64,000 nt of DNA from Scenedesmus sp. ARA3. Its lineage: Eukaryota; Chlorophyta; Chlorophyceae; Sphaeropleales; Scenedesmaceae. Shown one piece after another: positions 1 to 64,000 of the stretch. The stretch covers positions 50,744-114,743 of the forward strand of contig RWJK01001548.1 in the NCBI GenBank assembly GCA_004335835.1, given 5' to 3'. The notes below the pieces were generated by a model, which was not told where the DNA came from, made no database searches, and was given only the letters and a program-made list of their open reading frames with translations. Position numbers and translations under genes: made by a program. How positions within the stretch are numbered: the stretch's first letter is position 1; each line of letters starts with the position of its first letter.

Positions 1-281
1 CCCACAGAACACAACCCAGATGGTATACCAAAATAACCACGTACCGTGCCAAGCACTTCACACAGCATGATATCATGCTAAGCCCAGGCCTGACCAACCA
101 GCTGCATCTCGCATAAAAGCAATGCAGGCAATTCAGCTACATCTACCACTGCAAGAGCGCATGTAGCAGCCATCCCCTGTACTGCTGCTCCTGAAAGCAT
201 CGGCATCACAGCAACGCCCACACTGCTACCTCCTGCTCAAAGGTGGTGCCAAACTGGGTCATGCATGCTGGCACAAGGTTA

Positions 282-397
282 AACGCTGACAGGCGCTCCA
301 CCCCATGCTGCGCCCAGCTCGCTGAGCTTTACACAGCCCAGGAAGACTGCTGCTGCAGCTGCTGCTGAACCCTACACTCTGGGCAGCGCGCCATCCC

Positions 398-433
<36 letters not shown>

Positions 434-1990
434 TTAAGGCAGCAATTAAACGCTGACCGGCTCGATTTACGTGCACTGCTGCTGCTGCTGCTGCTGTTGC
501 TACAGTGGGCAGTCATCTCACACCTGCCGTTCATGCTTTACACGCTGACCGGCTCGCCATCCCAGGCCGCGCCCAGCTCGCTGAGCTTTACGTGGGCCAG
601 GGCATAGTCAGCAAAGAAGGCTGCCTCATCTTCGGCATACTTCTCAGCGAACGGCCTGCGGCAGCAGCAGTAGGAACAGAAGTGCCATGCACATCAGTGT
701 CAGGGCCAGAGAGTATTCCGCAAAACAAGCTGCCTTGGCATCAGCATACTGCTCAGCAAACAGCCTGAAGAGGCAGCAGCAGCAGCAGTGGCAGTGTCAA
801 GAGCAGACGCTTCTGAGCAGATCTGCTGTCAGTGACAGAGTAGCGCGCCCCCGATAACCGCTGCAGCGGCAACAGCAGCTTTGCAACGGCGTGTGTTGTT
901 GCGCAGTGCCAATACCCTTGTCACACAACACACATGTAACATGCAAATTAACACCAACCTGAAGGCTGCGTCCTCGAAGACAGCAGCATTCGTGGGCAGC
1001 ACCAGCAGCTCCCCATTGCTCTGCACCTTCACATCGTTGAAGTAGGCGTTGTTTTAAAACAACCAATTTGTTGTAACGTGGAACACCAGCCACGTGTTAC
1101 TTGACATCCATCCTTGTGACATCCACACAACCCTGTTGACATAGTATGACAAGGAAAATGACGCCCACCTGAACGCATCATCATCGAAGACAGCCGCATC
1201 TGTGGGCAGCACCAGCAGCTCGTCATCACTCTTCTTCTTGACGTCCTTGAAGTAGGCGTTGTTGAACACCAGCCAGTCCGCGGTCCAGGACTGGCCGCCA
1301 GGCTTACCCGGGCCATCTTTTGTGTACTTGGTCTCCTCCTTGCCTGCAGATGATAATCAACAACAGCAGACAAACTGTTGGTTGAAGTAGGTTGCTATAT
1401 ATCAAACAGTCGGCGGTCCAGGACTGGCCGCCCGGCTTGCCAGGGCCATCCTTGGTGTACATGGTCTCCTCCTTGCCTGCAGACACCAGTGTGGGTTCAT
1501 AGTTCTTGTTTTAGAGAAAGCAGTTCATAGTGCCGTTGAACACCAGTCCACAGGCAGAGACTGGCCACCGGGCTTACCCGGGCCATCCTTGGTGTACTTG
1601 GTCTCCTCCTTGCCTGCATGTACAAGTAAAAGCAAAAGCTTTTACAAACACCTTGAGGGTTTTTGTTCTAGAGGAGGCAGCGTTTTGGAACGCCAGCCAG
1701 CCGTTCCAATACTGGCCACCCGGGCCGTCCTTGGTGTACTTGGTCTCCTCCTTGCCTGCAGGCAGTACAATGAAAGCGCCGCAACGTTGTCAGGGAAGCC
1801 CATGCGGCAAAGTTTTAATCAACACAATGAGATCTGCAGTGCGAACATGAGTGCACACAACACAACAGAATAGAAAGTGACCTGCAGTTGCCAGTTCATT
1901 CATCCCATACAATGCGCTCTGGCTGCGCCCTGCCCAGCGTGTGTGCGCCAAACAATGCCACGACCTCCTTGTCGTTGAAGCCCATGCACC
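282..1990 (-). repeat. Other APX exon-end copies (exons 6, 7 and 8)
   Basis: Copies of the exon 6 donor end ([19 protein letters not shown] plus GTGAGTG) lie at about 2104-2185 and 1907-1990; the latter is degenerate. Copies of the exon 7 acceptor end (KYTKDGPG(K)PGGQSW) lie at 1428-1480, 1568-1617 and 1690-1760. One copy of the exon 7 donor end ([17 protein letters not shown]) is at 953-1056. Exon 8 has one acceptor-side copy at 718-772 and stop-side copies (KLSELGAAW, then PVSV and TAA) at 282-345 and 443-470. Confidence 0.85.
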
Positions 1991-3530
1991 CCACCAAAAA
2001 ATATGCTGCCGACAGAACCAGACACATAAACAAAATCTAGACAGTAGTTTGACTGCAAGACACAGCTGCGGACACTTGCTTGGCGCCTTTGTTATTTCAC
2101 TCACCCCAGCCTGAGCGCTCTGGCCTTGCCCTGCCCAGCATATGTGCTCCACTCAGTGCCACGATCTCCTTGTCAGATAGCTACATGCAGCCAGGATTCC
2201 CACAGTTAACATGATTTTATCTTGGCTAAAGAGCGCAGACACCACAAACGAGCTAGAAAGCGAGCTGCAGGTGACGTTCACTCACCCCAGCCTGAGCGCT
2301 CTGGCCTTGCCCTGCCGAGCGTGTGCGCGCCACTCAGCGCGACAATCTCCTTGTCGTTCAGGCCCATGCGCCCGAAGATGTGGCGCAGGTGCTGCGCAGG
2401 CGACACTGACCCCTCAGGGAACGGGTGGCCCGCGGCTGCATGCAGGAAGCAGTGCAAGGATTGATTGTTTGTCAGTAAGCGCAGCTGGCATGTATGCCCA
2501 GAGGTGTGGCGCAGGTGCTGCGCTGAACTGACAGACCCCTCAGGAAAAGGGTGGCCCGCGGCTGCATGCAGGAAGCAGTGCAAGGATGTGTTCTTTGTCA
2601 GATTCAGAGTTGGTGCAGTTGGCCTATGCCCGAAGGTGTGGCGCAAGTGCTGCGCCGGGCTGACAGAGCCCTCAGGAACGGGCGGCTCGCGGCTGCATGC
2701 AGCAAGCAGTGCAAGGGTTGATTGTTGTCAGTGCGCGCAGCTGGCATGTATGTGCGGAGATGTGGCCCAGATGCTGTGCCGGACAGAGCCCTCTGGGAAT
2801 GGTTAGCCGGCGGCCGCATGAAGGAAATTGAAGTATGGCAGCAGTGGCAGCGGCAGCGGCAGCAACAGCAGCACGGCAGCATGTGAGAGGCCCTCATGCG
2901 GCCGAAGATGTGGCGCAAGTGCTGCGCTGCCGACACTGATCCCTATGAGAATGGGTGGCCGGCGGCTGCACGGAGACATAGAAAACAGAAAGGTGAGAAG
3001 CAAGTGCAGTTTGGCTAGCGCCGAAGATGTTGCACAAGTGTCGCACTGGTCACATGTAAAATCTTGAAGCAAGGCTGGCTGGCCGCTGCATGAGATCAAC
3101 ACATGCTTTGACAGCTGCCTCACAGGCTGCAATAGCTGAGGCAGGTCTGACGCCCAAGTGTTGTTGAAATGCAACCCAGATACTGCAAATGCTTTGCTGC
3201 TGCTGCACTCACAAGGCAGGTTGCCCTCCTTGGCGCAGTCCTTGGGGTCATTCAATTCCTTGCAGCTGTACCCACGTGTCCATCTTGGCTACCTGCACAA
3301 CCCCAGCACCCAGATGTCCAACCTAAAACCTGAAACCTAAACCAGAGCACTCACAGGGCAGGTTGCCCTCCTTGGCACAGTCCTTAGGGTCGTTCACGTT
3401 CTTGCGGCCGTAGCGCATGGCCAGCTTGGGGCCACCAGCAACCTGCAGCAGCAGCAGCAGCAGCAGCAGCATACAATGGTTCATTGCTTACATGCACAGA
3501 GCATAGCCAGCTTGGGGCCACCAGCAACCT

Positions 3531-3571
<41 letters not shown>

Positions 3572-5007
3572 CAATGGTTCATTGCTTTCATGCACAGCGC
3601 ATAGGCAGCTTGGGGCCATCAGCAACCTGGCGCAGCAGCAGCAGCAGCAGCATCAGCAGCAATGGCAGTGGCAGTGGCAGCAGCAGCGCAGTCAGTAGTA
3701 TCCCAGGGGTCGCTAACGTCTTGGCGCTCGTAGCGCATGGCCAGCTTGGGGCCGCCAGCAACCTGCAGCAGCAGCAGCAGCAGCAGCAGTAGCAGCACAA
3801 ATGTTTGGTGGTGTCTGCATCCTCTCGACAGTAGCGCATGGGCAGCTTGGGGCCGCCAGCAACCTGCAGCAGCGATGGAAATCAAACAACTGTTCATTGA
3901 TAATGATTATATTCACCACTTTTATTGCAACTTCAGCCTCACACCTCCACACCCACTGCACAGGCCATCTGGCACAGGTCAACGCAGGCAAAGGGGCCCT
4001 AGCCAGCACAAGACACCCACACACACCATCTCCTGCCCCGCAATCCTACCACACTGCTGCTGCTCTCTGTCAACAATCGGTGCACCCCTTTGTGGCCTAG
4101 TAATTTGCAACAACAACACCCCAACTGCTCATCATCTGCTAATTTTGCCGAGTCACGCACCTCCACTGCCACCGCTGAGGCCATCTGGTACAGGTCAGCG
4201 CTGACCGCACGGCCCCTCTGAGGCCATCTGGTACAGGTCAGCGCTGACCGCACGGCCCCTCTGAGGCCATCTGGTACAGGTCAGCGCTGACCGCACGGCC
4301 CCTCTGAGGCCATCTGGTACAGGTCAGCGCTGACCGCACGGCCCCTCTGAGGCCATCTGGTACAGGTCAGCGCTGACCGCACGGCCCCTCTGAGGCCAAG
4401 CACCACAGCACACATATCCCCATGCAACGGCTGAATGCAAACCAAGCAGCACGCACCTCCACTGCCACCGCTGAGGCCATCTGGTACAGGTCAGCGTATG
4501 ACACAGCGGGGTACTTGGCCTTGATGGGCTCCATGAGATCAATGGCAGCCTGCAGGCCTGCAAGATAATGCACAAAACATACAATACAAACACGTTACAG
4601 ATGTGTTACAAAAGTGGTACATAGTGGAACTGACGGGTACTTGGCCTTGATGGGCTCCATGAGGTCAATGGCCGCCTGCAGGCCTGCAGAACAGATCAAG
4701 TTGTTTGTGTTTGTGTGTTACACAACATCTGGAATGTGTCACAATACACTAGCCGAGTGTGTGCGTCATCAACAAAGCGAGACAGGGTAAGCTGCCTGAG
4801 CTCAGCATGGCGGCCACCAAGCAGGGCATCCTTGCGGCTTTAGGGCGCCTTCTGTTTTACTTTAGCCACTGCAGACGCTCGAGCCATGGCCATGTGATGC
4901 AAACGGGTTATCGTCACCCTCACCTGCATTGGCGCCATGCCCAATCTCCGGCTTCAGCCGGATGCTGCCGGTGGCACCACCGGCCTTGGGCCAAGCGCCG
5001 CCGTCCT

Positions 5008-5043
<36 letters not shown>

Positions 5044-5782
5044 ATGTGCTCAGTGTGATTATATCTGTTGCTACTCAAGTGTTTTTCAAAGCAGCTGCGT
5101 GTATAAACTATGTAGGTTGCTATTCTATGGCTTAAGCGGCCAGCGTCATCACTTGCTGCAGCAACATCCATCACTACAGATATGGATGGGTTTATTCGTG
5201 GTTTACTTCAAAGCTGTTTTCGCCGCCCACCTTGTCGAAGGTGCCAGCATCATGCCAGCCCAGCCTGATGAGGATGGGGTTGCAGGACTTGGACTGAGCA
5301 GCAGCAGCAGCAGCAGCAGCAGGTGTGAGTCAGCAGCTGGCGCAGAATGTGAGAGTCACGTGTGCAAAGAAACTGTGCTAGTAGGCTTACCGGACAGCAG
5401 CATGCACCAGGACAGTGAAATGTGCATCAAAAAAGATAACCTTTGTGATGCAGGTCATCAAACTCCTCTATGCATGCATGCATGGGCGCATGGCAGCTAG
5501 CAGTGCTGCTGCTGCTGCTGCTGCCTCTGGCAAGTCACACGGCAGCCTTGCACACCACATACACCCATTTGTCCCGTTGTCCGGAACATTCAAAAGCCCA
5601 AATGCATGCTTTTTACATCAAAGGCTGCTCACCCTGATCAGATCCTCGATGTCCTTCTTTGCAGATCGCAGCTGCTCCACGTTTGCTGCTGCACGAACCA
5701 CCACGGTGCGAGGCTTCCGCACAGATCCGGCCCTGCCGTAGCCATGAACAGCAGTCCTGCTACTCGCGTGTGATAGCTGCAT
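538..5782 (-). CDS. APX: Chloroplast (stromal-type) L-ascorbate peroxidase, 8 exons
   Basis: Haem peroxidase that reduces H2O2 with ascorbate, here in the chloroplast. I rebuilt exons at 5782-5633, 5293-5231, 5005-4924, 4557-4457, 3442-3355, 2435-2286, 1343-1169 and 655-538. All junctions are GT-AG and phases close to 308 aa ending in TAA. Residues 1-30 look like a transit peptide ([16 protein letters not shown], then VVVRAAA). Distal site RLGWHDAGT gives Arg60, Trp63 and His64; proximal His199 sits in [18 protein letters not shown]; the K+/haem-side block is [15 protein letters not shown], then [11 protein letters not shown]. The C-terminus GEPVSV has no membrane segment, so a soluble isoform is likely rather than a thylakoid-bound one. 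An in-frame ATG at 5854 would add 24 residues; I prefer 5782 because the transit-like composition begins there. Every intron downstream of exon 3 carries partial exon copies, listed separately. The gene is divergent from the rhodanese gene. Confidence 0.93.
2495..3091 (-). repeat. Serial copies of the 5' end of APX exon 6
   Basis: At least four copies, at about 2495-2568, 2622-2697, 2750-2818 and 2899-2970, plus a decayed fifth at 3020-3091. They repeat the start of exon 6 ([11 protein letters not shown], then AQHLRH) and the intron end preceding it. All lie upstream of the real exon at 2435. They diverge by substitutions and small indels, for example AGHPFPEG against GHPFSxG-like variants, so they are not identical assembly duplicates. 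Confidence 0.88.
3500..3863 (-). repeat. Serial copies of the 5' end of APX exon 5
   Basis: Copies whose acceptor-proximal bases lie at 3863, 3762, 3626 and 3528 each encode VAGGPKL(A/P)M(R) on the minus strand. Most are preceded by a (CTG)n tract and CAG. The real exon starts at 3442. The copy at 3762 runs further into the exon ([10 protein letters not shown]). A matching copy of the exon's 3' end ([13 protein letters not shown] followed by a GTGAGT donor) is at about 3205-3260, downstream of the exon. Confidence 0.88.
4175..4396 (-). repeat. 43-bp tandem repeat derived from APX exon 4
   Basis: Five head-to-tail units begin at 4175, 4218, 4261, 4304 and 4347, with a partial unit at 4390, all exactly 43 bp apart and nearly identical. 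Each unit carries on the minus strand the coding segment for ADLYQMAS from exon 4 (4557-4457). The array lies in the intron just downstream of that exon. Unit length is not a multiple of three, and the exon's donor is replaced by unit sequence. The homogeneity suggests recent slippage or unequal exchange. Confidence 0.92.
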
Positions 5783-6184
5783 GGCTGTGAACTGGTTGGT
5801 AGCTTTCGCGACAGCAGTGCAGAGGAGCAGTGACGGAGGACTGCTGCAGGGCACGACGCTCCGGGAAGGCAGCTGGGATCAGAAACGTAGAGGTGCTTAC
5901 TTTGCTGCTCAATAAGAAGGTTAAATGGATGGAGTCGGTCAGCCAGCGAATATGTACCGGATCGAAAAGCCCTAATCTAATGCTGTCTAATCCGGGGGTG
6001 CAGCATGTCACTTTTTGAGGTCCGCTTACCGTCTAAGCTTCCTCCGCTGCACGTCGCTGCACTTCTTAAGTTGGAAGCCCACGCGAAGTGACGAGACCTG
6101 TGCGTTCCTCACACTTATACCCCACTGTGCTGTCCTGTATTGCCTTGGATCATCTCTGCCCAGCCCAACCAGCATCACCTGCCT
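5783..6184. promoter_or_regulatory. Divergent intergenic region between APX and rhodanese genes
   Basis: About 400 bp separate the two putative start codons. The region must hold both 5' UTRs and core promoters. I see no convincing TATA box or named element. The only certain statement is the head-to-head arrangement, which could allow shared control. Confidence 0.45.
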
Positions 6185-7483
6185 ATGGCCCCTGCACATA
6201 ACGTTACATCCCACAACAGAGTTCTGTTTGTTGCTGCTGGAGGCATCGCTGCAGCAGCAGCTGCTGCAATGGCTTGGAAAGGGCTGGCAGGCGCTGCAGC
6301 AGCACCCATCCTACCTCCTGCAGAGCGGCTTCAAAAGCTAGCACATGCGGAGCAGCTCTTCGCCAGCAAGTTCCCAAATGTGAGATGTTTTGGATTATGT
6401 TCATGTATATCAGGCTTGATGCTTGCTCAAGCTTGTAGATGCACCTCAAGTTGCAGCAGGTGCTCGCATGCAGAGCAGCTCTTCGCCAGCAAGTTCCCAG
6501 ATGTGAGTTATATGCAAACATTGCAGGCTGCCATGCTTGCTAGTTCTGGAAGCACCACAAATAACACTAAAACTGAAATAACTGAGAGAACTGAAACTGA
6601 AGCTGAAAGAAGGTTGTGGCCTTGCTGCTGCTGGCACCCATACCACAATCATTGCAGCCAAAATCAGAAAAATACACTGCTCCTGCATTTTGTATATGCT
6701 GCAGGTGCGCACGGTGACTGCAAAGGAGGCAGCCGCTTTGTTGCAGCAGCAGCCTGCAGGGTACGTGCTGGTGGACGTGCGCAACAACGATGAGCAACAG
6801 GTGCAGTTGGCAGAGTCAGCAGAAGCAATGCTACTTGGCTCTGCCGATGCTGCCAGCAGCAGTCATACACGAGCAGCCTGCACTCTTAGGTGTGGCAGCT
6901 CCTTAAATTGCCTGTTCTGCCTGCTGCCATAGGTGACCCTGCTGTAACGTGTAAAGATGGACAGTCTAGCATGGAAAAAGCAAAGCTGCGCACCTTCAAG
7001 CATTGCTTGGCCAGGAGACCCCCCGCCCAAGGTTCCTAGGCGCTTCAAGTGGGCTGTCCACGCAAGCACTTCTGTCCAGCATCATGGCCGTGTGCAGCCG
7101 CGCAGCAACTAGGTTGAAAACAAGCACAAACCACCCTTACTGCACACCATCTTACCAACTTGTATTGTGAGAACAGCTGCCCGCGTTGCATGTTTTGTTG
7201 CTGATCACTGAAACTTCACTGCTGCTGCAGGTGTCCATGCTGCAGCCAGGGCAGCCCGCCAGTGTGCTGACTGAGCAGCAGTGTCAGCAGCATGCTGATG
7301 GCGCCCATGCTGCAGACAATCAAGCAAGGACAGCTGCTCACACCGCCCGTGTTTGCTGTGTTTCTCTTCTGCAGGTGTCCATGCTGCAGCCAGGGCAGCC
7401 AGCCAGTGTGCTGACGCAGCAGCAGTTTGAGCAGCAAAAGGCGCAGCTGGGTGGCAAAACCGCCATCTGTTACTGGTGAGGGC

Positions 7484-7528
<45 letters not shown>

Positions 7529-8938
7529 GCGGCGGGCCATCTGTTACTGGTGAGGGCGCAGCAGCGGGACTGCTGGGCAAGCTGAGGGGCATGGCTTAAT
7601 CATGCAGAGCAGCCATATATGTCTTGCAGGGTTGCGCAGCATTGCAGCTGACCCCGCACTGTGTGTGGAACTACTGGTGAGCTGCATTGCACTACCTCTT
7701 CACTGCAACGGCGATGAACTGTTCACCGCCTTGCACTGCCTCTTGTGGCACAGCGGGCTACCGCTCAGGGCTTTTTGCGCGGGAACCGCATTGTTGTAGT
7801 GACCCACATCGCTAAGCATCAAGCCGCCTTTCACTGCATTGTTACTGCCGTGTGCTGCTTCACACTGCTGTGTACTGCCTTGTACTGCAGCACTGTCGGC
7901 TACCGCTCCGGGCTGTATGCGCAGGAGCTGCAGCAGCAGGGCATCCCTGCCGTCAACCTCATAGGCGGCATCTGCGCATGGGTAAGGGGCTTTTTTGTGT
8001 TTTCACACGACTTGGTGCACCTACTAGGTGCTAGGCTAAAAGAGCACTGTATGGAAGATGTTCAGCTACTGCAAGCAGGGCATCCCTGCCATGAACCTCA
8101 TAGGCGGCATCTGCGCATGGGTGAGCGCCTTTTGCATCTGCGCGTGGGTTGGTGTTTACTGCAGTGCATTACAGCGCCTGGGTGGGTGCCTTTCTTGCAT
8201 CACTGTTTCATGCTGATACAAGGGCAGTGTGTCAATGTTGCAGGCTGTATTAGCCTTTAGTGTGGCTTGCGCAACATAGGTGTGGCTTCAGCAGAAGCCG
8301 TGTGGGCAGGTCAAGTGCTTCGCCCACACATCACATGCTACAACCCCTGCAGCAGCAGGGCACACACACAGCAGTTGTAAAAAGCACTACTACCTGTAGT
8401 TTGAAGCGTGCAAAAACACAGTGCAAGTCACACAGCAGCAGCTGCTAGCTGCCAGGGTGTTGCGTGTGCTTGCAGTTGCAAGCAGTGCCGCATTCATTAC
8501 ACATCAGCAGACCAACCTTTCAAATGTTACCTTTGTTCTGCCGACTGCTATTGCTTTCTGATGTGCAGACGCAGGAGGGGCTGCCGCTGGCTGCAGCAGC
8601 AGGGGATGGCAGCAGCGTGCAGACTAACAAGGTGCGCCTGTCTTCAGGAGCTCCCTGCAGGACGCTAACCCAGCCAAACATGCCTGCTTGCCTGATTCAA
8701 TCAAGTTGTCTGCCAAAGCTTCAGCAATGTCCATGTGTGCGACGGATTCAATCAAGTTGTCTGCCAAAGCTTCAGCCTTTTGTGTCGCAGAAGCTCAGAC
8801 TATGCTTGACCCCATCTTTGCTGTTGTGTTGCGCATCATGTGTTCTGTTCCCATGCTGCTGCTGCCTCATTGCACACCTACGCTCAATGCTGGGCCGACT
8901 ATGGCGATGATGTTCTGGCTTGAATGGTAACATGCTGC

Positions 8939-8995
<57 letters not shown>

Positions 8996-9045
8996 NNNNN
9001 NNNNNNNNNNNNNNNNNNNNNNNNNNNNNNNNNNNNNNNNNNNNN

Positions 9046-9106
<61 letters not shown>

Positions 9107-9786
9107 CCTCAGGTGCACACCTACTCAGCTCGCTGGGCCTACCACGGCGAGGGCTACACGCCTGTGTACTATGGCAACGAATATGTGAGGTGGGTAGGGT
9201 TTAGTAAAATGATGAAGCTTAGTGTTGAGGGGTTGCATGTTTAGCGTTGGGTATGTAGTGTGGGGTGGGCCTACCACGCCGAGGGCTACATGCCTGTCTG
9301 CTACGCAATGCGCACGTGCGGTAGGACTCTGGAGTTGGACTTCTGTGTGGTTACATGTTGTTAGTATGGTGACGGCTACACGCCTGTGTGCTACGGCAAT
9401 GAACATATGAGGTGCGGGGTGTGCAAAAAGAGTACACCTGGTACGCTAGGGGGAGGTAGCAGTGGGGTTGGAGGGGCATCAATTGGATTGCAAAATTTCA
9501 GTGCTACTACGACCGGCCCCACCTGCGATGACAAGCGCTACCAGTATGCACCGAACCTTTGTGCCGGTCTGGGCCGTTGGGGCGAAGGTTATGCTGCAGT
9601 CTGGACGCGCAGCAGTCGTTTGTTGCTGCTACTGTGGTAGGTGAGTTGCCTGATATCGTGCCTGCGACTGCGTTGCCGCTGCGCCGCCTACCTTCCTGCA
9701 GGATGCTGCAGGATCAGTTGTCAAAGCTTGGCCGGCGGCTATTCGGCAAAGGCGGCAGCAGCAGCAGCAGCAGCAGCAGCAGCTAA
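6185..9786 (+). CDS. Rhodanese-like domain protein, 7 exons
   Basis: Exons 6185-6379, 6705-6800, 7375-7475, 7891-7981, 8569-8631, 9113-9184 and 9712-9786 give 230 aa with closed phases and TAA. Residues 10-30 form an Ala-rich hydrophobic segment ([19 protein letters not shown]), a possible signal or membrane anchor. A single rhodanese fold follows: the VLVDVRNNDEQQV strand, then the active-site loop ICYCTVGYRSG with presumed catalytic Cys131, whose codon TGC is split TG|C by an intron. GICAWTQEGLPL closes the domain. The tail (VHTYSARWAYHGEGYTPVYY) resembles algal single-domain sulfurtransferases. A sulfurtransferase is likely; the substrate cannot be told from sequence. ATG 6140 in the same frame is an alternative start. 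A 50-N gap (8996-9045) lies in the last (CTG)n intron. Confidence 0.8.
6464..9410 (+). repeat. Exon-end copies inside rhodanese introns
   Basis: Copies seen: exon 1 donor end at 6464-6502 (EQLFASKFPD plus GTGAGT); exon 3 acceptor end at 7231-7290 (VSMLQPGQPASVLT); exon 3 donor end at 7527-7552 (ICYW read-through plus GTGAGG); exon 4 acceptor end at about 7749-7790 (GYRSGLFARE-like); exon 4 donor end at about 8072-8120; exon 6 donor end at 9267-9310 and 9365-9410. Each lies on the side of the real exon expected for a duplicated junction. Confidence 0.8.
8996..9045. other. Assembly gap of 50 N inside a CTG tract
   Basis: A run of 50 N is flanked on both sides by (CTG)n/(GCT)n, just before the acceptor of rhodanese exon 6 at 9113. 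Fifty is a conventional placeholder, so the true tract length is unknown. Confidence 0.97.
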
Positions 9787-9825
9787 GCAGGACCACCTCA
9801 AGAGGCCTTAAGGACACGCGTGCAG

Positions 9826-10106
9826 GATGAGCTCACAAAGCTTGGCCGGCGGCTGTTCGGCAGGGGCAGCCGCAGCAGCAGCAGCAGCAGCTAGGCAGCG
9901 ATGCCTGACAACCTTGGAGACATGTGTGCAGGCTGAGATCACACAGCTTGCTGGGCGGCTGTTCGGCAGGGGCAGCGGCGGCTGCAGCAGCAGAGGCAGC
10001 AGCTGAGCAGGGTCACCTTTTCACCTTGGAGACGTGTGTGCATGGTGAGCTGACAAGGCTCGGCCGGCGGCTGTTTGGCAGGGGCGGCAGCAGCAGCAGT
10101 AGCTGA
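9826..10106 (+). repeat. Three extra copies of the rhodanese last exon, each with a stop
   Basis: Beyond the TAA at 9784-9786, three further segments encode the same C-terminus (EL/EI-T-x-L-G-R-R-L-F-G-R-G, then Ser). They are 9826-9894 (TAG), 9932-10006 (TGA) and 10044-10106 (TGA), each open in the same relative frame. The first two keep a CAG acceptor. In the third the acceptor has become CATG and looks dead. If used, they would give alternative C-termini. Confidence 0.85.
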
Positions 10107-11537
10107 TTGCGCAGTGGGTTCATAGTCTTGCAGACAAGTGTGCGGCTCTGCCCTCACCACACCGCCTTGCGGGCGCATATTCATGCGCAGAGCCTCATTC
10201 AAAACTTGCAGTTGACTGCACTTCAACGGATTCAGGCGGCTGCCATGTGAGCCTTTGTACAGCAGTGGCCGCCTATTACTAGATTGTTTGTTTATGATCC
10301 TGCATACGCGCATTAGCAATGGTCGCCAGGACATGTGGTCGGCGTTGCATGGCTGTCAGGACAGATCTTACAAGCTCAAGTGCAATGATCTTCACACGTT
10401 TCCACCACCAAGCCGCATCTGTGTGATAGCTCTCACGGATATGTGATGTATTGAAACATTGTGTTGTTGGGATGCGGCACATGGTACGTGTGCTTGCCTC
10501 CAGGGCTGTTCCAGCTGTCAAGTATTCAAGTGTGGTGACTGCCAGCGATGCGGAGAGTGGGGCAGCAGTGCCAGACAGGCTGACTGGACAGCAGTGCTCA
10601 GCTTACCGCAGCATGGCAGCGGCAGCTGGGTGCATTTGTAGCAGCAATGTGCGACTCGAGCAGTTCATGCATTCAAGCAGAGGGTTATGTGAGGGATGAC
10701 GTGATTACTGTGGCATGTCATTTACTCATCGCAGGGTACGCCCCGCACGCCCTGCTCGTCGTTCTGCTGCGTGTTAAGTATCGTTTGTGGCTTAAAAAAG
10801 TGTTTCCCCTCGAATGTTTGTGGCGAACTGTGACGCGGAGAGATCACTGGTGTGGCCGTCAGCGAGAGGGCAGCTGCGGAGTGTGGCATGCAGCTTTGCT
10901 GATGTGGCATCAAACTTGTCACAGTTGACCAGATCCGTCACCCCCGCAACGGAGCCGTTTGAAGCATGCTCACATAATCCAGCCCACTCGTCAACAGGCA
11001 CTGCATCAAGGGTGCCGGGCAGGGCACCCTGCGTCATGCAGTCCATGCAAAATGGGACAGCAGCAGCACACGGGATGCAAGAACACGCGGAGCAGGAGGA
11101 CAGCGCTGCCTTCTGGCGGGCATGGCTCAGTGCAAACCTGAAAGGACCGCAGCTAGAGGAGCCTCAGCGAGTAGCGGGAAATGTTACAGCTGCTGAAAGC
11201 ATCGTTGCAGCGGTGCCGAGCTTTGGGAGGTGCGTGCTGCTGCGCTGTGACGCAGCAGCTGCTGTTGATAACTGGGTGACATAAGCTGTGACAGCGCAGC
11301 TGGCTACAGCTGCCTGCTGATGATGTTCCTGCAAAGACAGCAGGTGCTGCAGCTACAGCAGAGCACAAACGACTGCTGGCACATTCTACTGTGTGAAGGC
11401 ATTCCTGTACTGGCATATCATTGCGTCACTGGCGCTAGTGCTTGACTGACACTAGTCACCCCTGCCGCCCACGTCGTAATCCTTTGACAAGCAGACGGTG
11501 CAGCATGGATTATTTAATACCACTGTAATGAACACTC
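10107..11537 (+). other. Unassigned interval with a 156-codon ORF, possible 5' part of the bZIP gene
   Basis: The one open frame worth noting is 10814-11284, which starts with ATG and ends TGA-side near GRCVLLRCDAAAAVDNW. It contains EQEDSAAFWRAWLSANLKG, a composition that could be coding. I recognise no family and see no clear link to the downstream bZIP ORF, although it could be an upstream exon or 5' UTR of it. The rest of the interval shows nothing I can assign. Confidence 0.25.
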
Positions 11538-11620
11538 ATGACGAACCTGCCATGTTGCGCTTTGCTTGTTCTGCCTGGTCCCTGCTGGCGCTTTCCTGCA
11601 AGCAGTGACGCCCCTGCGTT

Positions 11621-11672
<52 letters not shown>

Positions 11673-11743
11673 GTGCAGCAGCCTCCCTCCCAGTTGGTTG
11701 AAGCCGATACAGCAGCAGGGCTGCTGCATCTCCTGCAGGCAAC

Positions 11744-11789
<46 letters not shown>

Positions 11790-14389
11790 CAGCAGCAGTT
11801 GCTGCAGCAGCAGCATGTCCAGCTGCCAGCTGTGCCAATCGTACAGTCAGCAGCTGCACTCCCTCAAGCCCATTGGAGTGCCATAACAACCAGCAGCAAC
11901 GCTGCAGCAATGCAGCAGCAGCAGCACCCTGTAGCAGCAGTAGCAGCAGCAACTGCAGCAGGGCCAGACTTGCCATCGGTGCTGCTCTCTCAGCTGCCGC
12001 CGCCGGCACCGCTGCAGGCGCAGCTACCACAGCAGCAGCAGCAGCAGCAGCAGCAGCAAACGTCGCCGCCGGCCCTGCCGCCACTGCCAGCCCAGCAGCA
12101 ACCCCCGCAACCGCAGGCCCAGCAGCAGCAGCAGCACCAGCAGCAGCAGCAGCAGGGTGGGCTGCCGAGTTTGCAGGGCTTCATGCACCCTCTGCTGCAG
12201 CACTACAATGCCCCAGGGTCTCGCTATGGGCTGGCAGGTGGCGGGGCAGCAGGCGGCGCGGGTGACGACCACATGCACTCCGACTCAGGTGGGCAGTCAA
12301 AACAAAGACGCAAGTGTGAATGGCGTCTATGGCTGGTTGTGAGCGTGGCTGGCACGGGGAGGGGCAGCAGGCGGTGGCATGCTGGCAGCTTGGGGTTATG
12401 TTGCAGTCCTGCAGCCTGTTGCTGAAACTTTTACCACTGTGCTTCCCTGCTGCTGCTGCCATCACAATCCGGGTTAGCGGCAGCTATGGCATGATTGGTG
12501 GTGTGGCCTTCACGCGTAAGAGAAGAACCTGACGCTACTAACACTCCACTGCATTGCCATTGCTGTTCTTTGTGCTTTGTTACAGAGCTGGGTGACGGCA
12601 CGGGCTACGGCATGATCGGAGGAGTGGCCTTCACTCGCACCAAGAGCAGAACATAACAAACTGACAAATGTTCCTTGTTGATACCGCTGTCCTGTGCTGC
12701 AACAGAGTTGGGAGATGGCACGGGCTATGGCATGATTGGAGGTGTCGTGTTCACACGCATCAAGAGCAGAGCAAAAGAAACTGACAAATGTTCATTTTTG
12801 TCCTGCTGCTGTACTGCTGTACTGCTGTCCTGTGCTGCAACAGGGTTGGGTGACGGCGCGGGCTATGGCATGATTGGAGGCGTGGCCTTCACGCGCACTA
12901 AGCAGAAGGACCTGACACTCTGTGCTGTCATTACTGCTGTTATTCTTTCTCTCTTACAGAGCTGGGTGACGGCACGGGCTATGGCATGATCGGGGGTGTG
13001 GCCTTCACACGCACAAAAGAGAAGAACCGCCTCGCGCAGCAGCGCTTCAGGGCCAAGCAGAAGAACATGGTGGCCACCCTAAAAAGCCGGCTGGCTGAGC
13101 TTGAGGACCTGGTGAGGTTTTAGGGGCTCAGGGCTGCCTCGTCTCAGGGTTTTGGTGCTCTTAGGGTCTCAGGGGCTGGTGTTTAAGTTTGCCTGGCGCA
13201 GCAGCGCTTCAGGGCCAAGCAGGAAAACATGGTGGCCACTGTGAAGAGCCGGCTAGCTGAGCTGGAGGATTTGGTGAGTAATCACGGTTAATAATAAAAA
13301 GGTTGGACTTTTGCCATGTGCTTTTGAGTCCAACTTTTGTGCGGCAGGGCCAAGCAGAAGAACACGGGGGCAACACCCAAGAGCCAGCTCGCGAAGCTTG
13401 AGGACCTGGTGGGGATTCATGTGTTATGTGTGTTTGAGCTGCCATGTTTCAGGGTTCTGTCACTCAGCAGCGTGTCAGGGCCAAGCAGAAGGACATGGTG
13501 GCCACACTCAAGAGCCGCCTAGCTGAGCTTGAGGACCTGGTGAGTGGTCAGGTTTGATTATCAGATTTTGGGTGTATGCCATGTGTCATTTTAGTCTAAC
13601 GTTTGTGCGGCAGGGCCAAGCACTAGACTACAAAGTACTAGAACATGGTGGACACCCTGAAAAGCCGCCTTGCTGAGCTTGAGGATCTGGTGGGTGGCAA
13701 GGTTCAGGTTTGATGTTGAGATGTGCATGATGTTCAACGGGTCTTTTTTTGTTTGAGGTCGTGCTGTGTAGAGGCTCATGGGAGTTATGGAAAGGGTTCA
13801 AAAGGTTGAAAACGGTAGAGGCAGTGCCAGTGACTCACAGCTGTTGATGTCAGGTGTTTGCTGGCTGCTGTGGGTTGCGGCTAGACACATCTGGTGTTTG
13901 TGCTGTAGGTTTTTCTAAACACGGCTGCGCTACTCTGTGTCTGCTGTTGCTTCTGCTGCTGCACGTCATAGCCACGAAGTGGTGGCAGGCGACACTCACA
14001 ATGTTTTGAACTTCTCTTCTGCTGCGGCTGCTGCTGCTGCTGCAGGCTGCACGCCAGAGCCATGAAGTGGAGGCAGCGCACACAGAAAATGCACTGCTGC
14101 GGCGCGTGGTAGCAGACCAGCAAAACATGCTGCGCTCTTCGCTGTCACGAGGAATGTCAGCGGCAGCAGCAGCAGCAGCAGCAGCAGGCGATGGCGCAGC
14201 AGCAGTAGGGAAGGTAGCAGGCGGTGCGCGGGAGCGGCAGCAGCAGCAGCTTCTGGAGCTTCAGGCGACGATAGCTGATCTCGAATGTAAGGCTGCAATG
14301 GTCGGCAACAGGAGCAGTAACGGTGTGAATGGTGTGCGGGGTGTGGCAGCAGGGCTGCACAGCAGCAGCAACAGCAGCAGGGCCTTGGG

Positions 14390-14421
<32 letters not shown>

Positions 14422-15085
14422 GTGGCGTGGATCAAACAGCAGCAGCAGGGCATGGTGCACTGCATATTGCTGGTGCGGCACCTGCCCAACAGCAGCAGCA
14501 GCAGCAGCACTACCAGCAGCTGCAGCAGCAGCAGCATCATGTTGCTGATACCAGTAGTGCGGAGGGCCATGGAGGGCTGGCAGCAGCAGCTGCGGCAGCA
14601 GCAGCAGCACTGGCAGCAGCAGCGGCAAATGGCACAGTAACAAGCAGCGGGCAAGTCAGCCTCGGAGTTCCGCTGCTGCCTCTGCCCAGCCCACTACTAG
14701 GAGCTTCACACCCTGCATCAGCAGGAAGTTCACACCCTGCCCTGCTAGGAACTTCACACCCTGCCCTACTGGAGAGTCTGCACACTGCTTTGCTGGGAGC
14801 TTCACACCCTGCAGCAGCAGGAAGTTCACACGCTGCCCCGGTGGGAGCTGCAGTGCCAGCCGGCGCCGGCACTGCAGTGCAGCAGCAGCAGCACCAGCAG
14901 CAGCATGGGGTGTCAGTCACGCGGGAAGACAGCCTGCATCCAGCAGCAGCAGCAGCAGCCTTGCTAGGGGGTGACGACGTGCACAGTGCTGCAGCAGCGG
15001 CAGAAGCAGAACAAGCACCAGAACCAGCATTAGCTGCTGCAGTTGCTGGCCTGCCGGCATTGGCTGAACTGCTGGCTGCTCAGCA

Positions 15086-15119
<34 letters not shown>

Positions 15120-15796
15120 TCAGCAGCGGTGGCGGCAGCAGCAGCTGCACCACCGGGAGCTACAGTCGGGTTGCCGCTGGCAGGGAATACGCCACTGGCG
15201 ACCAGTCTACCACAGCAGCAGCAGCAGCAGCAGAATGGTGTTCATGGTGGTGACAGTGAGTTAGAGGAGGATGCACACGTGAAGAAGCGGCAGCGAGTCT
15301 CCCAACCTTATCTTCTGCAGCGGCAGCAGCAGCAGCAGCAGCAGCAGCATTTGGCTGCATTGCTAGTTGCTCAACAGCAACCTCAGCAGCCGCAGCAGCA
15401 GCAGCAGCAGCACCACCACTCGGCTGCCTTACTGAGTTTACAGCACCCTGCTGGGCAGCAGCAACAGGAACAGCAGCAGCATCTGGCTGCCCTACTTGCC
15501 ACACAGCAGCAAGCTCAACAGCAGCAGCAACAACATGAGTTGGTGCTGCTGCCAGCTGCTGCTGCACTGCTGGGGCAGCAACATGATGACCAGCAGCAGC
15601 AGCTGGCTGCCTTACTTGCAACTCAACAGCAAGCTCAGCGGCAGCAGCAGCAGCAACATGAGTTGGTGCTGCCGCCAGCTGCTGCTGCACTGCTGTGGCA
15701 GCCAGGTGTGTTTTCGGCCTTTATGCAGCTGCTGCAGCAGGCAGCGGTGCAGTCCGGCATCGACCCTGCACTGCCAACCGGCGTCAGCACTGCGGT

Positions 15797-15852
<56 letters not shown>

Positions 15853-16373
15853 CAGCGGTACAGTCTGGCATCGACCCTGCTGGTGCAGGGGCAGCACTGC
15901 AGGCAGATGCTGAACCTGCTGCTGCTACTGCTGCTGCTGCTGCAGCGGCAGCAATGGCGGCAGCCGCATCCCCACTAGCTGCTGCTGTCGGGGAAGATGC
16001 TGATCCGGCACTTGCTGCTGCTACTGCTGCTGCTGCTGGTGTTACTGCTGATTTTGGTGTGTCAGGTGCGGCCACAAGCGAACACGTAGCAGCGGCGACT
16101 GCAGCAGCAACGCAGGCAGAAGCTGCTGCTGCTGCTGCTGCTGCTTCCGCCGAGCCTGAGGCGGTTGGGTCAGTCCAGCTTGAGGCCCCAGAGCAGCAAC
16201 AGGAGCAGCAGCAGCAGCAGCAGCATTGTCCGGAAACAGCACCAGCACAGCTGCACGATAAGCTGCAACAGCTGCAAGATGAGCCAGCAGCAGCTGCTGC
16301 AGCAGTGGCAGCGGATGCAGCAGTGGCAGCGCAACCCGCAGATGCTGCTGGCAATGCAGCAGCAGCACACTAG
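11538..16373 (+). CDS. bZIP transcription factor with long Gln/Ala-rich tail, 3 exons
   Basis: Exons 11538-12288, 12960-13111 and 14046-16373 close in phase to 1,076 aa with TAG. Residues 1-250 are Gln-rich. The basic region follows: KEKNRLAQQRFRAKQKN shows the bZIP N-x7-R signature at Asn273 and Arg281. Leucines of LKSRLAELEDL continue into AARQSHEVEAAHTENALL across the last intron, giving a coiled coil split between exons. About 700 residues of polyQ, polyA and short repeats follow, including four to five LLGxSHPA units (14698-14850) and two copies of a block with HLAALLATQQQAQ and [13 protein letters not shown]. Expected to bind DNA as a dimer in the nucleus; target and partner are unknown. 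The exact start is uncertain because the first 25 codons before polyQ could be UTR or intron. Confidence 0.82.
12473..12915 (+). repeat. Four copies of the 5' end of the bZIP basic-region exon
   Basis: Segments at about 12473-12530, 12586-12655, 12706-12790 and 12845-12915 encode variants of ELGDGTGYGMIGGVAFTRTK, upstream of the real exon at 12960. Three have an AG acceptor directly before them. All stop before the EKNRLAQQ basic motif and run into stop codons or other sequence. Splicing to any of them without the real exon would truncate the protein before DNA binding. Confidence 0.9.
13191..14000 (+). repeat. Four copies of the bZIP exon 3' end plus a copy of the next exon's start
   Basis: Copies at 13191-13273, 13345-13410, 13452-13541 and 13612-13690 encode (RF)RAKQKxMVATLKSRLAELEDL and usually end in a GTGAGT or GTGGGT-type donor. 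They follow the real exon end at 13111. The last copy is decayed, with in-frame stops within the basic region. A degenerate copy of the start of the final exon (related to QSHEVEAAH) is at about 13957-14000, just before the real acceptor at 14046. Confidence 0.88.
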
Positions 16374-18635
16374 GCGGTGCTGCTGCCCCTGCTGCTGCTG
16401 TTGCTGTAGCTCTGGCTGACGCCACATCACTTCTGTTACATCTTGTTGTCGCTGGGTTGGCTTGCTTGGGTTGGCGTATGCTATGTGCAGTACGGTGAAG
16501 ACATGTTGTTGCGGTGGTGGGTGGAGGATGAACTTTGCAGAGCATGTACTGTCTGTTGTACAGCATGTAGAGCAATGCCCGCCTGCTGGCACAGCGATGG
16601 GGTTGCGGTAAAGGGCATAGACATGCGGTCTGCTGCGTTGAACGGAGGTTGTGAAGCCACGCATTGATGTATGTGTGCATGCTGGCACATCACTGCCATT
16701 GTGGTGAAGAGGGGATGTGACATGGGGTGCTTTTGTACATCTGCCTGTGCTTGGAGGGTTTGGTTGATGAGGGTATCAGCTGCTGTTGATTGTGGGGTTT
16801 AGATAAAAGCAGCGTGGTTGTACACAACTGTTTGCAAAGCTCCTGAGCATACGTACTAAGGTGTACGCAAATGCACGCGCAAACGTGGTTGTCATGCACT
16901 GCACTGCTCTGTGAAGCCGCTGCACACTGCACTGTGAATGAAGCACACCACATCTGTACAGGTGCCGCATGCAAGCGTGCAACTCAACACTGCAATTCAT
17001 TGTGTAGTGTGCAGAGCCTAGCTAGGCTTGTTCCTCGCTCAAGGTGTTTGCACTTTGTGAGCGTGATTGTTTGGCTGTGCCGGTGTTTGCTGCACAGTTG
17101 CTGTAGAGATGCTGCTGTGCAGGTGTCTTTGCATGTGGAGGCAGCCGGCATGCCATGCCCACATGACAGGCTCATTGGGCAGAGAGAAAAGCAACCCCGA
17201 CCGGTCCCATTGGGCAGCTTTTGTGGGCTGTCACTTTGAGGTCATCCCAGTATCCAGCACGCTGGCTGACTGGCCCAGCAGTGATCCACGTCGGACGTGT
17301 TGTGTGTCAGCATCATTTTGTTACTATTCATCAGCTCAAGCCATAGCAACGTGTCCCAACGGCGGTGTTCGCTCTTTGCTAGTAGGAGGAGGCAGCACTG
17401 CTCCGTTGTGCGTGTTACTACGTATACAGCTGTTGCGGCGCAGTGTCAGCAGCTGCGGTGTGCTGGGTAAGCATCTATGGCAGTATCCTACTTGCACCGG
17501 TGCATCTGCCAAATGCAATGTATGCTGCAGCCACACGCAGCACGGCTGTTTAAACAAATTTTGTGCCCATGTGGCTGCAGTTGGCCCCAGCCCCTGAGGA
17601 CAGCATCTCCTTCAAAGACAGGTGCAGCCCTCTAGTTCATCCATTGCCTACTCGTACTTGCGCTGAGAGTGGCCGTTACTTCCTCCAGGCAGAGATGTCA
17701 ACTCCGAATGATGTTGTACCGGTCGCTGCGCAGCATGCTGGCTCACTAAAAGGCCTTTAAAAGGCCTTTATGTAAGGAGTGCAGCCACTGCAACAGTACG
17801 TGACAGCTGGTGTCGCCATGTTGATGCTGCCTGTTCACTGCGGTCAAATATGCCGAAGCCCTGGTGACTGACTTCGGTGTTGCGTTATGTGCTCGGTGGG
17901 GAATAGCGTGAAGCACGGAGACGAAACACCTTGCACGAACACTCAGCGTGGAGGCAGCAAGAAACAGTGTTTCCGCATCAGAACACAGAGATTCATCTGT
18001 TTGATGAAGATTTGATTCTGTGAACACGTATTTTGAACGTGCTTGTTCTTTGCAGCGCTATCTGACAGTGTCCCATTCTGAGGCCTACAACCCGATCCAG
18101 CTGCCTGCATGCCACGTCACCAAAGGCGCGTTATGAATTTACGTAATTCACATTTGTCTATGCATGTTTGACCGTACGGCTTGGCGCATGGCTGCTGCTG
18201 ACTGCTCTGCTTGAGCCACCCCGGGGGCTTCTGCCCTTTGGAAGAACCCTCCAAATTTTGCTGCTCGGATGGACGTGGCGCATCGATTTCGGCTGTGTAA
18301 ATGCAGCGCAGGCTGCTCAGCATGCCCTGTGTGTGCAGCCTGCTGCTGTTGGGGGTTGCCTCAGCAGCATGGCATTCCAATCCGCCCCAAACTGTACAGA
18401 CACAGCTAAGCAAAAACGGGTAACATTAGCATATAGTAGAGTTGGTAATTTGGCGACTTCTTTGCGAATACAAGGCGGACAGCCGCGCTTTCAACGGCTT
18501 TGGACTCGCAGTGTTCAGGTCGATCCAATGGTGTCGTTTGCAGCGATCGAGGCTCAATAGCCAGTATATCATAGAAATAGTAGGTTTCATTACCAGGATG
18601 TGAACGGGTAACATTACCCGATCCTTAGCTGTACA
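16374..18635. other. Intergenic region, no gene seen
   Basis: Contains the bZIP 3' region and presumably the promoter of the next gene. Short ORFs here have no recognisable family or splice support. One palindrome, AAAAGGCCTTTAAAAGGCCTTT at about 17748-17770, stands out. TGTAA, the usual green-algal polyadenylation signal, occurs at 17772, rather far for the bZIP stop. Confidence 0.5.
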
Positions 18636-19582
18636 ATGTTTCGGGTATTGGAATGCCATATGGCATGCATGAGGCGCGCGCCTACGGCTAGCCGGCTGGT
18701 GTTTGCTGCTGCAGGCGCTGTGCTGGTGACGTTGTGGGTCCTGGCAGCTAGAGTTACATCATTGGCAGCTGATGAAGGACCTGAGCTGCAAGGTGGGCAC
18801 GGGCTGCTTGCTGCAGCTGCCCACCGGGCACAGGTACCGTCAGGGCCTGATCATCATCACATGATGCATTGAAGGCATCATGGCATCATGCAATGATGGT
18901 CCCTGTGTGACAGGAGGGTCACGGCTGACCAAAACTGTCGCAGTACTGCACTGGTGTTCAGCCAGAAGTCCAGAAAACATGAAGCATGGAATGCCAACTA
19001 CATAGAAGTCTTGCACATGCACTGGGGCACGCGAGATGGATGCAGCAGCTGCGGAGGCATGCAAATCATCTGATAGTACCAGAGGTTCATTTTTCAACTG
19101 AAGTTGCAAGCTTGCACGCTAGCTGCTGCTGGGCAGCCACACTCAGGTTGCCGCTTCACACACGCTGCTGGCCTGCAGGACTGCGCCACAGGCACTTGCA
19201 GCAAGCCTCAGGGTGAGTCTAAAAATCCGTTTTTGCTGCAGTTGCCAGCCTGCATGCCAGCTGACTTGAGCCCTGCCACACGTCAGTGGCGTGCAGCTTT
19301 CAGTGCTCGGCAGTAGCAGGCATGGCAGCCAGCAGCAACGCGCATACCACCAGCCCGTCTCTTTGCGCAGCTCTGCTGTTCCACAAGGCAGATGCAGTGA
19401 GACACAATGTGCTGCAGCATAAGACATAGCAACGCGCCATCAAGACTGATGATCAGCAGAGCTGCAGCTGACTGTGCGCTGGTGCCGCTTGGAGTCGGGT
19501 TACACAGTGTGCTGGGCATATCATGTGATCATCGCTTTCTTCAACTGCATTACACACTTGCTGCTGGTGGTGCTGGTGCTGC

Positions 19583-19639
<57 letters not shown>

Positions 19640-19689
19640 NNNNNNNNNNNNNNNNNNNNNNNNNNNNNNNNNNNNNNNNNNNNNNNNNN
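19640..19689. other. Assembly gap of 50 N inside a CTG tract
   Basis: Fifty N are flanked by (CTG)n on both sides, in the intron before the papain-gene exon near 19907. True repeat length is unknown. Confidence 0.97.
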
Positions 19690-19749
<60 letters not shown>

Positions 19750-19802
19750 ATGCCGCTGCCGCTGCTGCTGCTGCTGCTACTGCTGCTGCTGCTGCTTATG
19801 CC

Positions 19803-19863
<61 letters not shown>

Positions 19864-20134
19864 GCTGCGCGCTGCAGCCGTACGACTGGCCTGGTGTACA
19901 ACGCAGAGAGAGGGCTGCGCTCACCGCCCAATGTCACGCGCCCTAGCTACAGGACCAGCAGAGGCAGTGCAGACAAACTGCGCAACCTGGGTGCATCGAC
20001 GGAGGCTCAAGCTGCACAAAAAGTGTGCTCGCAGGACACGTTGGACAGCGACGACTGCTCGAACCTGCTGCTGCTAGGATTGACGCCGCCAACCTTCAAC
20101 TCCAGCAACACAGCAGACACTCCAGGGCGCCGTG

Positions 20135-20252
20135 CCTTCATCAGCCCTGCACAGGTGTGCCACACTGCACTCCCTTCATCAGCCCGGCACAGGTGTGCCA
20201 CACTGCACTCCCTTCATCAGCCCGGCACAGGTGTGCCACACTGCACTCGCTT
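20135..20252 (+). repeat. 38-bp tandem repeat at a papain-gene exon end
   Basis: Three units 38 bp apart (from about 20135, 20173 and 20211) each contain the end of the exon (FISPAQ) followed by GTGTGC, a donor-like site. The first is the presumed real donor at 20154. In-phase joining there to 20575 gives FISPAQDQKTCSAC, which matches the usual sequence before the papain catalytic Cys. Confidence 0.8.
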
Positions 20253-23200
20253 TGCAGGCAATGAATGTAGCAGCTTTGAGCATTGGCCGGTTGGCTATCC
20301 ATTCCCACAACACTGCACATGCCAGCACCAGCCGCTGCAGCAGGCTGCCTAATAGCCGGGCTACCATCTGCACAGACGATCGCACATATATGAAACTCTC
20401 ACTGCTACTGGATGCTGCAATATCAATGCCTGCTGTGATACCTTGGACCAAGCGGTCCATGCACATCGAATCAGGTACCTATCATTGCAATGACTGCTGG
20501 GGGTGCTGCATCGAATGCTACGTGCCTCTACATGTATTTGTTTTAAGTTGGCGGTTCTGTTGATGCCTTTGCAGGACCAAAAGACATGCTCTGCATGTGT
20601 GGGCTTTGCATTCACTGCAGCTGCTGAGGCAGCTATTAATGTGTACCTGCAGCAGAGCTGGAACAAATTGAACTTGTCAGAGCAGGACGTCAGTTTCTGC
20701 AGGTAAGCAAGTCAACTCACACTAGCAAGGTGTCCATTGCAACATGTTTATGCTGCCGCCTCTAAGCCATGGGCACAGAGCAGCGCTGTTCATTGCTGCC
20801 AAGCCTGCTGGCAAGTCAACCACCAGATCAATCACCTAAATCCCTGCAGCGGTTAGGCTATGGCCAACTGCAGTCTTATCTTTTACGACCACAGCGGCTG
20901 CCAGTTTTTAGAAGCATGGCCAAATCCTGTACTGCAGCCTCGAGATATTGTGGTATAGCCGTTGTGCCAGGTCTCCATGACGCTGATCAGCACGCATTAC
21001 AGCTGCCAGCTCCTGCGCTACTGCTGCTCAGCTACAGTGCCGAGCGTGCACATGCTGTTGTTGCGGCAACAACGCAACAACTGCTTATGTCGTCCTGCAG
21101 GCTGTTGCCCCGGGTGGACTGCACAACCGGCATGTCGTAATAAAAGCTGCTGGAAAACGTGGTCAGTGGCAAAGTGCAGAAGTGGGCGCCCCGTGAGTGC
21201 TCTGAGTACGAGGGAGGCCCCGGCCGGTCATGTGCTTGGGCTGATGGTTGTGCCTCCCAACTGCCTGAAGGTAAGTGCAAAGCAGCTTTGCTAAGCAAGT
21301 GTATAAAGTCACTGCTGGCACCAAAAGGTGGCAGGCAGTGCTACGGCAGAGGTGGTAGCGGTGTTGTCTCGTGAGCTCAACTTGTGATGAAGCACACAAC
21401 AAGTGTGCGCACGTCTTCAGTCAATGCTAGAACTGCTGTGATAACGCAAGGTACTGCAAGCATTATACTGACCATGGATTGCACCGATTTCCAAACGAGT
21501 GAGCCATTCTCAATTGCCAGGGGCAACGTTGTTCACCAGGTTTTCATGGCCCGTCATGACATACGATAGGCATCAGCTTGCCAGCCACACACTGTGTACG
21601 TATCAGATAACATATACGTCAGGCTTAGCAAAGGTTGCTGCATCTCTGTTGCGCATGCAGGTGGCGCTTTCTACATGGCGTATGCGGGCAGTGCACTCAA
21701 GACCCTCGGCATGGTCAAGAGCCAGATCATGTTGAGCGGCGGAGTCATAACCTCCATAGCCATGTCCCCGGCCGTGTTTCAGCGCTTTGTGGATTACAGA
21801 AGTACAACTGCTGTGTTCAACGCAGCAGAGGATTTGGCACCAAGCAGGAGCACCGGTGCTCCAGATACTGCTACGTACATGCATATGCATGCCCTGTTCT
21901 GCTATGGTTGGCGGGACGTACGTACATGCATGCCCTGTTCTGCTATGGTTGGCGGGACGCGCCCAACAGGGACGGCCATTGGCTATGCAAGAACAGGTGA
22001 AGCGCGCAACCACAACAGCAGCCGCAATGCACCGGTTGTTTGTGCTAAGACAGCAACACTGATGATCCACAAAATGAATGAATTTACTAGCCTTTGACAT
22101 GCACAAGTAGCACCCAGCTGCAGATCTTTTCACATCAGAGACATAACACCAACTTGAACGGTACAATCTGAAGTTCAAGGACTACATGTGTCTAGAACAT
22201 CAAGCGCGCCTTTGTCATGCGGCAATAGTTGAATTCCGTGTTGTACTGCTTGCGCAGCTGGTCACCACGCTGCGGCAACAATGGCACCGTAAGGATCGCA
22301 TACGGCGCAGCATACATTATGCAGCCTGATTACACGTTTGCACTGCAGTTCCACCAGGACAGCACGGCAGTCAGAGCAGCAGCAATCAGGGCACGGCTGA
22401 AGCCAGACTTGCGAAACGACACCACCAAGCCTGGATGCATTCTGCTGGCACCCAAGCAGCCGTTTCGGCGGGTCAAATTGGTCGATGATTTGGCTGCGCT
22501 TGCAGACGCCTCATCGGAGCGCATCCGCACTGCACGCATTCATGCAGAAGTGGTCACTTCTATCTTGGGTTTTGTGCGTGACCTGGCAGCCGCTAGTAGG
22601 GGCCCCTTCAGGCTATGTGGCAGCACGGTGAGGCTGCCGGCGGACCTGCTACTACCAACTGGGCTGTCTCCAAGCCCACAGCCATCACCATCACCCACCC
22701 CTGACCCGTCGCCTACGCCAGGTAAATACTAGGTCAATCTCAACACTCAGACTATACACTAGCAACATGTGAACGTGGCAATCCCATGCAGCTGGTCACC
22801 ATTGCAAGAATGATCCATGTCATGCGGCTTTGTTTCAGCAGGCACATACTAGATATACAAATGCTAGTAAAAGCAACATTCTTTGTTGCAGGAAAATTCC
22901 AGTGTACACCAACACGATCATGCATGTGTTAGTGACATCTTGCCGTCTGCTCAATGTGAGGTTATGCCGTTGGATTGCAGCACTGCTGCAACTTATGATA
23001 GTAAGATGGCTGCACGTCGTGTTGTTGCCAACACATTGCATCCCGCTGCAGCAAAGGAAGATGACCTCAACATCAAAGCACCGTGACAAGCAGGTTGTGC
23101 TGCACGCTGCTGCTTGCAGGCCCTGCTTTTTTGTGGTTCCCAAGATGCCACAGGCCATGCCTGCACCATTTGTGTGAAGGATATGACAATGAGCTCCGGC

Positions 23201-24229
23201 ACCATCTGTCTGGTGATGTACAATGGCAGCGTTGCATGCGGGGGAAAGAACTTTCAAGGCCACTTAGGCACAGGGATGCCTGACTCTTCCATCAAGCCAC
23301 ATACGCCAGCTGCTACTCTTGCCGGTATCACTGTCAGTAGTATGGCGATAGCTGAGGGCGTCGCATGTGTGCTGACAGCCCCCTCCCAAGGCAACATGGT
23401 GTACTGCCTTGGGGTAGGTGCCAGGGGCCAGCTTGGAGATAGCAAGAGTAAAACCAACTCGGTTGTCCCCGTGCCGGTGTTGGGGTTGAGGCAGTCGCCA
23501 CCCATTGCTCAGCTTGTTGTGTCAAAAACGGCTGCATGTGTCTTGTATGCTGGACCTGGCAGTAAAAGCTCAGTACAATGCTGGGGCTCTCGGCTTAACG
23601 ATCCAAACCCAGTTTCTCAAGCAGTGGACGTCCCTGGCGTCAGCGGGGCTGCATCACTGGCCGCCGGTCTAAGCACAGCATGTGCTGTGTTGAACACCGG
23701 CACAGTTTCGTGCTGGAGGTATGCTTTGCCGATGGCTGCTGCTGAGGTGCCAAATTTGGGCAATGTTGTTAGGCTTGCAATCAGCGATGGGCAGATATTC
23801 CATTGCGCCATTGTTCGTAGTGTGGGAGAACTAGGCTCTCTATGGTGTTGGGGCCGAGATTATGCCGGTGCTGTCATCGACAGCTCAACGCCGCTGAGGG
23901 TGTCAGGACTACCAGGCAATGTTACTGATGTTGCACTAGGCGGGGCACATGCGTGTGCTTTGGTTGACAACAGAAGCGACGGTAGCGGCGGCGACGTCTT
24001 CTGTTGGGGCACCAATGACTACGGCCAGCTTGGTCAAGGCTATACCAATGAGACCCAGGGTTTTGCCGGCCCGAAATTCACAGTGCCAATGCGTGTCAAG
24101 GGGCTCAGCAGACCCAGGGCTCTATACCGTGGTGATCACCATACATGTGCAGTTACTACATCCCGGCAAGTATTGTGCTGGGGTGACAATACCTTTGGCC
24201 AGTTTGCAGTAACCCTGCTGATGAAGTGA

Positions 24230-26164
24230 GCTTGGGAGGAGGGCGCCGCACCGTGCTGCTCCCCTCTGTCATGAAAGGCGAGTGCGCATAATAGGTTGCG
24301 TCAGCATGTGTGTGGTGACGTATCCGTGGTCGCAACACCCACCATGTTGACACCCAGCACGTCAAGTGTTTGAATGTACTTGTCACCGCTGGTGGTTGTG
24401 TGCTCTGAATGCAACTAGACTATTCTCTGGTCACCAGAAAGTTTTTCTAGGCTGAGCAACACCAACTCATTAAATCAGGTTGTTGTGCACACGTGTTAAC
24501 TGCATGGCTCAGCAATGATGCATTACTTGCGTTGTATCTGGAGGACACCATGTTGGGCCACCTTCGTGGCCGTTGGTCAAAGTCAGCATCTGTGTGTGTT
24601 CACACAATTTGCTTGTGTGGTCATCTGCCATGAAGCTACCATTTGAGAACCATGGTGTGCAGCTGCTGCTGCAACAGTGCACCGTTTCTTCTAGTAGGAC
24701 GCAACCGGCATAGCAGCACACATCTGGCCATAGTTTGAATGGCAGCATGATCATCATACTAGTAGTGTGCCGGTCCACTTTGTGCAGGCGTCTGTATCCT
24801 GTCTAATTACGTGCATCTCAGGGCGCACCGTCGATATGTACACATGTGTAGCGCCGGTATGTGTATGGATCGTTGTTAAATGCATCAGAATCCGTCGGTG
24901 CACATTCTCTGTTGCTGCTGTCATGGCCGCGCCAGCCACCTCTGATTGCTGCCAGATGCCGCATCTTAGTGGCACTTTCAGCCCAGCAGTTGACACGGCA
25001 TATGATTTGCATCAGTTACATGGCAGTTCTAAGGTAGTAGGGTATCATCTACTACAACCCGCACACATTAATGTGGAATATTCCACATGTCACGTGTTGC
25101 TGGCACAACACCGGTTTGCTTGGCTGTGCAGTTGTCGTACACTCATTGTGGGGTTTTCAATAGTAGGCAACCTTGCATGTATGGCGTCAAATGGTGTTCA
25201 TATTGTGAACATTGTGCATGATATGGCGCGGATCCGCGCTCCGGAGCTGCAGTGCACCTTGCAGGTGCTACACACGGGATGGTGCCACTGTGGCAGCATG
25301 CCACTGGTCTCATACCACAGTGTTACTGCTGCACTGTTTGCAACAGACATCACCACATAGGCCATGCATGTCCTTCTGCGATGACTAGATGATGCATGCA
25401 CCAGCTGAGAGCTATGACTTTTGGCTCAGAGCCCTGGCCGTATGGCTGCTAGCTCCGCAGCTGTGTTGCTACAAACGAGCAAATCATATGTTGTTGTCCC
25501 ATGAGTCATCTTCATCATCGTCTTCAAAATGCCACACGAGTCAACTTGTTTGTTAAATACAGAAGAAAGCGACTCTCGTTGGCTGGGCTCTTGCCAGGAA
25601 CAGGTATTGATCTGTCACAGTACACCCCGCGGAGTGGATGTTCATTTGCGCACACTGCCAGCTTCCCGCGCGGTCCAGCCGGGCAAGGGCAGATTAGCAA
25701 AGCAGGTGATAGGCACAGAATTGATATAAGCATTTATACATTCTGATGAGAATTACTTGTAACATATAGCTATCAGTCTCGAGTTTGTGTTGCATGTGGT
25801 GAGCAGCACACCAGAACATGTGAAGTTGAAGTTGAAGTTGAAGCAGCCACGGCTCTGGGGGGAGTCTTAAGGTAAGGTTATAGCATTGTGAGTGAGAATT
25901 ATGTTGCATGCAGCTGTTGCAGAATGTAATGTCTGTCCTGCAACGAGTTATACTGTCGTGCTGCGGTTGACAATCTGTCGGATGCATGGGAGATGCTGCA
26001 GCAGATCCTCAGCAGTGACTGAACCACACCGTTCAAGTGTCACTAGGGCTTCGACCAAGTCCCATTGCAGATCTCCGCTACAAATTATGTTGTTGAACTT
26101 CCACTTGATTTGAATTTCGTCCCTCAAACGCTTGCAAGTCCGGTGTGTGAGCACAGAGGTCGAT
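24230..26164. other. Intergenic region, no gene seen
   Basis: No ORF here has a recognisable motif or exon-like codon pattern. A short (GAAGTT)n stretch lies at about 25825-25848. The region between the RCC1 stop and the next transit peptide probably holds UTRs and a promoter. Confidence 0.5.
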
Positions 26165-26467
26165 ATGAGCTTGGCACACCACACCACTCTGCGCAGGGCC
26201 GCACCCGCCTTCTCGAGCACCTCAAGTCGCAAGAACTGCGTCTCATGCTTCAGCGTTCGCCAGCATGCACGCTCGCAGCCAGCGCAGCAGCATGCGGAGC
26301 AGCAGCAGGTGCAGCAGCAGCAGGGCAGGCGTGCCCTGCTGTCGCAGGCTGCAGCAGCAGCCGCGGGCATCATGCTGCTGCGGACACCAGCAGCGAGTGC
26401 TCAGGGGCCTTTGAATGACATCGCCAGGCAGCTGACGCGGCCAGAGATAACGCCATTGGAGGTGAGA

Positions 26468-26504
<37 letters not shown>

Positions 26505-29500
26505 GCAGCAGTGCTGCAGATGCAGCTGCGTTTGACATTCCTGCAGCAGCACCTCCTGTTGTCTTGAAGCCCTGCAGCTGCAGCAGTGCAGCAGCGCCGC
26601 TGGTCTCAACCTGAGCAGTGATGCTCAGCAATGAGGCGGCAGCAGTGAGCCCGCAGCAAATGAGGCATCAGCAATGATGCACTCCTGCAACTGCAGCGGT
26701 GAGGCTGCAGCACTGAGGCAGCTGCAGTGCAACAACTTGCAGCAGCTTGCAGCTGCAGTTCAGGGAGCGCATGGCTGGCCTACTTCAGCATGAATGCTGG
26801 TTAGTCAGGGCTGCAGGCTGTCATAGCGCTGCGTGACGCCCGCGCCATGCTTCATGAGGTGGCTTCACTGGCTGTTGCGCTGGTTGATGCGCGGCATGCT
26901 GCGTGACATGGCCCCCTTGGTGGACTTAGCAGCAGACAGCCCAGAGCGCGTTGACGGCCGCAAGCTGTGGCCCCAGACATCCCCTGTCTCATGAATCGCC
27001 TGCTTGACATGTTACTTACAAACCCTGCTTTGTTTCTTACGCCTGCTGCCATGCTGCTGCTGCAGGCTGCGGTCGCGCTGCTTGACGCACGCGCTACCCT
27101 TCGTGACATCGCCCCCTTGGTGGAAACAGCAGCAGACAGCCCCAAACACTTTGAAATGTGACTTACTTACCCTGGTTTCTGTCTTGCCCCTGCTGCCGCG
27201 CCGTGCTGCCGCCTGCAGGCTGCTGTAGCGCTGCTTGACGCGCGCGCTACACTGCGCGACATGGCCCCCTTGGTGGAAGCGGCAGCTGACAGCCCGGAGC
27301 GCTTTGTCGGGCGAAAGCTGTGGCCTGCTTATGCCAAGTGGCTGAGGCCTGTGGGGCCTAGTGCACCTGTGGCTGCTGCTATCATCGCAGGTGCGGCTGT
27401 TTCGTGTCAGTGCAGCGTGGTTCTGTTCTGATTTGTGGTGGGGTTGCGCTGCCGGCAGTGCAGCTGTGTTGTTGTATCCATAGGTGGCAGCTACGTGCAG
27501 CTACATGCATGTGTACAGCTGCAGGTAGACCTTGGCGCTTTGTCGGCCGCAATCTGTGGCCGGCATACGCACAGTGGCTGCGGCCCGTGGGGCCCAGCGC
27601 GCCGGTCGCTGCATCAATCTTCGCAGGTGTTGTGTTGTGTCTCTACTGGGCAGTAGTTTTGGTGTCTGCTGCGTGCATCAAGCTGCATGTCAGCCACCCA
27701 ACACACCAGCAGCAGCAGCAGCAGCCGTAGGTGCAGCAGCAAGGATTGCGCTCAACAGGCTGTGGCCGGCATATGCAAACTGGCTGCGGTCTGTGGGGCC
27801 AGCGCAGCCGTTGCTGCTGCCATCTTTGCAGGTGTTGGTTGGTGAGGTGCTGTCACAGGTTTTCGTCGGTGTTGCTGCAGGCTGTGGTGTGGTATCACTG
27901 CGCATGTGCTGCGGCACGGGCAGCAGCGCCACGCCTAACACAAAACTGCTGCGCTTACTACCTGCCGCTGTCAACACAAGTAGTAATTGTCCTGGCCCAT
28001 TTGTATCATGTGCAGGGACTGACACGGGAGCCACACTGCCATGCAAGTATGGCGGCACTGGCAGCAGCAGCAGCAGCAACAGCGCCATAGCGAACACAAC
28101 AGGCTTCTGCTTACAACTGGCTGCGTATGACTCGACATGTGTTCTTTGCTCCTTGCATCACCTGCAGGCACCGACACGGAGGCCACGCTGTCCTCTGAGT
28201 ACGGCGGCACTGGCAGCAGCAACGCCACTGTTGATGCGGTGTACCTTGCCCTGGGGCGCGTGCTGACCATCAGCGGGCGCACCATCAAGGACGAGGCACA
28301 GGTAAAATGACACTATAATTATCGCATCATGTACTATAATATTGGCAATACTTTCATGCATCTGTTTGGACAGCATTTCGCACAAGCATGCCACGGCGGA
28401 CGCTGGGGCGCGTGCTGACCACAGCGGTCGCACCATCAAGGACGAGGCACAGGTACGAAACGTCACAATGTCAGCTGACAATCATGCTGTGGTATCAGTT
28501 TGATGCATCTGATTGGACAGCTTTACACCCAAGCATGCCACGCTGGACGCGGCATTCATCGCCCTGCGGCGCGTGCTGGCTGTTAGTGGGCACACCATCA
28601 AGGATGAGGCACAGGTAAGATGACATCGGCAGCAGTGCAGTGGACTCGCACAACATCACATTGTGGCTTAACAGGTCAGCACCACTGCTGCCGCTGCCGC
28701 TGCTGCTGCTGCCGCTGCCGCTGCTGCTGCTGCCGCTGCCGCTGTTGCTGCCGCTGCAGCTGCAGCTGCTCCCGCAGGTTGACCCGCAGCTCGGCAAGGC
28801 AACAGAGACTGCCATGGTTGCGCTCGTCAAGGAGCTGCCTCAAGCTTTGAACCATTGCCTGTCTGTTTGCTCATACCTTCTGTTGCTGCTGCTGCTGTCC
28901 TTGCAGGTGGACCCGCAGCTGGGCAAGGCAGCTGAGACTGCCATTGATGCGCTCATCAAAGAGCTGCGTCAAGACCTAAACCATTGACTGTCTGTTTGCT
29001 CACACACTCTCTTGCTGCTGCTGTTGTTGCGGGTGGACCCGCACCTGGGCAAGGCAGCAGAGAAGTGCCATCAATGCGCTCATCAAGCAGCTGCCCCAAG
29101 CCCTAAACCACTGGTCGTCTATTTGCTCATGCACTCTGTTGCCGCTGCTGCTGCAGGTGAAGCCGCAGCTCGGCAAGGCAGCAGAGACAGCCATGGACGC
29201 GCTCACGAGGGAGCTGCCTCCTCAATCTTTGCAGTGTATGCCCTCACTCCCTTGTTTGTTGTTGATGCTGCTCGTGTTTCTTGCAAATGGGCCCACAGCT
29301 GGGCAAAGCTGCTGAGACTGCTATGAAAGCGCTGATTAAGGAGCTGCCCCAAGACATAAACCACTGCCTGTATGCTGACACCGCTGTTGCTGCTGATGTT
29401 TTTTTGTGTGCAGGTGGATTCCCAGTTGGGCAAGGCAGCTGAGACGGCCATCGATGCGCTTGTCCTGAAAGAAAACTGACCCGAGCTTCCCTTCGCGCCG

Positions 29501-29702
29501 TATCCGGCGGCCTTCTATGTGCTCACACCGCCTGTTGTTGCCACTGCTGCTGCTGTTGCTGCTGACGCTGCCAACGCAGGTGGACCCGCAGCTGGGCAAG
29601 GCAGCAGAGACTGCTATCGACGCACTCATCAAGGAGCTGCCGCAAGACCTGGTGGAGCAGGCGCAGCAGTACAGGGTGGCGCGCGCAAACGGCAAGGCCT
29701 AG
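26165..29702 (+). CDS. Putative thylakoid-lumen protein of unknown function, 4 exons
   Basis: Exons 26165-26461, 27219-27390, 28168-28301 and 29580-29702 close to 241 aa with TAG. ATG 26165 is chosen because it opens a Ser/Arg/Ala-rich stretch like a chloroplast transit peptide. A second signal follows: GRRALLSQAAAAAAGIMLL then RTPAASA|Q. A twin Arg at 55-56, a hydrophobic core and an AxA cleavage site at about 79 are as expected for Tat-dependent lumen import. The mature part, about 160 residues, is mostly helical-looking (AAVALLDARATLRDMAPLV, GRVLTISGRTIKDEAQ, KAAETAIDALIKELPQDL). The four-helix feel recalls lumenal photosystem II-associated proteins such as the PsbQ group, but I cannot assign it to a family. 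Localisation is inferred. Confidence 0.72.
26832..28085 (+). repeat. Exon-end copies around lumen-protein exons 2 and 3
   Basis: Upstream of exon 2 are a degenerate copy (26832-26985) and a good copy (27069-27162, AVALLDARATLRDIAPLVE, ending in TGA). Downstream of exon 2 are two copies of its 3' end (27531-27625, GRNLWPAYAQWLRPVGPSAP; 27731-27828), each followed by GTGTTG donor-like sequence. One copy of the start of exon 3 (TDTGATLPCKYGGTGSS) is at 28016-28085. Confidence 0.86.
28385..29478 (+). repeat. Two copies of exon 3 end and six copies of exon 4 start in one intron
   Basis: Copies of the exon 3 donor end (SGRTIKDEAQ plus GTAnnn) are at 28385-28450 and 28535-28613. Six copies of the start of the last exon follow at about 28779, 28908, 29032, 29155, 29286 and 29413. 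They encode V(D/K)PQLGKAAETAxDALIKEL with individual substitutions; one, at 29032, has a frame change. The real exon is at 29580. Two short copies of the C-terminus (YRVARANGKA) lie after the stop at about 29745 and 29853. Confidence 0.9.
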
Positions 29703-30296
29703 ATATCATCAAGGCCTATTGTGTGTTGATGGTGATGTTTGCAATGTACCGCGTGGCGCGCGCAAATGGCAAGGCCTCAGGCACATGCATCGCTACCGCG
29801 CTGCAGCTGGCTGGATGACTGGGTTGCGGTACTGTGCGTAGAAGCGGTTTACGCGCGGCGCGCAAATGGCAAGGCCTAAGGCACATGCACCGCGCGCGCT
29901 TCTACGCTGAAGCTGGCTGGCATGACTGGGTTGTGGTACTGAGCAAGAGCTGCTGGAGCAGGGGCAGCAGTGCAACTGGCTCGCGCATGCAACAAGACTT
30001 TATGCTTAATTGCAACTCGAGACTTTGGCGTCTTATGCATAGCTTCACGCCGGTAAAAATGCGCTATCAATCAGGGTACTGCCGGGTTAGCCAAGTACTG
30101 CCAGGCTACTGCCATAAACTTTGGGATGATCCCATACAGTCACTCGCATGTGAGGATCCCATCCGGATGGGGAGCACTGAGCGGCCGTTGTCTGATCAAG
30201 ACAACGAAGTGTAACACATCAGGACATTCAACAATGAATGGCAGGTTCAGCTATGCCGCATGAAACACACCGTGTAACCCCTCTATCTATCTATGA

Positions 30297-30598
30297 CATA
30301 GGGTTTCCCTTCGACCAAAATCCGCCATAGCGGGGATGCAACGGGGATGCAATTGCATTGCAACTGTCAAAATAGAATCTTGAGGAATTTATGGGTCTGA
30401 ACCCTCTGCGAGCCGAAAAAAATTCCCGGATTCGGGTTCTGCATGTTCGAAAACCTTTGTTTGCCCAGTTTCGCGGCCGGTCGCTCAATATTATGCGAGA
30501 TAACCACAGGAATATTTTCAGAAATGCAACCGGAGTGCAACGGGAGTGCAATTTGGGCCAATGGCGATGGCGGATATTGGCCAAAGGGAAACCCTATG
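30297..30598. mobile_element. MITE-like element with about 35-bp terminal inverted repeats
   Basis: The left end (CATAGGGTTTCCCTT, then CCAAAATCCGCCATAGC) is the reverse complement of the right end with few mismatches (GGCGATGGCGGATATTGGCC, then AAAGGGAAACCCTATG). The 302-bp interval has no coding capacity. Further internal symmetry exists (GGGATGCAACGGGGATGCAA near the left, GTGCAACGGGAGTGCAA near the right). The target-site duplication is not obvious. The left flank is a CTAT microsatellite. Confidence 0.82.
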
Positions 30599-30671
30599 AA
30601 TAGTGATGGCAGCAGTCACAATTGGTACGTACACTCTGGCGACAGCTGCCTCGCAAGACCGTCGCAAAATT

Positions 30672-30706
30672 TTCGCAAGGCTTGCGAACATCGCAAGCCT
30701 TGCGAA
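30672..30706. repeat. Perfect 16-bp inverted repeat, 3-nt loop
   Basis: Arms at 30672-30687 and 30691-30706 (TTCGCAAGGCTTGCGA and its exact complement) enclose ACA. It sits 74 bp right of the MITE-like element and belongs to a family of TTCGCAA/TTGCGAA-rich segments. Confidence 0.85.
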
Positions 30707-33047
30707 GAAAGCTGCGAAGCTGGCTGATATGGCTTGCAGGACAGCAGTACTATGTAGTGCTCGTCATTATGTTGCTTCATTAGGTTGTGAGCTACACTGG
30801 CAACGTTCCAGGGTGCTTGTCATTGACTTTGACACAGCTGAACAGGAAAGGCCCCTCTTACTGCTTGCGAAAGGTTGGCGAACATGCAAGTGAATTTCTT
30901 CATAGTGGCTTGCAGCCATGCAAAACGTAAAACTTATTCTTGAGCAAGCATAAATAGCCAAGATCTCGTGCGCAGTGGCTTGCAGGGCCGAGCTGCAAGG
31001 GCAGAACACCTGTACTGGCAGTCCGCCATGAACATCGCAGCTGCAACTTCCAGTTTTCATTCTTCAGAAACACTCCTAACAATCCAAATTGGCTTTCGAT
31101 GCAGTGTTGCTGGGAGCTCCCAAGTCTGTCATGTGTCACAATACAAACTGGACAGGCAACGGATCGCTCAATGATGAAGGCTCAACGTGCAAGAAAACTA
31201 ACTACGATTTCAGCCGTATGATTACATTGATCGAACACAGCTGTCGCTGTTGACTTGCACTCGGCAGTTGCGTCTGGTGCGTGTGGCTGCAGAAACAGAC
31301 GCGAGCAACTGTTCTGTCGGCTCAAGATTGAATTTTGTCATGGCAGTGTTTTTTTCTGCGGCGTCCTCTGCCCAGATCGCTGTGGACGTCTGCGTGGTCA
31401 CGCAGCAGGAACAGCAGCTGCAGCAGCATGATGCATCCTGATCCTGCAGTACTTGACAGCGCTGGGAGCTGTTTACTATTAACAGAACAAATTACGGAGC
31501 TTTTCTGCCTGCCATGGTGCGGCACGTTCGGCCAGATGAGCTGCAGCTGGAAGGACAGCATCAGATGCGCAGCACGGCACTCCGTGTGCTGCTGCCCTTG
31601 GGGCAGGGCGCTCAGCAGATGCAGCAGTGCAGCATTGAGATGGCCCTGATGACATACCAGGCCCCCAATCTTGTGTGACAGCTGCGTCAGCCATGCCATG
31701 CTGCCTCAGAGACTGGCTGATTGCATGAAACCTGGCTGATCAGCCAGGTGCTGCTGTGGATCACATGCACTGCTGTTGCTGTGTGCAGGCAGTAGCCAGC
31801 TATTGATCTTCCAACTGACATAACAGGTACGTCCTCTAAGGCTGCCAAAATGATCTGAACTGGTAGCAGTTTGCACTGTGTGGCTGCTGCTGTTGCTGCC
31901 AGCCTGGGTGTTGCTGCTGCACCGGGTGTTGCTGTTGCAGCAGCTGCAAGTGAAAGATCTACGACATCGCAGGCAGACATGCACCAAACATTACAGCTGA
32001 AGCAGAGCAGAACACCCTGATTTGCAGTCTGGCAGACCTGAAGATAAGTAGAGGTGGCACCGTCGGCATTCAATTAAATGGCATGTTCCGCCTGCATGTT
32101 GTTGCTGTTCTGCAGGGTTGACACTTCTAAGACACATGTGGCGCTGGTCAGGGCATGAAAGCAGCGCGTGTACTCGCTGGTGAGCTTGCAAATGGGAGAG
32201 TGCTGTCGTAAGCAGGTTGTCTTGATCAACAAGATGCAGCAGCAGCCTTGTTCCTTGCAACACTGCACCAGCAAGTAGAAACATGTATGCTAAGCTGGTG
32301 GTGGGTGCTCAGCGCAAGTTGGCCTGGGGAGTGCAGGGTTTGGTGCAGGCAATACATGTGCCGCATGTTGTCAGCTGCTTGCGAGTATTCAATGCACCTG
32401 GTGTGTTGCTGCTGCACTGCTGCAGGTGTATGGCAGCGGCCGTGGTCACGGACTAGCAGGCTGCGTTGTGGGCTGGTGCAAGGAGCCGTGCAACCAGCAA
32501 GCCAGTAGTTTAAACTTTGTGGTGATGTGCACATCAGCTGATGTGGAAAGTTGCACAATGTCAGCAGTAGTGCAGCAGAATCTTGGTGCCTGGCATGCAC
32601 TCCTATAGAGGGCAGATGCAGCGTGTTACGGCAGTGGTTTGGAACGCACAGGTGCAAGCGTTGGATGTGATGTACAGTTTTGACAGAGCACGGCATGAAG
32701 TGGTTGCGGTCTGCATGCTACATGCAGTGGTGCTGGTTGAGTGTGGCAATCACATAATGGGTCACAAAATGGCACATGTATGTCACAGTGCCATTGCACA
32801 TTGTACAGCTGCATCACCTCAGAGTTGCTGCATGTGCATATGTTTGATCTTTGCAGCGATTGGACACGCTGGAGTTGCATGCAGCAGATATGGCACCACA
32901 GCACCCAGCAGCACCATAGCAGCAGTTGATGCCACCCACCTAGAAGGTGGGACACTGCAGGGTGCAGAGGCCTTGGTGGTGTGTGGAAGTCAGGCTTGTT
33001 GCACAGCAAGGTAGTTGCGTGAGTACAGGTGTTATACAGAGCTGTCC

Positions 33048-33186
33048 ACTTATTTCGCAACGACTTTCGCATGAACCCGTCGCAAAAAAAGTGGGGTAAG
33101 TCACAAACACCTTCGCAAACAGCCTTCGCAAACACCTTCGCAAGCCATGTTTGCGAAACTTTTTGCGAAGGCTTTGCGAAGCCCCC
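33048..33186. repeat. Cluster of TTCGCAA / TTGCGAA motifs
   Basis: Multiple direct copies of CCTTCGCAAACA at about 33111-33145 are followed by inverted copies (TTTGCGAAACTTTTTGCGAAG). This gives potential stem-loops related to the hairpin at 30672. No coding potential; probably the remnant of a non-autonomous element. Confidence 0.6.
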
Positions 33187-34315
33187 CGTTGGTGCAGTGG
33201 TACTGCTCGTGTACACGCAGCAATGCATACCTCCCCATGTCTGCAACAACACCCTCTTGCTTCTCCTGTTGTTTCCTTTTTTTGCGAGAAAAACCTCTAC
33301 AATTACATGGCTTTCTGGAGATGCCACCAACATGAGTGTCACTGACAAGCAGGCTTCCCTGCTTCTGACGCATATGACTTGTAACATGCCACTGACAAGG
33401 TGTCACCCCCCAGGCCCGGCCAGGCTGGTAGTACCTCTAGAGCCAGATCTGGCTACAAGAAGGCGGAAGACCGTCAGCGCCGTTGCCCCCCAGGGCATTG
33501 TGGCCTGGGGACGGCGCTGACCAGGTTTTATTTGATCTGCAGGTAATGTTAAAACAGGTTGACGCAGGAGAAGCCACAGATATGACTATCAGAGGTTCAG
33601 CCATGGTGTTTTGGGCCCCAGGGCGCCATCTAGCCACTGGCTAGATCATCTAGCTCTTGCTGCAACTCGTAATACAGGTGATCCAAGCTGTCACCATGAG
33701 TGTTTCATAATACGGTACTTGCAGTCACTGAGTGTGCTTGTCGGATCTTGCATCAGGGCCCCTGTGGCCCCACGCGGCGTGCAGGCCCTGCATGCTCGGC
33801 TACACGGGCCGGCAACAACTCATGAATCTGGACACCTGCACGGCAGATGAGCACACACGTTTCCAAAGTCAAAGCTACTTGCATCAAATTTCACATTCAT
33901 AACCTGCATTGGGGCGTGCAGGCAGGCACGCCTCAGGCGCTGATCAGCTCATGAGTCCAATGTAAAACCGTCATCCTGACTTCCTGTTGTATTGGCATTT
34001 CTACATTTCTACATTTTTACAGCTGTACAGTTCTACAGCTTTACAATCCTACGCGTGCATTTCGCCGTTTTCGCCGCTTTTCACTCGGTTTGACTGGACG
34101 AGCTTGCAAACAGATTTCACCACTACAAACTATGTGAAATTAAATTTGACATAATTTAGACGTAGTTGTGAGGCCCTGGCTGCGGCCTAGCCGTCTTAGC
34201 AGTATGGCCCCTGAAGCAGCGACAGTAAAGGGCACTGCCCTGCCTGAGGCAGGGCACACAGCCGCAGCAGCAACTGCAGCAGCGGCCTACAGCTGCTGAA
34301 GCTCAGCTGAGTGCT

Positions 34316-36423
34316 ATGAAGGCTGAGCTGGATGCTACGAAGGCTGAGAACGCAGCGCTCACTGTAGCCCAGCAGCAGTACCAGCGCAGCCTGGCACGCA
34401 TGGAGGAGCAGCTCAGCCAGCTGCGCTCCGCTCCAAGCGCAGCAGCAGGGTCAGCTGCAAATGTCACGCAGTGCCAGGAGCTGCAGCAGCAACCGAATGA
34501 GGCAGTGCAGGGGTTGCAGGAGGAGCGCAGCAGCTTGCAGGAGCAGCTCACCCAGCTGCAGGGCATTCTCAACGCCTTAGGCGCCACCGATGCAGCAGCA
34601 GCAGCAGCTTTGCAGGCGCGCATGTTTGACAGCACTGCTCAGCAAGAGCAGCTGCAGCGCGGGGTGCAGCAGCTGCGCGCTGAGTGCGCGGAGCAGCGCA
34701 AAATGTTTGAGCAGCAGCAGGTAAAGGCAGGCGAGATGCACAGTAGCGTGCTGGCGCTGCAGCGGCAGCAGTCCCAGCAGCAGGCTGTGGCTACTTTATT
34801 TAAATTATACCTGATTTTTTTATGATATAATGAAAATTAGACCAGCGTGAGCTACGTGTGCACCTAACAGTCAGTGTACGCGCCTCCAGACATCCATCCT
34901 GATGACCTGCAGCGCCACCTTGCACACTGCGGCGGCATGTCCTCTGGCAGCATCCTCAGCCTGCCTCTGCTGCGGCGCCCACAACGCTTGCTGGCAGGCA
35001 TGTCAGTCTGCTCTTGTTACCGTCACATGCCATGTTTGCTTATTTTGTTACGCCGCTCATTTTGCCATCTGCAGCGTGGAGATGCGCTGCTGGCTGGTGA
35101 TGAGCCGCTGGCTGGTGAAGATGAGCCGCTGGCTGGCCAGCCTGCTAAGCGGCCGCGGGGGCGGCCTCGCAAAGATCATCAGAGCGGCAATGCTGGTGCT
35201 GCACACCTACAGGTGAGATTATCATTTTTTTGCTACGGTGCCATGCAGCTGGACAGCCGTGTCTGCATGGCCAGCCCACTAGTTAAACTAGGAGCGCTGA
35301 GAGACTTTGGGCAGGAGGTCTCCTGGCCCAGCAATGCTTGAAGGTGCACAAATATGCATTTTTATGCTAGACTGTCAACCTCTACAACCCGCTCCTGAGC
35401 TGCAGGTGACGCTCAACATTGCCTATATCAGGACTGGCAGTATGGCAGTCATGCATGAAAGTGCTTGCTGGATGTGTACAAGCAAGCAGGATATAATGTG
35501 AATGACATGCCTGGACTTGATGTCATGTCCAGTATGGCAGCTTTCTCAAGTTTAGCAGGTCTTCTCCATGCCTGACACACAACAAACTAACATTGTGTGT
35601 TGCGCTACTGCACATGTACCATGGCTGCTACTGCAGGACGTGAGGCGACTGCTGCGGGCTGAAGAGGGCTTGGTAAGCTTAATCATTGAATGGCAGCAGC
35701 AATATCTGAATGCATGATGCAAACATGCTGGCAGCTGTTGTTTAGGTGTTGAATGTAAGTGAGCGGTTGTTGACATCAGTGGGGCGGTATGTGTTGCAGT
35801 ACGCATGTTGTCACGTCACCATGAGTGCGCCCTGCACTTGCTCTTGGGAGTGGAATGGGTGGCAGTCTGCTGGGGCCTTCAGCACAGCCTCTACCATAGT
35901 TGCATCCCACGCACATCTCTGTTCCCACTGAATACAGAACACACTACACGCCTTGCAGGAAGGTGCGCAGCTTTGCTGTTTTCATGCTAGACCGTTCATC
36001 TTTACACTATCGTTCAAACAGCATTCATAGCTCGCTTTGCTGGGGATGTCTCACCTCACACCAGTGGCTTCACATTCTTGTCTGCAGGTGCGCCGGAAAG
36101 CAACCAAGGCACTGCTGGATGCTATCTCTGCAGCTCTGAGCAATGAAGGGCGCAGCAGCATCAGCCTGAAGCGCCAGCAGCATCACAAACGCAGGTGGAA
36201 GGTCTCTGTGTGTCTCAACAAAGGCGGAATGGAGGCTGCTGGGACCGGCACATCACCACTGATGCAGTGGGGTGGCAGCGACAGCGCTGCAGGCGCGCGT
36301 CAGGCGCTGGAGAAGTTTGCAGCATGCCTGCGGGGTGTGGCGCATCCTGAGCGGGTGGAGGCGCTGGTGCAGGGAATCGACACATTGCTTGCTGAGGCCG
36401 ATGGCGACGTTGCCGTGGCTTAA
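34316..36423 (+). CDS. Coiled-coil protein with AT-hook, multi-exon
   Basis: The first exon (ATG 34316 to a GTAAAG donor at 34721) encodes a long heptad-rich coiled coil (MKAELDATKAENAALTVAQQ and onward, about 135 residues). Middle exons cover about 34874-35010 (APPDIHPDDLQRHLAHCGG) and 35075-35212. The latter has acidic repeats (LAGDEPLAGEDEPLAG) followed by an AT-hook, KRPRGRPRKD, which binds the minor groove of AT-rich DNA. The last exon is 36088-36423 (VRRKATKALLDAISAAL; ends in TAA). Middle boundaries are approximate and I did not close all phases. The frame is open upstream of 34316 to about 34270, and a second ATG at 34204 is in another frame, so the true N-terminus may lie further 5'. 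A nuclear, chromatin-associated role is inferred. Confidence 0.6.
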
Positions 36424-37601
36424 ATGGTAGCATGATTGTCCCTAATCCAGAGTAGAGGGAGAGGGGGGGAGGGGCAGTGGGCGCCATGGCGACAGCGACC
36501 TGATGACGATGGTGATGATAATGATGATTGCTTGCTGAGGCGCATGATGCATGATCATCATGATGAGGCGCTGCTCAGATGGGGTGCGATGTTGCGTTTG
36601 CTGAAGACACACTGTGTCGTGCCTTGAAGCATACCAATTGGCTTGCAAGCACATGCTATAGTATCCTTGCTAGCAGCTGCTGAAGCAACTATGTACCGTG
36701 TTTGACTTCCAAGCAACCAAGGGGTGTCTAGGAGTCCACAATGTCTGGGAAGAGCATTGAGGTATCTGGCAATAGCCGAGGTTGTGCACGCTGGTGCGCG
36801 TATATGAACATGTGCACTAAACTCTCTGCGGTACATCCAAGGTTTTCGGGCATGCAGCCATGGCCGGGGACAACATCTAGATTTGTGGCAAGCATCATGG
36901 TGTATTGTCCGTGCAAAGTGCGTTTCCTGCAACTCGTTACACAGCTACTAGCTGTGTAGCATACATCAGTGATGATCACTGCTGTATGCTACATCACAAC
37001 AGCAGCATTATGCTCAAGGTGTGCATACCACCTGGTCAGAAACTTCGGTTGTTGTCCTGACTGGGGTTCCCACTCCTCGTTGAGTGGAGCATGTAATGTA
37101 ATGTAATGTAATGTATGTTGAACGATGAGACTGTTGGCACAATGCGCAATGACAACGCACATGGGAACCACCTAACACACCCATAAAATAGGGGGAGGAA
37201 CCCATCAGGATTTCAACTTGAAACCTCTAGCGCACTGGCAACGCCACACCTGCCACATCAAAACAGAAGCCGTCACCCCGAGTGCACATCTGCAGCGTTA
37301 TTGGCCCGTCCCGCTGCTGCTGCCATCTTCAACTGCCGCAAAGCCGCCGCTGCTGCAGTGCTGCTTCCTCCTTGTGCAATGTCAATAATGCCTCGCTGAG
37401 GGCAGCATGCACTTTTTATGGTTGCCAGGGGGATTGGGATCCTACTGCCACTGGCTCGCCACACACAGCATGCACTGCTGCACTTTTGAGGATGACAGTC
37501 ACGCAGGTGAGACCAACCTGCCACTCACTGCATCAGCAACTGCTGCGCAACTTCGCAAGCACACCTCGTCGCAGCCACTGTTGCTGCTGTGCTACTAGTG
37601 C
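36424..37601. other. Intergenic region between convergent genes
   Basis: The 3' region of the AT-hook gene faces the 3' region of the minus-strand SET gene. It contains an (ATGTA)n tract at about 37091-37115 that includes several overlapping TGTAA pentamers. No gene recognised. Confidence 0.5.
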
Positions 37602-37909
37602 TCAGACAAGGCCCAGCAGCCGCCGCAGTAGCGTCACCTGCTTAGCATCCAACGATCCAACACTGCTGCTGCTGCTGCTGCTGCTGCTGCAGTTGCTGCC
37701 ACACGTCAGCTGCCTCACTAGCAGCTCCTGTGAGACTGTCAGCGGCCCTGACCCCTGCTGCGTCCATGTCAGCAGCTGTCTCAGGTGCGTGGAGGACAGC
37801 CCCATAAACATGCTGCGTCTGCTGCTGCTGCTGCTAGTGCCATTACTGCTTACACAAGGCCCAGCAGCCGCCGCAGCAGCGTCTCCTGCTCAGCATCCAG
37901 CACACCACC

Positions 37910-37941
<32 letters not shown>

Positions 37942-38068
37942 TGCTGCAGTTGCTGCCGCACGTGAGCTGCCTCACCAGCAGCTCTTGTGACACAGTCAGC
38001 GGCCCTGACACCTGCTGCGTCCACGTCAACAGCTGCGTCAGGTGCTTGGAGGACAGCCCCATACACAT
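37602..38068 (-). repeat. Two further copies of the SET-gene C-terminal exon
   Basis: Downstream of the stop, 38068-37850 and 37811-37602 repeat the C-terminal 70 codons (HLTQLLTWTQQ, SGPLTVSQELLVRQLTCGSN, LLRRLLGLV). Each ends with its own stop (TAA and TGA). Reading frames remain open despite variable Ser tracts, which suggests constraint or recency. Confidence 0.9.
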
Positions 38069-38094
38069 GCTGCGTCTGCTGCTGCTACTACTGC

Positions 38095-38557
38095 TTACAC
38101 AAGGCCCAGCAGCCGCCGCAGCAACGTCACCTGCTCAGCATCCAACACACCACTACCGCTGCTGCTGCTGCTGCAGTTGCTGCCGCATGTCAGCTGCCTC
38201 ACCAGCAGCTCCTGTGACACAGTCAGTGGGCCTGACACCTGCTGCGTCCATGTCAGCAGCTGCGTCAGGTGCTCCGCTGCATGTGCAGGCAGCGGATCAG
38301 TGCCCAGCAATACATCACCCTCTTCTGCTTCATCACCTTCTGCTGCTGCTGCTTTCACATCTGCAGTATCTGCATCTACAGTCATGTCTGCAGCTGCTGC
38401 AGCTTCCCTGGCAGCTGGAGCAGCTAGCTCAGCACTCGCCTCTGCCACTGCTGCTGCTGCAGCTGCGGCTTCCTCTGCTGCCTCTGCCACATGATTCGCT
38501 GCTGCTGCCGCCGCTTCTGCCACATCCACCAGAGAACCTGGTTGCCATCCCTCTCCC

Positions 38558-38592
<35 letters not shown>

Positions 38593-41411
38593 GTTTGGCA
38601 AGTCAGCTGCTGTATCTTCCAATGCCTCAGCTGCAGCAGCAACCTCTTCTGCTGCCAGGGCTACATCTTCAGCCTCCATGGCCACCTCAGCAGCAGCAGC
38701 AGTGACCTCTGCTGCTGCTGCACTAGCTGCTGCTGCTGCCAGTGGACTCTCGTCCATGCTTGCGTAGTGCGCTGCTGCTGCTGCCCTGGCTGCTGCTGGC
38801 ACTGGCTGGTCGTCATAATCATCCATAGAGCTGCTGTTGATGCTTGTGCCTTGAACCACTACTGATGCTGGTGCTGCAGCATCAGAGCTTGATGCAGCCG
38901 GCCGCTCCTCCTGCCGCTGCTGCTGCCGCTGCTGCTGCTGCCGCTGCTCCTCGTGCCACTCGTCCTGCCGTTGCTGCTGCTGCTGCCGCTGCTCCTCCTG
39001 CCGCTGCTGCTGCTGCCGCTGCTCTTCCTCCTCCTGCTGCTGCTGCTGCTGCTGCTGCGAAGCAGGTGACCCCGAGCGTGACGAGGAGGGAGCCGCCGCC
39101 ACAAAATCAAAGTCGTCACCGCTCAGCTCACTGTCATTAACGCTGCTTGTAACACTGTTAGCCAGCCAGGAGGCGGGCGGGCCCCGCTGCCAGGGCTGAG
39201 TCAGCGCTGCGACGTCATCGGGCCCGGGGATTACATCGCTGCTGACGTCATCTAACAGATCGTCACCGTCAGATGACAAGCTGATTGCTGGTGACGCACT
39301 CCTGCTGCTGCTGCTGCTGCCAGGGGCTGGGCTGTTGCTGCGGCTAGCTGCCTCAGCAGCAGCACGAGCTGATGCTGAGAGCCAGCTTGGCGGTGGCGGC
39401 TGTGCTGCTGCTGCTGCCGCCGCTGCTGCTGGTGATGCGGCCCTCTTGGCAGCTGTGGCTGACCACCAGTCATCATCGCTGCCGCTTACGATGTCATCAG
39501 CAGGCCCAGATGACGCACTGCTGCTGCTGCTGCTGCTGCTGCTGTCATCTGAGCCTGTCACTATGTCAGCCTCCACAACAATCTCCAGACCATCCTGGAA
39601 GATTATCACCTCATCCTCAACTGCTGCTGGCTCTGCCGCTGTTTCTGCTGCTGCTTCTGCTACAGTCGCTGCTGCTGCTGCTGCTGCTGCACCACGGCCA
39701 GACTTTGTGGCTTCAGCCCACCAATCGTCCCCACCACCTGACGTAACGTCATCAGCACCAGCAGTGATGCTGCTGCTGCTGCTGCTGCTGGGGACCTGGC
39801 TGCTGCTGCTGTCATCTGCTGCTTCTGCAGGAAGCTCAACCTCAACCTCCACCTCAACAACCTCCACACCAGCATCAGCAACTGCTGTTGCTGCTGCTGG
39901 CTCTTCATCCACACTGTCAGCAACCACCGGCTCTGAAACTCCTGCTGCTGCTGCTGCTGCTGCTGCAGCGTCAGGCTCCACCACCACCACATCTGCTTCA
40001 ACCACCTCCAGCATTGCTGCAGCTGCTGCCAATGCTGCTGCTGCTAGTTCTGGATTGGCTGCAGCCCCGCTTGGCCAATCGAACTCTACCACAGGCTGTG
40101 TGCTATCTGCAACAACAGCAGAAGCAGCAGCAGCAGCACTATGCTCGCTGCTGCCATAGCCGTTGCTGCTGCTGGCAGTGCTGGATGCCTCATCCTGCAC
40201 AGCAGGCATGCTGGCAGCAGCAGCTGCTGCAGCTGCGGCAGCGCCGGCTGCAGCAGCAGCAGCAGCAGCAGCGGCGGCTGGCGGCAGCATGTGCTCGGCA
40301 GCAGCAGCAGCCCTGCAGGCCTTCAGGACCTCCAGCTGACCTGGCAAGCTGATGTGGCAGCCAAACTTGGCAGCTACTGCATGGTTTAGGGCATCGCTGA
40401 ACCCTGCTGTCATACTGCTGCTGTGCCCTGCATGATCTGCAGCATCACTGTGCATATGGCTGCTGCTGCTGCTGCTGCTGTCCGGCTCTGCGGCTGTTGC
40501 TACAGCAGCTGCTGCAGTAGCCACTAGCACGTGATCTAAGCTGCCGGGTGTCACAGTGGCTAGGGTTTTGACCTCCAGATCAAAAACCCTAAGCAGCAGC
40601 TGCTGCCAGCCGAGGCCTGAACCATTGCTGCTGATGCTGCTGGTGATTGGCGCCAAATCAGCACGAGTCAGCAGATACTGCAGCTGCGTAGCAAGCAGGC
40701 CCTCACTGCTGCTGCTACTGCTGCTGCTGCTTTTCAAGTTGTCCTCGCAGGTGCAGATCATGACTAATGCCTGCCGCACTGCTGCCCAGGAGCTGTAGCA
40801 GGCAGCAGACACCAGCAGCTGCTGATCCTGCCAGCTATCAGAATCTGCTGCTGCTGCTGCTGCTGCTGGTGGTGGTGAAGCTGAGCTAGACAGCAGCTGC
40901 AGCAGCTCTGACACAAGCACCTGCAGCCACTCTAGTGCCACCTCACGCAACTGCTGCTGCTGTTGCTGCTGATCCACTGCTGCTGCTGCAGACCCGCGAC
41001 CCTGCTGCTGCTGTTCCCGCTCTGCTTCATATCCCGCAGTGTTGTGCGAACCTACAGGAATGTAGTCAGCAGCAATGACAACACCACCATTGCTGCCCCT
41101 GCTGCCGTCCTTGCCAGCTGCTGCTGCTGCTGCTGCACCTGAGCCACTGCTGCTGCTGCCGCCAGCCTGCTGCTTGGCTTTGTCTTTCACACCTTCCCAC
41201 ATCCAGTCATCTCCGCTGTAGCTATCCTCACTAGAACCCTGAACCCCACCCTGCGACTCTAAAACCTGATCCCCTGTCTGCAGCGGACTGCCAGCCCTAC
41301 TGCCAGCCCTGCTGCTGCTACTGCTGGTGCTCTCCCAAAACCTCGACCCTCCAAAACCCTGCTGAGCACTCGGCGGTGGCCCCCAGTCATCCGAGTTAGA
41401 GCCGTCACTAT

Positions 41412-41447
<36 letters not shown>

Positions 41448-41789
41448 TGCCAGCCGCCGCATGCGCCAGCGCCTCTGCTGCTGCTGCTGCCGTACCAGCT
41501 AGCTCCAGCAGCTGCTGCTGCAGCTGAGGCTGTGCTGCTGCCAGTGCTGCTTCAGCGCTGCACCTGCTACAGCCGCACTTGAGCCCTGAGCCCTGCAGTA
41601 GGGTTTGCTGGCGCTGCTCTAGCGGCCGTAGCAGTTGGCTGGTGGGCTGCAGCTGGGGCGCAAACAACTGCATGGAAAGAGAGAAGCAGCAGCAGCAGCA
41701 GCAGTGTGAGTGTTGGAGAGGTGGAAGAGTGCAGCAGGTGGCTGGTGGGCTGCAGCTGAGGTACACATAGAAACATGGGCATGTGAGTG

Positions 41790-41822
<33 letters not shown>

Positions 41823-42634
41823 CACGCCCACCTGCGTCTTTGCAGGCAGAGCAGCAGCCGGCACACCCACACTACACACCAAGTGGCATCAAGAGCAGCA
41901 AGCAGAAAGCGCCGAAACTGCAGTCAGCACACCCTGCGTGCCTGCATGCAGATATCTTTCCCGCCGTCACCCCCAGCAGCACACATGCGAACAGCCCCAA
42001 AGCCACATGAATATTTTTATGGACAAACAAGATCCATGATGCAACTTTTCCATTGAGAGTCTCACCTGCGTGCCTGCTGGCAAGTACGTTGCCGCCCGTA
42101 CCACCAGCAGACCATCCTGGGACAGCCCAAGCGCCACATTGGCAGCACACGAGCGGCCCATCACAGCAAGCTCAGGCCACAGCCCACAGCACGCCTTGCT
42201 GCTGCTGCTGCCGCCGTTATCGCTGCTGCTGCCAGACGTCCCAAAGCCCTGCGCAGCACTGCTGCTGCTGCTGCTGAGGCCGGCTGCTGACAGCAGCTGA
42301 GCCGTCATTTGTGCTTCAGCAGGGTCCATGGTATAAGCACACTCCTGCACCATATCTGCCAGCTGCATTGGGGTGAGCTGCAGCCGCTCTAGCTGCCCTC
42401 CGCTTGCTGCTGCCTGCTGCAGCTGCTGCACATCCACAACTGGCTTCAAGCCTGAAGCAGTAGCTGAATCGCCAGCCCCAGCTGCTGCTGCTGCTGCCAG
42501 GGCTTCTGCTGTGGGGATGTCGCCCTCCAGTTGGCGCTGCTTGTGTGCGATGGCATCGCGGTCGCACAGCAGCTGCAACCACTGGCGCTGCCCTGGGTTC
42601 AACAGCTCCTGCAGGGTCGCATATTCACCAGCAA

Positions 42635-42669
<35 letters not shown>

Positions 42670-44934
42670 TGAGTTGCATTGTGTGCGATGGCGTCACGGT
42701 CGCGCAGCAGCTGCAGCCACTGGCGCTGCCCTGGGTTCAACAGCTCCTGCAGGCCACGTAAGCAGCAGTAGCAGGAGAGCAATAGCCGCAGAGTGAAAGC
42801 GTGTGCAGCAGATGAGCGCGGCAGCTGAACCAATGCCGCTGCCCTGGGTTCAAATGCTCCTGCAGGGGAACATGACCAGCAGCAGCAAGACAGCAGCAGA
42901 AGTGAACGCGCGTGTTACATGATGGTGCAGCAGCTGCAGCCACTGCCGCTGCCCTGGGTTCAACAGCTCCTGATGGGCAGCAGCAGCAGCAGCAGCAGCA
43001 CCAGCAGCAGCAGCAGCGCAGCAGCAGAGCAGCAGCAGAGGGTGAGCACTGTGTGGCACGGGCAAGGCATGCAGGTCCCTGCAGACGAGGTGTGGTGTGC
43101 TGCCGTGGTTGAGTGCCATCAGCAATGCACAGCTCAGCAACGGCAGAGCACAAACCCCCGCACCTGTGCACCTTTTATTTGCCTTAGAACACACACAAGA
43201 ACGTTGCACAGCTGCTGCAGAAACACACAGCAGCATTAGAGGACTGGAACACAACCGGCCAACTCCACCATCCAACCGTTATGTTTTATTGCCAAGGTGA
43301 AATGACAAGTCGCACCTGCAGCAGTGCCTGGATAAGACTGCTGGGCCCCGCAGCAACAGCAGTACGCCGCAGCGCCACACAGCTGCAACAGAGTAACACG
43401 GCAGATACAACCAGCCATACATTCGTGTTCTTACCTGCAGCAGCGCCTGGATCAGTTTGCTGGGCCCCGCGGCCACTGCAGTAGGCCGCAGCGCCACACT
43501 GGCTAGCGGCTGGCTCACAAGGATAACACCAGGCGCTAAGCTACATAACATAACATCACTCATGGCCCCCACCCGCGGCAGCGCCTGGATCAGTTTGCTG
43601 GGCCCAGCAGCGACAGCAGTAGGCCGCAGCGCCACACTGGCCAGCGGCCGACCGAATACAAACAAAGCACCCAGCCATTGAAATCATCTTAGAATCAATC
43701 ATGGGCCGCACCTGCAGCAGTGCCTGGATGAGCTTGCTAGGCCCCGCGGCCACTGCAGTAGGCCGCAGCGCAACACTCGCCAGTGGCTGGCTCACCAGCA
43801 GCAGCTGCCCTGGTGCCACTGCTTGGTGGGTGAACACACCCAGCCCGGCACCTGCTGGCACGGCAGCACAATAGCAGATATACAACAGGATAACTTTGAG
43901 TATTGATGTACTGTGTGATTGACCAGCAGCAGCTGCCCTGGCAGAACTGCTTGGTGGGTGAACACGCCTAATCCAGCTTCTGCATGAAGCAACACACACG
44001 CACACACTTTCACGGGTCAAAGATCTAGTCGCTGAATGACATCTTGTGGGACGTGCATTGTGGGACGTGCTTTGAATTTTGTTGAAGGGAGGCCGGCAGG
44101 CACACTGCGTCGCTGTGCCAGCTTGATGTGTATTTTCAATCAGCCCTGGCGCGTGCGCATGCGCTGCTGCAAGCATACTGCTCCACGCACGCGCTGCGCA
44201 GACCAGCAGAATCAACAGAACAGTGTGACTGCAGGAAGTCTGTCAACGTCTGCAGGCGGTGCACTCTGCGTACGTGTGCATGCGCTGCGTACGTGTGCAA
44301 CGCTGCAATGTGACATCAGTTGCTGCGCTGGAAATCGTTTTGGAAGGCGCTGCAATGCAAGGCCAAGGCATGCTGACCTTGCAGAGAGCTGCACTGAACA
44401 CGGCAATGGCGGATTATAAGTTGCTGGTATACCCTGAAGCAGCACCTGATGACACCATCGTCATCCTGCACACTGCATGCTCATCCCCGCACACAGCGAT
44501 GCAGCATTTGATATCTAATGCGCACCGCTGCAGTTGATCTGTGCTGCTGCATTCAAACATGCAGCACAATCAACTAACCAAAACAAAGCCTCACCTGGAG
44601 CCACGTGCACGGCCACGTGCCCAACATACGGCTTCATCACAGAGATGTCCGGCTCTCCATACACAGCAGGCTCAGCAAACGTTTGACCCGCTGCTCCCAC
44701 TGCTGCTGCAGTGTTGGTTGGCAGCATCTGACCGCCATGGCGCCTGCCGGGCTGCTCCCAAGCCCGCAAGCTGGATCCTACAGCACGAGAAGCAGCTCCT
44801 GCTGGCCTAGAGAGTCGCCTGCGTCCAACCTTTGCTGTAAATGTACGAGCAGCAATGGGCTGGACCTTGCAGAGCACTGCCGGGTGCCGTGCCTGCAGGC
44901 AGCAGCTGCTTCGCAGCTGTATATTCGTCTGCAT
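38095..44934 (-). CDS. SET-domain (SMYD-like) protein with giant low-complexity tail, 4 exons
   Basis: Exons 44934-44595, 43851-43712, 42608-42066 and 41667-38095 close in phase to 1,531 aa with TAA. The first exon begins MQTNIQLRSSCCLQARHPAV and is Arg/Ser/Ala-rich, possibly an organelle signal. The SET N-part is GAGLGVFTHQAVAPGQLLLV. The SET core is GLWPELAVMGRSCAANVAL, then GLLVVRAATYLPAGTQ. The post-SET Cys cluster is LKCGCSRC (Cys372, 374, 377). The usual NHS-C motif reads G-R-S-C, so the SAM/substrate site is altered and methyltransferase activity is doubtful. No MYND insert seen. The tail, about 1,150 residues, is Ser/Ala/Gln-rich with acidic DDW motifs (GSDDDWWSATAAK, GGDDWWAEATKSG, SGDDWMWEGVKDK). 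No intron is evident in the 3.6-kb last exon. Its N-terminal start needs transcript support. Confidence 0.7.
41735..41769 (-). repeat. Copy of the start of SET-gene exon 4
   Basis: Encodes VPQLQPTSHLL, matching APQLQPTSQLL at the start of the exon beginning at 41667. It is separated from it by a (CTG)n tract. It is upstream of the real exon, as expected for an acceptor-side duplicate. Confidence 0.75.
42690..43985 (-). repeat. Exon-end copies in SET-gene introns 1 and 2
   Basis: One copy of the exon 2 start (AGLGVFTHQAVLPGQLLLVN) lies upstream at 43931-43985. Three copies of the exon 2 end (VALRPTAVAAGPSKLIQALL plus GTAAG/GTGGG donor-like) lie downstream at about 43577-43655, 43438-43524 and 43317-43400. 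Three copies of the exon 3 start (ELLNPGQRQWLQLL) lie upstream of 42608, at 42690-42752, about 42838-42860 and 42930-42974. Confidence 0.88.
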
Positions 44935-46117
44935 AGTGTTTCAAGTGGGTCTCAGCTAGTCTACGTAGCTATGTACACGGGGTATCCGCGACTAGCGGAG
45001 TGCTCCCGCTTGCCACAACACAGATACACGCTGCAGGATGGATACAGCGTGGTGTTCAGCTAAGCGTTGGGCAGCAAGCAGCGATCCACCCGGCTGAAAG
45101 GCAATGGCGTCAGCATGTTCGTGGTAGCGTTGTAGCATTCACAGTGACTTGAAGTCCCATCCCATCCGTGCAACGAAGCAGCAAGCACATCTGGTAGGGG
45201 ACAGACGCATAAAGAAAATTTGCGCAGATATTATGAAACGTGATTTTGGGCTTACGACTCCGTTATAACCATCAGTCAGTAACACAGAAAGCAGGGCTGT
45301 GGTTGAAGGTATTTTTCTGTGTGTTGTATGCTTATGCTTTCGGTTACCCCTAAAAGAGCATGACTTGTGCTGTGTGAGCTCGGCTGCTGTGAAAGTGCAC
45401 TTTCAGGGCCAACGTCAGTCTACTGTGCCTTTTGCTTGGATGATCTACTGATTGGGTTTCAACAACCAATTTTCCTTCGATCAGAGTAGTGCTCAAACCA
45501 CTCAAACTGTGCGGAAAGGCTTCCGCTGTGCTGCTGTCTGTGCTATTTGCTCAAGCAAGAACCAGTCTGCTTGCACAGCTAGGTCTAGCAGGCGCTGAGC
45601 ATCGTCCATCGCTGGAGAGATTGTAACACTAGACCGTAGAAGCGGCTTGAGCGCAGCAGCATGGCTCAAACACTAGCAGGTGGGCTCCATGCTGCTGCTG
45701 TTGCAGTTGCTGTGTATGGGGCTGTGTGCTGTTTCTGGGCTCTAGCAGACAATTATCGACTACAGCGTGTTCATGTGCTGCAATGTGGACTAAGCCAGTT
45801 GCTGTAACTGTTTGCCATTGCATAAACAGCAGCTGCACTGTCACAGTAACTGCTGTCACACGCTGCATCCTGGCATTTGCTTACTGCCTGTCTTTGATCA
45901 TTGATGCAGTCTCATGTTTCTATCAGCAGCATCACAGTACCAGAGCAGTGTTCCCATTGTGCAGTCAGAACAGCGCACTGCATTCTATCTGCAGGCGCGC
46001 AGCAGGCATCTGCAACACTGCCTTTGCAAGTTCCAACTCTGTGTCTGTCCTGTTACTATCGCTCACTGTTACATCAGACGTGCACAATTTACCATCACCA
46101 CCGCCAAACCTGTGCCA
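44935..46117. promoter_or_regulatory. Divergent intergenic region between SET and PRP31 genes
   Basis: About 1.2 kb between the putative starts of a minus-strand and a plus-strand gene. No distinct promoter element recognised. It may include a 5' non-coding exon of PRP31, since a CAG acceptor lies inside the first coding exon. Confidence 0.4.
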
Positions 46118-46638
46118 ATGTTTCCTGCATGTGCAGAGTCGTTCCTGGCAGACCTTGATGAGCTGTCGGATGATGAGGGGCCAGCAGGATCTGACGGGGA
46201 TGCCATGCTGGAGGATGGCGAGGGTGATGGCCTTGACAAGGTGGGTGATGGTGTGGTACTGCGGCAGTGGTGGCAGCAGCAGCAGCAGCGACAGCAGCAG
46301 CAGCAGCAGCAGTAGTGATCTGATGGGGAGGCCATGCAGGGGGATGGGGAGGGTGACGGCCTTGAGAAGGTGGGCGAGGCTATGGTGTAAAGCAGCAGCA
46401 GCAGCAGCAGGGGCAGCAGCAGCAGGGGCAGCAGCAGCAGTAGTGCTTTGAGGGCGAGGCCATGCAGGAGGATGGGGAGGGTGATGGCCTTGATAAGGTG
46501 GGTGGAGTTGCGGTATGGTGGCAGTAGTGGCAGCAGCAGCAGCAGCAGCAGCAGCGGCAGCAGCAGCAGTAATGCCAGCGCCAGCGCCAGCAGAAGCTGC
46601 AGGAGCGGCAGCAGCAGCAGCAGCAGCAGCCCAAACAA

Positions 46639-46672
<34 letters not shown>

Positions 46673-47157
46673 TCCATTCTGGCCAGGCCAAGCCAGCTAT
46701 CAGGCAGGCAGGCAGGCGGGGCAGACGTCACAGCAAGGGAAGCATATGCAAGGCGCGTCTTAGATGCACAGCAACACCAGCAGCAGTGGCACCAGCACAC
46801 ACATGACCAACAGCAGCTGCAGGGCATTAGCAGCGCCTGCAGGAGCCACAGTCACAGCAGCATCAGCTGCAGCAGCAGTGTGTTGGTGCCAGCAGCAGCT
46901 ACAGGCAGTCAGCAGCAAAAGCGCGGGCAGGCAGCCGCAAGGCTGAACGCAGGCAGCAGCAACACTGTTGCAGGCAGGCAGAGGTAGCAGGCAGGCCGCA
47001 GTGCCGCAGCTGCGCCAGAGGCAGGCAGCAGCAGCACTGCAGGCGGGCAGCAGGCGGGCAGCAGGCAGGCAGCCATTCGGCAGCTGTGCGGCAGCTGTGT
47101 AGCTCTTGAGTTTGTCAAGGGCAGTGTGCGGTAGATGCATGGCTTGAAATGCGGCAT

Positions 47158-47203
<46 letters not shown>

Positions 47204-47522
47204 AGCTCTGGGAATGAATGAATGAATGAGCTACGTGTGGTGTGTTCACACTCAACACCCGCGTAAGTTAAGAAAGGGGACGTGTGTGGCGATGAGGATA
47301 CCTCATGCGTATCATTGCCTCCCACAATCCCTACCGTACCCGAGGGTCCGGTAGGGTGCCCGTGGGGCCATAATATGCTACCTCTTGCGTCTCTTGGTGG
47401 TTCTGTGCGCAGGGATCTGATCAGGGCAGGCGCGCTAAGCTAAGCTCTGGGCACTGTCACACAGCACCAAGCAGCTGTTCCATTGTTTGCGCCATGACGA
47501 CACCTGCTTATGCTGCTGCTGC

Positions 47523-47621
<99 letters not shown>

Positions 47622-48007
47622 GCAGCTGGATGACCTCGACAACCTCAACTACGATGACCTGGCAGCAATCGCAAAGCTCACAGCAGACCCACACTACCTG
47701 GATGTGATGACGGTGCGTGCATATGTTGTGTTGTGGTGTTCAAGTTATGATGGTACCACCACATGCACAGCTGTGCCATGCACACTTGACCCAAACAGCC
47801 ACATGAACATGAAACCCACACTACCTGACTGTTATGACGGTGCATGTCTAGGTCATGTGCAGCGGAAGCGTGTTCAGGGTATGGCAACATGCATAGCAGC
47901 GCTAGCAGCCACTACTGCTTGTTGCCTGCATGTACGCTATGCATGTGGTGGGTGTCTCGTAGTAAAGGACTTTGAACTGATGCCTTGTGCTGCTGCCCGC
48001 TGCTGCC

Positions 48008-48053
<46 letters not shown>

Positions 48054-48287
48054 TGTGTGCTGCAGCGTGTGCGGGCCGCTCTGGAGGGCACTTCTAACGA
48101 GCAGCGCACATCAGCACTGCTGGAGGATGACCCTACATACAAGTGAGCTGCCCTCTCTTGCTCCCTCTGTATACGGACCTGTGGCAAACTCAGCTGTGAT
48201 GTAATCTACAAGGCGTGGCGTGTGCAAGCCAGTGCTGTATCCAGCACATCATGTTTCCTCAGTGGTCTTTGTGTATTTCCAACTGCT

Positions 48288-48344
<57 letters not shown>

Positions 48345-51300
48345 TCTACCGTTTCTGCTGCAGGCTGCTGGTGGAGTGCAACAAGCTGGCCGTGGACATC
48401 GACAACGAGATCGTCATCGTGCACAACTTCTTGCGCGACAAGTACAGGCTGAAGTTCCCAGAGCTGGAGTCGCTGGTGCGTGTGAAGTTCGCAGTGTGAA
48501 CATAGTTATGTGCGTGACAGGATATGATGACGCAACTTCCTGCGCAACGAGTACAGGCTGAAGTTCCCGGGGCTGGAGTCGCTGGTGGGTGCATGCTCAC
48601 ACTGGGAACATATTCGTGGGCAGCAGGTGCGCATGTTAGAACATGACGTCCTGCGCAACAAGTACAGGCTGAAGTTCCCGGAGCTGGAGTCGCTGGTGCG
48701 TGTGAAGTTCGCAGTGTGAACATATGCATGTGCCTGGTATGATTTGGTACATGATGACACCAGCACCTGCGCGACAAGTACAGACTGAAGTTCTCCGAGC
48801 TGGAGCGCTCGTGGGTGTGAAGTTCACACTGTGAACATGTGGGGGCGGATTGTGCCGCAGCTGCGGGCCTGCACAGACGCCAATGTTGCACCGTCTGATG
48901 CGGCTGCTTTGCTGCTGCTGTTACCACTGCAGGTGCAGCACCCCACTGACTATGCGCGAGTGGTGCAGCGCATCGGCAACGAGATGGACCTCACACAAGT
49001 CGACCTCGAGGACCTGCTGCCAGCTTTTCACACATGTGCCGCAAGTGCCGCTGCTGCTGCTCCTGGTGCCGCTGCTGCTGCCAAGGGCAACCTCTCATTG
49101 AATACGTTCATTTGGGGGTCCGTAGGACTCACCAGCTGCTGCTGCTGGTGCTGCTGTTGCTTTGGTTTTTCAACGACAGGTGCAGCACCCCATCGACTAT
49201 GCGCGCGTTGTGCAGCGCATCGGCAACGAGATGGACCTCACGCAAGTGGACCTTGAGGACCTACTGCCGGCTGCCAGCGTGATGGTGGTGACTGTGACAG
49301 CCACCACCACAGCCGGCAAGGCGCTGAGCGATGAGCTGCTGGCAAAGGTACAGGCCGGCTGTGAAATGGCCCTGCAGCTAGACGGCGACAAGCAGCAGGT
49401 AAGGGTTGAGGTTTTGAGCGTTTGTATATGATGTATGGGGGTCAGGACGTTTGCCAGCTGCTGGGGCAGGTACAAGCCGCCACTGCTGCTGCTGCTGCTG
49501 CTGCTGCTGCGCGGCCTCTTGTTTGTGGCGGGCCCCATGCACCAGATCGCGACCGCCTTATGCTGCCGTTGCTGCTGCTGCTGCTGCCTGCAGATCATCA
49601 AGTGTGTAGAGAGCCGCATGCACCAGATCGCGCTCAACCTGCTGCTGCCTCTGCTGCTGCTGCTGCCTGCAGATCATCAAGTTTGTTGAGAGCCGCATGC
49701 ACCAGATCCCATTTTACCTGCTGCTCCCTCTGCTGCTGCTGCTGCCACTGCCAACAGATCATCAAGTTTGTTGAGAGCCGCATGCACCAGATCGCGCCCA
49801 ACCTGTCAGTAGCCATTGGCAGTGAGGTGGCGGCTCGGCTGATGGGCGTGGCTGGCGGGTTGATGTCGCTCAGTAAGATGCCGGCGTGCAATGTGCAGGT
49901 GCGCTGCATTTGGTTTAGCCCTGTTGTTGTAGTTTGCCTGTGACCTGGGCATGCGCTTGGCGGTGGTTTAGCGGTGGTTTGTGTTCTGAACAGTTAATAA
50001 AATTGCGGCTGGCGGCCATGAGCAGCAAGGTGGCGGCGCGCCTGACGGGTGTGGTTGGCGGGTTGATGTCGCTCAGCAAGATGCCAGCATGCAACGTGCT
50101 GGTGCGGTTGATGGATGCGGATTGGCTGCCGGTTGTTTGGCAGCGGTCGGCAGTGGCTTATCAGACACTTGGCAGTCATGGTGCTGAGAAAGATGCTGGC
50201 ATGCAGTGTTCAGGTGTGATCGCTCATGTCGCAAGTTTTGTGACGTTTTGGTCTTGGCAGTCATCACTCAAGCTGCTCTGCCTCCTCTGCTTTGTTCCTG
50301 TGCACATTTCTCCCCAAAACATAAACAGGTGCTTGGCTCCAAGCGCAAGACCCTGGCAGGCTACAGCAGCGCCAACATCAACACTCACCACGGCTTCATC
50401 TACGGCTGCAGCCTGGTGCAAACAACACCCCCCGGCCTGCGGCTGAAAGCAGCGCGGCTGGCAGCCAGCAAGTGCAGCCTGCTGGCGCGAGTAGATGCAT
50501 ACGGCCAGGACCCCAGAGGCGAGGTGCGTGTGCATCAGGGTTCCAAACTCTCGTCCTCGATGTTGAAACTTTTTTTCAGGATTGAGGCTTGGATTTGGTT
50601 CACACCTGGCTTCAGCAGAGGCTGCAGCTTGGTGCAGATCGCGCTACGTGGCCTGCTGCTGAAGGCAGCGCCCACATCACAAACTGGCAGGAGCCGCCGC
50701 CCGCCGAGACCTTCAAGCAGCTGCTGCTGGTACTGTGGAACGCCGTGTCCTTGCATGTTCTCTCCGCTATGCCTGCCAGTATGTGCAATTGTGCCCTTTT
50801 CGGTCGCTGTGTGTGCCTGACTCACGTGCGCTGGCTGCTGCTCTGCTACCGTCTACACATATTTTGCCGTCCCTCCTATTGAGCTGAAGACAGGCAAGAA
50901 GTTCAGGGACGACATGGCTGCCAAGATCACAAAGTGGCAGGAGCCGCCGCCAGCCAAGACATCTAAGCCGCTGCTCTGCATGTAGATCCATATGCGCTGC
51001 ATTCTTGCCTCTGCTCTGTCTGTTCGTGAAGGTCTATGCCTGCTCTACTTGAGCTAACTACGTCTATCTGTGCACGCTGGCTGCCGTGCTGCTGCAATTA
51101 TATTTCGTCAAAACAGACGGGCAAGAAGTTCAGGGACGACATGGCCGCCAAGATCACAAAGTGGCAGGAGCCGCCACCCGCCAAGACTTCCAAGCCGCTG
51201 CCGGCGCCTGATGCGGAGATCAAAAAGCGGCGAGGAGGGCGGCGCCTGCGCAAGATGAAGGAGCGATACGGCCTCACAGACGTGAGTTGATGCTTTTGTT

Positions 51301-53098
51301 TGTGGCAGCGTATTGCTGTTGTGCTGTGTGATGCAGCAGACTTTGTGTGTGGTGTGCAGCGCTGCCTGCTGCACAGACGTGCAGTGGTACAATGCCTGCC
51401 TTACACTGTGGTTTTGCTTTTGCTTTTTGCTTTTGCTTTTGCTTTTGCTTTTGCTTTTGCTTTTGCTTTGCTTTGCTTTGCTTTGCTTTGCTTCGCAAGC
51501 TGGGGTGATGAAGCGACGATGTGGGCGGTGCCTGCGCAAGATGAAGGAGCGATACAGCCTCGCAGACGTGATTGTTTTGGAGTGTTTGAGACACTGCATG
51601 GTGGCATCCTTAAATGCACGGACTGAGTTTGGCGGTTGTGCTAACACCAATTGGTTGGTGCGAGGATGTCTGCTTGAGATAAGATAACGAAAGCTGTGGC
51701 TGTGGCTGCTGCTGCTGCTGCTGCAGGATTGAAAGATTGAGTTGCACCACTTTAGCTTCATTTGACTGCTGCTGTCGATGCTGCTGTTGCTGCTACTGCT
51801 GCTGCCACTCTGCTTGCCCTCTGCAGATGCGCAAGGCTGCCAACCGCATGAACTTTGACTTCAACGTGGCTGAGGACGAGTACATTGACGGCGACGAGGT
51901 GGTCGGCCTCGGGTCAATTAACAAGGAGGGCAGCGGGCGGCTGCGCCTGGTGGCCAGCCAGCAGAAGGTGAGATGCTGCATTCTTCAATATATGTTGCTG
52001 ATTGCCGCGGTGTGGGGGTGTTGAGCGATGCAGCGTTGCGACGGCAGCGTGTGACCGCGCCGTGTGTCTGTTTCAGCAGACAATGAGGGCGCAGTAGTTT
52101 AAGATTCGAGGGTTTGATTGTGACGAGGTGGTGGGCCTGAGCAGCATCAACAAACATCAACAAGGACGGCAGCGGGCGGCTGCGCCTCGTGGCCAGGCAG
52201 CAGACAGTGAGCTGCCACAGCGACAGGCGTAGGGCAGCAGCGCAGGGGTTTTCAATCATTCTAAACGCGCACTGCGGAGGGCCGGATGTGCCTCAGCGGC
52301 TAGCCAGCAGACGGGCCAGCAGAGGTGAGAGTACCCCGCTGTGAGCGCTGCTGACCGCTCCACTTCTGCCGCCGTCGCTGCTGCCACTGCTGCTTCTGCT
52401 GCTGCGTGGCAACAGGTGCGGCTCAACGCCAAGCAGGAGAAGAAGTACCGTGCGCGCCTGGCGCCCGGAGCAGCCACCAGCGGCCTCAGCAGCACGCTGG
52501 CCTTCACTCCCGTGCAGGTTATGAGTGTTTCAACTCATAGAGAAACCCTGGTGATAAAGAAGCGTCACATTAGAAAATGTTGCAGCCATCAGCAGCGTAA
52601 GCAGCATGCTGGCTTGACACCAGCGCAGGCGAGCAGAATGAGGTTGTGCGGAGCAAGATCCTGTGCTTCAGTAAAGTGACTGCAATGATTTGTGCAGCCA
52701 TCAGCGGGCTTAGCAGCACCCATGCTGCTGCCCCCACCCAACGCCTGCAGGGGCTCTGAGCTGGCCACTCCCTCCAGCGTGCTGACGATGTTTCCCTGCT
52801 GTTGCTTCTGCTATTGCTGCTGCTGCTCCCTCCAAAACCCACAGGGCTTTGAGCTGGCCACCCCCTTCAGCGTGCTCACAGTCAATTTTTCATGTTGCCA
52901 TCAAATCTACCATCAAACCTGTGCGCTGAAAGTGTGCTGCTGCTGCTGCTGCTACTGCCGCTGCCACCCTCCCCCCTGCAGGGCTTTGAGCTGGCCACTC
53001 CCTCCAGTGTGCTCACTGAGGGCGAGCAGGGCAGGGGCGGCAATGAGAGCTACTTCAGCGAGTTTGGCGGCTTCAGGTCACTGCACAAGACCAAGTGA
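46118..53098 (+). CDS. PRP31: U4/U6 snRNP splicing factor PRP31 homologue, 11 exons
   Basis: PRP31 bridges U4/U6 and U5 in the tri-snRNP. Exons 46118-46240, 47626-47712, 48066-48142, 48364-48475, 49180-49398, 49758-49898, 50329-50523, 51117-51281, 51827-51967, 52416-52517 and 52982-53098 give 492 aa with TGA, close to the about 500 aa usual for the family. Diagnostic blocks: N-terminal [80 protein letters not shown] and [13 protein letters not shown] (Nop domain core, which binds U4/15.5K); [36 protein letters not shown]. The C-terminus is [17 protein letters not shown]. The start at 46118 (MFPACAESF) is the weakest point: CAG|AGTCG there could be an acceptor from an upstream exon. Most introns carry exon-end copies. 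Confidence 0.93.
46315..46512 (+). repeat. Two copies of the PRP31 exon 1 end
   Basis: At about 46318-46386 and 46445-46512, sequence encoding SDGEAMQ(G/E)DGEGDGL(E/D)K is followed by GTGGGC or GTGGGT. It repeats the acidic end of the first coding exon ([16 protein letters not shown] plus GTGGGT). Both lie downstream of the exon and are separated by (CAG)n. Confidence 0.85.
47510..47625 (+). repeat. (CTG)n tract abutting a PRP31 splice acceptor
   Basis: About 38 CTG/GCT units end in CTCTGCAG directly before exon 2 (47626). The tract reads as polyalanine in one frame, but the exon boundary shown by family similarity ([18 protein letters not shown]) places it in the intron. Similar tracts precede the acceptors at 48066, 48364 and elsewhere. 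Confidence 0.85.
48536..49024 (+). repeat. PRP31 exon 4 end copies (three) and exon 5 start copy
   Basis: Segments at 48536-48585, 48650-48716 and 48767-48815 encode [31 protein letters not shown] and [13 protein letters not shown], each followed by a GTGxGT site. The 48650 copy repeats more than 20 intron bases after the donor exactly. A copy of the exon 5 start ([20 protein letters not shown]) at about 48932-49024 precedes the real acceptor at 49180. Confidence 0.9.
49444..52206 (+). repeat. Other PRP31 intronic exon-end copies
   Basis: Two copies of the exon 6 start ([15 protein letters not shown] at 49594; [14 protein letters not shown] at 49672); one copy of the exon 6 end ([19 protein letters not shown]) at 50005-50098; a partial copy of exon 7 at about 50617-50670; copies of the exon 8 start ([20 protein letters not shown]) at 50681-50730 and 50890-50985; an exon 8 end copy ([14 protein letters not shown]) at 51520-51570; and an exon 9 end copy at 52118-52206. 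Confidence 0.85.
51417..51496 (+). repeat. (TTTTGC)n/(TTTGC)n microsatellite
   Basis: A pyrimidine-rich hexamer/pentamer array in a PRP31 intron, just before a copied segment of exon 8. Confidence 0.95.
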
Positions 53099-53114
53099 GG
53101 CTGTTGCAGGCTTA

Positions 53115-53158
<44 letters not shown>

Positions 53159-53509
53159 GACAGTAGGAGCAGCAGCAGCAGCAGCAGCAGCAGCGAGTTT
53201 GGTGGCTTCAGGTTGCTGCACAAGGCCAAGTGAGGCTGTTGTTCAGCGGGCTTGGACGCTTTGGGTCCTTGCACATGGCCAGGTGACAGCACTGCTGCAG
53301 CGGTAGCGGCAGTGAGTTTGGCGGCTTCAGGGTGCTACACAAGGGCAAGTTACAAGCATCATCATGCTGTCATTCCAGCTACAGTAACTATGAACAGCGT
53401 CAACTGCAATTGGCCAGTGGATTTGGCAGCTGCAGGTCGCTGCACAAGGCCAAGTGACACTCAGCAGCAGCGAGTTTGGTGGCTTCAGGTCGCTGCACAC
53501 GGCCAGGTG
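52745..53509 (+). repeat. PRP31 last-exon copies on both sides
   Basis: Two copies of its start ([10 protein letters not shown] at about 52757, [12 protein letters not shown] at 52850) lie upstream of 52982. After the real stop, about five copies of the C-terminal codons follow at 53190-53233, 53242-53285, 53310-53351, 53415-53457 and 53468-53509. They read SEFGGFRxLHK(A/G/T)K or degenerate forms, several with TGA in the same place. Confidence 0.9.
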
Positions 53510-55614
53510 GTCTGTTGGGCATCATCCCTGGAGCCATGCGCATGCCCCAGAAACGCTGCTGTGGCATTGGCATACGTCAGCATATGTTGCCTAATGAGCC
53601 TGTCATTGGCTCCCCAACGGGCGAGATTACTTGGTTACTTGTGTAACCTCCAAATTGTGAAGCTCATTTTATGTCTATCGAGGTATCGGGTTGGGGCGGA
53701 CGGGTTTTCAATACATAAATGTGAAAATGTGATGATGATGACGAAGGCTCGTTGCCAGTGACGCCTTTCAATGCGTCCAAAATGTTGGTTGCAGCAGCAG
53801 CAACTGCAGCAGCAGCCTGCTACCTGGGGTAGGCAGGACCAGCTCATGATCAGGAGCAGCAGCCGCTGCCGTCTATAGCTAGGTGACAATGCATCTGCAT
53901 CATCTCCCTTGATTGAGCCCACGCGTTGGGCACTTCCTGGCATGTATGCTGTATAGGGTACTCTCCACACTGATGTGAACGATGGGTCTGGTGAAGGATG
54001 GGTTGATGATGCGTGTGGCGTGTCTCATTGCTGGCTTTGTTATTCTCTACAGTGTGGCACACTGCGGCAATGACAAGGCACACAATTCAATATCAAGTGC
54101 GCGTCAAGTTACATGCCAAATGCCTTGCCAAGGACCCTAAGGCAGTGAGTGTTACGACATTGCTGCTGTGGATGCCAACGGTAGGCTACTACTGAGTAGG
54201 CAGGCTATTTCTGGTGGTAGCTCAGCCAGCACTGCTTCGGCACGAAGCAGCAGTGCTGCCGCAGCAGCGGCTCAGTGCAGTCAAACTCCAGTGGCAGTGG
54301 CACTCAATGAGTCACTCATTGCAGTGCAGTGGATGTGGCTTCTGATGCTGATGCTGGTGCTGCGGCTGCCGCTAGTGGAACGATATTGCGGTAGTATTTA
54401 AAAAAGTTACCATAAAAGCATATCGCTGTCGTGCCGGCAGGCTAGGCTGCACAGGGCGACCCTTTGTAATATAACAATGACAAACAACTGCTCACACCGT
54501 GCCCATGTCAGCATGCCCGACTGTACGCGAAACGTGTGCCTGTCAAGAGCGCCAATCTCTGTATTAACGTGATGTGCGTGGACAGTGTTGCTGGCTTGAC
54601 TTGGTCATCCCCATCTTTCAGGTGGGCGTCTTGGAGGGTTCTGCTCAGCAGGCTAAGCAGATTTGCAGCTTTGGGAGTAGTTTCGCTTCAAGGCAGGCCT
54701 GACGTCCGGGCGGTGATAGATGGCAGGTCTTCAACGGTAATATGATGTTGTTGGATAACACAAAGCACCGCACTTGCCCACAAACAGCAGCAGCTATCCT
54801 GCCAACGCTCTGTGCAAGCCCAACTAGGATGAGTCTTCGATGACACATACATGCGCCATGCATGCAATGCTGCTCAATGTGTCTTTCCTTCGCACGCATG
54901 CCAAGCAAACTAGGGACATCTCGAGCAAGGCCGCTGCCTGAAGGCAAGGTGGTTGAGATTGATTACCAAAGTGCTGCTAATCATCAGGCCTGCTGTGCCA
55001 ACACCCGACAAAGCCACACGCAGCGGCAGCATGACCGCAAAATCATGCAACAGTCGCGGGGGGATGCAACTTTGAAGTGCATAGCACAAGCTCCTGCTGG
55101 TTGAGCAACCCTTTCCGAACATCCACCAGCAGCAGCTGACTGCCCTGCTACTGTGACCCAGGCCGCCAACAGTCGGCCAGGCTGAACAAGCCACAACAGC
55201 ATACAACTTCCCGACACACAGATACCTTGAGCCTTTGTATCATTCTTGCTAACCACTTTCTGCACACAACCCCGACGGGCACTTGACCCAGGCTGCAATC
55301 CTGCAGCATGCCAGCAGCCATTCATTCCCATGTGCCCAGCGATGCTGTGCAGCCGCAGCGAGTGATCATCCCGCACACTCCGCCAAGAGATGGCCACACC
55401 ATGCACGCGCGCCCCGCAGCAGCGCCCGCAGCAGCAGCAGCCCTGCTGCAGCACGTTTGCTACACCAGACGCTCCGCTGCTGCTGCAGCAGCTGCCGCAC
55501 ACCTCCTCAGCATCCCCAGCCAGCAGCACGGTCTCCTGCAAGTTTCCTGCAAGCGACTTGCTGTCCTGCAAGCTCCGCAACCTTCCTGCAAGGCCGTGCT
55601 GTTGCGGCGGCTGC
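53510..55614. other. Intergenic region between convergent PRP31 and Rubisco activase
   Basis: No gene recognised. Short ORFs (for example 54013-54195) have no family features. The region should hold both 3' UTRs. Confidence 0.5.
53641..53645 (+). terminator. Candidate polyadenylation signal TGTAA for PRP31
   Basis: TGTAA is the usual chlorophycean poly(A) signal. This copy lies about 540 bp past the PRP31 stop, beyond the C-terminal copies. Placement is inference without transcript data. Confidence 0.3.
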
Positions 55615-58600
55615 TTACTGGGCCGCGTAAGCCTCTGGCATGGAGCTGCCGCCAGATCCTGCCAGCTCAGCGCCTGCCAGGTAGGCATCAGCCAGCTGCA
55701 CACGCTTCACGTTGTCCTGCTCATCCACCAGCTGCTTGCCGTACTTGATCAGGATCTGCAGGACATAACAGATCAGCACAAGAAACCCACAGCAAGGCAG
55801 ACGTCAGAGGAAGGACACGGCAGACAGGCCAGCAGCTGCCAACAGAAGGCACAGCACTCGTGCACTACATGCATGCAGCATGCCTGTCACAGTGTGCCTG
55901 TAACGGCACCAATGCAACATGACAACTGCGGGCCAAGCGCACAACAACGCCGTTACAGTGCACACCTGCTGTGCAGTGCAACTGCATCACTAGGCTGTGT
56001 TTCCTGCAAGCTCTGCAGCCGCCCAAACTGCACCCCATTGCATCAACAATGGCACACACGCCCAGAACTGGCTTGGGCTTGCAGTTGCCCTTCAGTCGCA
56101 GCACACCGCAATCCTAAACTCAAGCCCCAAAACCGCAAGCTTTGAGCCGCACTCGCGTCCAGGGGTATGGCGGGCTTTTCATAGATGACCTTCCTCTCAC
56201 ACGCAGCACACCGCAGACCCAAAACCCCACACCCAAAACCGCAAGCCCTGAGCCGCACTCACGTCCATGGGCATGGCGGGCTTCTCAAAGTTGACCTTGC
56301 CCTCGCGGCTGTTGATGAGGCGCTTGCCGATGTTCTCCACGCCGATGCCGCTGATGAACTCACGCACCTGCAGGGGCACAGCACGAGGTACACAAACTGC
56401 ATGTTAGTGCCTGTGTATGTGTGTCGGTGCATGTATCAGGTGTGAGTGTTCTCCACGCCGATGCCGCTGATGAACTCGCGCACCTGCGCAGGTGTACAAA
56501 AGAAGCAGTTGGCATGTGGAGGCAGCGCGTGTGAGTGCCTGTTCTGTGTGTGTGCGGATCAACACTGGGACAGTTGCAGGTATGGAGGCGCTTGAAGGCA
56601 CTGCACTTGATGCGTGTGTTCCTTCATGCCGCTGACGCTGATGTGTGGCAGCTGTTGGCAGCTGCTGCTGACATGCCTGCCGCTGCTGCTAGTCGCGTGC
56701 GCGCAGCGCTGCCCTCCCCAACCCACTGCACACCAATAACACAAGACAGGCACCAACGTGTTTTCCGCCTCAGATGAGCTCAGCCACGCACCTTATCGTC
56801 ATACACGCGTGCGCGCAGAGCTCCGAAGAAGTCGATGGACTGGCCGGGGAAGGTGTCCACCAGCACCTCCACCTCACCACGGGACACCTTGTCCTCCTGC
56901 ACGTGTGCAATGTGGCGGCAGGGGCAGCAGCAGCAGCAGCAGTAGCGGCAGGAGGGTGGTTAGGCGGCTGAAGTGCACGGTGCCGCCCACAGCTACAGCG
57001 AAACATTGCTGTTCTCCTGTAAGCTGCTGTGAAACAGCTGCTGTGATCCTCGCGCGTGCATGTCCCATGGCATCAAACGCACAGCTGCAGTGAATCTTAG
57101 CATGCATTGCAGAACTTCACACCCTGTTCCCACCAAAAGACCAGAGTTCATGCCTGGTTTCACCTGAAAGATGTCCATGCACACGCCAAACACCCATCTC
57201 TGTTGCTGAAAGTCCCCTTATGACAAGCACAACTGCACTTTTCATGTCAACTGCCAATCGCAGCACATCCTCACCTGGAAGATGCCCATGCACACGCCCA
57301 CGCGGTCCTCGCACGTGCATGTCGCATAAAATCCAACACACAGTTGCGGTACAACAGATGTTCACGCCCTGTTCTCACCTGGAAGATGCCCATGCACACG
57401 CCCACGCGGTCCTCGCGGGTGGGGTTCCAGTAGTACTTCTCCATACGGCCATCACGGATCAGAGGGGCGTACAGGGTAGAGAAGTCGTTACCTGCAAGCA
57501 GCAGCAGCAGCAGCACAACGGCAGGGGAGTTAGAACCGCGCATGCAAAAGCGTACCAGACATTGCAGCAGTGCGGCAGGTGCAGCTGCGCTGCTGCTAGG
57601 CATGGGGCTTTGCAGAGCCCGCACACATGTGCACAGTATTAGCAGCCCAGCCCAGCCCAGCACGACCCTGCCAGTTTTGCTCCTGGCAAAAGCCCTTGCA
57701 CACCCGGCATGTGAGACCAGGCACCACTGCAGCCCAGCTGCTGTGTGCGCACGGAGCTACAGCAACTCCAGCTGCAAACAGATGAGGATGCTGACTCTGG
57801 TGAATTTGCTGTTGTGGACCCAATTGCACCTGTGCAGATGGCGGGCACGCGGAACGTGCAGCTGTATGAATGCTGCTATGCGAACGGCTGCTGTATACCA
57901 TCCAAGCCTGAGCGCACCTGTGCAGATGATGGGCACGCGGGGGATCTCCTCGTTCTTGTACACGCCTGGCAGCTGCACGTTGGTGGGGTTGTCGGCAATG
58001 TTCATGAGCGTGGCGTTGACCATCTGGTTGTTGACCGTGTACTGCGTGGACTCGCCCATGCGGCCTGCTCCGGCATCCAGATCGTTGATGAACAGCGCGC
58101 ACATCTTGCCCTTCTTGATCTGGTCAGACGCCTCCCTGCACGCGAATAACAACACGGCAGAAGAGTAAACACCAGAAAACGTCAGCACAGGTCGTTGAAG
58201 AACAGCACAACCATCTTGCCCTTCTTGATCTGGTCAGACGCCTCCCTGCGCACAAATGACAACACGGCAGAACACTTAGACGCAGAAAGAGCCAGCACAG
58301 ATCGTTGATGAACAGCGCGCACATCTTGCCCTTCTTGATCTGGTCAGACGCCTCCCCGCGCACACACATGACAACACAGCAGAAGAAAAAGAAGCAGAAA
58401 ACGGCACAGGTCGTTGATGAACAGCGCGCACATCTCGCCCTTCTTGATTTGGTTGGACGCCTCCCTGCAGACGCAGAGGGACACGAAAAATGCGACCCCC
58501 CAGCACCACAGCTGGAGGACGATGATGTATCACTGCAAGCATACTGTGTGCTGCGCTGGCTGACTGTTGCCTCAATGCTACATTGCAGTGCGGCTGCGCT

Positions 58601-58865
58601 TGCTGCTGCAATCCAGCCTCGTCAACACAGATGCTGCTCCCCTGCATACTAGATGCATCGTAACACACATCAATGTGCTGGCGTTATGTGCTGACACCAC
58701 AGTAACATAGTGCAAGCCGCACCTGTAGCGCTGGCGCAGCAGCTTGGCTGGCTCTCCTGCGTTGCCGGACTCCAGCTCACCAGCGCTCATCACGATGGGG
58801 CTGATGCCCAGCTTCTTGAAGGCCAGCGCGCACTGGAAGGTCTTACCCTGTTGTTGTGTGCACAC

Positions 58866-58901
<36 letters not shown>

Positions 58902-61262
58902 TGAGACAATGCCCAGCTTCTTGAAGGCCAGCGCGCACTGGGAGGTCTTACCCTGCAGCCAATAACAAGGATGGGAGCAGCAGCAGTAGCAGCAGCAGTG
59001 TGAGATAATGCCCAGCTTCTTGAAGGCAGCGCGCACTGGAAGGTCTTACCCTGCAGTCAATAACAAAGGTGGGAGCAGCAGTAGTAGCAGCAGCAGTGTG
59101 AGATAATGCCCAGCTGCTTGAAGGCCAGAGCGCACTGGAAGGTCTTACCCTGTGGGTGCAGAGACGCAGGGCAGCAGCAGCAGCAGCAGCAGCGTGAGTA
59201 AAGCGGCAACAGCTGCAAGGCAGCACACACTGGGGAGCCTTGCCCTGCACACGCCACTGGCAGCAGCACTGGATGCTGACATAGGAACACAAGGCAGCAG
59301 GTGCAAAAGCAGCCGCTTGCTACAGCTTGCTGATACCCAGCAGCCCCTAAAGAACCAAAACAAAGTCCGCGCACCTGTCCATTGCCGCCCCAGACACCCG
59401 GGATGTGCGGCACCTGGACCTTGTGCAGCCTCACACCACAACCTGTTTAGACGCAAGCGTTGGAGGTTAAAACATTTACACTGCCCCAGGCCGCACCTGT
59501 CCCTTGCCTCCCCAGATACCCAGGATGAGGGGCACCTTGATCTTGGGCAGGTCCATGAAGTTCTTGGCCACGTGGATGGTGATCTTGTCCAGGAAAGCAG
59601 GAGAGATGTAGAAGCCTGTGTGTTATAACAGCACATGTAACACAGCGGAAGCAGCAGCAGCAGCAGCAGCGTGGGTGAGATACAGGTCGTAGCCACATGG
59701 ATGGCAATCTTGTCCAGAAAAGCGGGTGACATGTAGAATCATGTGTTGAAATGGCACATGTAACAAGCAGCAGCAGCGACAGCAGCGGCAGCAATTAGGG
59801 TGAGCTGTGGGCAGCAACATGATCAAGACAAGGCACCAAAGCAGCTCAGCCACACCCCTGTGCTGCAAGAGCAGCGGCAGCGGCAGCTGCAGCGAAATCC
59901 TGCAAGCTGGTCAACGTGGATGCCGACCATGCGCTGACGCTGTGCAGCAGCAGCAAGCTGTCGACACACACCAGGCAGCGATGCCAGCGTTGCGCGCATA
60001 CTCCCTGTACATATGAATGCATACATGCAGCCATGATATCAGGAGCAGGAGCAGCAGCAGCAGCAACGCACCATCCTCGATGTTGTTGAAGGTCTTGGCT
60101 GCCTGGCTCAGGTAGTCGCTGCTGTTCATGACGGCATTGGCAGTGCCGGCGGTGCCGCCCCAGCCCTGGAACAGCTCGTCAACCATGCCGCGGCCACGCG
60201 CAATGTCTTGCTGCAGACATTAAGCAAAAGACAAGACAGGAACACATGATGGTGTCAGGCATGCTGATAGCTGGAGAATCGAAACAAGGGACGCCAGGTG
60301 CCGCCCCAGCCCTGGAACAGCTCGTCCTGCCGTGGCCATGCCGTGGCCATGCCGTGGCCATGCGCAATGTCTTGTTGCAGGGTTAAAAGAAGAGGATTCA
60401 GCGCAACACAGGAGGTCAGGATGGGCAGAGGATTCCTGCAGAGCAGATGCTGTAAACTTGCAGGATGGCTGTGTGTAGCCCTAGTTGAATAACAAGCGGA
60501 AATGCCAGCGTTGGCCCAGCGAGGTTGGATGCAGCAGCCTTATAGCCACAGCCATTGCTACACAGAGGGTATGCCTTGCTACACAGAGGGTATTGTAGCG
60601 CACGACAGCGTGAGCAGGAAGCTGCTGAGTTGCAGGTGCTGCTGCTCCTGCAAATCAAAAGCTCCAGCCTGCCTGACAGCTGTCTGTTGGATCCCCAATT
60701 ACTACTGCTATAGATAAGCCCACAACAATCGAAGCCTCGGTGCCAATGCGTCAGATGGCACATCGAGGTGGCCAACAATCAGCAGGAAACTGCAACGCCG
60801 GTGTGGGCTCTGCTGCTCCCCCTCGAAAGCAAACTGCTTGCCCTCAAACAAACGACGTATACAAGATATATTTGCTGATGATCCATGGACAATGCAGTGC
60901 CTCATTGCACCAGGGCAACTCCTCCCGCGACTGGACCCTTCTGCTGCCTCGCACCTGGTCATCGGATTGGTCGTTGCCGGCATCCATCGCACTCCAGCGA
61001 CCCTTCTGGGACTTGCTGGCCTGAACAGGTGCGACGCGGACCTACGCAAAGCAGAACAAATTGCACGGGCCGAGTTTGAGTGGGGTGCTACCGAACAGAC
61101 GATGCAGTGCACCTAAAGCCCAATTGGCGGCCAGACCAATACTGATCAAGTATACATGCTACAATGGTCGTCTGTAGAGCACCACATCACTTCTAGGCAG
61201 CTCACCTGCTTCACGGCAGTGCGTGCAGCGCATGGGCGCTGCCCAGCAATGCTGCGAGGCAT
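55615..61262 (-). CDS. RCA: Chloroplast Rubisco activase, 10 exons
   Basis: AAA+ ATPase that removes sugar-phosphate inhibitors from Rubisco in the stroma. Exons 61262-61206, 61020-60955, 60210-60072, 59615-59497, 58847-58723, 58135-57918, 57491-57379, 56896-56792, 56367-56263 and 55755-55615 close to 395 aa with TAA. ATG 61262 follows an in-frame [22 protein letters not shown] is a short transit peptide. Then [16 protein letters not shown] (Rubisco-interacting N-domain), [19 protein letters not shown], Walker A GGKGQ|GKT (about 123-130, split by an intron), Walker [14 protein letters not shown] (about 181-193), [18 protein letters not shown], sensor [11 protein letters not shown], and [18 protein letters not shown]. 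The C-terminus [16 protein letters not shown] lacks the redox Cys extension of plant alpha isoforms, as in the short form. Introns contain many exon-end copies. Confidence 0.95.
56165..57325 (-). repeat. Exon-end copies around the activase C-terminal exons
   Basis: Two copies of the end of the exon at 57491-57379 ([13 protein letters not shown] plus GTGAGG at about 57270-57320; a decayed one at 57160-57195); a copy of the start of the 56367 exon ([12 protein letters not shown]) at 56440-56490; and a copy of its end (EKPAIPLD plus GCGAGT) at 56157-56200. Confidence 0.85.
58184..58468 (-). repeat. Three copies of the start of the activase Walker B exon
   Basis: Segments at about 58184-58249, 58295-58358 and 58410-58468 encode EAS(D/N)QIKKGKMxxLFxNDL up to the codons of Walker B, each preceded by CAGGGAGG-type acceptor sequence. 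They lie upstream of the real exon at 58135. Differences include [10 protein letters not shown] and [12 protein letters not shown]. Confidence 0.92.
58900..59250 (-). repeat. Four copies of the start of the activase P-loop exon
   Basis: Copies at about 58900-58953, 59005-59052, 59105-59155 and 59215-59250 encode GKT(F/S)[11 protein letters not shown] or decayed versions. The second has a 1-nt deletion. Each begins with GGTAAGACC-like sequence and follows a (CTG)n or pyrimidine tract with CAG, upstream of the real exon at 58847. Confidence 0.92.
59370..60395 (-). repeat. Exon-end copies around activase exons 3 and 4
   Basis: A copy of the exon 4 start ([16 protein letters not shown]) lies at 59690-59740; a copy of its end ([16 protein letters not shown] plus GTGCGC) at 59370-59422; and a copy of the exon 3 start ([20 protein letters not shown]) at 60300-60380, which carries a further local triplication of GGCCATGCCGT. 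Confidence 0.87.
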
Positions 61263-62026
61263 GAAAACTTATATTAGGACAAACTGTTTGCTTCGACGGG
61301 GTCCAGTATCAAAATTGAGCAGCATAGCCCACCTCTTCTGGCCTGCAAGCTGCATGATGCTGCTTTTCAGGAGAGTATGGAGGAAACGGCAGTGATAAAG
61401 GTGAAAATTTCGTGACCAGCGAAACGCAAAGGTGCCGTGCCGACTACTGGTGACCGGACAAGTAAGCTGGGACCAAGTCTACTATAACGAGCTAAACCCT
61501 CTGCATTGACTGCATGTGAAGCAAAGGCGGGTTTATCACCTTTCATTATCCATTTGAACGCTCATCAGGCAGCCAGACGGTAGGGAGGCACGTGTTGCTC
61601 CAGTCACCGGGCCGGATCGTTCGCAGCAATGTGCAGCCAGGCTACAGAGCAGCTGATGGATGAGTATGCTTTGAGCAATGTGCTTTTGCATGATGGGTGC
61701 CAGTGTAGGTGTCTGTGGTGGGCTGCAGTTCGCAGTGGATGATGTCACCTCTGTACAGCCTGACCCCACTGCGCACACTGTGCCACTGCGCCGCACCATG
61801 GGGTATGGTGAGCCACCAACCAGATGGGGAAATTCTTCGAAATTAGTATATTACATCATTCCTCATGCGGGTTATAGCGCCCTGGTACCACGACAGCATC
61901 AGTTTTTTCGTACCCAGTTTGCATTGCACAACAATGGTTGCAACGCCGCATTGGGGCGGCCCCAGTGGGGCCCCGCAACTTGCGGGCAGCTGAGCTGGCA
62001 CCGTGCGGCTGCGGCCGCCGCGTGAC
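61263..62026. other. Activase upstream region
   Basis: About 760 bp upstream of the activase ATG, between two genes transcribed in the same direction. Presumably holds the light-regulated activase promoter, but I see no motif I can name with confidence. Confidence 0.35.
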
Positions 62027-62748
62027 GTGCAGTTGCACTTCACGTACCCTTCTGTAACGAGCCATCCTTCAAAAATAATACACAAATCATGATTCCTGCA
62101 AGCTGCGCAATCTTTGTGCCCCCCATCATGTAATCATTACATCATCACCAGTCACTGGTGGTGACCACGGTGGTGACGCAACAAATGGTGGGCACCCATT
62201 CGCTGCCACGCCTTCATCATCGTCATTTTAACCCATCAAGCCACAGGGCTGCAACGCCTTGTTCCGAGTCCTGCAAGGTGTGTACTCTTCGTGCCTGCCG
62301 CATTGTAGAACAGAAGGTGGGCCCCCGCAAGCTGCACAGCAGCCGCCTCCTGACGTGCAATGACAGCCTTCTATCATAGAAGGCCATGATGACCAGCCTA
62401 CATTCAAGCACAAACCACACGCTGTGATTCCTGCAAACTGCTACTCTGCGCATGTGTGCCCGCCGAGTTGCTCATCCAAAGGTGGCCAATCACAAGTTGC
62501 CACTACTGCTGCATGACTTGCAGTGACACTTCATGCAACCTTCTGCATATAGCCCTCATTCTGGCGCAAATTACATCCATGTTTCCTGCAGGCTGTGTAT
62601 CTGTGCCAGCTGTCATGCACATCCCAAGGTAGCCCATCATAAACTGCCACCGCCGCTGCTTGACTTTTGCAGTGACACTATGCACGTCTCATCATTTAAA
62701 TCTCAGTTTGGCCCGCACACAAGCCCCCTGCGTATCTTAGCTGCTGTT
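62027..62748. repeat. Degenerate tandem repeat of about 150 bp downstream of the MYND gene
   Basis: Recurrent landmarks in order: TGACGTGCAGTTGCACTTCA / TGACGTGCAATGACA / TGACTTGCAGTGACACTTCA / TGACTTTTGCAGTGACACTA at about 62026, 62352, 62514 and 62661, each followed by GATTCCTGCAA(G/A)CTG-like sequence at 62089, 62437 and 62580. Copies are strongly diverged. They follow the MYND gene's stop (minus strand), so they may be 3' UTR-derived. Confidence 0.6.
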
Positions 62749-63925
62749 CTACGTTGCTGCTGCCTCCGCTGCTGCTGTAGCTGCTGCGGCTGGCATGGCC
62801 TTGTCCTTGCACAGCGCCTTGTGCCACTTCCAGTGCTCCACCTGGCAGGCCTTGCAGCAGTACCTGAAAAGACAGCGGCAGCAGTAGCAGCAGCAGCATT
62901 CCGGCAGCATAGTAACTGGTGGCATCAACATTATCAAGAGGTTGCTAAACTCGACCCAGCGTCAGGCCAGCAAGCCTGACTGCAGCGCACGCTCAGCACA
63001 CCAAATGGGGCACCCTGCAGGAAGGCACAAGCCAAAAGCATACTGCCGGCAATAGGGAGGTGTGCTGCGGCCTTGTAGACTGGCACATGCTAAATGATAA
63101 CAACTGCTGCCAGCCAAACTCCGCCTAACTTGCGGCCAACATTGCGCCACTCACCTTGCTTCCAGCGGGCGCACACGCAGCTCTTGCCACCCACCAGCAG
63201 CAGCTCGCTGCGCTGCGCCAGGCTCACGCAGCCAGGGTTGTTGCAGGCTGTGCTGAGCGGGATGCCACTGCCTGCGCACAGCTCAGCAGCTGCTGCGGCA
63301 GCTGCACCTCCTGCAGGCCTGCCAGCAGCTGCTGCAGGGCGGTAGGCTCCGCAGCTGCTGATGCGTTATCGTGTTGCGCAGTCAGCGCCCCAAGTGCTGC
63401 TGCCTGCTGCTCCAGCCGCTGCAGCAGCTGCTGCAGCACGTCTGTTGCTATGCCACACATACACAGGTAGTTGCGCAGCGCATCCACGCAGCTCCCACCC
63501 CACCACACCAGAAACAAGATCATCTCCCTCAGTGCACTTAGGGGCAGCAGCTGCTGCTGGGTGGCGTCGGCATCAGCCGCTTCACAACTGCCAGGTGTAG
63601 GTGTTGGAGGCTGCTGAACATGACACACTACAGCCTCCAGTGCACTGGCCATCACAAACAAGCAGCGGCTCAGCAGTGCTACCCACTGTGCAGCAGCCCC
63701 ACCACCTACAGCAGCAAATGCTGCTGCTGCTGCTGCTGCTGCTGCTAGCTCAGCTTGGCTTGCTTGCTGCTGGCTGCCTGTCACTGCCTGGCCACTGCTG
63801 GAGCTGATGGTGCCGCTGTTGCTGCTAACGCTGCTGATGCGGCATGCCTGCTCCATGACTGCAGTCAGCACTGAGCAGCTTGAGAACATGACGCGGCCTG
63901 CTATGCTGAACAAGGAGTGAAGCAT
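62749..63925 (-). CDS. MYND-type zinc-finger protein, partial model
   Basis: A long ORF (63925-63224) with helical, Ala/Leu-rich sequence (DALRNYLCMCGIATDVLQQL, RLEQQAAALGALTAQHDN) leads into a MYND region typical of algal proteins. CNNPGCVSLAQRSELLLVGG and KSCVCARWK are at about 63240-63156, and YCCKACQVEHWKWHKALC is in the last exon (62863-62749, TAG). These supply the Cys/His ligands of a C6HC zinc finger, a protein-interaction module. The frame of the CNNPGC segment differs from the long ORF just upstream, and the phase at 63155 does not fit the last exon. An exon is missing from my model, or the gene has indels. The 5' end may lie beyond the window. Confidence 0.6.
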
Positions 63926-64000
63926 GTGTGGCTCATGTTAGATACTATGTGGAGCACGCTCCACCTTTTGACTTTTTGACTTTTTGCAAAAAGCGCCAAA

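What the first reader, a model, noticed from the sequence alone, without database searches (positions are those of the whole stretch)
1..64000. Window-wide splice-junction stuttering: exon ends copied serially into neighbouring introns
Nine of ten genes carry diverged partial copies of their own exons inside adjacent introns; I count more than 50. The rule is consistent. Copies of an exon 5' end, with the preceding acceptor, lie upstream of the real exon. Copies of an exon 3' end, with the donor, lie downstream. This is what repeated tandem duplication of segments spanning intron-exon junctions would leave, with only the outermost complete combination kept as coding. Substitutions and indels differ between copies, so they are not simple assembly duplicates. 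Each retained AG or GT is a potential decoy or alternative splice site. I know of no description of such a genome-wide architecture.
Basis: partly seen in the sequence, partly recalled or inferred. Interest (0 to 1): 0.92.

Follow-up and report, generated by a model that had tools for sequence, protein, structure and literature searches.

The report
Exon ends stuttered into neighbouring introns
In this green alga the ends of exons, with their splice sites, have been copied again and again into the introns beside them, leaving introns studded with decaying partial exons, which may be a way in which introns grow.

Summary
In three window genes modelled from relatives' proteins (PRP31, Rubisco activase, ascorbate peroxidase) I find 62 partial exon copies. 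All 29 acceptor-type copies lie upstream of their exon, all 27 that cross the exon's 3' edge lie downstream, and all 62 lie in the adjacent intron or flank. Two unlinked chaperonin genes repeat it (18 of 18 donor copies downstream; 15 of 17 acceptor copies upstream, two ambiguous). Twelve of 16 sampled 10-kb stretches hold local direct repeats; none holds inverted ones. The organism is Tetradesmus obliquus or a close relative.

Copies decay neutrally: private changes are roughly even over codon positions (30/41/43), against 0/1/12 in real exons. Two things go beyond random tandem duplication. Of 66 repeat pairs none is intron-only inside a gene, and none of 20 conserved elements taken as intronless has such copies. 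Between copies, the exon-derived part is more alike than the intron part beside it in 21 of 22 families.

Best reading: junction-anchored serial duplication, with the real exon later overwriting its copies. Why junctions are targeted is unexplained, and my simulations do not reproduce it. Annotated T. obliquus proteins include one copy in frame.

The parts
541..5782 (-). APX gene, 8 coding exons (5633-5782, 5231-5293, 4924-5005, 4457-4557, 3355-3442, 2286-2435, 1169-1343, 541-655)
   Evidence: Spliced alignment to T. obliquus P0241, 308 of 308 aa
4635..4688 (-). APX exon 4: copy of the 5' part with acceptor, upstream of the exon
   Evidence: 47/49 exon identity, AG kept
3942..4372 (-). APX exon 4: two 3'-part copies with donor (3942-3984, 4154-4200) and four units of a 43-bp array (4208-4372)
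3498..3873 (-). APX exon 5: four 5'-part copies with acceptor
3205..3288 (-). APX exon 5: 3'-part copy with donor
2496..2970 (-). APX exon 6: four 5'-part copies with acceptor side (AG kept in three)
1849..2174 (-). APX exon 6: two 3'-part copies with donor side (GT kept in one)
1382..1761 (-). APX exon 7: three 5'-part copies with acceptor, 133-142 nt apart
939..1053 (-). APX exon 7: 3'-part copy with donor
703..788 (-). APX exon 8: 5'-part copy with acceptor
279..332 (-). APX last exon: copy of its 3' edge, beyond the stop codon
12483..13722 (+). bZIP-like exon with 5'-part copies upstream and 3'-part copies downstream (not modelled)
   Evidence: repeats, fragments; name given by me from the translated fragments, no call
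26871..29944 (+). Exon-end arrays of an unnamed gene (not modelled)
46118..53095 (+). PRP31 gene, 11 coding exons
   Evidence: Spliced alignment to P0001, 492 of 492 aa
46317..46574 (+). PRP31 exon 1: two 3'-part copies with donor
47814..47846 (+). PRP31 exon 2: 3'-part copy with donor
48533..48838 (+). PRP31 exon 4: three 3'-part copies with donor, 108-119 nt apart
48895..49025 (+). PRP31 exon 5: 5'-part copy with acceptor (84/93)
49489..49708 (+). PRP31 exon 6: three 5'-part copies with acceptor side, 79-81 nt apart (AG kept in two)
50015..50216 (+). PRP31 exon 6: two 3'-part copies with donor
50608..50724 (+). Interior copies: PRP31 exon 7 (50608-50671) and exon 8 (50669-50724)
50888..50974 (+). 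PRP31 exon 8: 5'-part copy with acceptor
51511..51571 (+). PRP31 exon 8: 3'-part copy with donor
52156..52215 (+). PRP31 exon 9: 3'-part copy with donor
52582..52629 (+). PRP31 exon 10: 3'-part copy reaching the donor's first base
52723..52879 (+). PRP31 exon 11: two 5'-part copies with acceptor
53191..53517 (+). PRP31 exon 11: four copies of its 3' edge, beyond the stop codon
55618..61355 (-). Rubisco activase gene, 11 coding exons
   Evidence: Spliced alignment to T. obliquus P0122, 406 of 406 aa
60297..60380 (-). RCA exon 4: 5'-part copy, acceptor AG changed to AA
59684..59792 (-). RCA exon 5: 5'-part copy, acceptor AG lost
59370..59428 (-). RCA exon 5: 3'-part copy with donor
58909..59193 (-). 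RCA exon 6: three 5'-part copies with acceptor, 98-102 nt apart
58188..58469 (-). RCA exon 7: three 5'-part copies, about 110 nt apart (AG kept in two); 58432-58464 aligns to the extra 11-aa exon of T. obliquus P0121
57826..57852 (-). RCA exon 7: 3'-part copy with donor
57142..57312 (-). RCA exon 8: two 3'-part copies with donor (one 38/38)
56447..56487 (-). RCA exon 10: 5'-part copy with acceptor
56097..56198 (-). RCA exon 10: 3'-part copy, donor GT changed to GC

Best explanation
Introns of this alga grow by serial, direct duplication of segments, mostly 75-160 bp apart, that straddle an exon-intron junction. A duplication that takes part of an exon and part of the intron is harmless as long as the outer, complete junction is the one spliced, so partial exons pile up on the intron side (shown: orientation, position, spacing, neutral decay). 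The arrays stay anchored on exon ends because the functional exon keeps overwriting the exon-derived part of its copies by short-tract gene conversion, while the intron part drifts; the shared exon homology then also allows units to be added or lost by unequal exchange (inferred from exon-derived parts being younger than their flanks). Why new copies start at splice junctions and not at ends of intronless genes is not shown; something tied to introns or splicing must either favour the founding duplication there or be the only place that tolerates it. The copies themselves are neutral debris that may occasionally be spliced in.
For: Position rule without exception in three genes and in CCT1/CCT5 apart from two ambiguous hits. 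Family-specific spacings and a whole-unit array of seven units. 66 repeat pairs at strict threshold in the three gene regions: 49 exon-copy, 16 copy-copy, 1 neither, which lies outside APX. With exons and copies masked, 9 direct pairs at E<=1e-3, 8 of them flanks touching junction blocks at both ends, 0 inverted. 0 of 20 conserved elements taken as intronless have a local partial copy, against 29 of 54 splice-junction ends. Copy private changes by codon position 30/41/43 (chi-square p 0.28), real exon 0/1/12; 16 of 19 indel runs in copies break frame, four of these being the same gap in units of one array. Copy-copy divergence 0.130 in the exon part against 0.451 in the intron part, lower in 20 of 20 families, 21 of 22 with two families added later. 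Six copies whose first 30 exon nt are perfect have flank identities of only 0.50-0.77. Copies with and without detectable intron homology have the same exon divergence.
Against: In the 27 copies with alignable intron flank, intron substitutions (0.170) equal twice the copy's own exon divergence (0.085), which simple neutral decay explains without conversion, though BLAST picks the best-matching stretches. Flanks are force-aligned, so non-homologous flanks inflate the intron value; one family of 22, the CCT5 exon 2 acceptor, goes the other way (exon 0.302, intron 0.200). Simulations with uniform founding plus conversion and exchange do not reach the observed absence of intron-only repeats (52 intron-only to 66 exon-copy and 25 copy-copy pairs); smaller runs with more deletion gave 2:16:12 and 3:9:1, so the result depends on parameters. 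Conversion alone does not explain why the intronless controls lack copies. No conversion event was seen directly.
Confidence: 0.5

Rival explanations
1. Random local tandem duplication everywhere, filtered by selection: only duplications that leave the outermost junction coding survive, and copies of exons stay recognisable because the real exon is conserved. This is.
For: Explains the position rule by geometry alone; young whole-unit arrays exist; in alignable flanks the intron divergence is twice the copy divergence, as expected; detection of intron parts is weak (3 flank pairs at the strict threshold; 8 at E<=1e-3), so some intron-only repeats may be missed.
Against: Simulation gives 272 intron-only to 101 exon-copy pairs; even scaled by the measured power (8 detectable flanks, times about 1.9 for geometry, my arithmetic) about 15 intron-only pairs are expected and at most 1 is seen at E<=1e-3; at E<=1 four of 17 near direct pairs do not touch junction blocks, against three inverted ones. 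0 of 20 intronless controls. Exon parts of copies less diverged than flanks in 21 of 22 families.
Confidence: 0.22
2. The copies are functional alternative or decoy exons kept by selection, used for regulated splicing.
For: Annotated T. obliquus Rubisco activase proteins P0121 and P0123 contain an in-frame 11-aa repeat; P0121 aligns it to the copy at 58432-58464; P0122, with the same locus name as P0123, lacks it. Most copies keep AG or GT.
Against: Changes in copies are roughly even over codon positions, 16 of 19 indel runs break frame, AG/GT retention (37/44, 36/40) is about what 8% neutral divergence leaves; only 2 of 117 RCA homologues examined carry the extra stretch, both T. obliquus. 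Whether RNA supports that isoform was not seen.
Confidence: 0.08
3. Splicing-linked or RNA-templated writing: exon ends with their splice motif are repeatedly copied into the intron by a process that acts on pre-mRNA or on spliceosome-bound nascent transcripts.
For: Restriction to intron-bearing genes in what was examined; 24 of 51 copies at true splice junctions stop 1-13 nt into the intron, with exon divergence like the rest.
Confidence: 0.12
4. Assembly artefact: pieces of other haplotypes or reads chained between exons.
For: The assembly has 1567 contigs, and the window and sampled stretches hold runs of N; spacing is near short-read length.
Against: T. obliquus annotations from contigs of 4.1-4.4 Mb carry an RCA copy at the same exon; PRP31 of Scenedesmus sp. 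NREL 46B-D3 holds a repeat-like insert after exon 8 (by eye); copies are partial, direct, ordered by one rule and neutrally decayed; genes on unlinked contigs show it.
Confidence: 0.04

Closest known systems
[quoted passage not shown] vertebrate ATP2A1; potato RdRp case, PMC4974935; review PMC3443670; passages seen)
   Same: Direct duplication of a segment carrying splice signals, in the classic model with the protein unchanged; the potato case duplicated an upstream intron-exon structure, i.e. a junction.
   Different: There a new intron is born, classically from an exonic AGGT segment, so that the copy of the downstream exon would lie next to the upstream exon (my inference). Here existing introns are enlarged and copies lie next to their own exon (52 of 57), serially and in each of the five genes modelled.
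[quoted passage not shown] recalled, cited in the passages)
   Same: Local duplication inside genes.
   Different: As recalled, units there are coding segments; here units are exon ends plus junction and do not add coding sequence to the modelled protein.
Fission yeast 24-bp AGGT tandem arrays spanned by an intron (described in the passages)
   Same: An intron lying across several tandem copies.
   Different: Two genes and an exonic 24-bp unit; here units are longer, often with intron flank, in all five genes modelled.
Introners and introner-like elements (PMC9860276, PMC4457414; search listings with start of abstract only)
   Same: Many intron sequences produced by one recurring process.
   Different: Introners are copies of one element in many genes; here all 124 direct pairs of the window lie within 4 kb of each other and each family matches its own exon.
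Intronic minisatellites (general knowledge)
   Same: Head-to-tail arrays with a family-specific period.
   Different: The unit is anchored on an exon end and the functional exon is one member of the array.

Membership tests
[quoted passage not shown]
   Copies carry acceptor plus exon or exon plus donor, often with intron flank, and lie beside their own exon (52 of 57), not beside the opposite one
[quoted passage not shown]
   No genomic DNA of relatives was held; only their proteins
Tandem (minisatellite-like) arrays | Direct, head-to-tail, regular spacing | tested here: met
   Direct; spacings such as 110/109/110, 81/81/79, 102/98/99; seven-unit array. Not every family: 31 families, some with a single copy or uneven spacing
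Introner elements | Related copies in many unlinked genes | tested here: inconclusive
   Within the window 124 of 124 direct pairs are local and 0 pairs further than 3 kb apart in 16 ten-kb stretches; no genome-wide cross-gene search was made
Alternative or mutually exclusive exons | Copies under coding constraint | tested here: not met
   Private changes 30/41/43 over codon positions; 16 of 19 indel runs break frame
Alternative or mutually exclusive exons | Copies spliced into mRNA | tested here: inconclusive
   Annotated T. obliquus RCA proteins contain a copy; P0001, a PRP31 protein from a short contig, contains none; no RNA reads available
Gene conversion between tandem repeats | Part of the unit homogenised while the rest drifts | tested here: inconclusive
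   Exon part less diverged than intron part between copies in 21 of 22 families; but alignable flanks alone fit neutral decay

The most novel reading that the evidence does not exclude
A splice-junction-targeted process repeatedly writes exon ends with their splice motifs into the adjacent introns and keeps them fresh from the functional exon, so that constrained exons act as immortal seeds of arrays; it is a continuing, genome-wide engine of intron growth in Scenedesmaceae and absent from intronless genes.
Probability: 0.35. Interest if true: 0.85.

Novelty: new variant of a known kind. Interest (0 to 1): 0.72.

Why it matters
How introns lengthen without transposons is poorly known. Here exon-derived copies make up 3,026 of 14,340 intron bp in three genes (21%), and 4,461 bp lie in some local repeat. 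T. obliquus is reported with long introns (462 bp on average) and only 15.7% coding sequence, against 44.0% in Raphidocelis (passages of PMC5966456); the process seen here could be part of the cause. Each array is also a record of duplication with the functional exon as built-in reference, and a natural test of how the spliceosome picks the right site among near-identical ones. Gene predictors are likely to be misled by it.

Tried and rejected
Any conserved element seeds copies: disfavoured by 0 of 20 controls (6 of 62 tRNA matches, 6 of 22 histone matches, 2 of 2 U2, 3 of 3 U6, 2 of 2 U5, 1 of 3 U4). Limits: flanks are about 330 nt for the last six and cut by contig ends or N for some tRNAs; two histone pairs are neighbours on one contig; the histone genes are taken as intronless because one open frame spans the matched domain, and ends outside the match were not checked. 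Four control loci (L031, L034, L035, L039) hold repeats that do not involve the element, some inverted.

Whole-intron duplication or AGGT intron birth: rejected by the position of copies.

CTG/CAG tracts as the cause: tracts border some units (PRP31 exon 6, APX exon 5) but not RCA exons 7 and 8 or APX exon 7, so not general.

Coding selection on copies: rejected.

Uniform founding plus conversion and exchange as a sufficient model: not shown.

A Pfam scan of three forward frames of 6-16 kb gave nothing; I did not name the unmodelled genes by any search. ARAGORN found no tRNA in the window or in 19 loci. The Pfam search for Cpn60_TCP1 served only to place chaperonin genes. L027 (CCT8-like by my reading) was scanned for repeats but not modelled.

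Rows left out of counts: terminal-exon 3' edges from the donor and class counts; copies under 65% ungapped identity; two of nine chaperonin families with at least two copies at a known junction, added, where one contradicts the rule; families with one copy cannot enter the copy-copy test. The CCT1 exon 7 acceptor was taken from the GCAG before the aligned segment.

Literature: ten searches listed no paper that, by title and start of abstract, describes this architecture; two of them returned nothing. Of three papers I saw passages; the rest are listings. Most subscription journals are outside the library.


Full report
What the window is. It lies in an 87.3-Mb assembly of 1567 contigs. The best protein matches are algal: PRP31 is 99% identical to an unnamed protein on a contig of at most 1,792 bases (P0001) and 78% to Scenedesmus sp. 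NREL 46B-D3; Rubisco activase is 95-98% and ascorbate peroxidase, with a roughly assembled query, 89% identical to Tetradesmus obliquus. I take it to be T. obliquus or a near relative.

The observation. With short-period repeats masked, the window has 124 direct repeat pairs, all within 4 kb, and 5 inverted ones, of which the three local ones are palindromes matching themselves. Spliced alignment of relatives' proteins gave models over the full length of the reference for PRP31 (11 exons), RCA (11) and APX (8). Searching each exon with 80-nt flanks against its own gene gave 62 copies. All 29 that cross the acceptor lie upstream of the exon, all 27 that cross the exon's 3' edge lie downstream, six are interior; all lie in the adjacent intron or gene flank. 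Five of the 27 are at the ends of terminal coding exons, beyond the stop codon; in PRP31 that stop overlaps a GTGAG that could be a donor (inference), so these five may or may not be splice junctions. Three short minus-strand hits were also listed. 25 of 54 splice-junction ends have no copy.

Elsewhere in the genome. Twelve of 16 sampled 10-kb stretches contain local direct repeats (81 pairs in all); none contains inverted pairs or pairs more than 3 kb apart (one stretch is 46% and one 80% N, and four of 20 requested places did not exist). Chaperonin genes on three other contigs carry 24-41 local direct pairs each. Modelled with human sequence as guide, CCT1 and CCT5 give 47 copies: 18 of 18 donor copies downstream, 15 of 17 acceptor copies upstream, and 12 whose alignment crosses no known junction. 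The two exceptions concern a 25-nt end segment where the aligner cannot tell which of three copies is the exon.

What happens to copies. Exon against copy, divergence is 0.077, 0.088 and 0.197 at codon positions 1, 2 and 3, and 16 of 19 indel runs break frame, four of them the same gap in one array. In families with at least two usable copies, private changes fall 30/41/43 over the three positions in copies (chi-square p 0.28) and 0/1/12 in the real exon. Copies are therefore unconstrained, the exon is constrained. Copy-copy divergence at positions 1 and 2 (0.16-0.17) is twice that of exon-copy (0.084), so copies behave as independent branches from the exon. AG is kept in 37 of 44 and GT in 36 of 40 copies (terminal exons and the two ambiguous hits left out); neutral decay at 8% leaves about 84% (my arithmetic).

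Beyond simple duplication. First, intron-only repeats: at the strict threshold the three gene regions hold 66 pairs: 49 exon-copy, 16 copy-copy and one of neither kind, which lies outside APX. A simulation of uniform duplication with the same filter gives 272 intron-only to 101 exon-copy and 82 copy-copy. Power matters: masking exons and copies, only 3 flank pairs (and the one outside) remain visible at that threshold, and at E<=1e-3 nine direct and no inverted pairs, eight of which touch junction blocks at both ends. Scaling by that power I expect about 15 intron-only pairs (my arithmetic) and see at most one; at E<=1, 17 direct and 3 inverted pairs lie within 600 nt and 13 of the direct ones touch junction blocks. 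Second, conserved elements taken as intronless: 0 of 20 show a local partial copy, against 29 of 54 splice-junction ends; if the rates were equal and the elements independent, even one end per element would give a chance of 2e-7. Third, age: of 51 copies at true junctions, 27 keep at least 20 nt of intron homology and 24 keep 13 nt or less, yet both groups have the same exon divergence (0.085 and 0.074 at positions 1+2). Between copies, the exon part differs by 0.130 and the intron part by 0.451, the exon part being lower in 20 of 20 families (Wilcoxon p = 1.9e-6). I had left two chaperonin families out; one agrees and one, the CCT5 exon 2 acceptor, does not (0.302 and 0.200), so the count is 21 of 22. 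Flanks are force-aligned there, but the same holds in two arrays whose units are homologous throughout (CCT5 exon 8: 0.072 and 0.180; CCT1 exon 7: 0.123 and 0.366). In RCA exon 7 one copy equals the exon over 58 of 58 nt while its flank differs at 15 of 71 positions.

Against this reading: in the flanks that BLAST can align, intron divergence (0.170) is just twice 0.085, as plain decay predicts; 10 of 29 short-flank copies show flank homology at p<=0.05, so some junction-ended copies are only decayed. Simulations that add conversion and unequal exchange to uniform founding raise the exon-anchored share but leave many intron-only pairs (intron-only: exon-copy: copy-copy 52:66:25; conversion alone 66:45:16; no recombination 43:28:12). 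Smaller runs with more deletion gave 2:16:12 and 3:9:1, and 16:3:4 without recombination. Recombination alone is therefore not shown to be sufficient, and a junction bias in founding or tolerance remains needed.

Mechanism. I commit to: founding direct duplication across a junction; the outer complete junction kept; exon-derived parts refreshed from the functional exon; units gained and lost by exchange anchored on exon homology; intron parts drifting. The first, second and last steps rest on direct evidence, the third on the age contrast, the fourth on spacing. The reason for junction specificity is open; RNA-linked copying or splice-motif microhomology are candidates I could not test.

Use of copies. 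T. obliquus proteins P0121 (OEZ85_000162) and P0123 (OEZ86_010292) carry an in-frame repeat [12 protein letters not shown]0121 aligns it to the window copy at 58432-58464 (acceptor GCAG, donor GTGCGC inside the copy); P0122, also named OEZ86_010292, lacks it; 2 of 117 homologues in which the stretch could be matched (of 120 listed) have it. This suggests that the array exists in independent assemblies and that one copy is annotated as an exon; RNA support was not seen. PRP31 of Scenedesmus sp. NREL 46B-D3 holds an insert after exon 8 that looks like another such copy (by eye).

Novelty. Tandem duplication at exon-intron structures is known case by case (PMC4974935, PMC3443670; passages). Junction-anchored serial arrays in gene after gene, with exon parts younger than their flanks, appeared in none of the listings of ten searches. 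I rate it a new variant of a known kind.

Noticed in passing
window 58402-58469: One copy of RCA exon 7 corresponds to an annotated in-frame 11-aa insert in T. obliquus Rubisco activase proteins.
   Followed up: partly
window 37578-38273: A 257-bp array of 2.9 units overlaps the 3' end of a 1258-aa open frame on the minus strand (38095-41871) and runs beyond its stop.
   Followed up: no
window 4164-4398: A nearly perfect 43-bp array (5.2 units) built from the 3' end of APX exon 4; its first units lack the donor: a young secondary expansion.
   Followed up: partly
window 20135-20252: A 38-bp minisatellite (3.1 units, 97%) in a region where I modelled no gene.
   Followed up: no
window 47512-47620, 48009-48052, 48291-48343 and elsewhere: Long CTG/CAG tracts, often just before acceptors.
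   Followed up: partly
L026 7841-8573: Seven-unit array of about 108 nt at the CCT5 exon 8 donor; three neighbouring units have identical intron parts.
   Followed up: yes
window 60297-60380: The RCA exon 4 copy carries a secondary 18-nt internal expansion.
   Followed up: no
window 53095-53517: Four listed copies of the end of the last PRP31 coding exon lie beyond the stop codon; by eye the GT of an overlapping GTGAG is kept in 4 of 4 and the TGA stop in 2 of 4.
   Followed up: partly
L031 27-962: Six local direct pairs near a tRNA gene but not involving it; probably a neighbouring gene.
   Followed up: no
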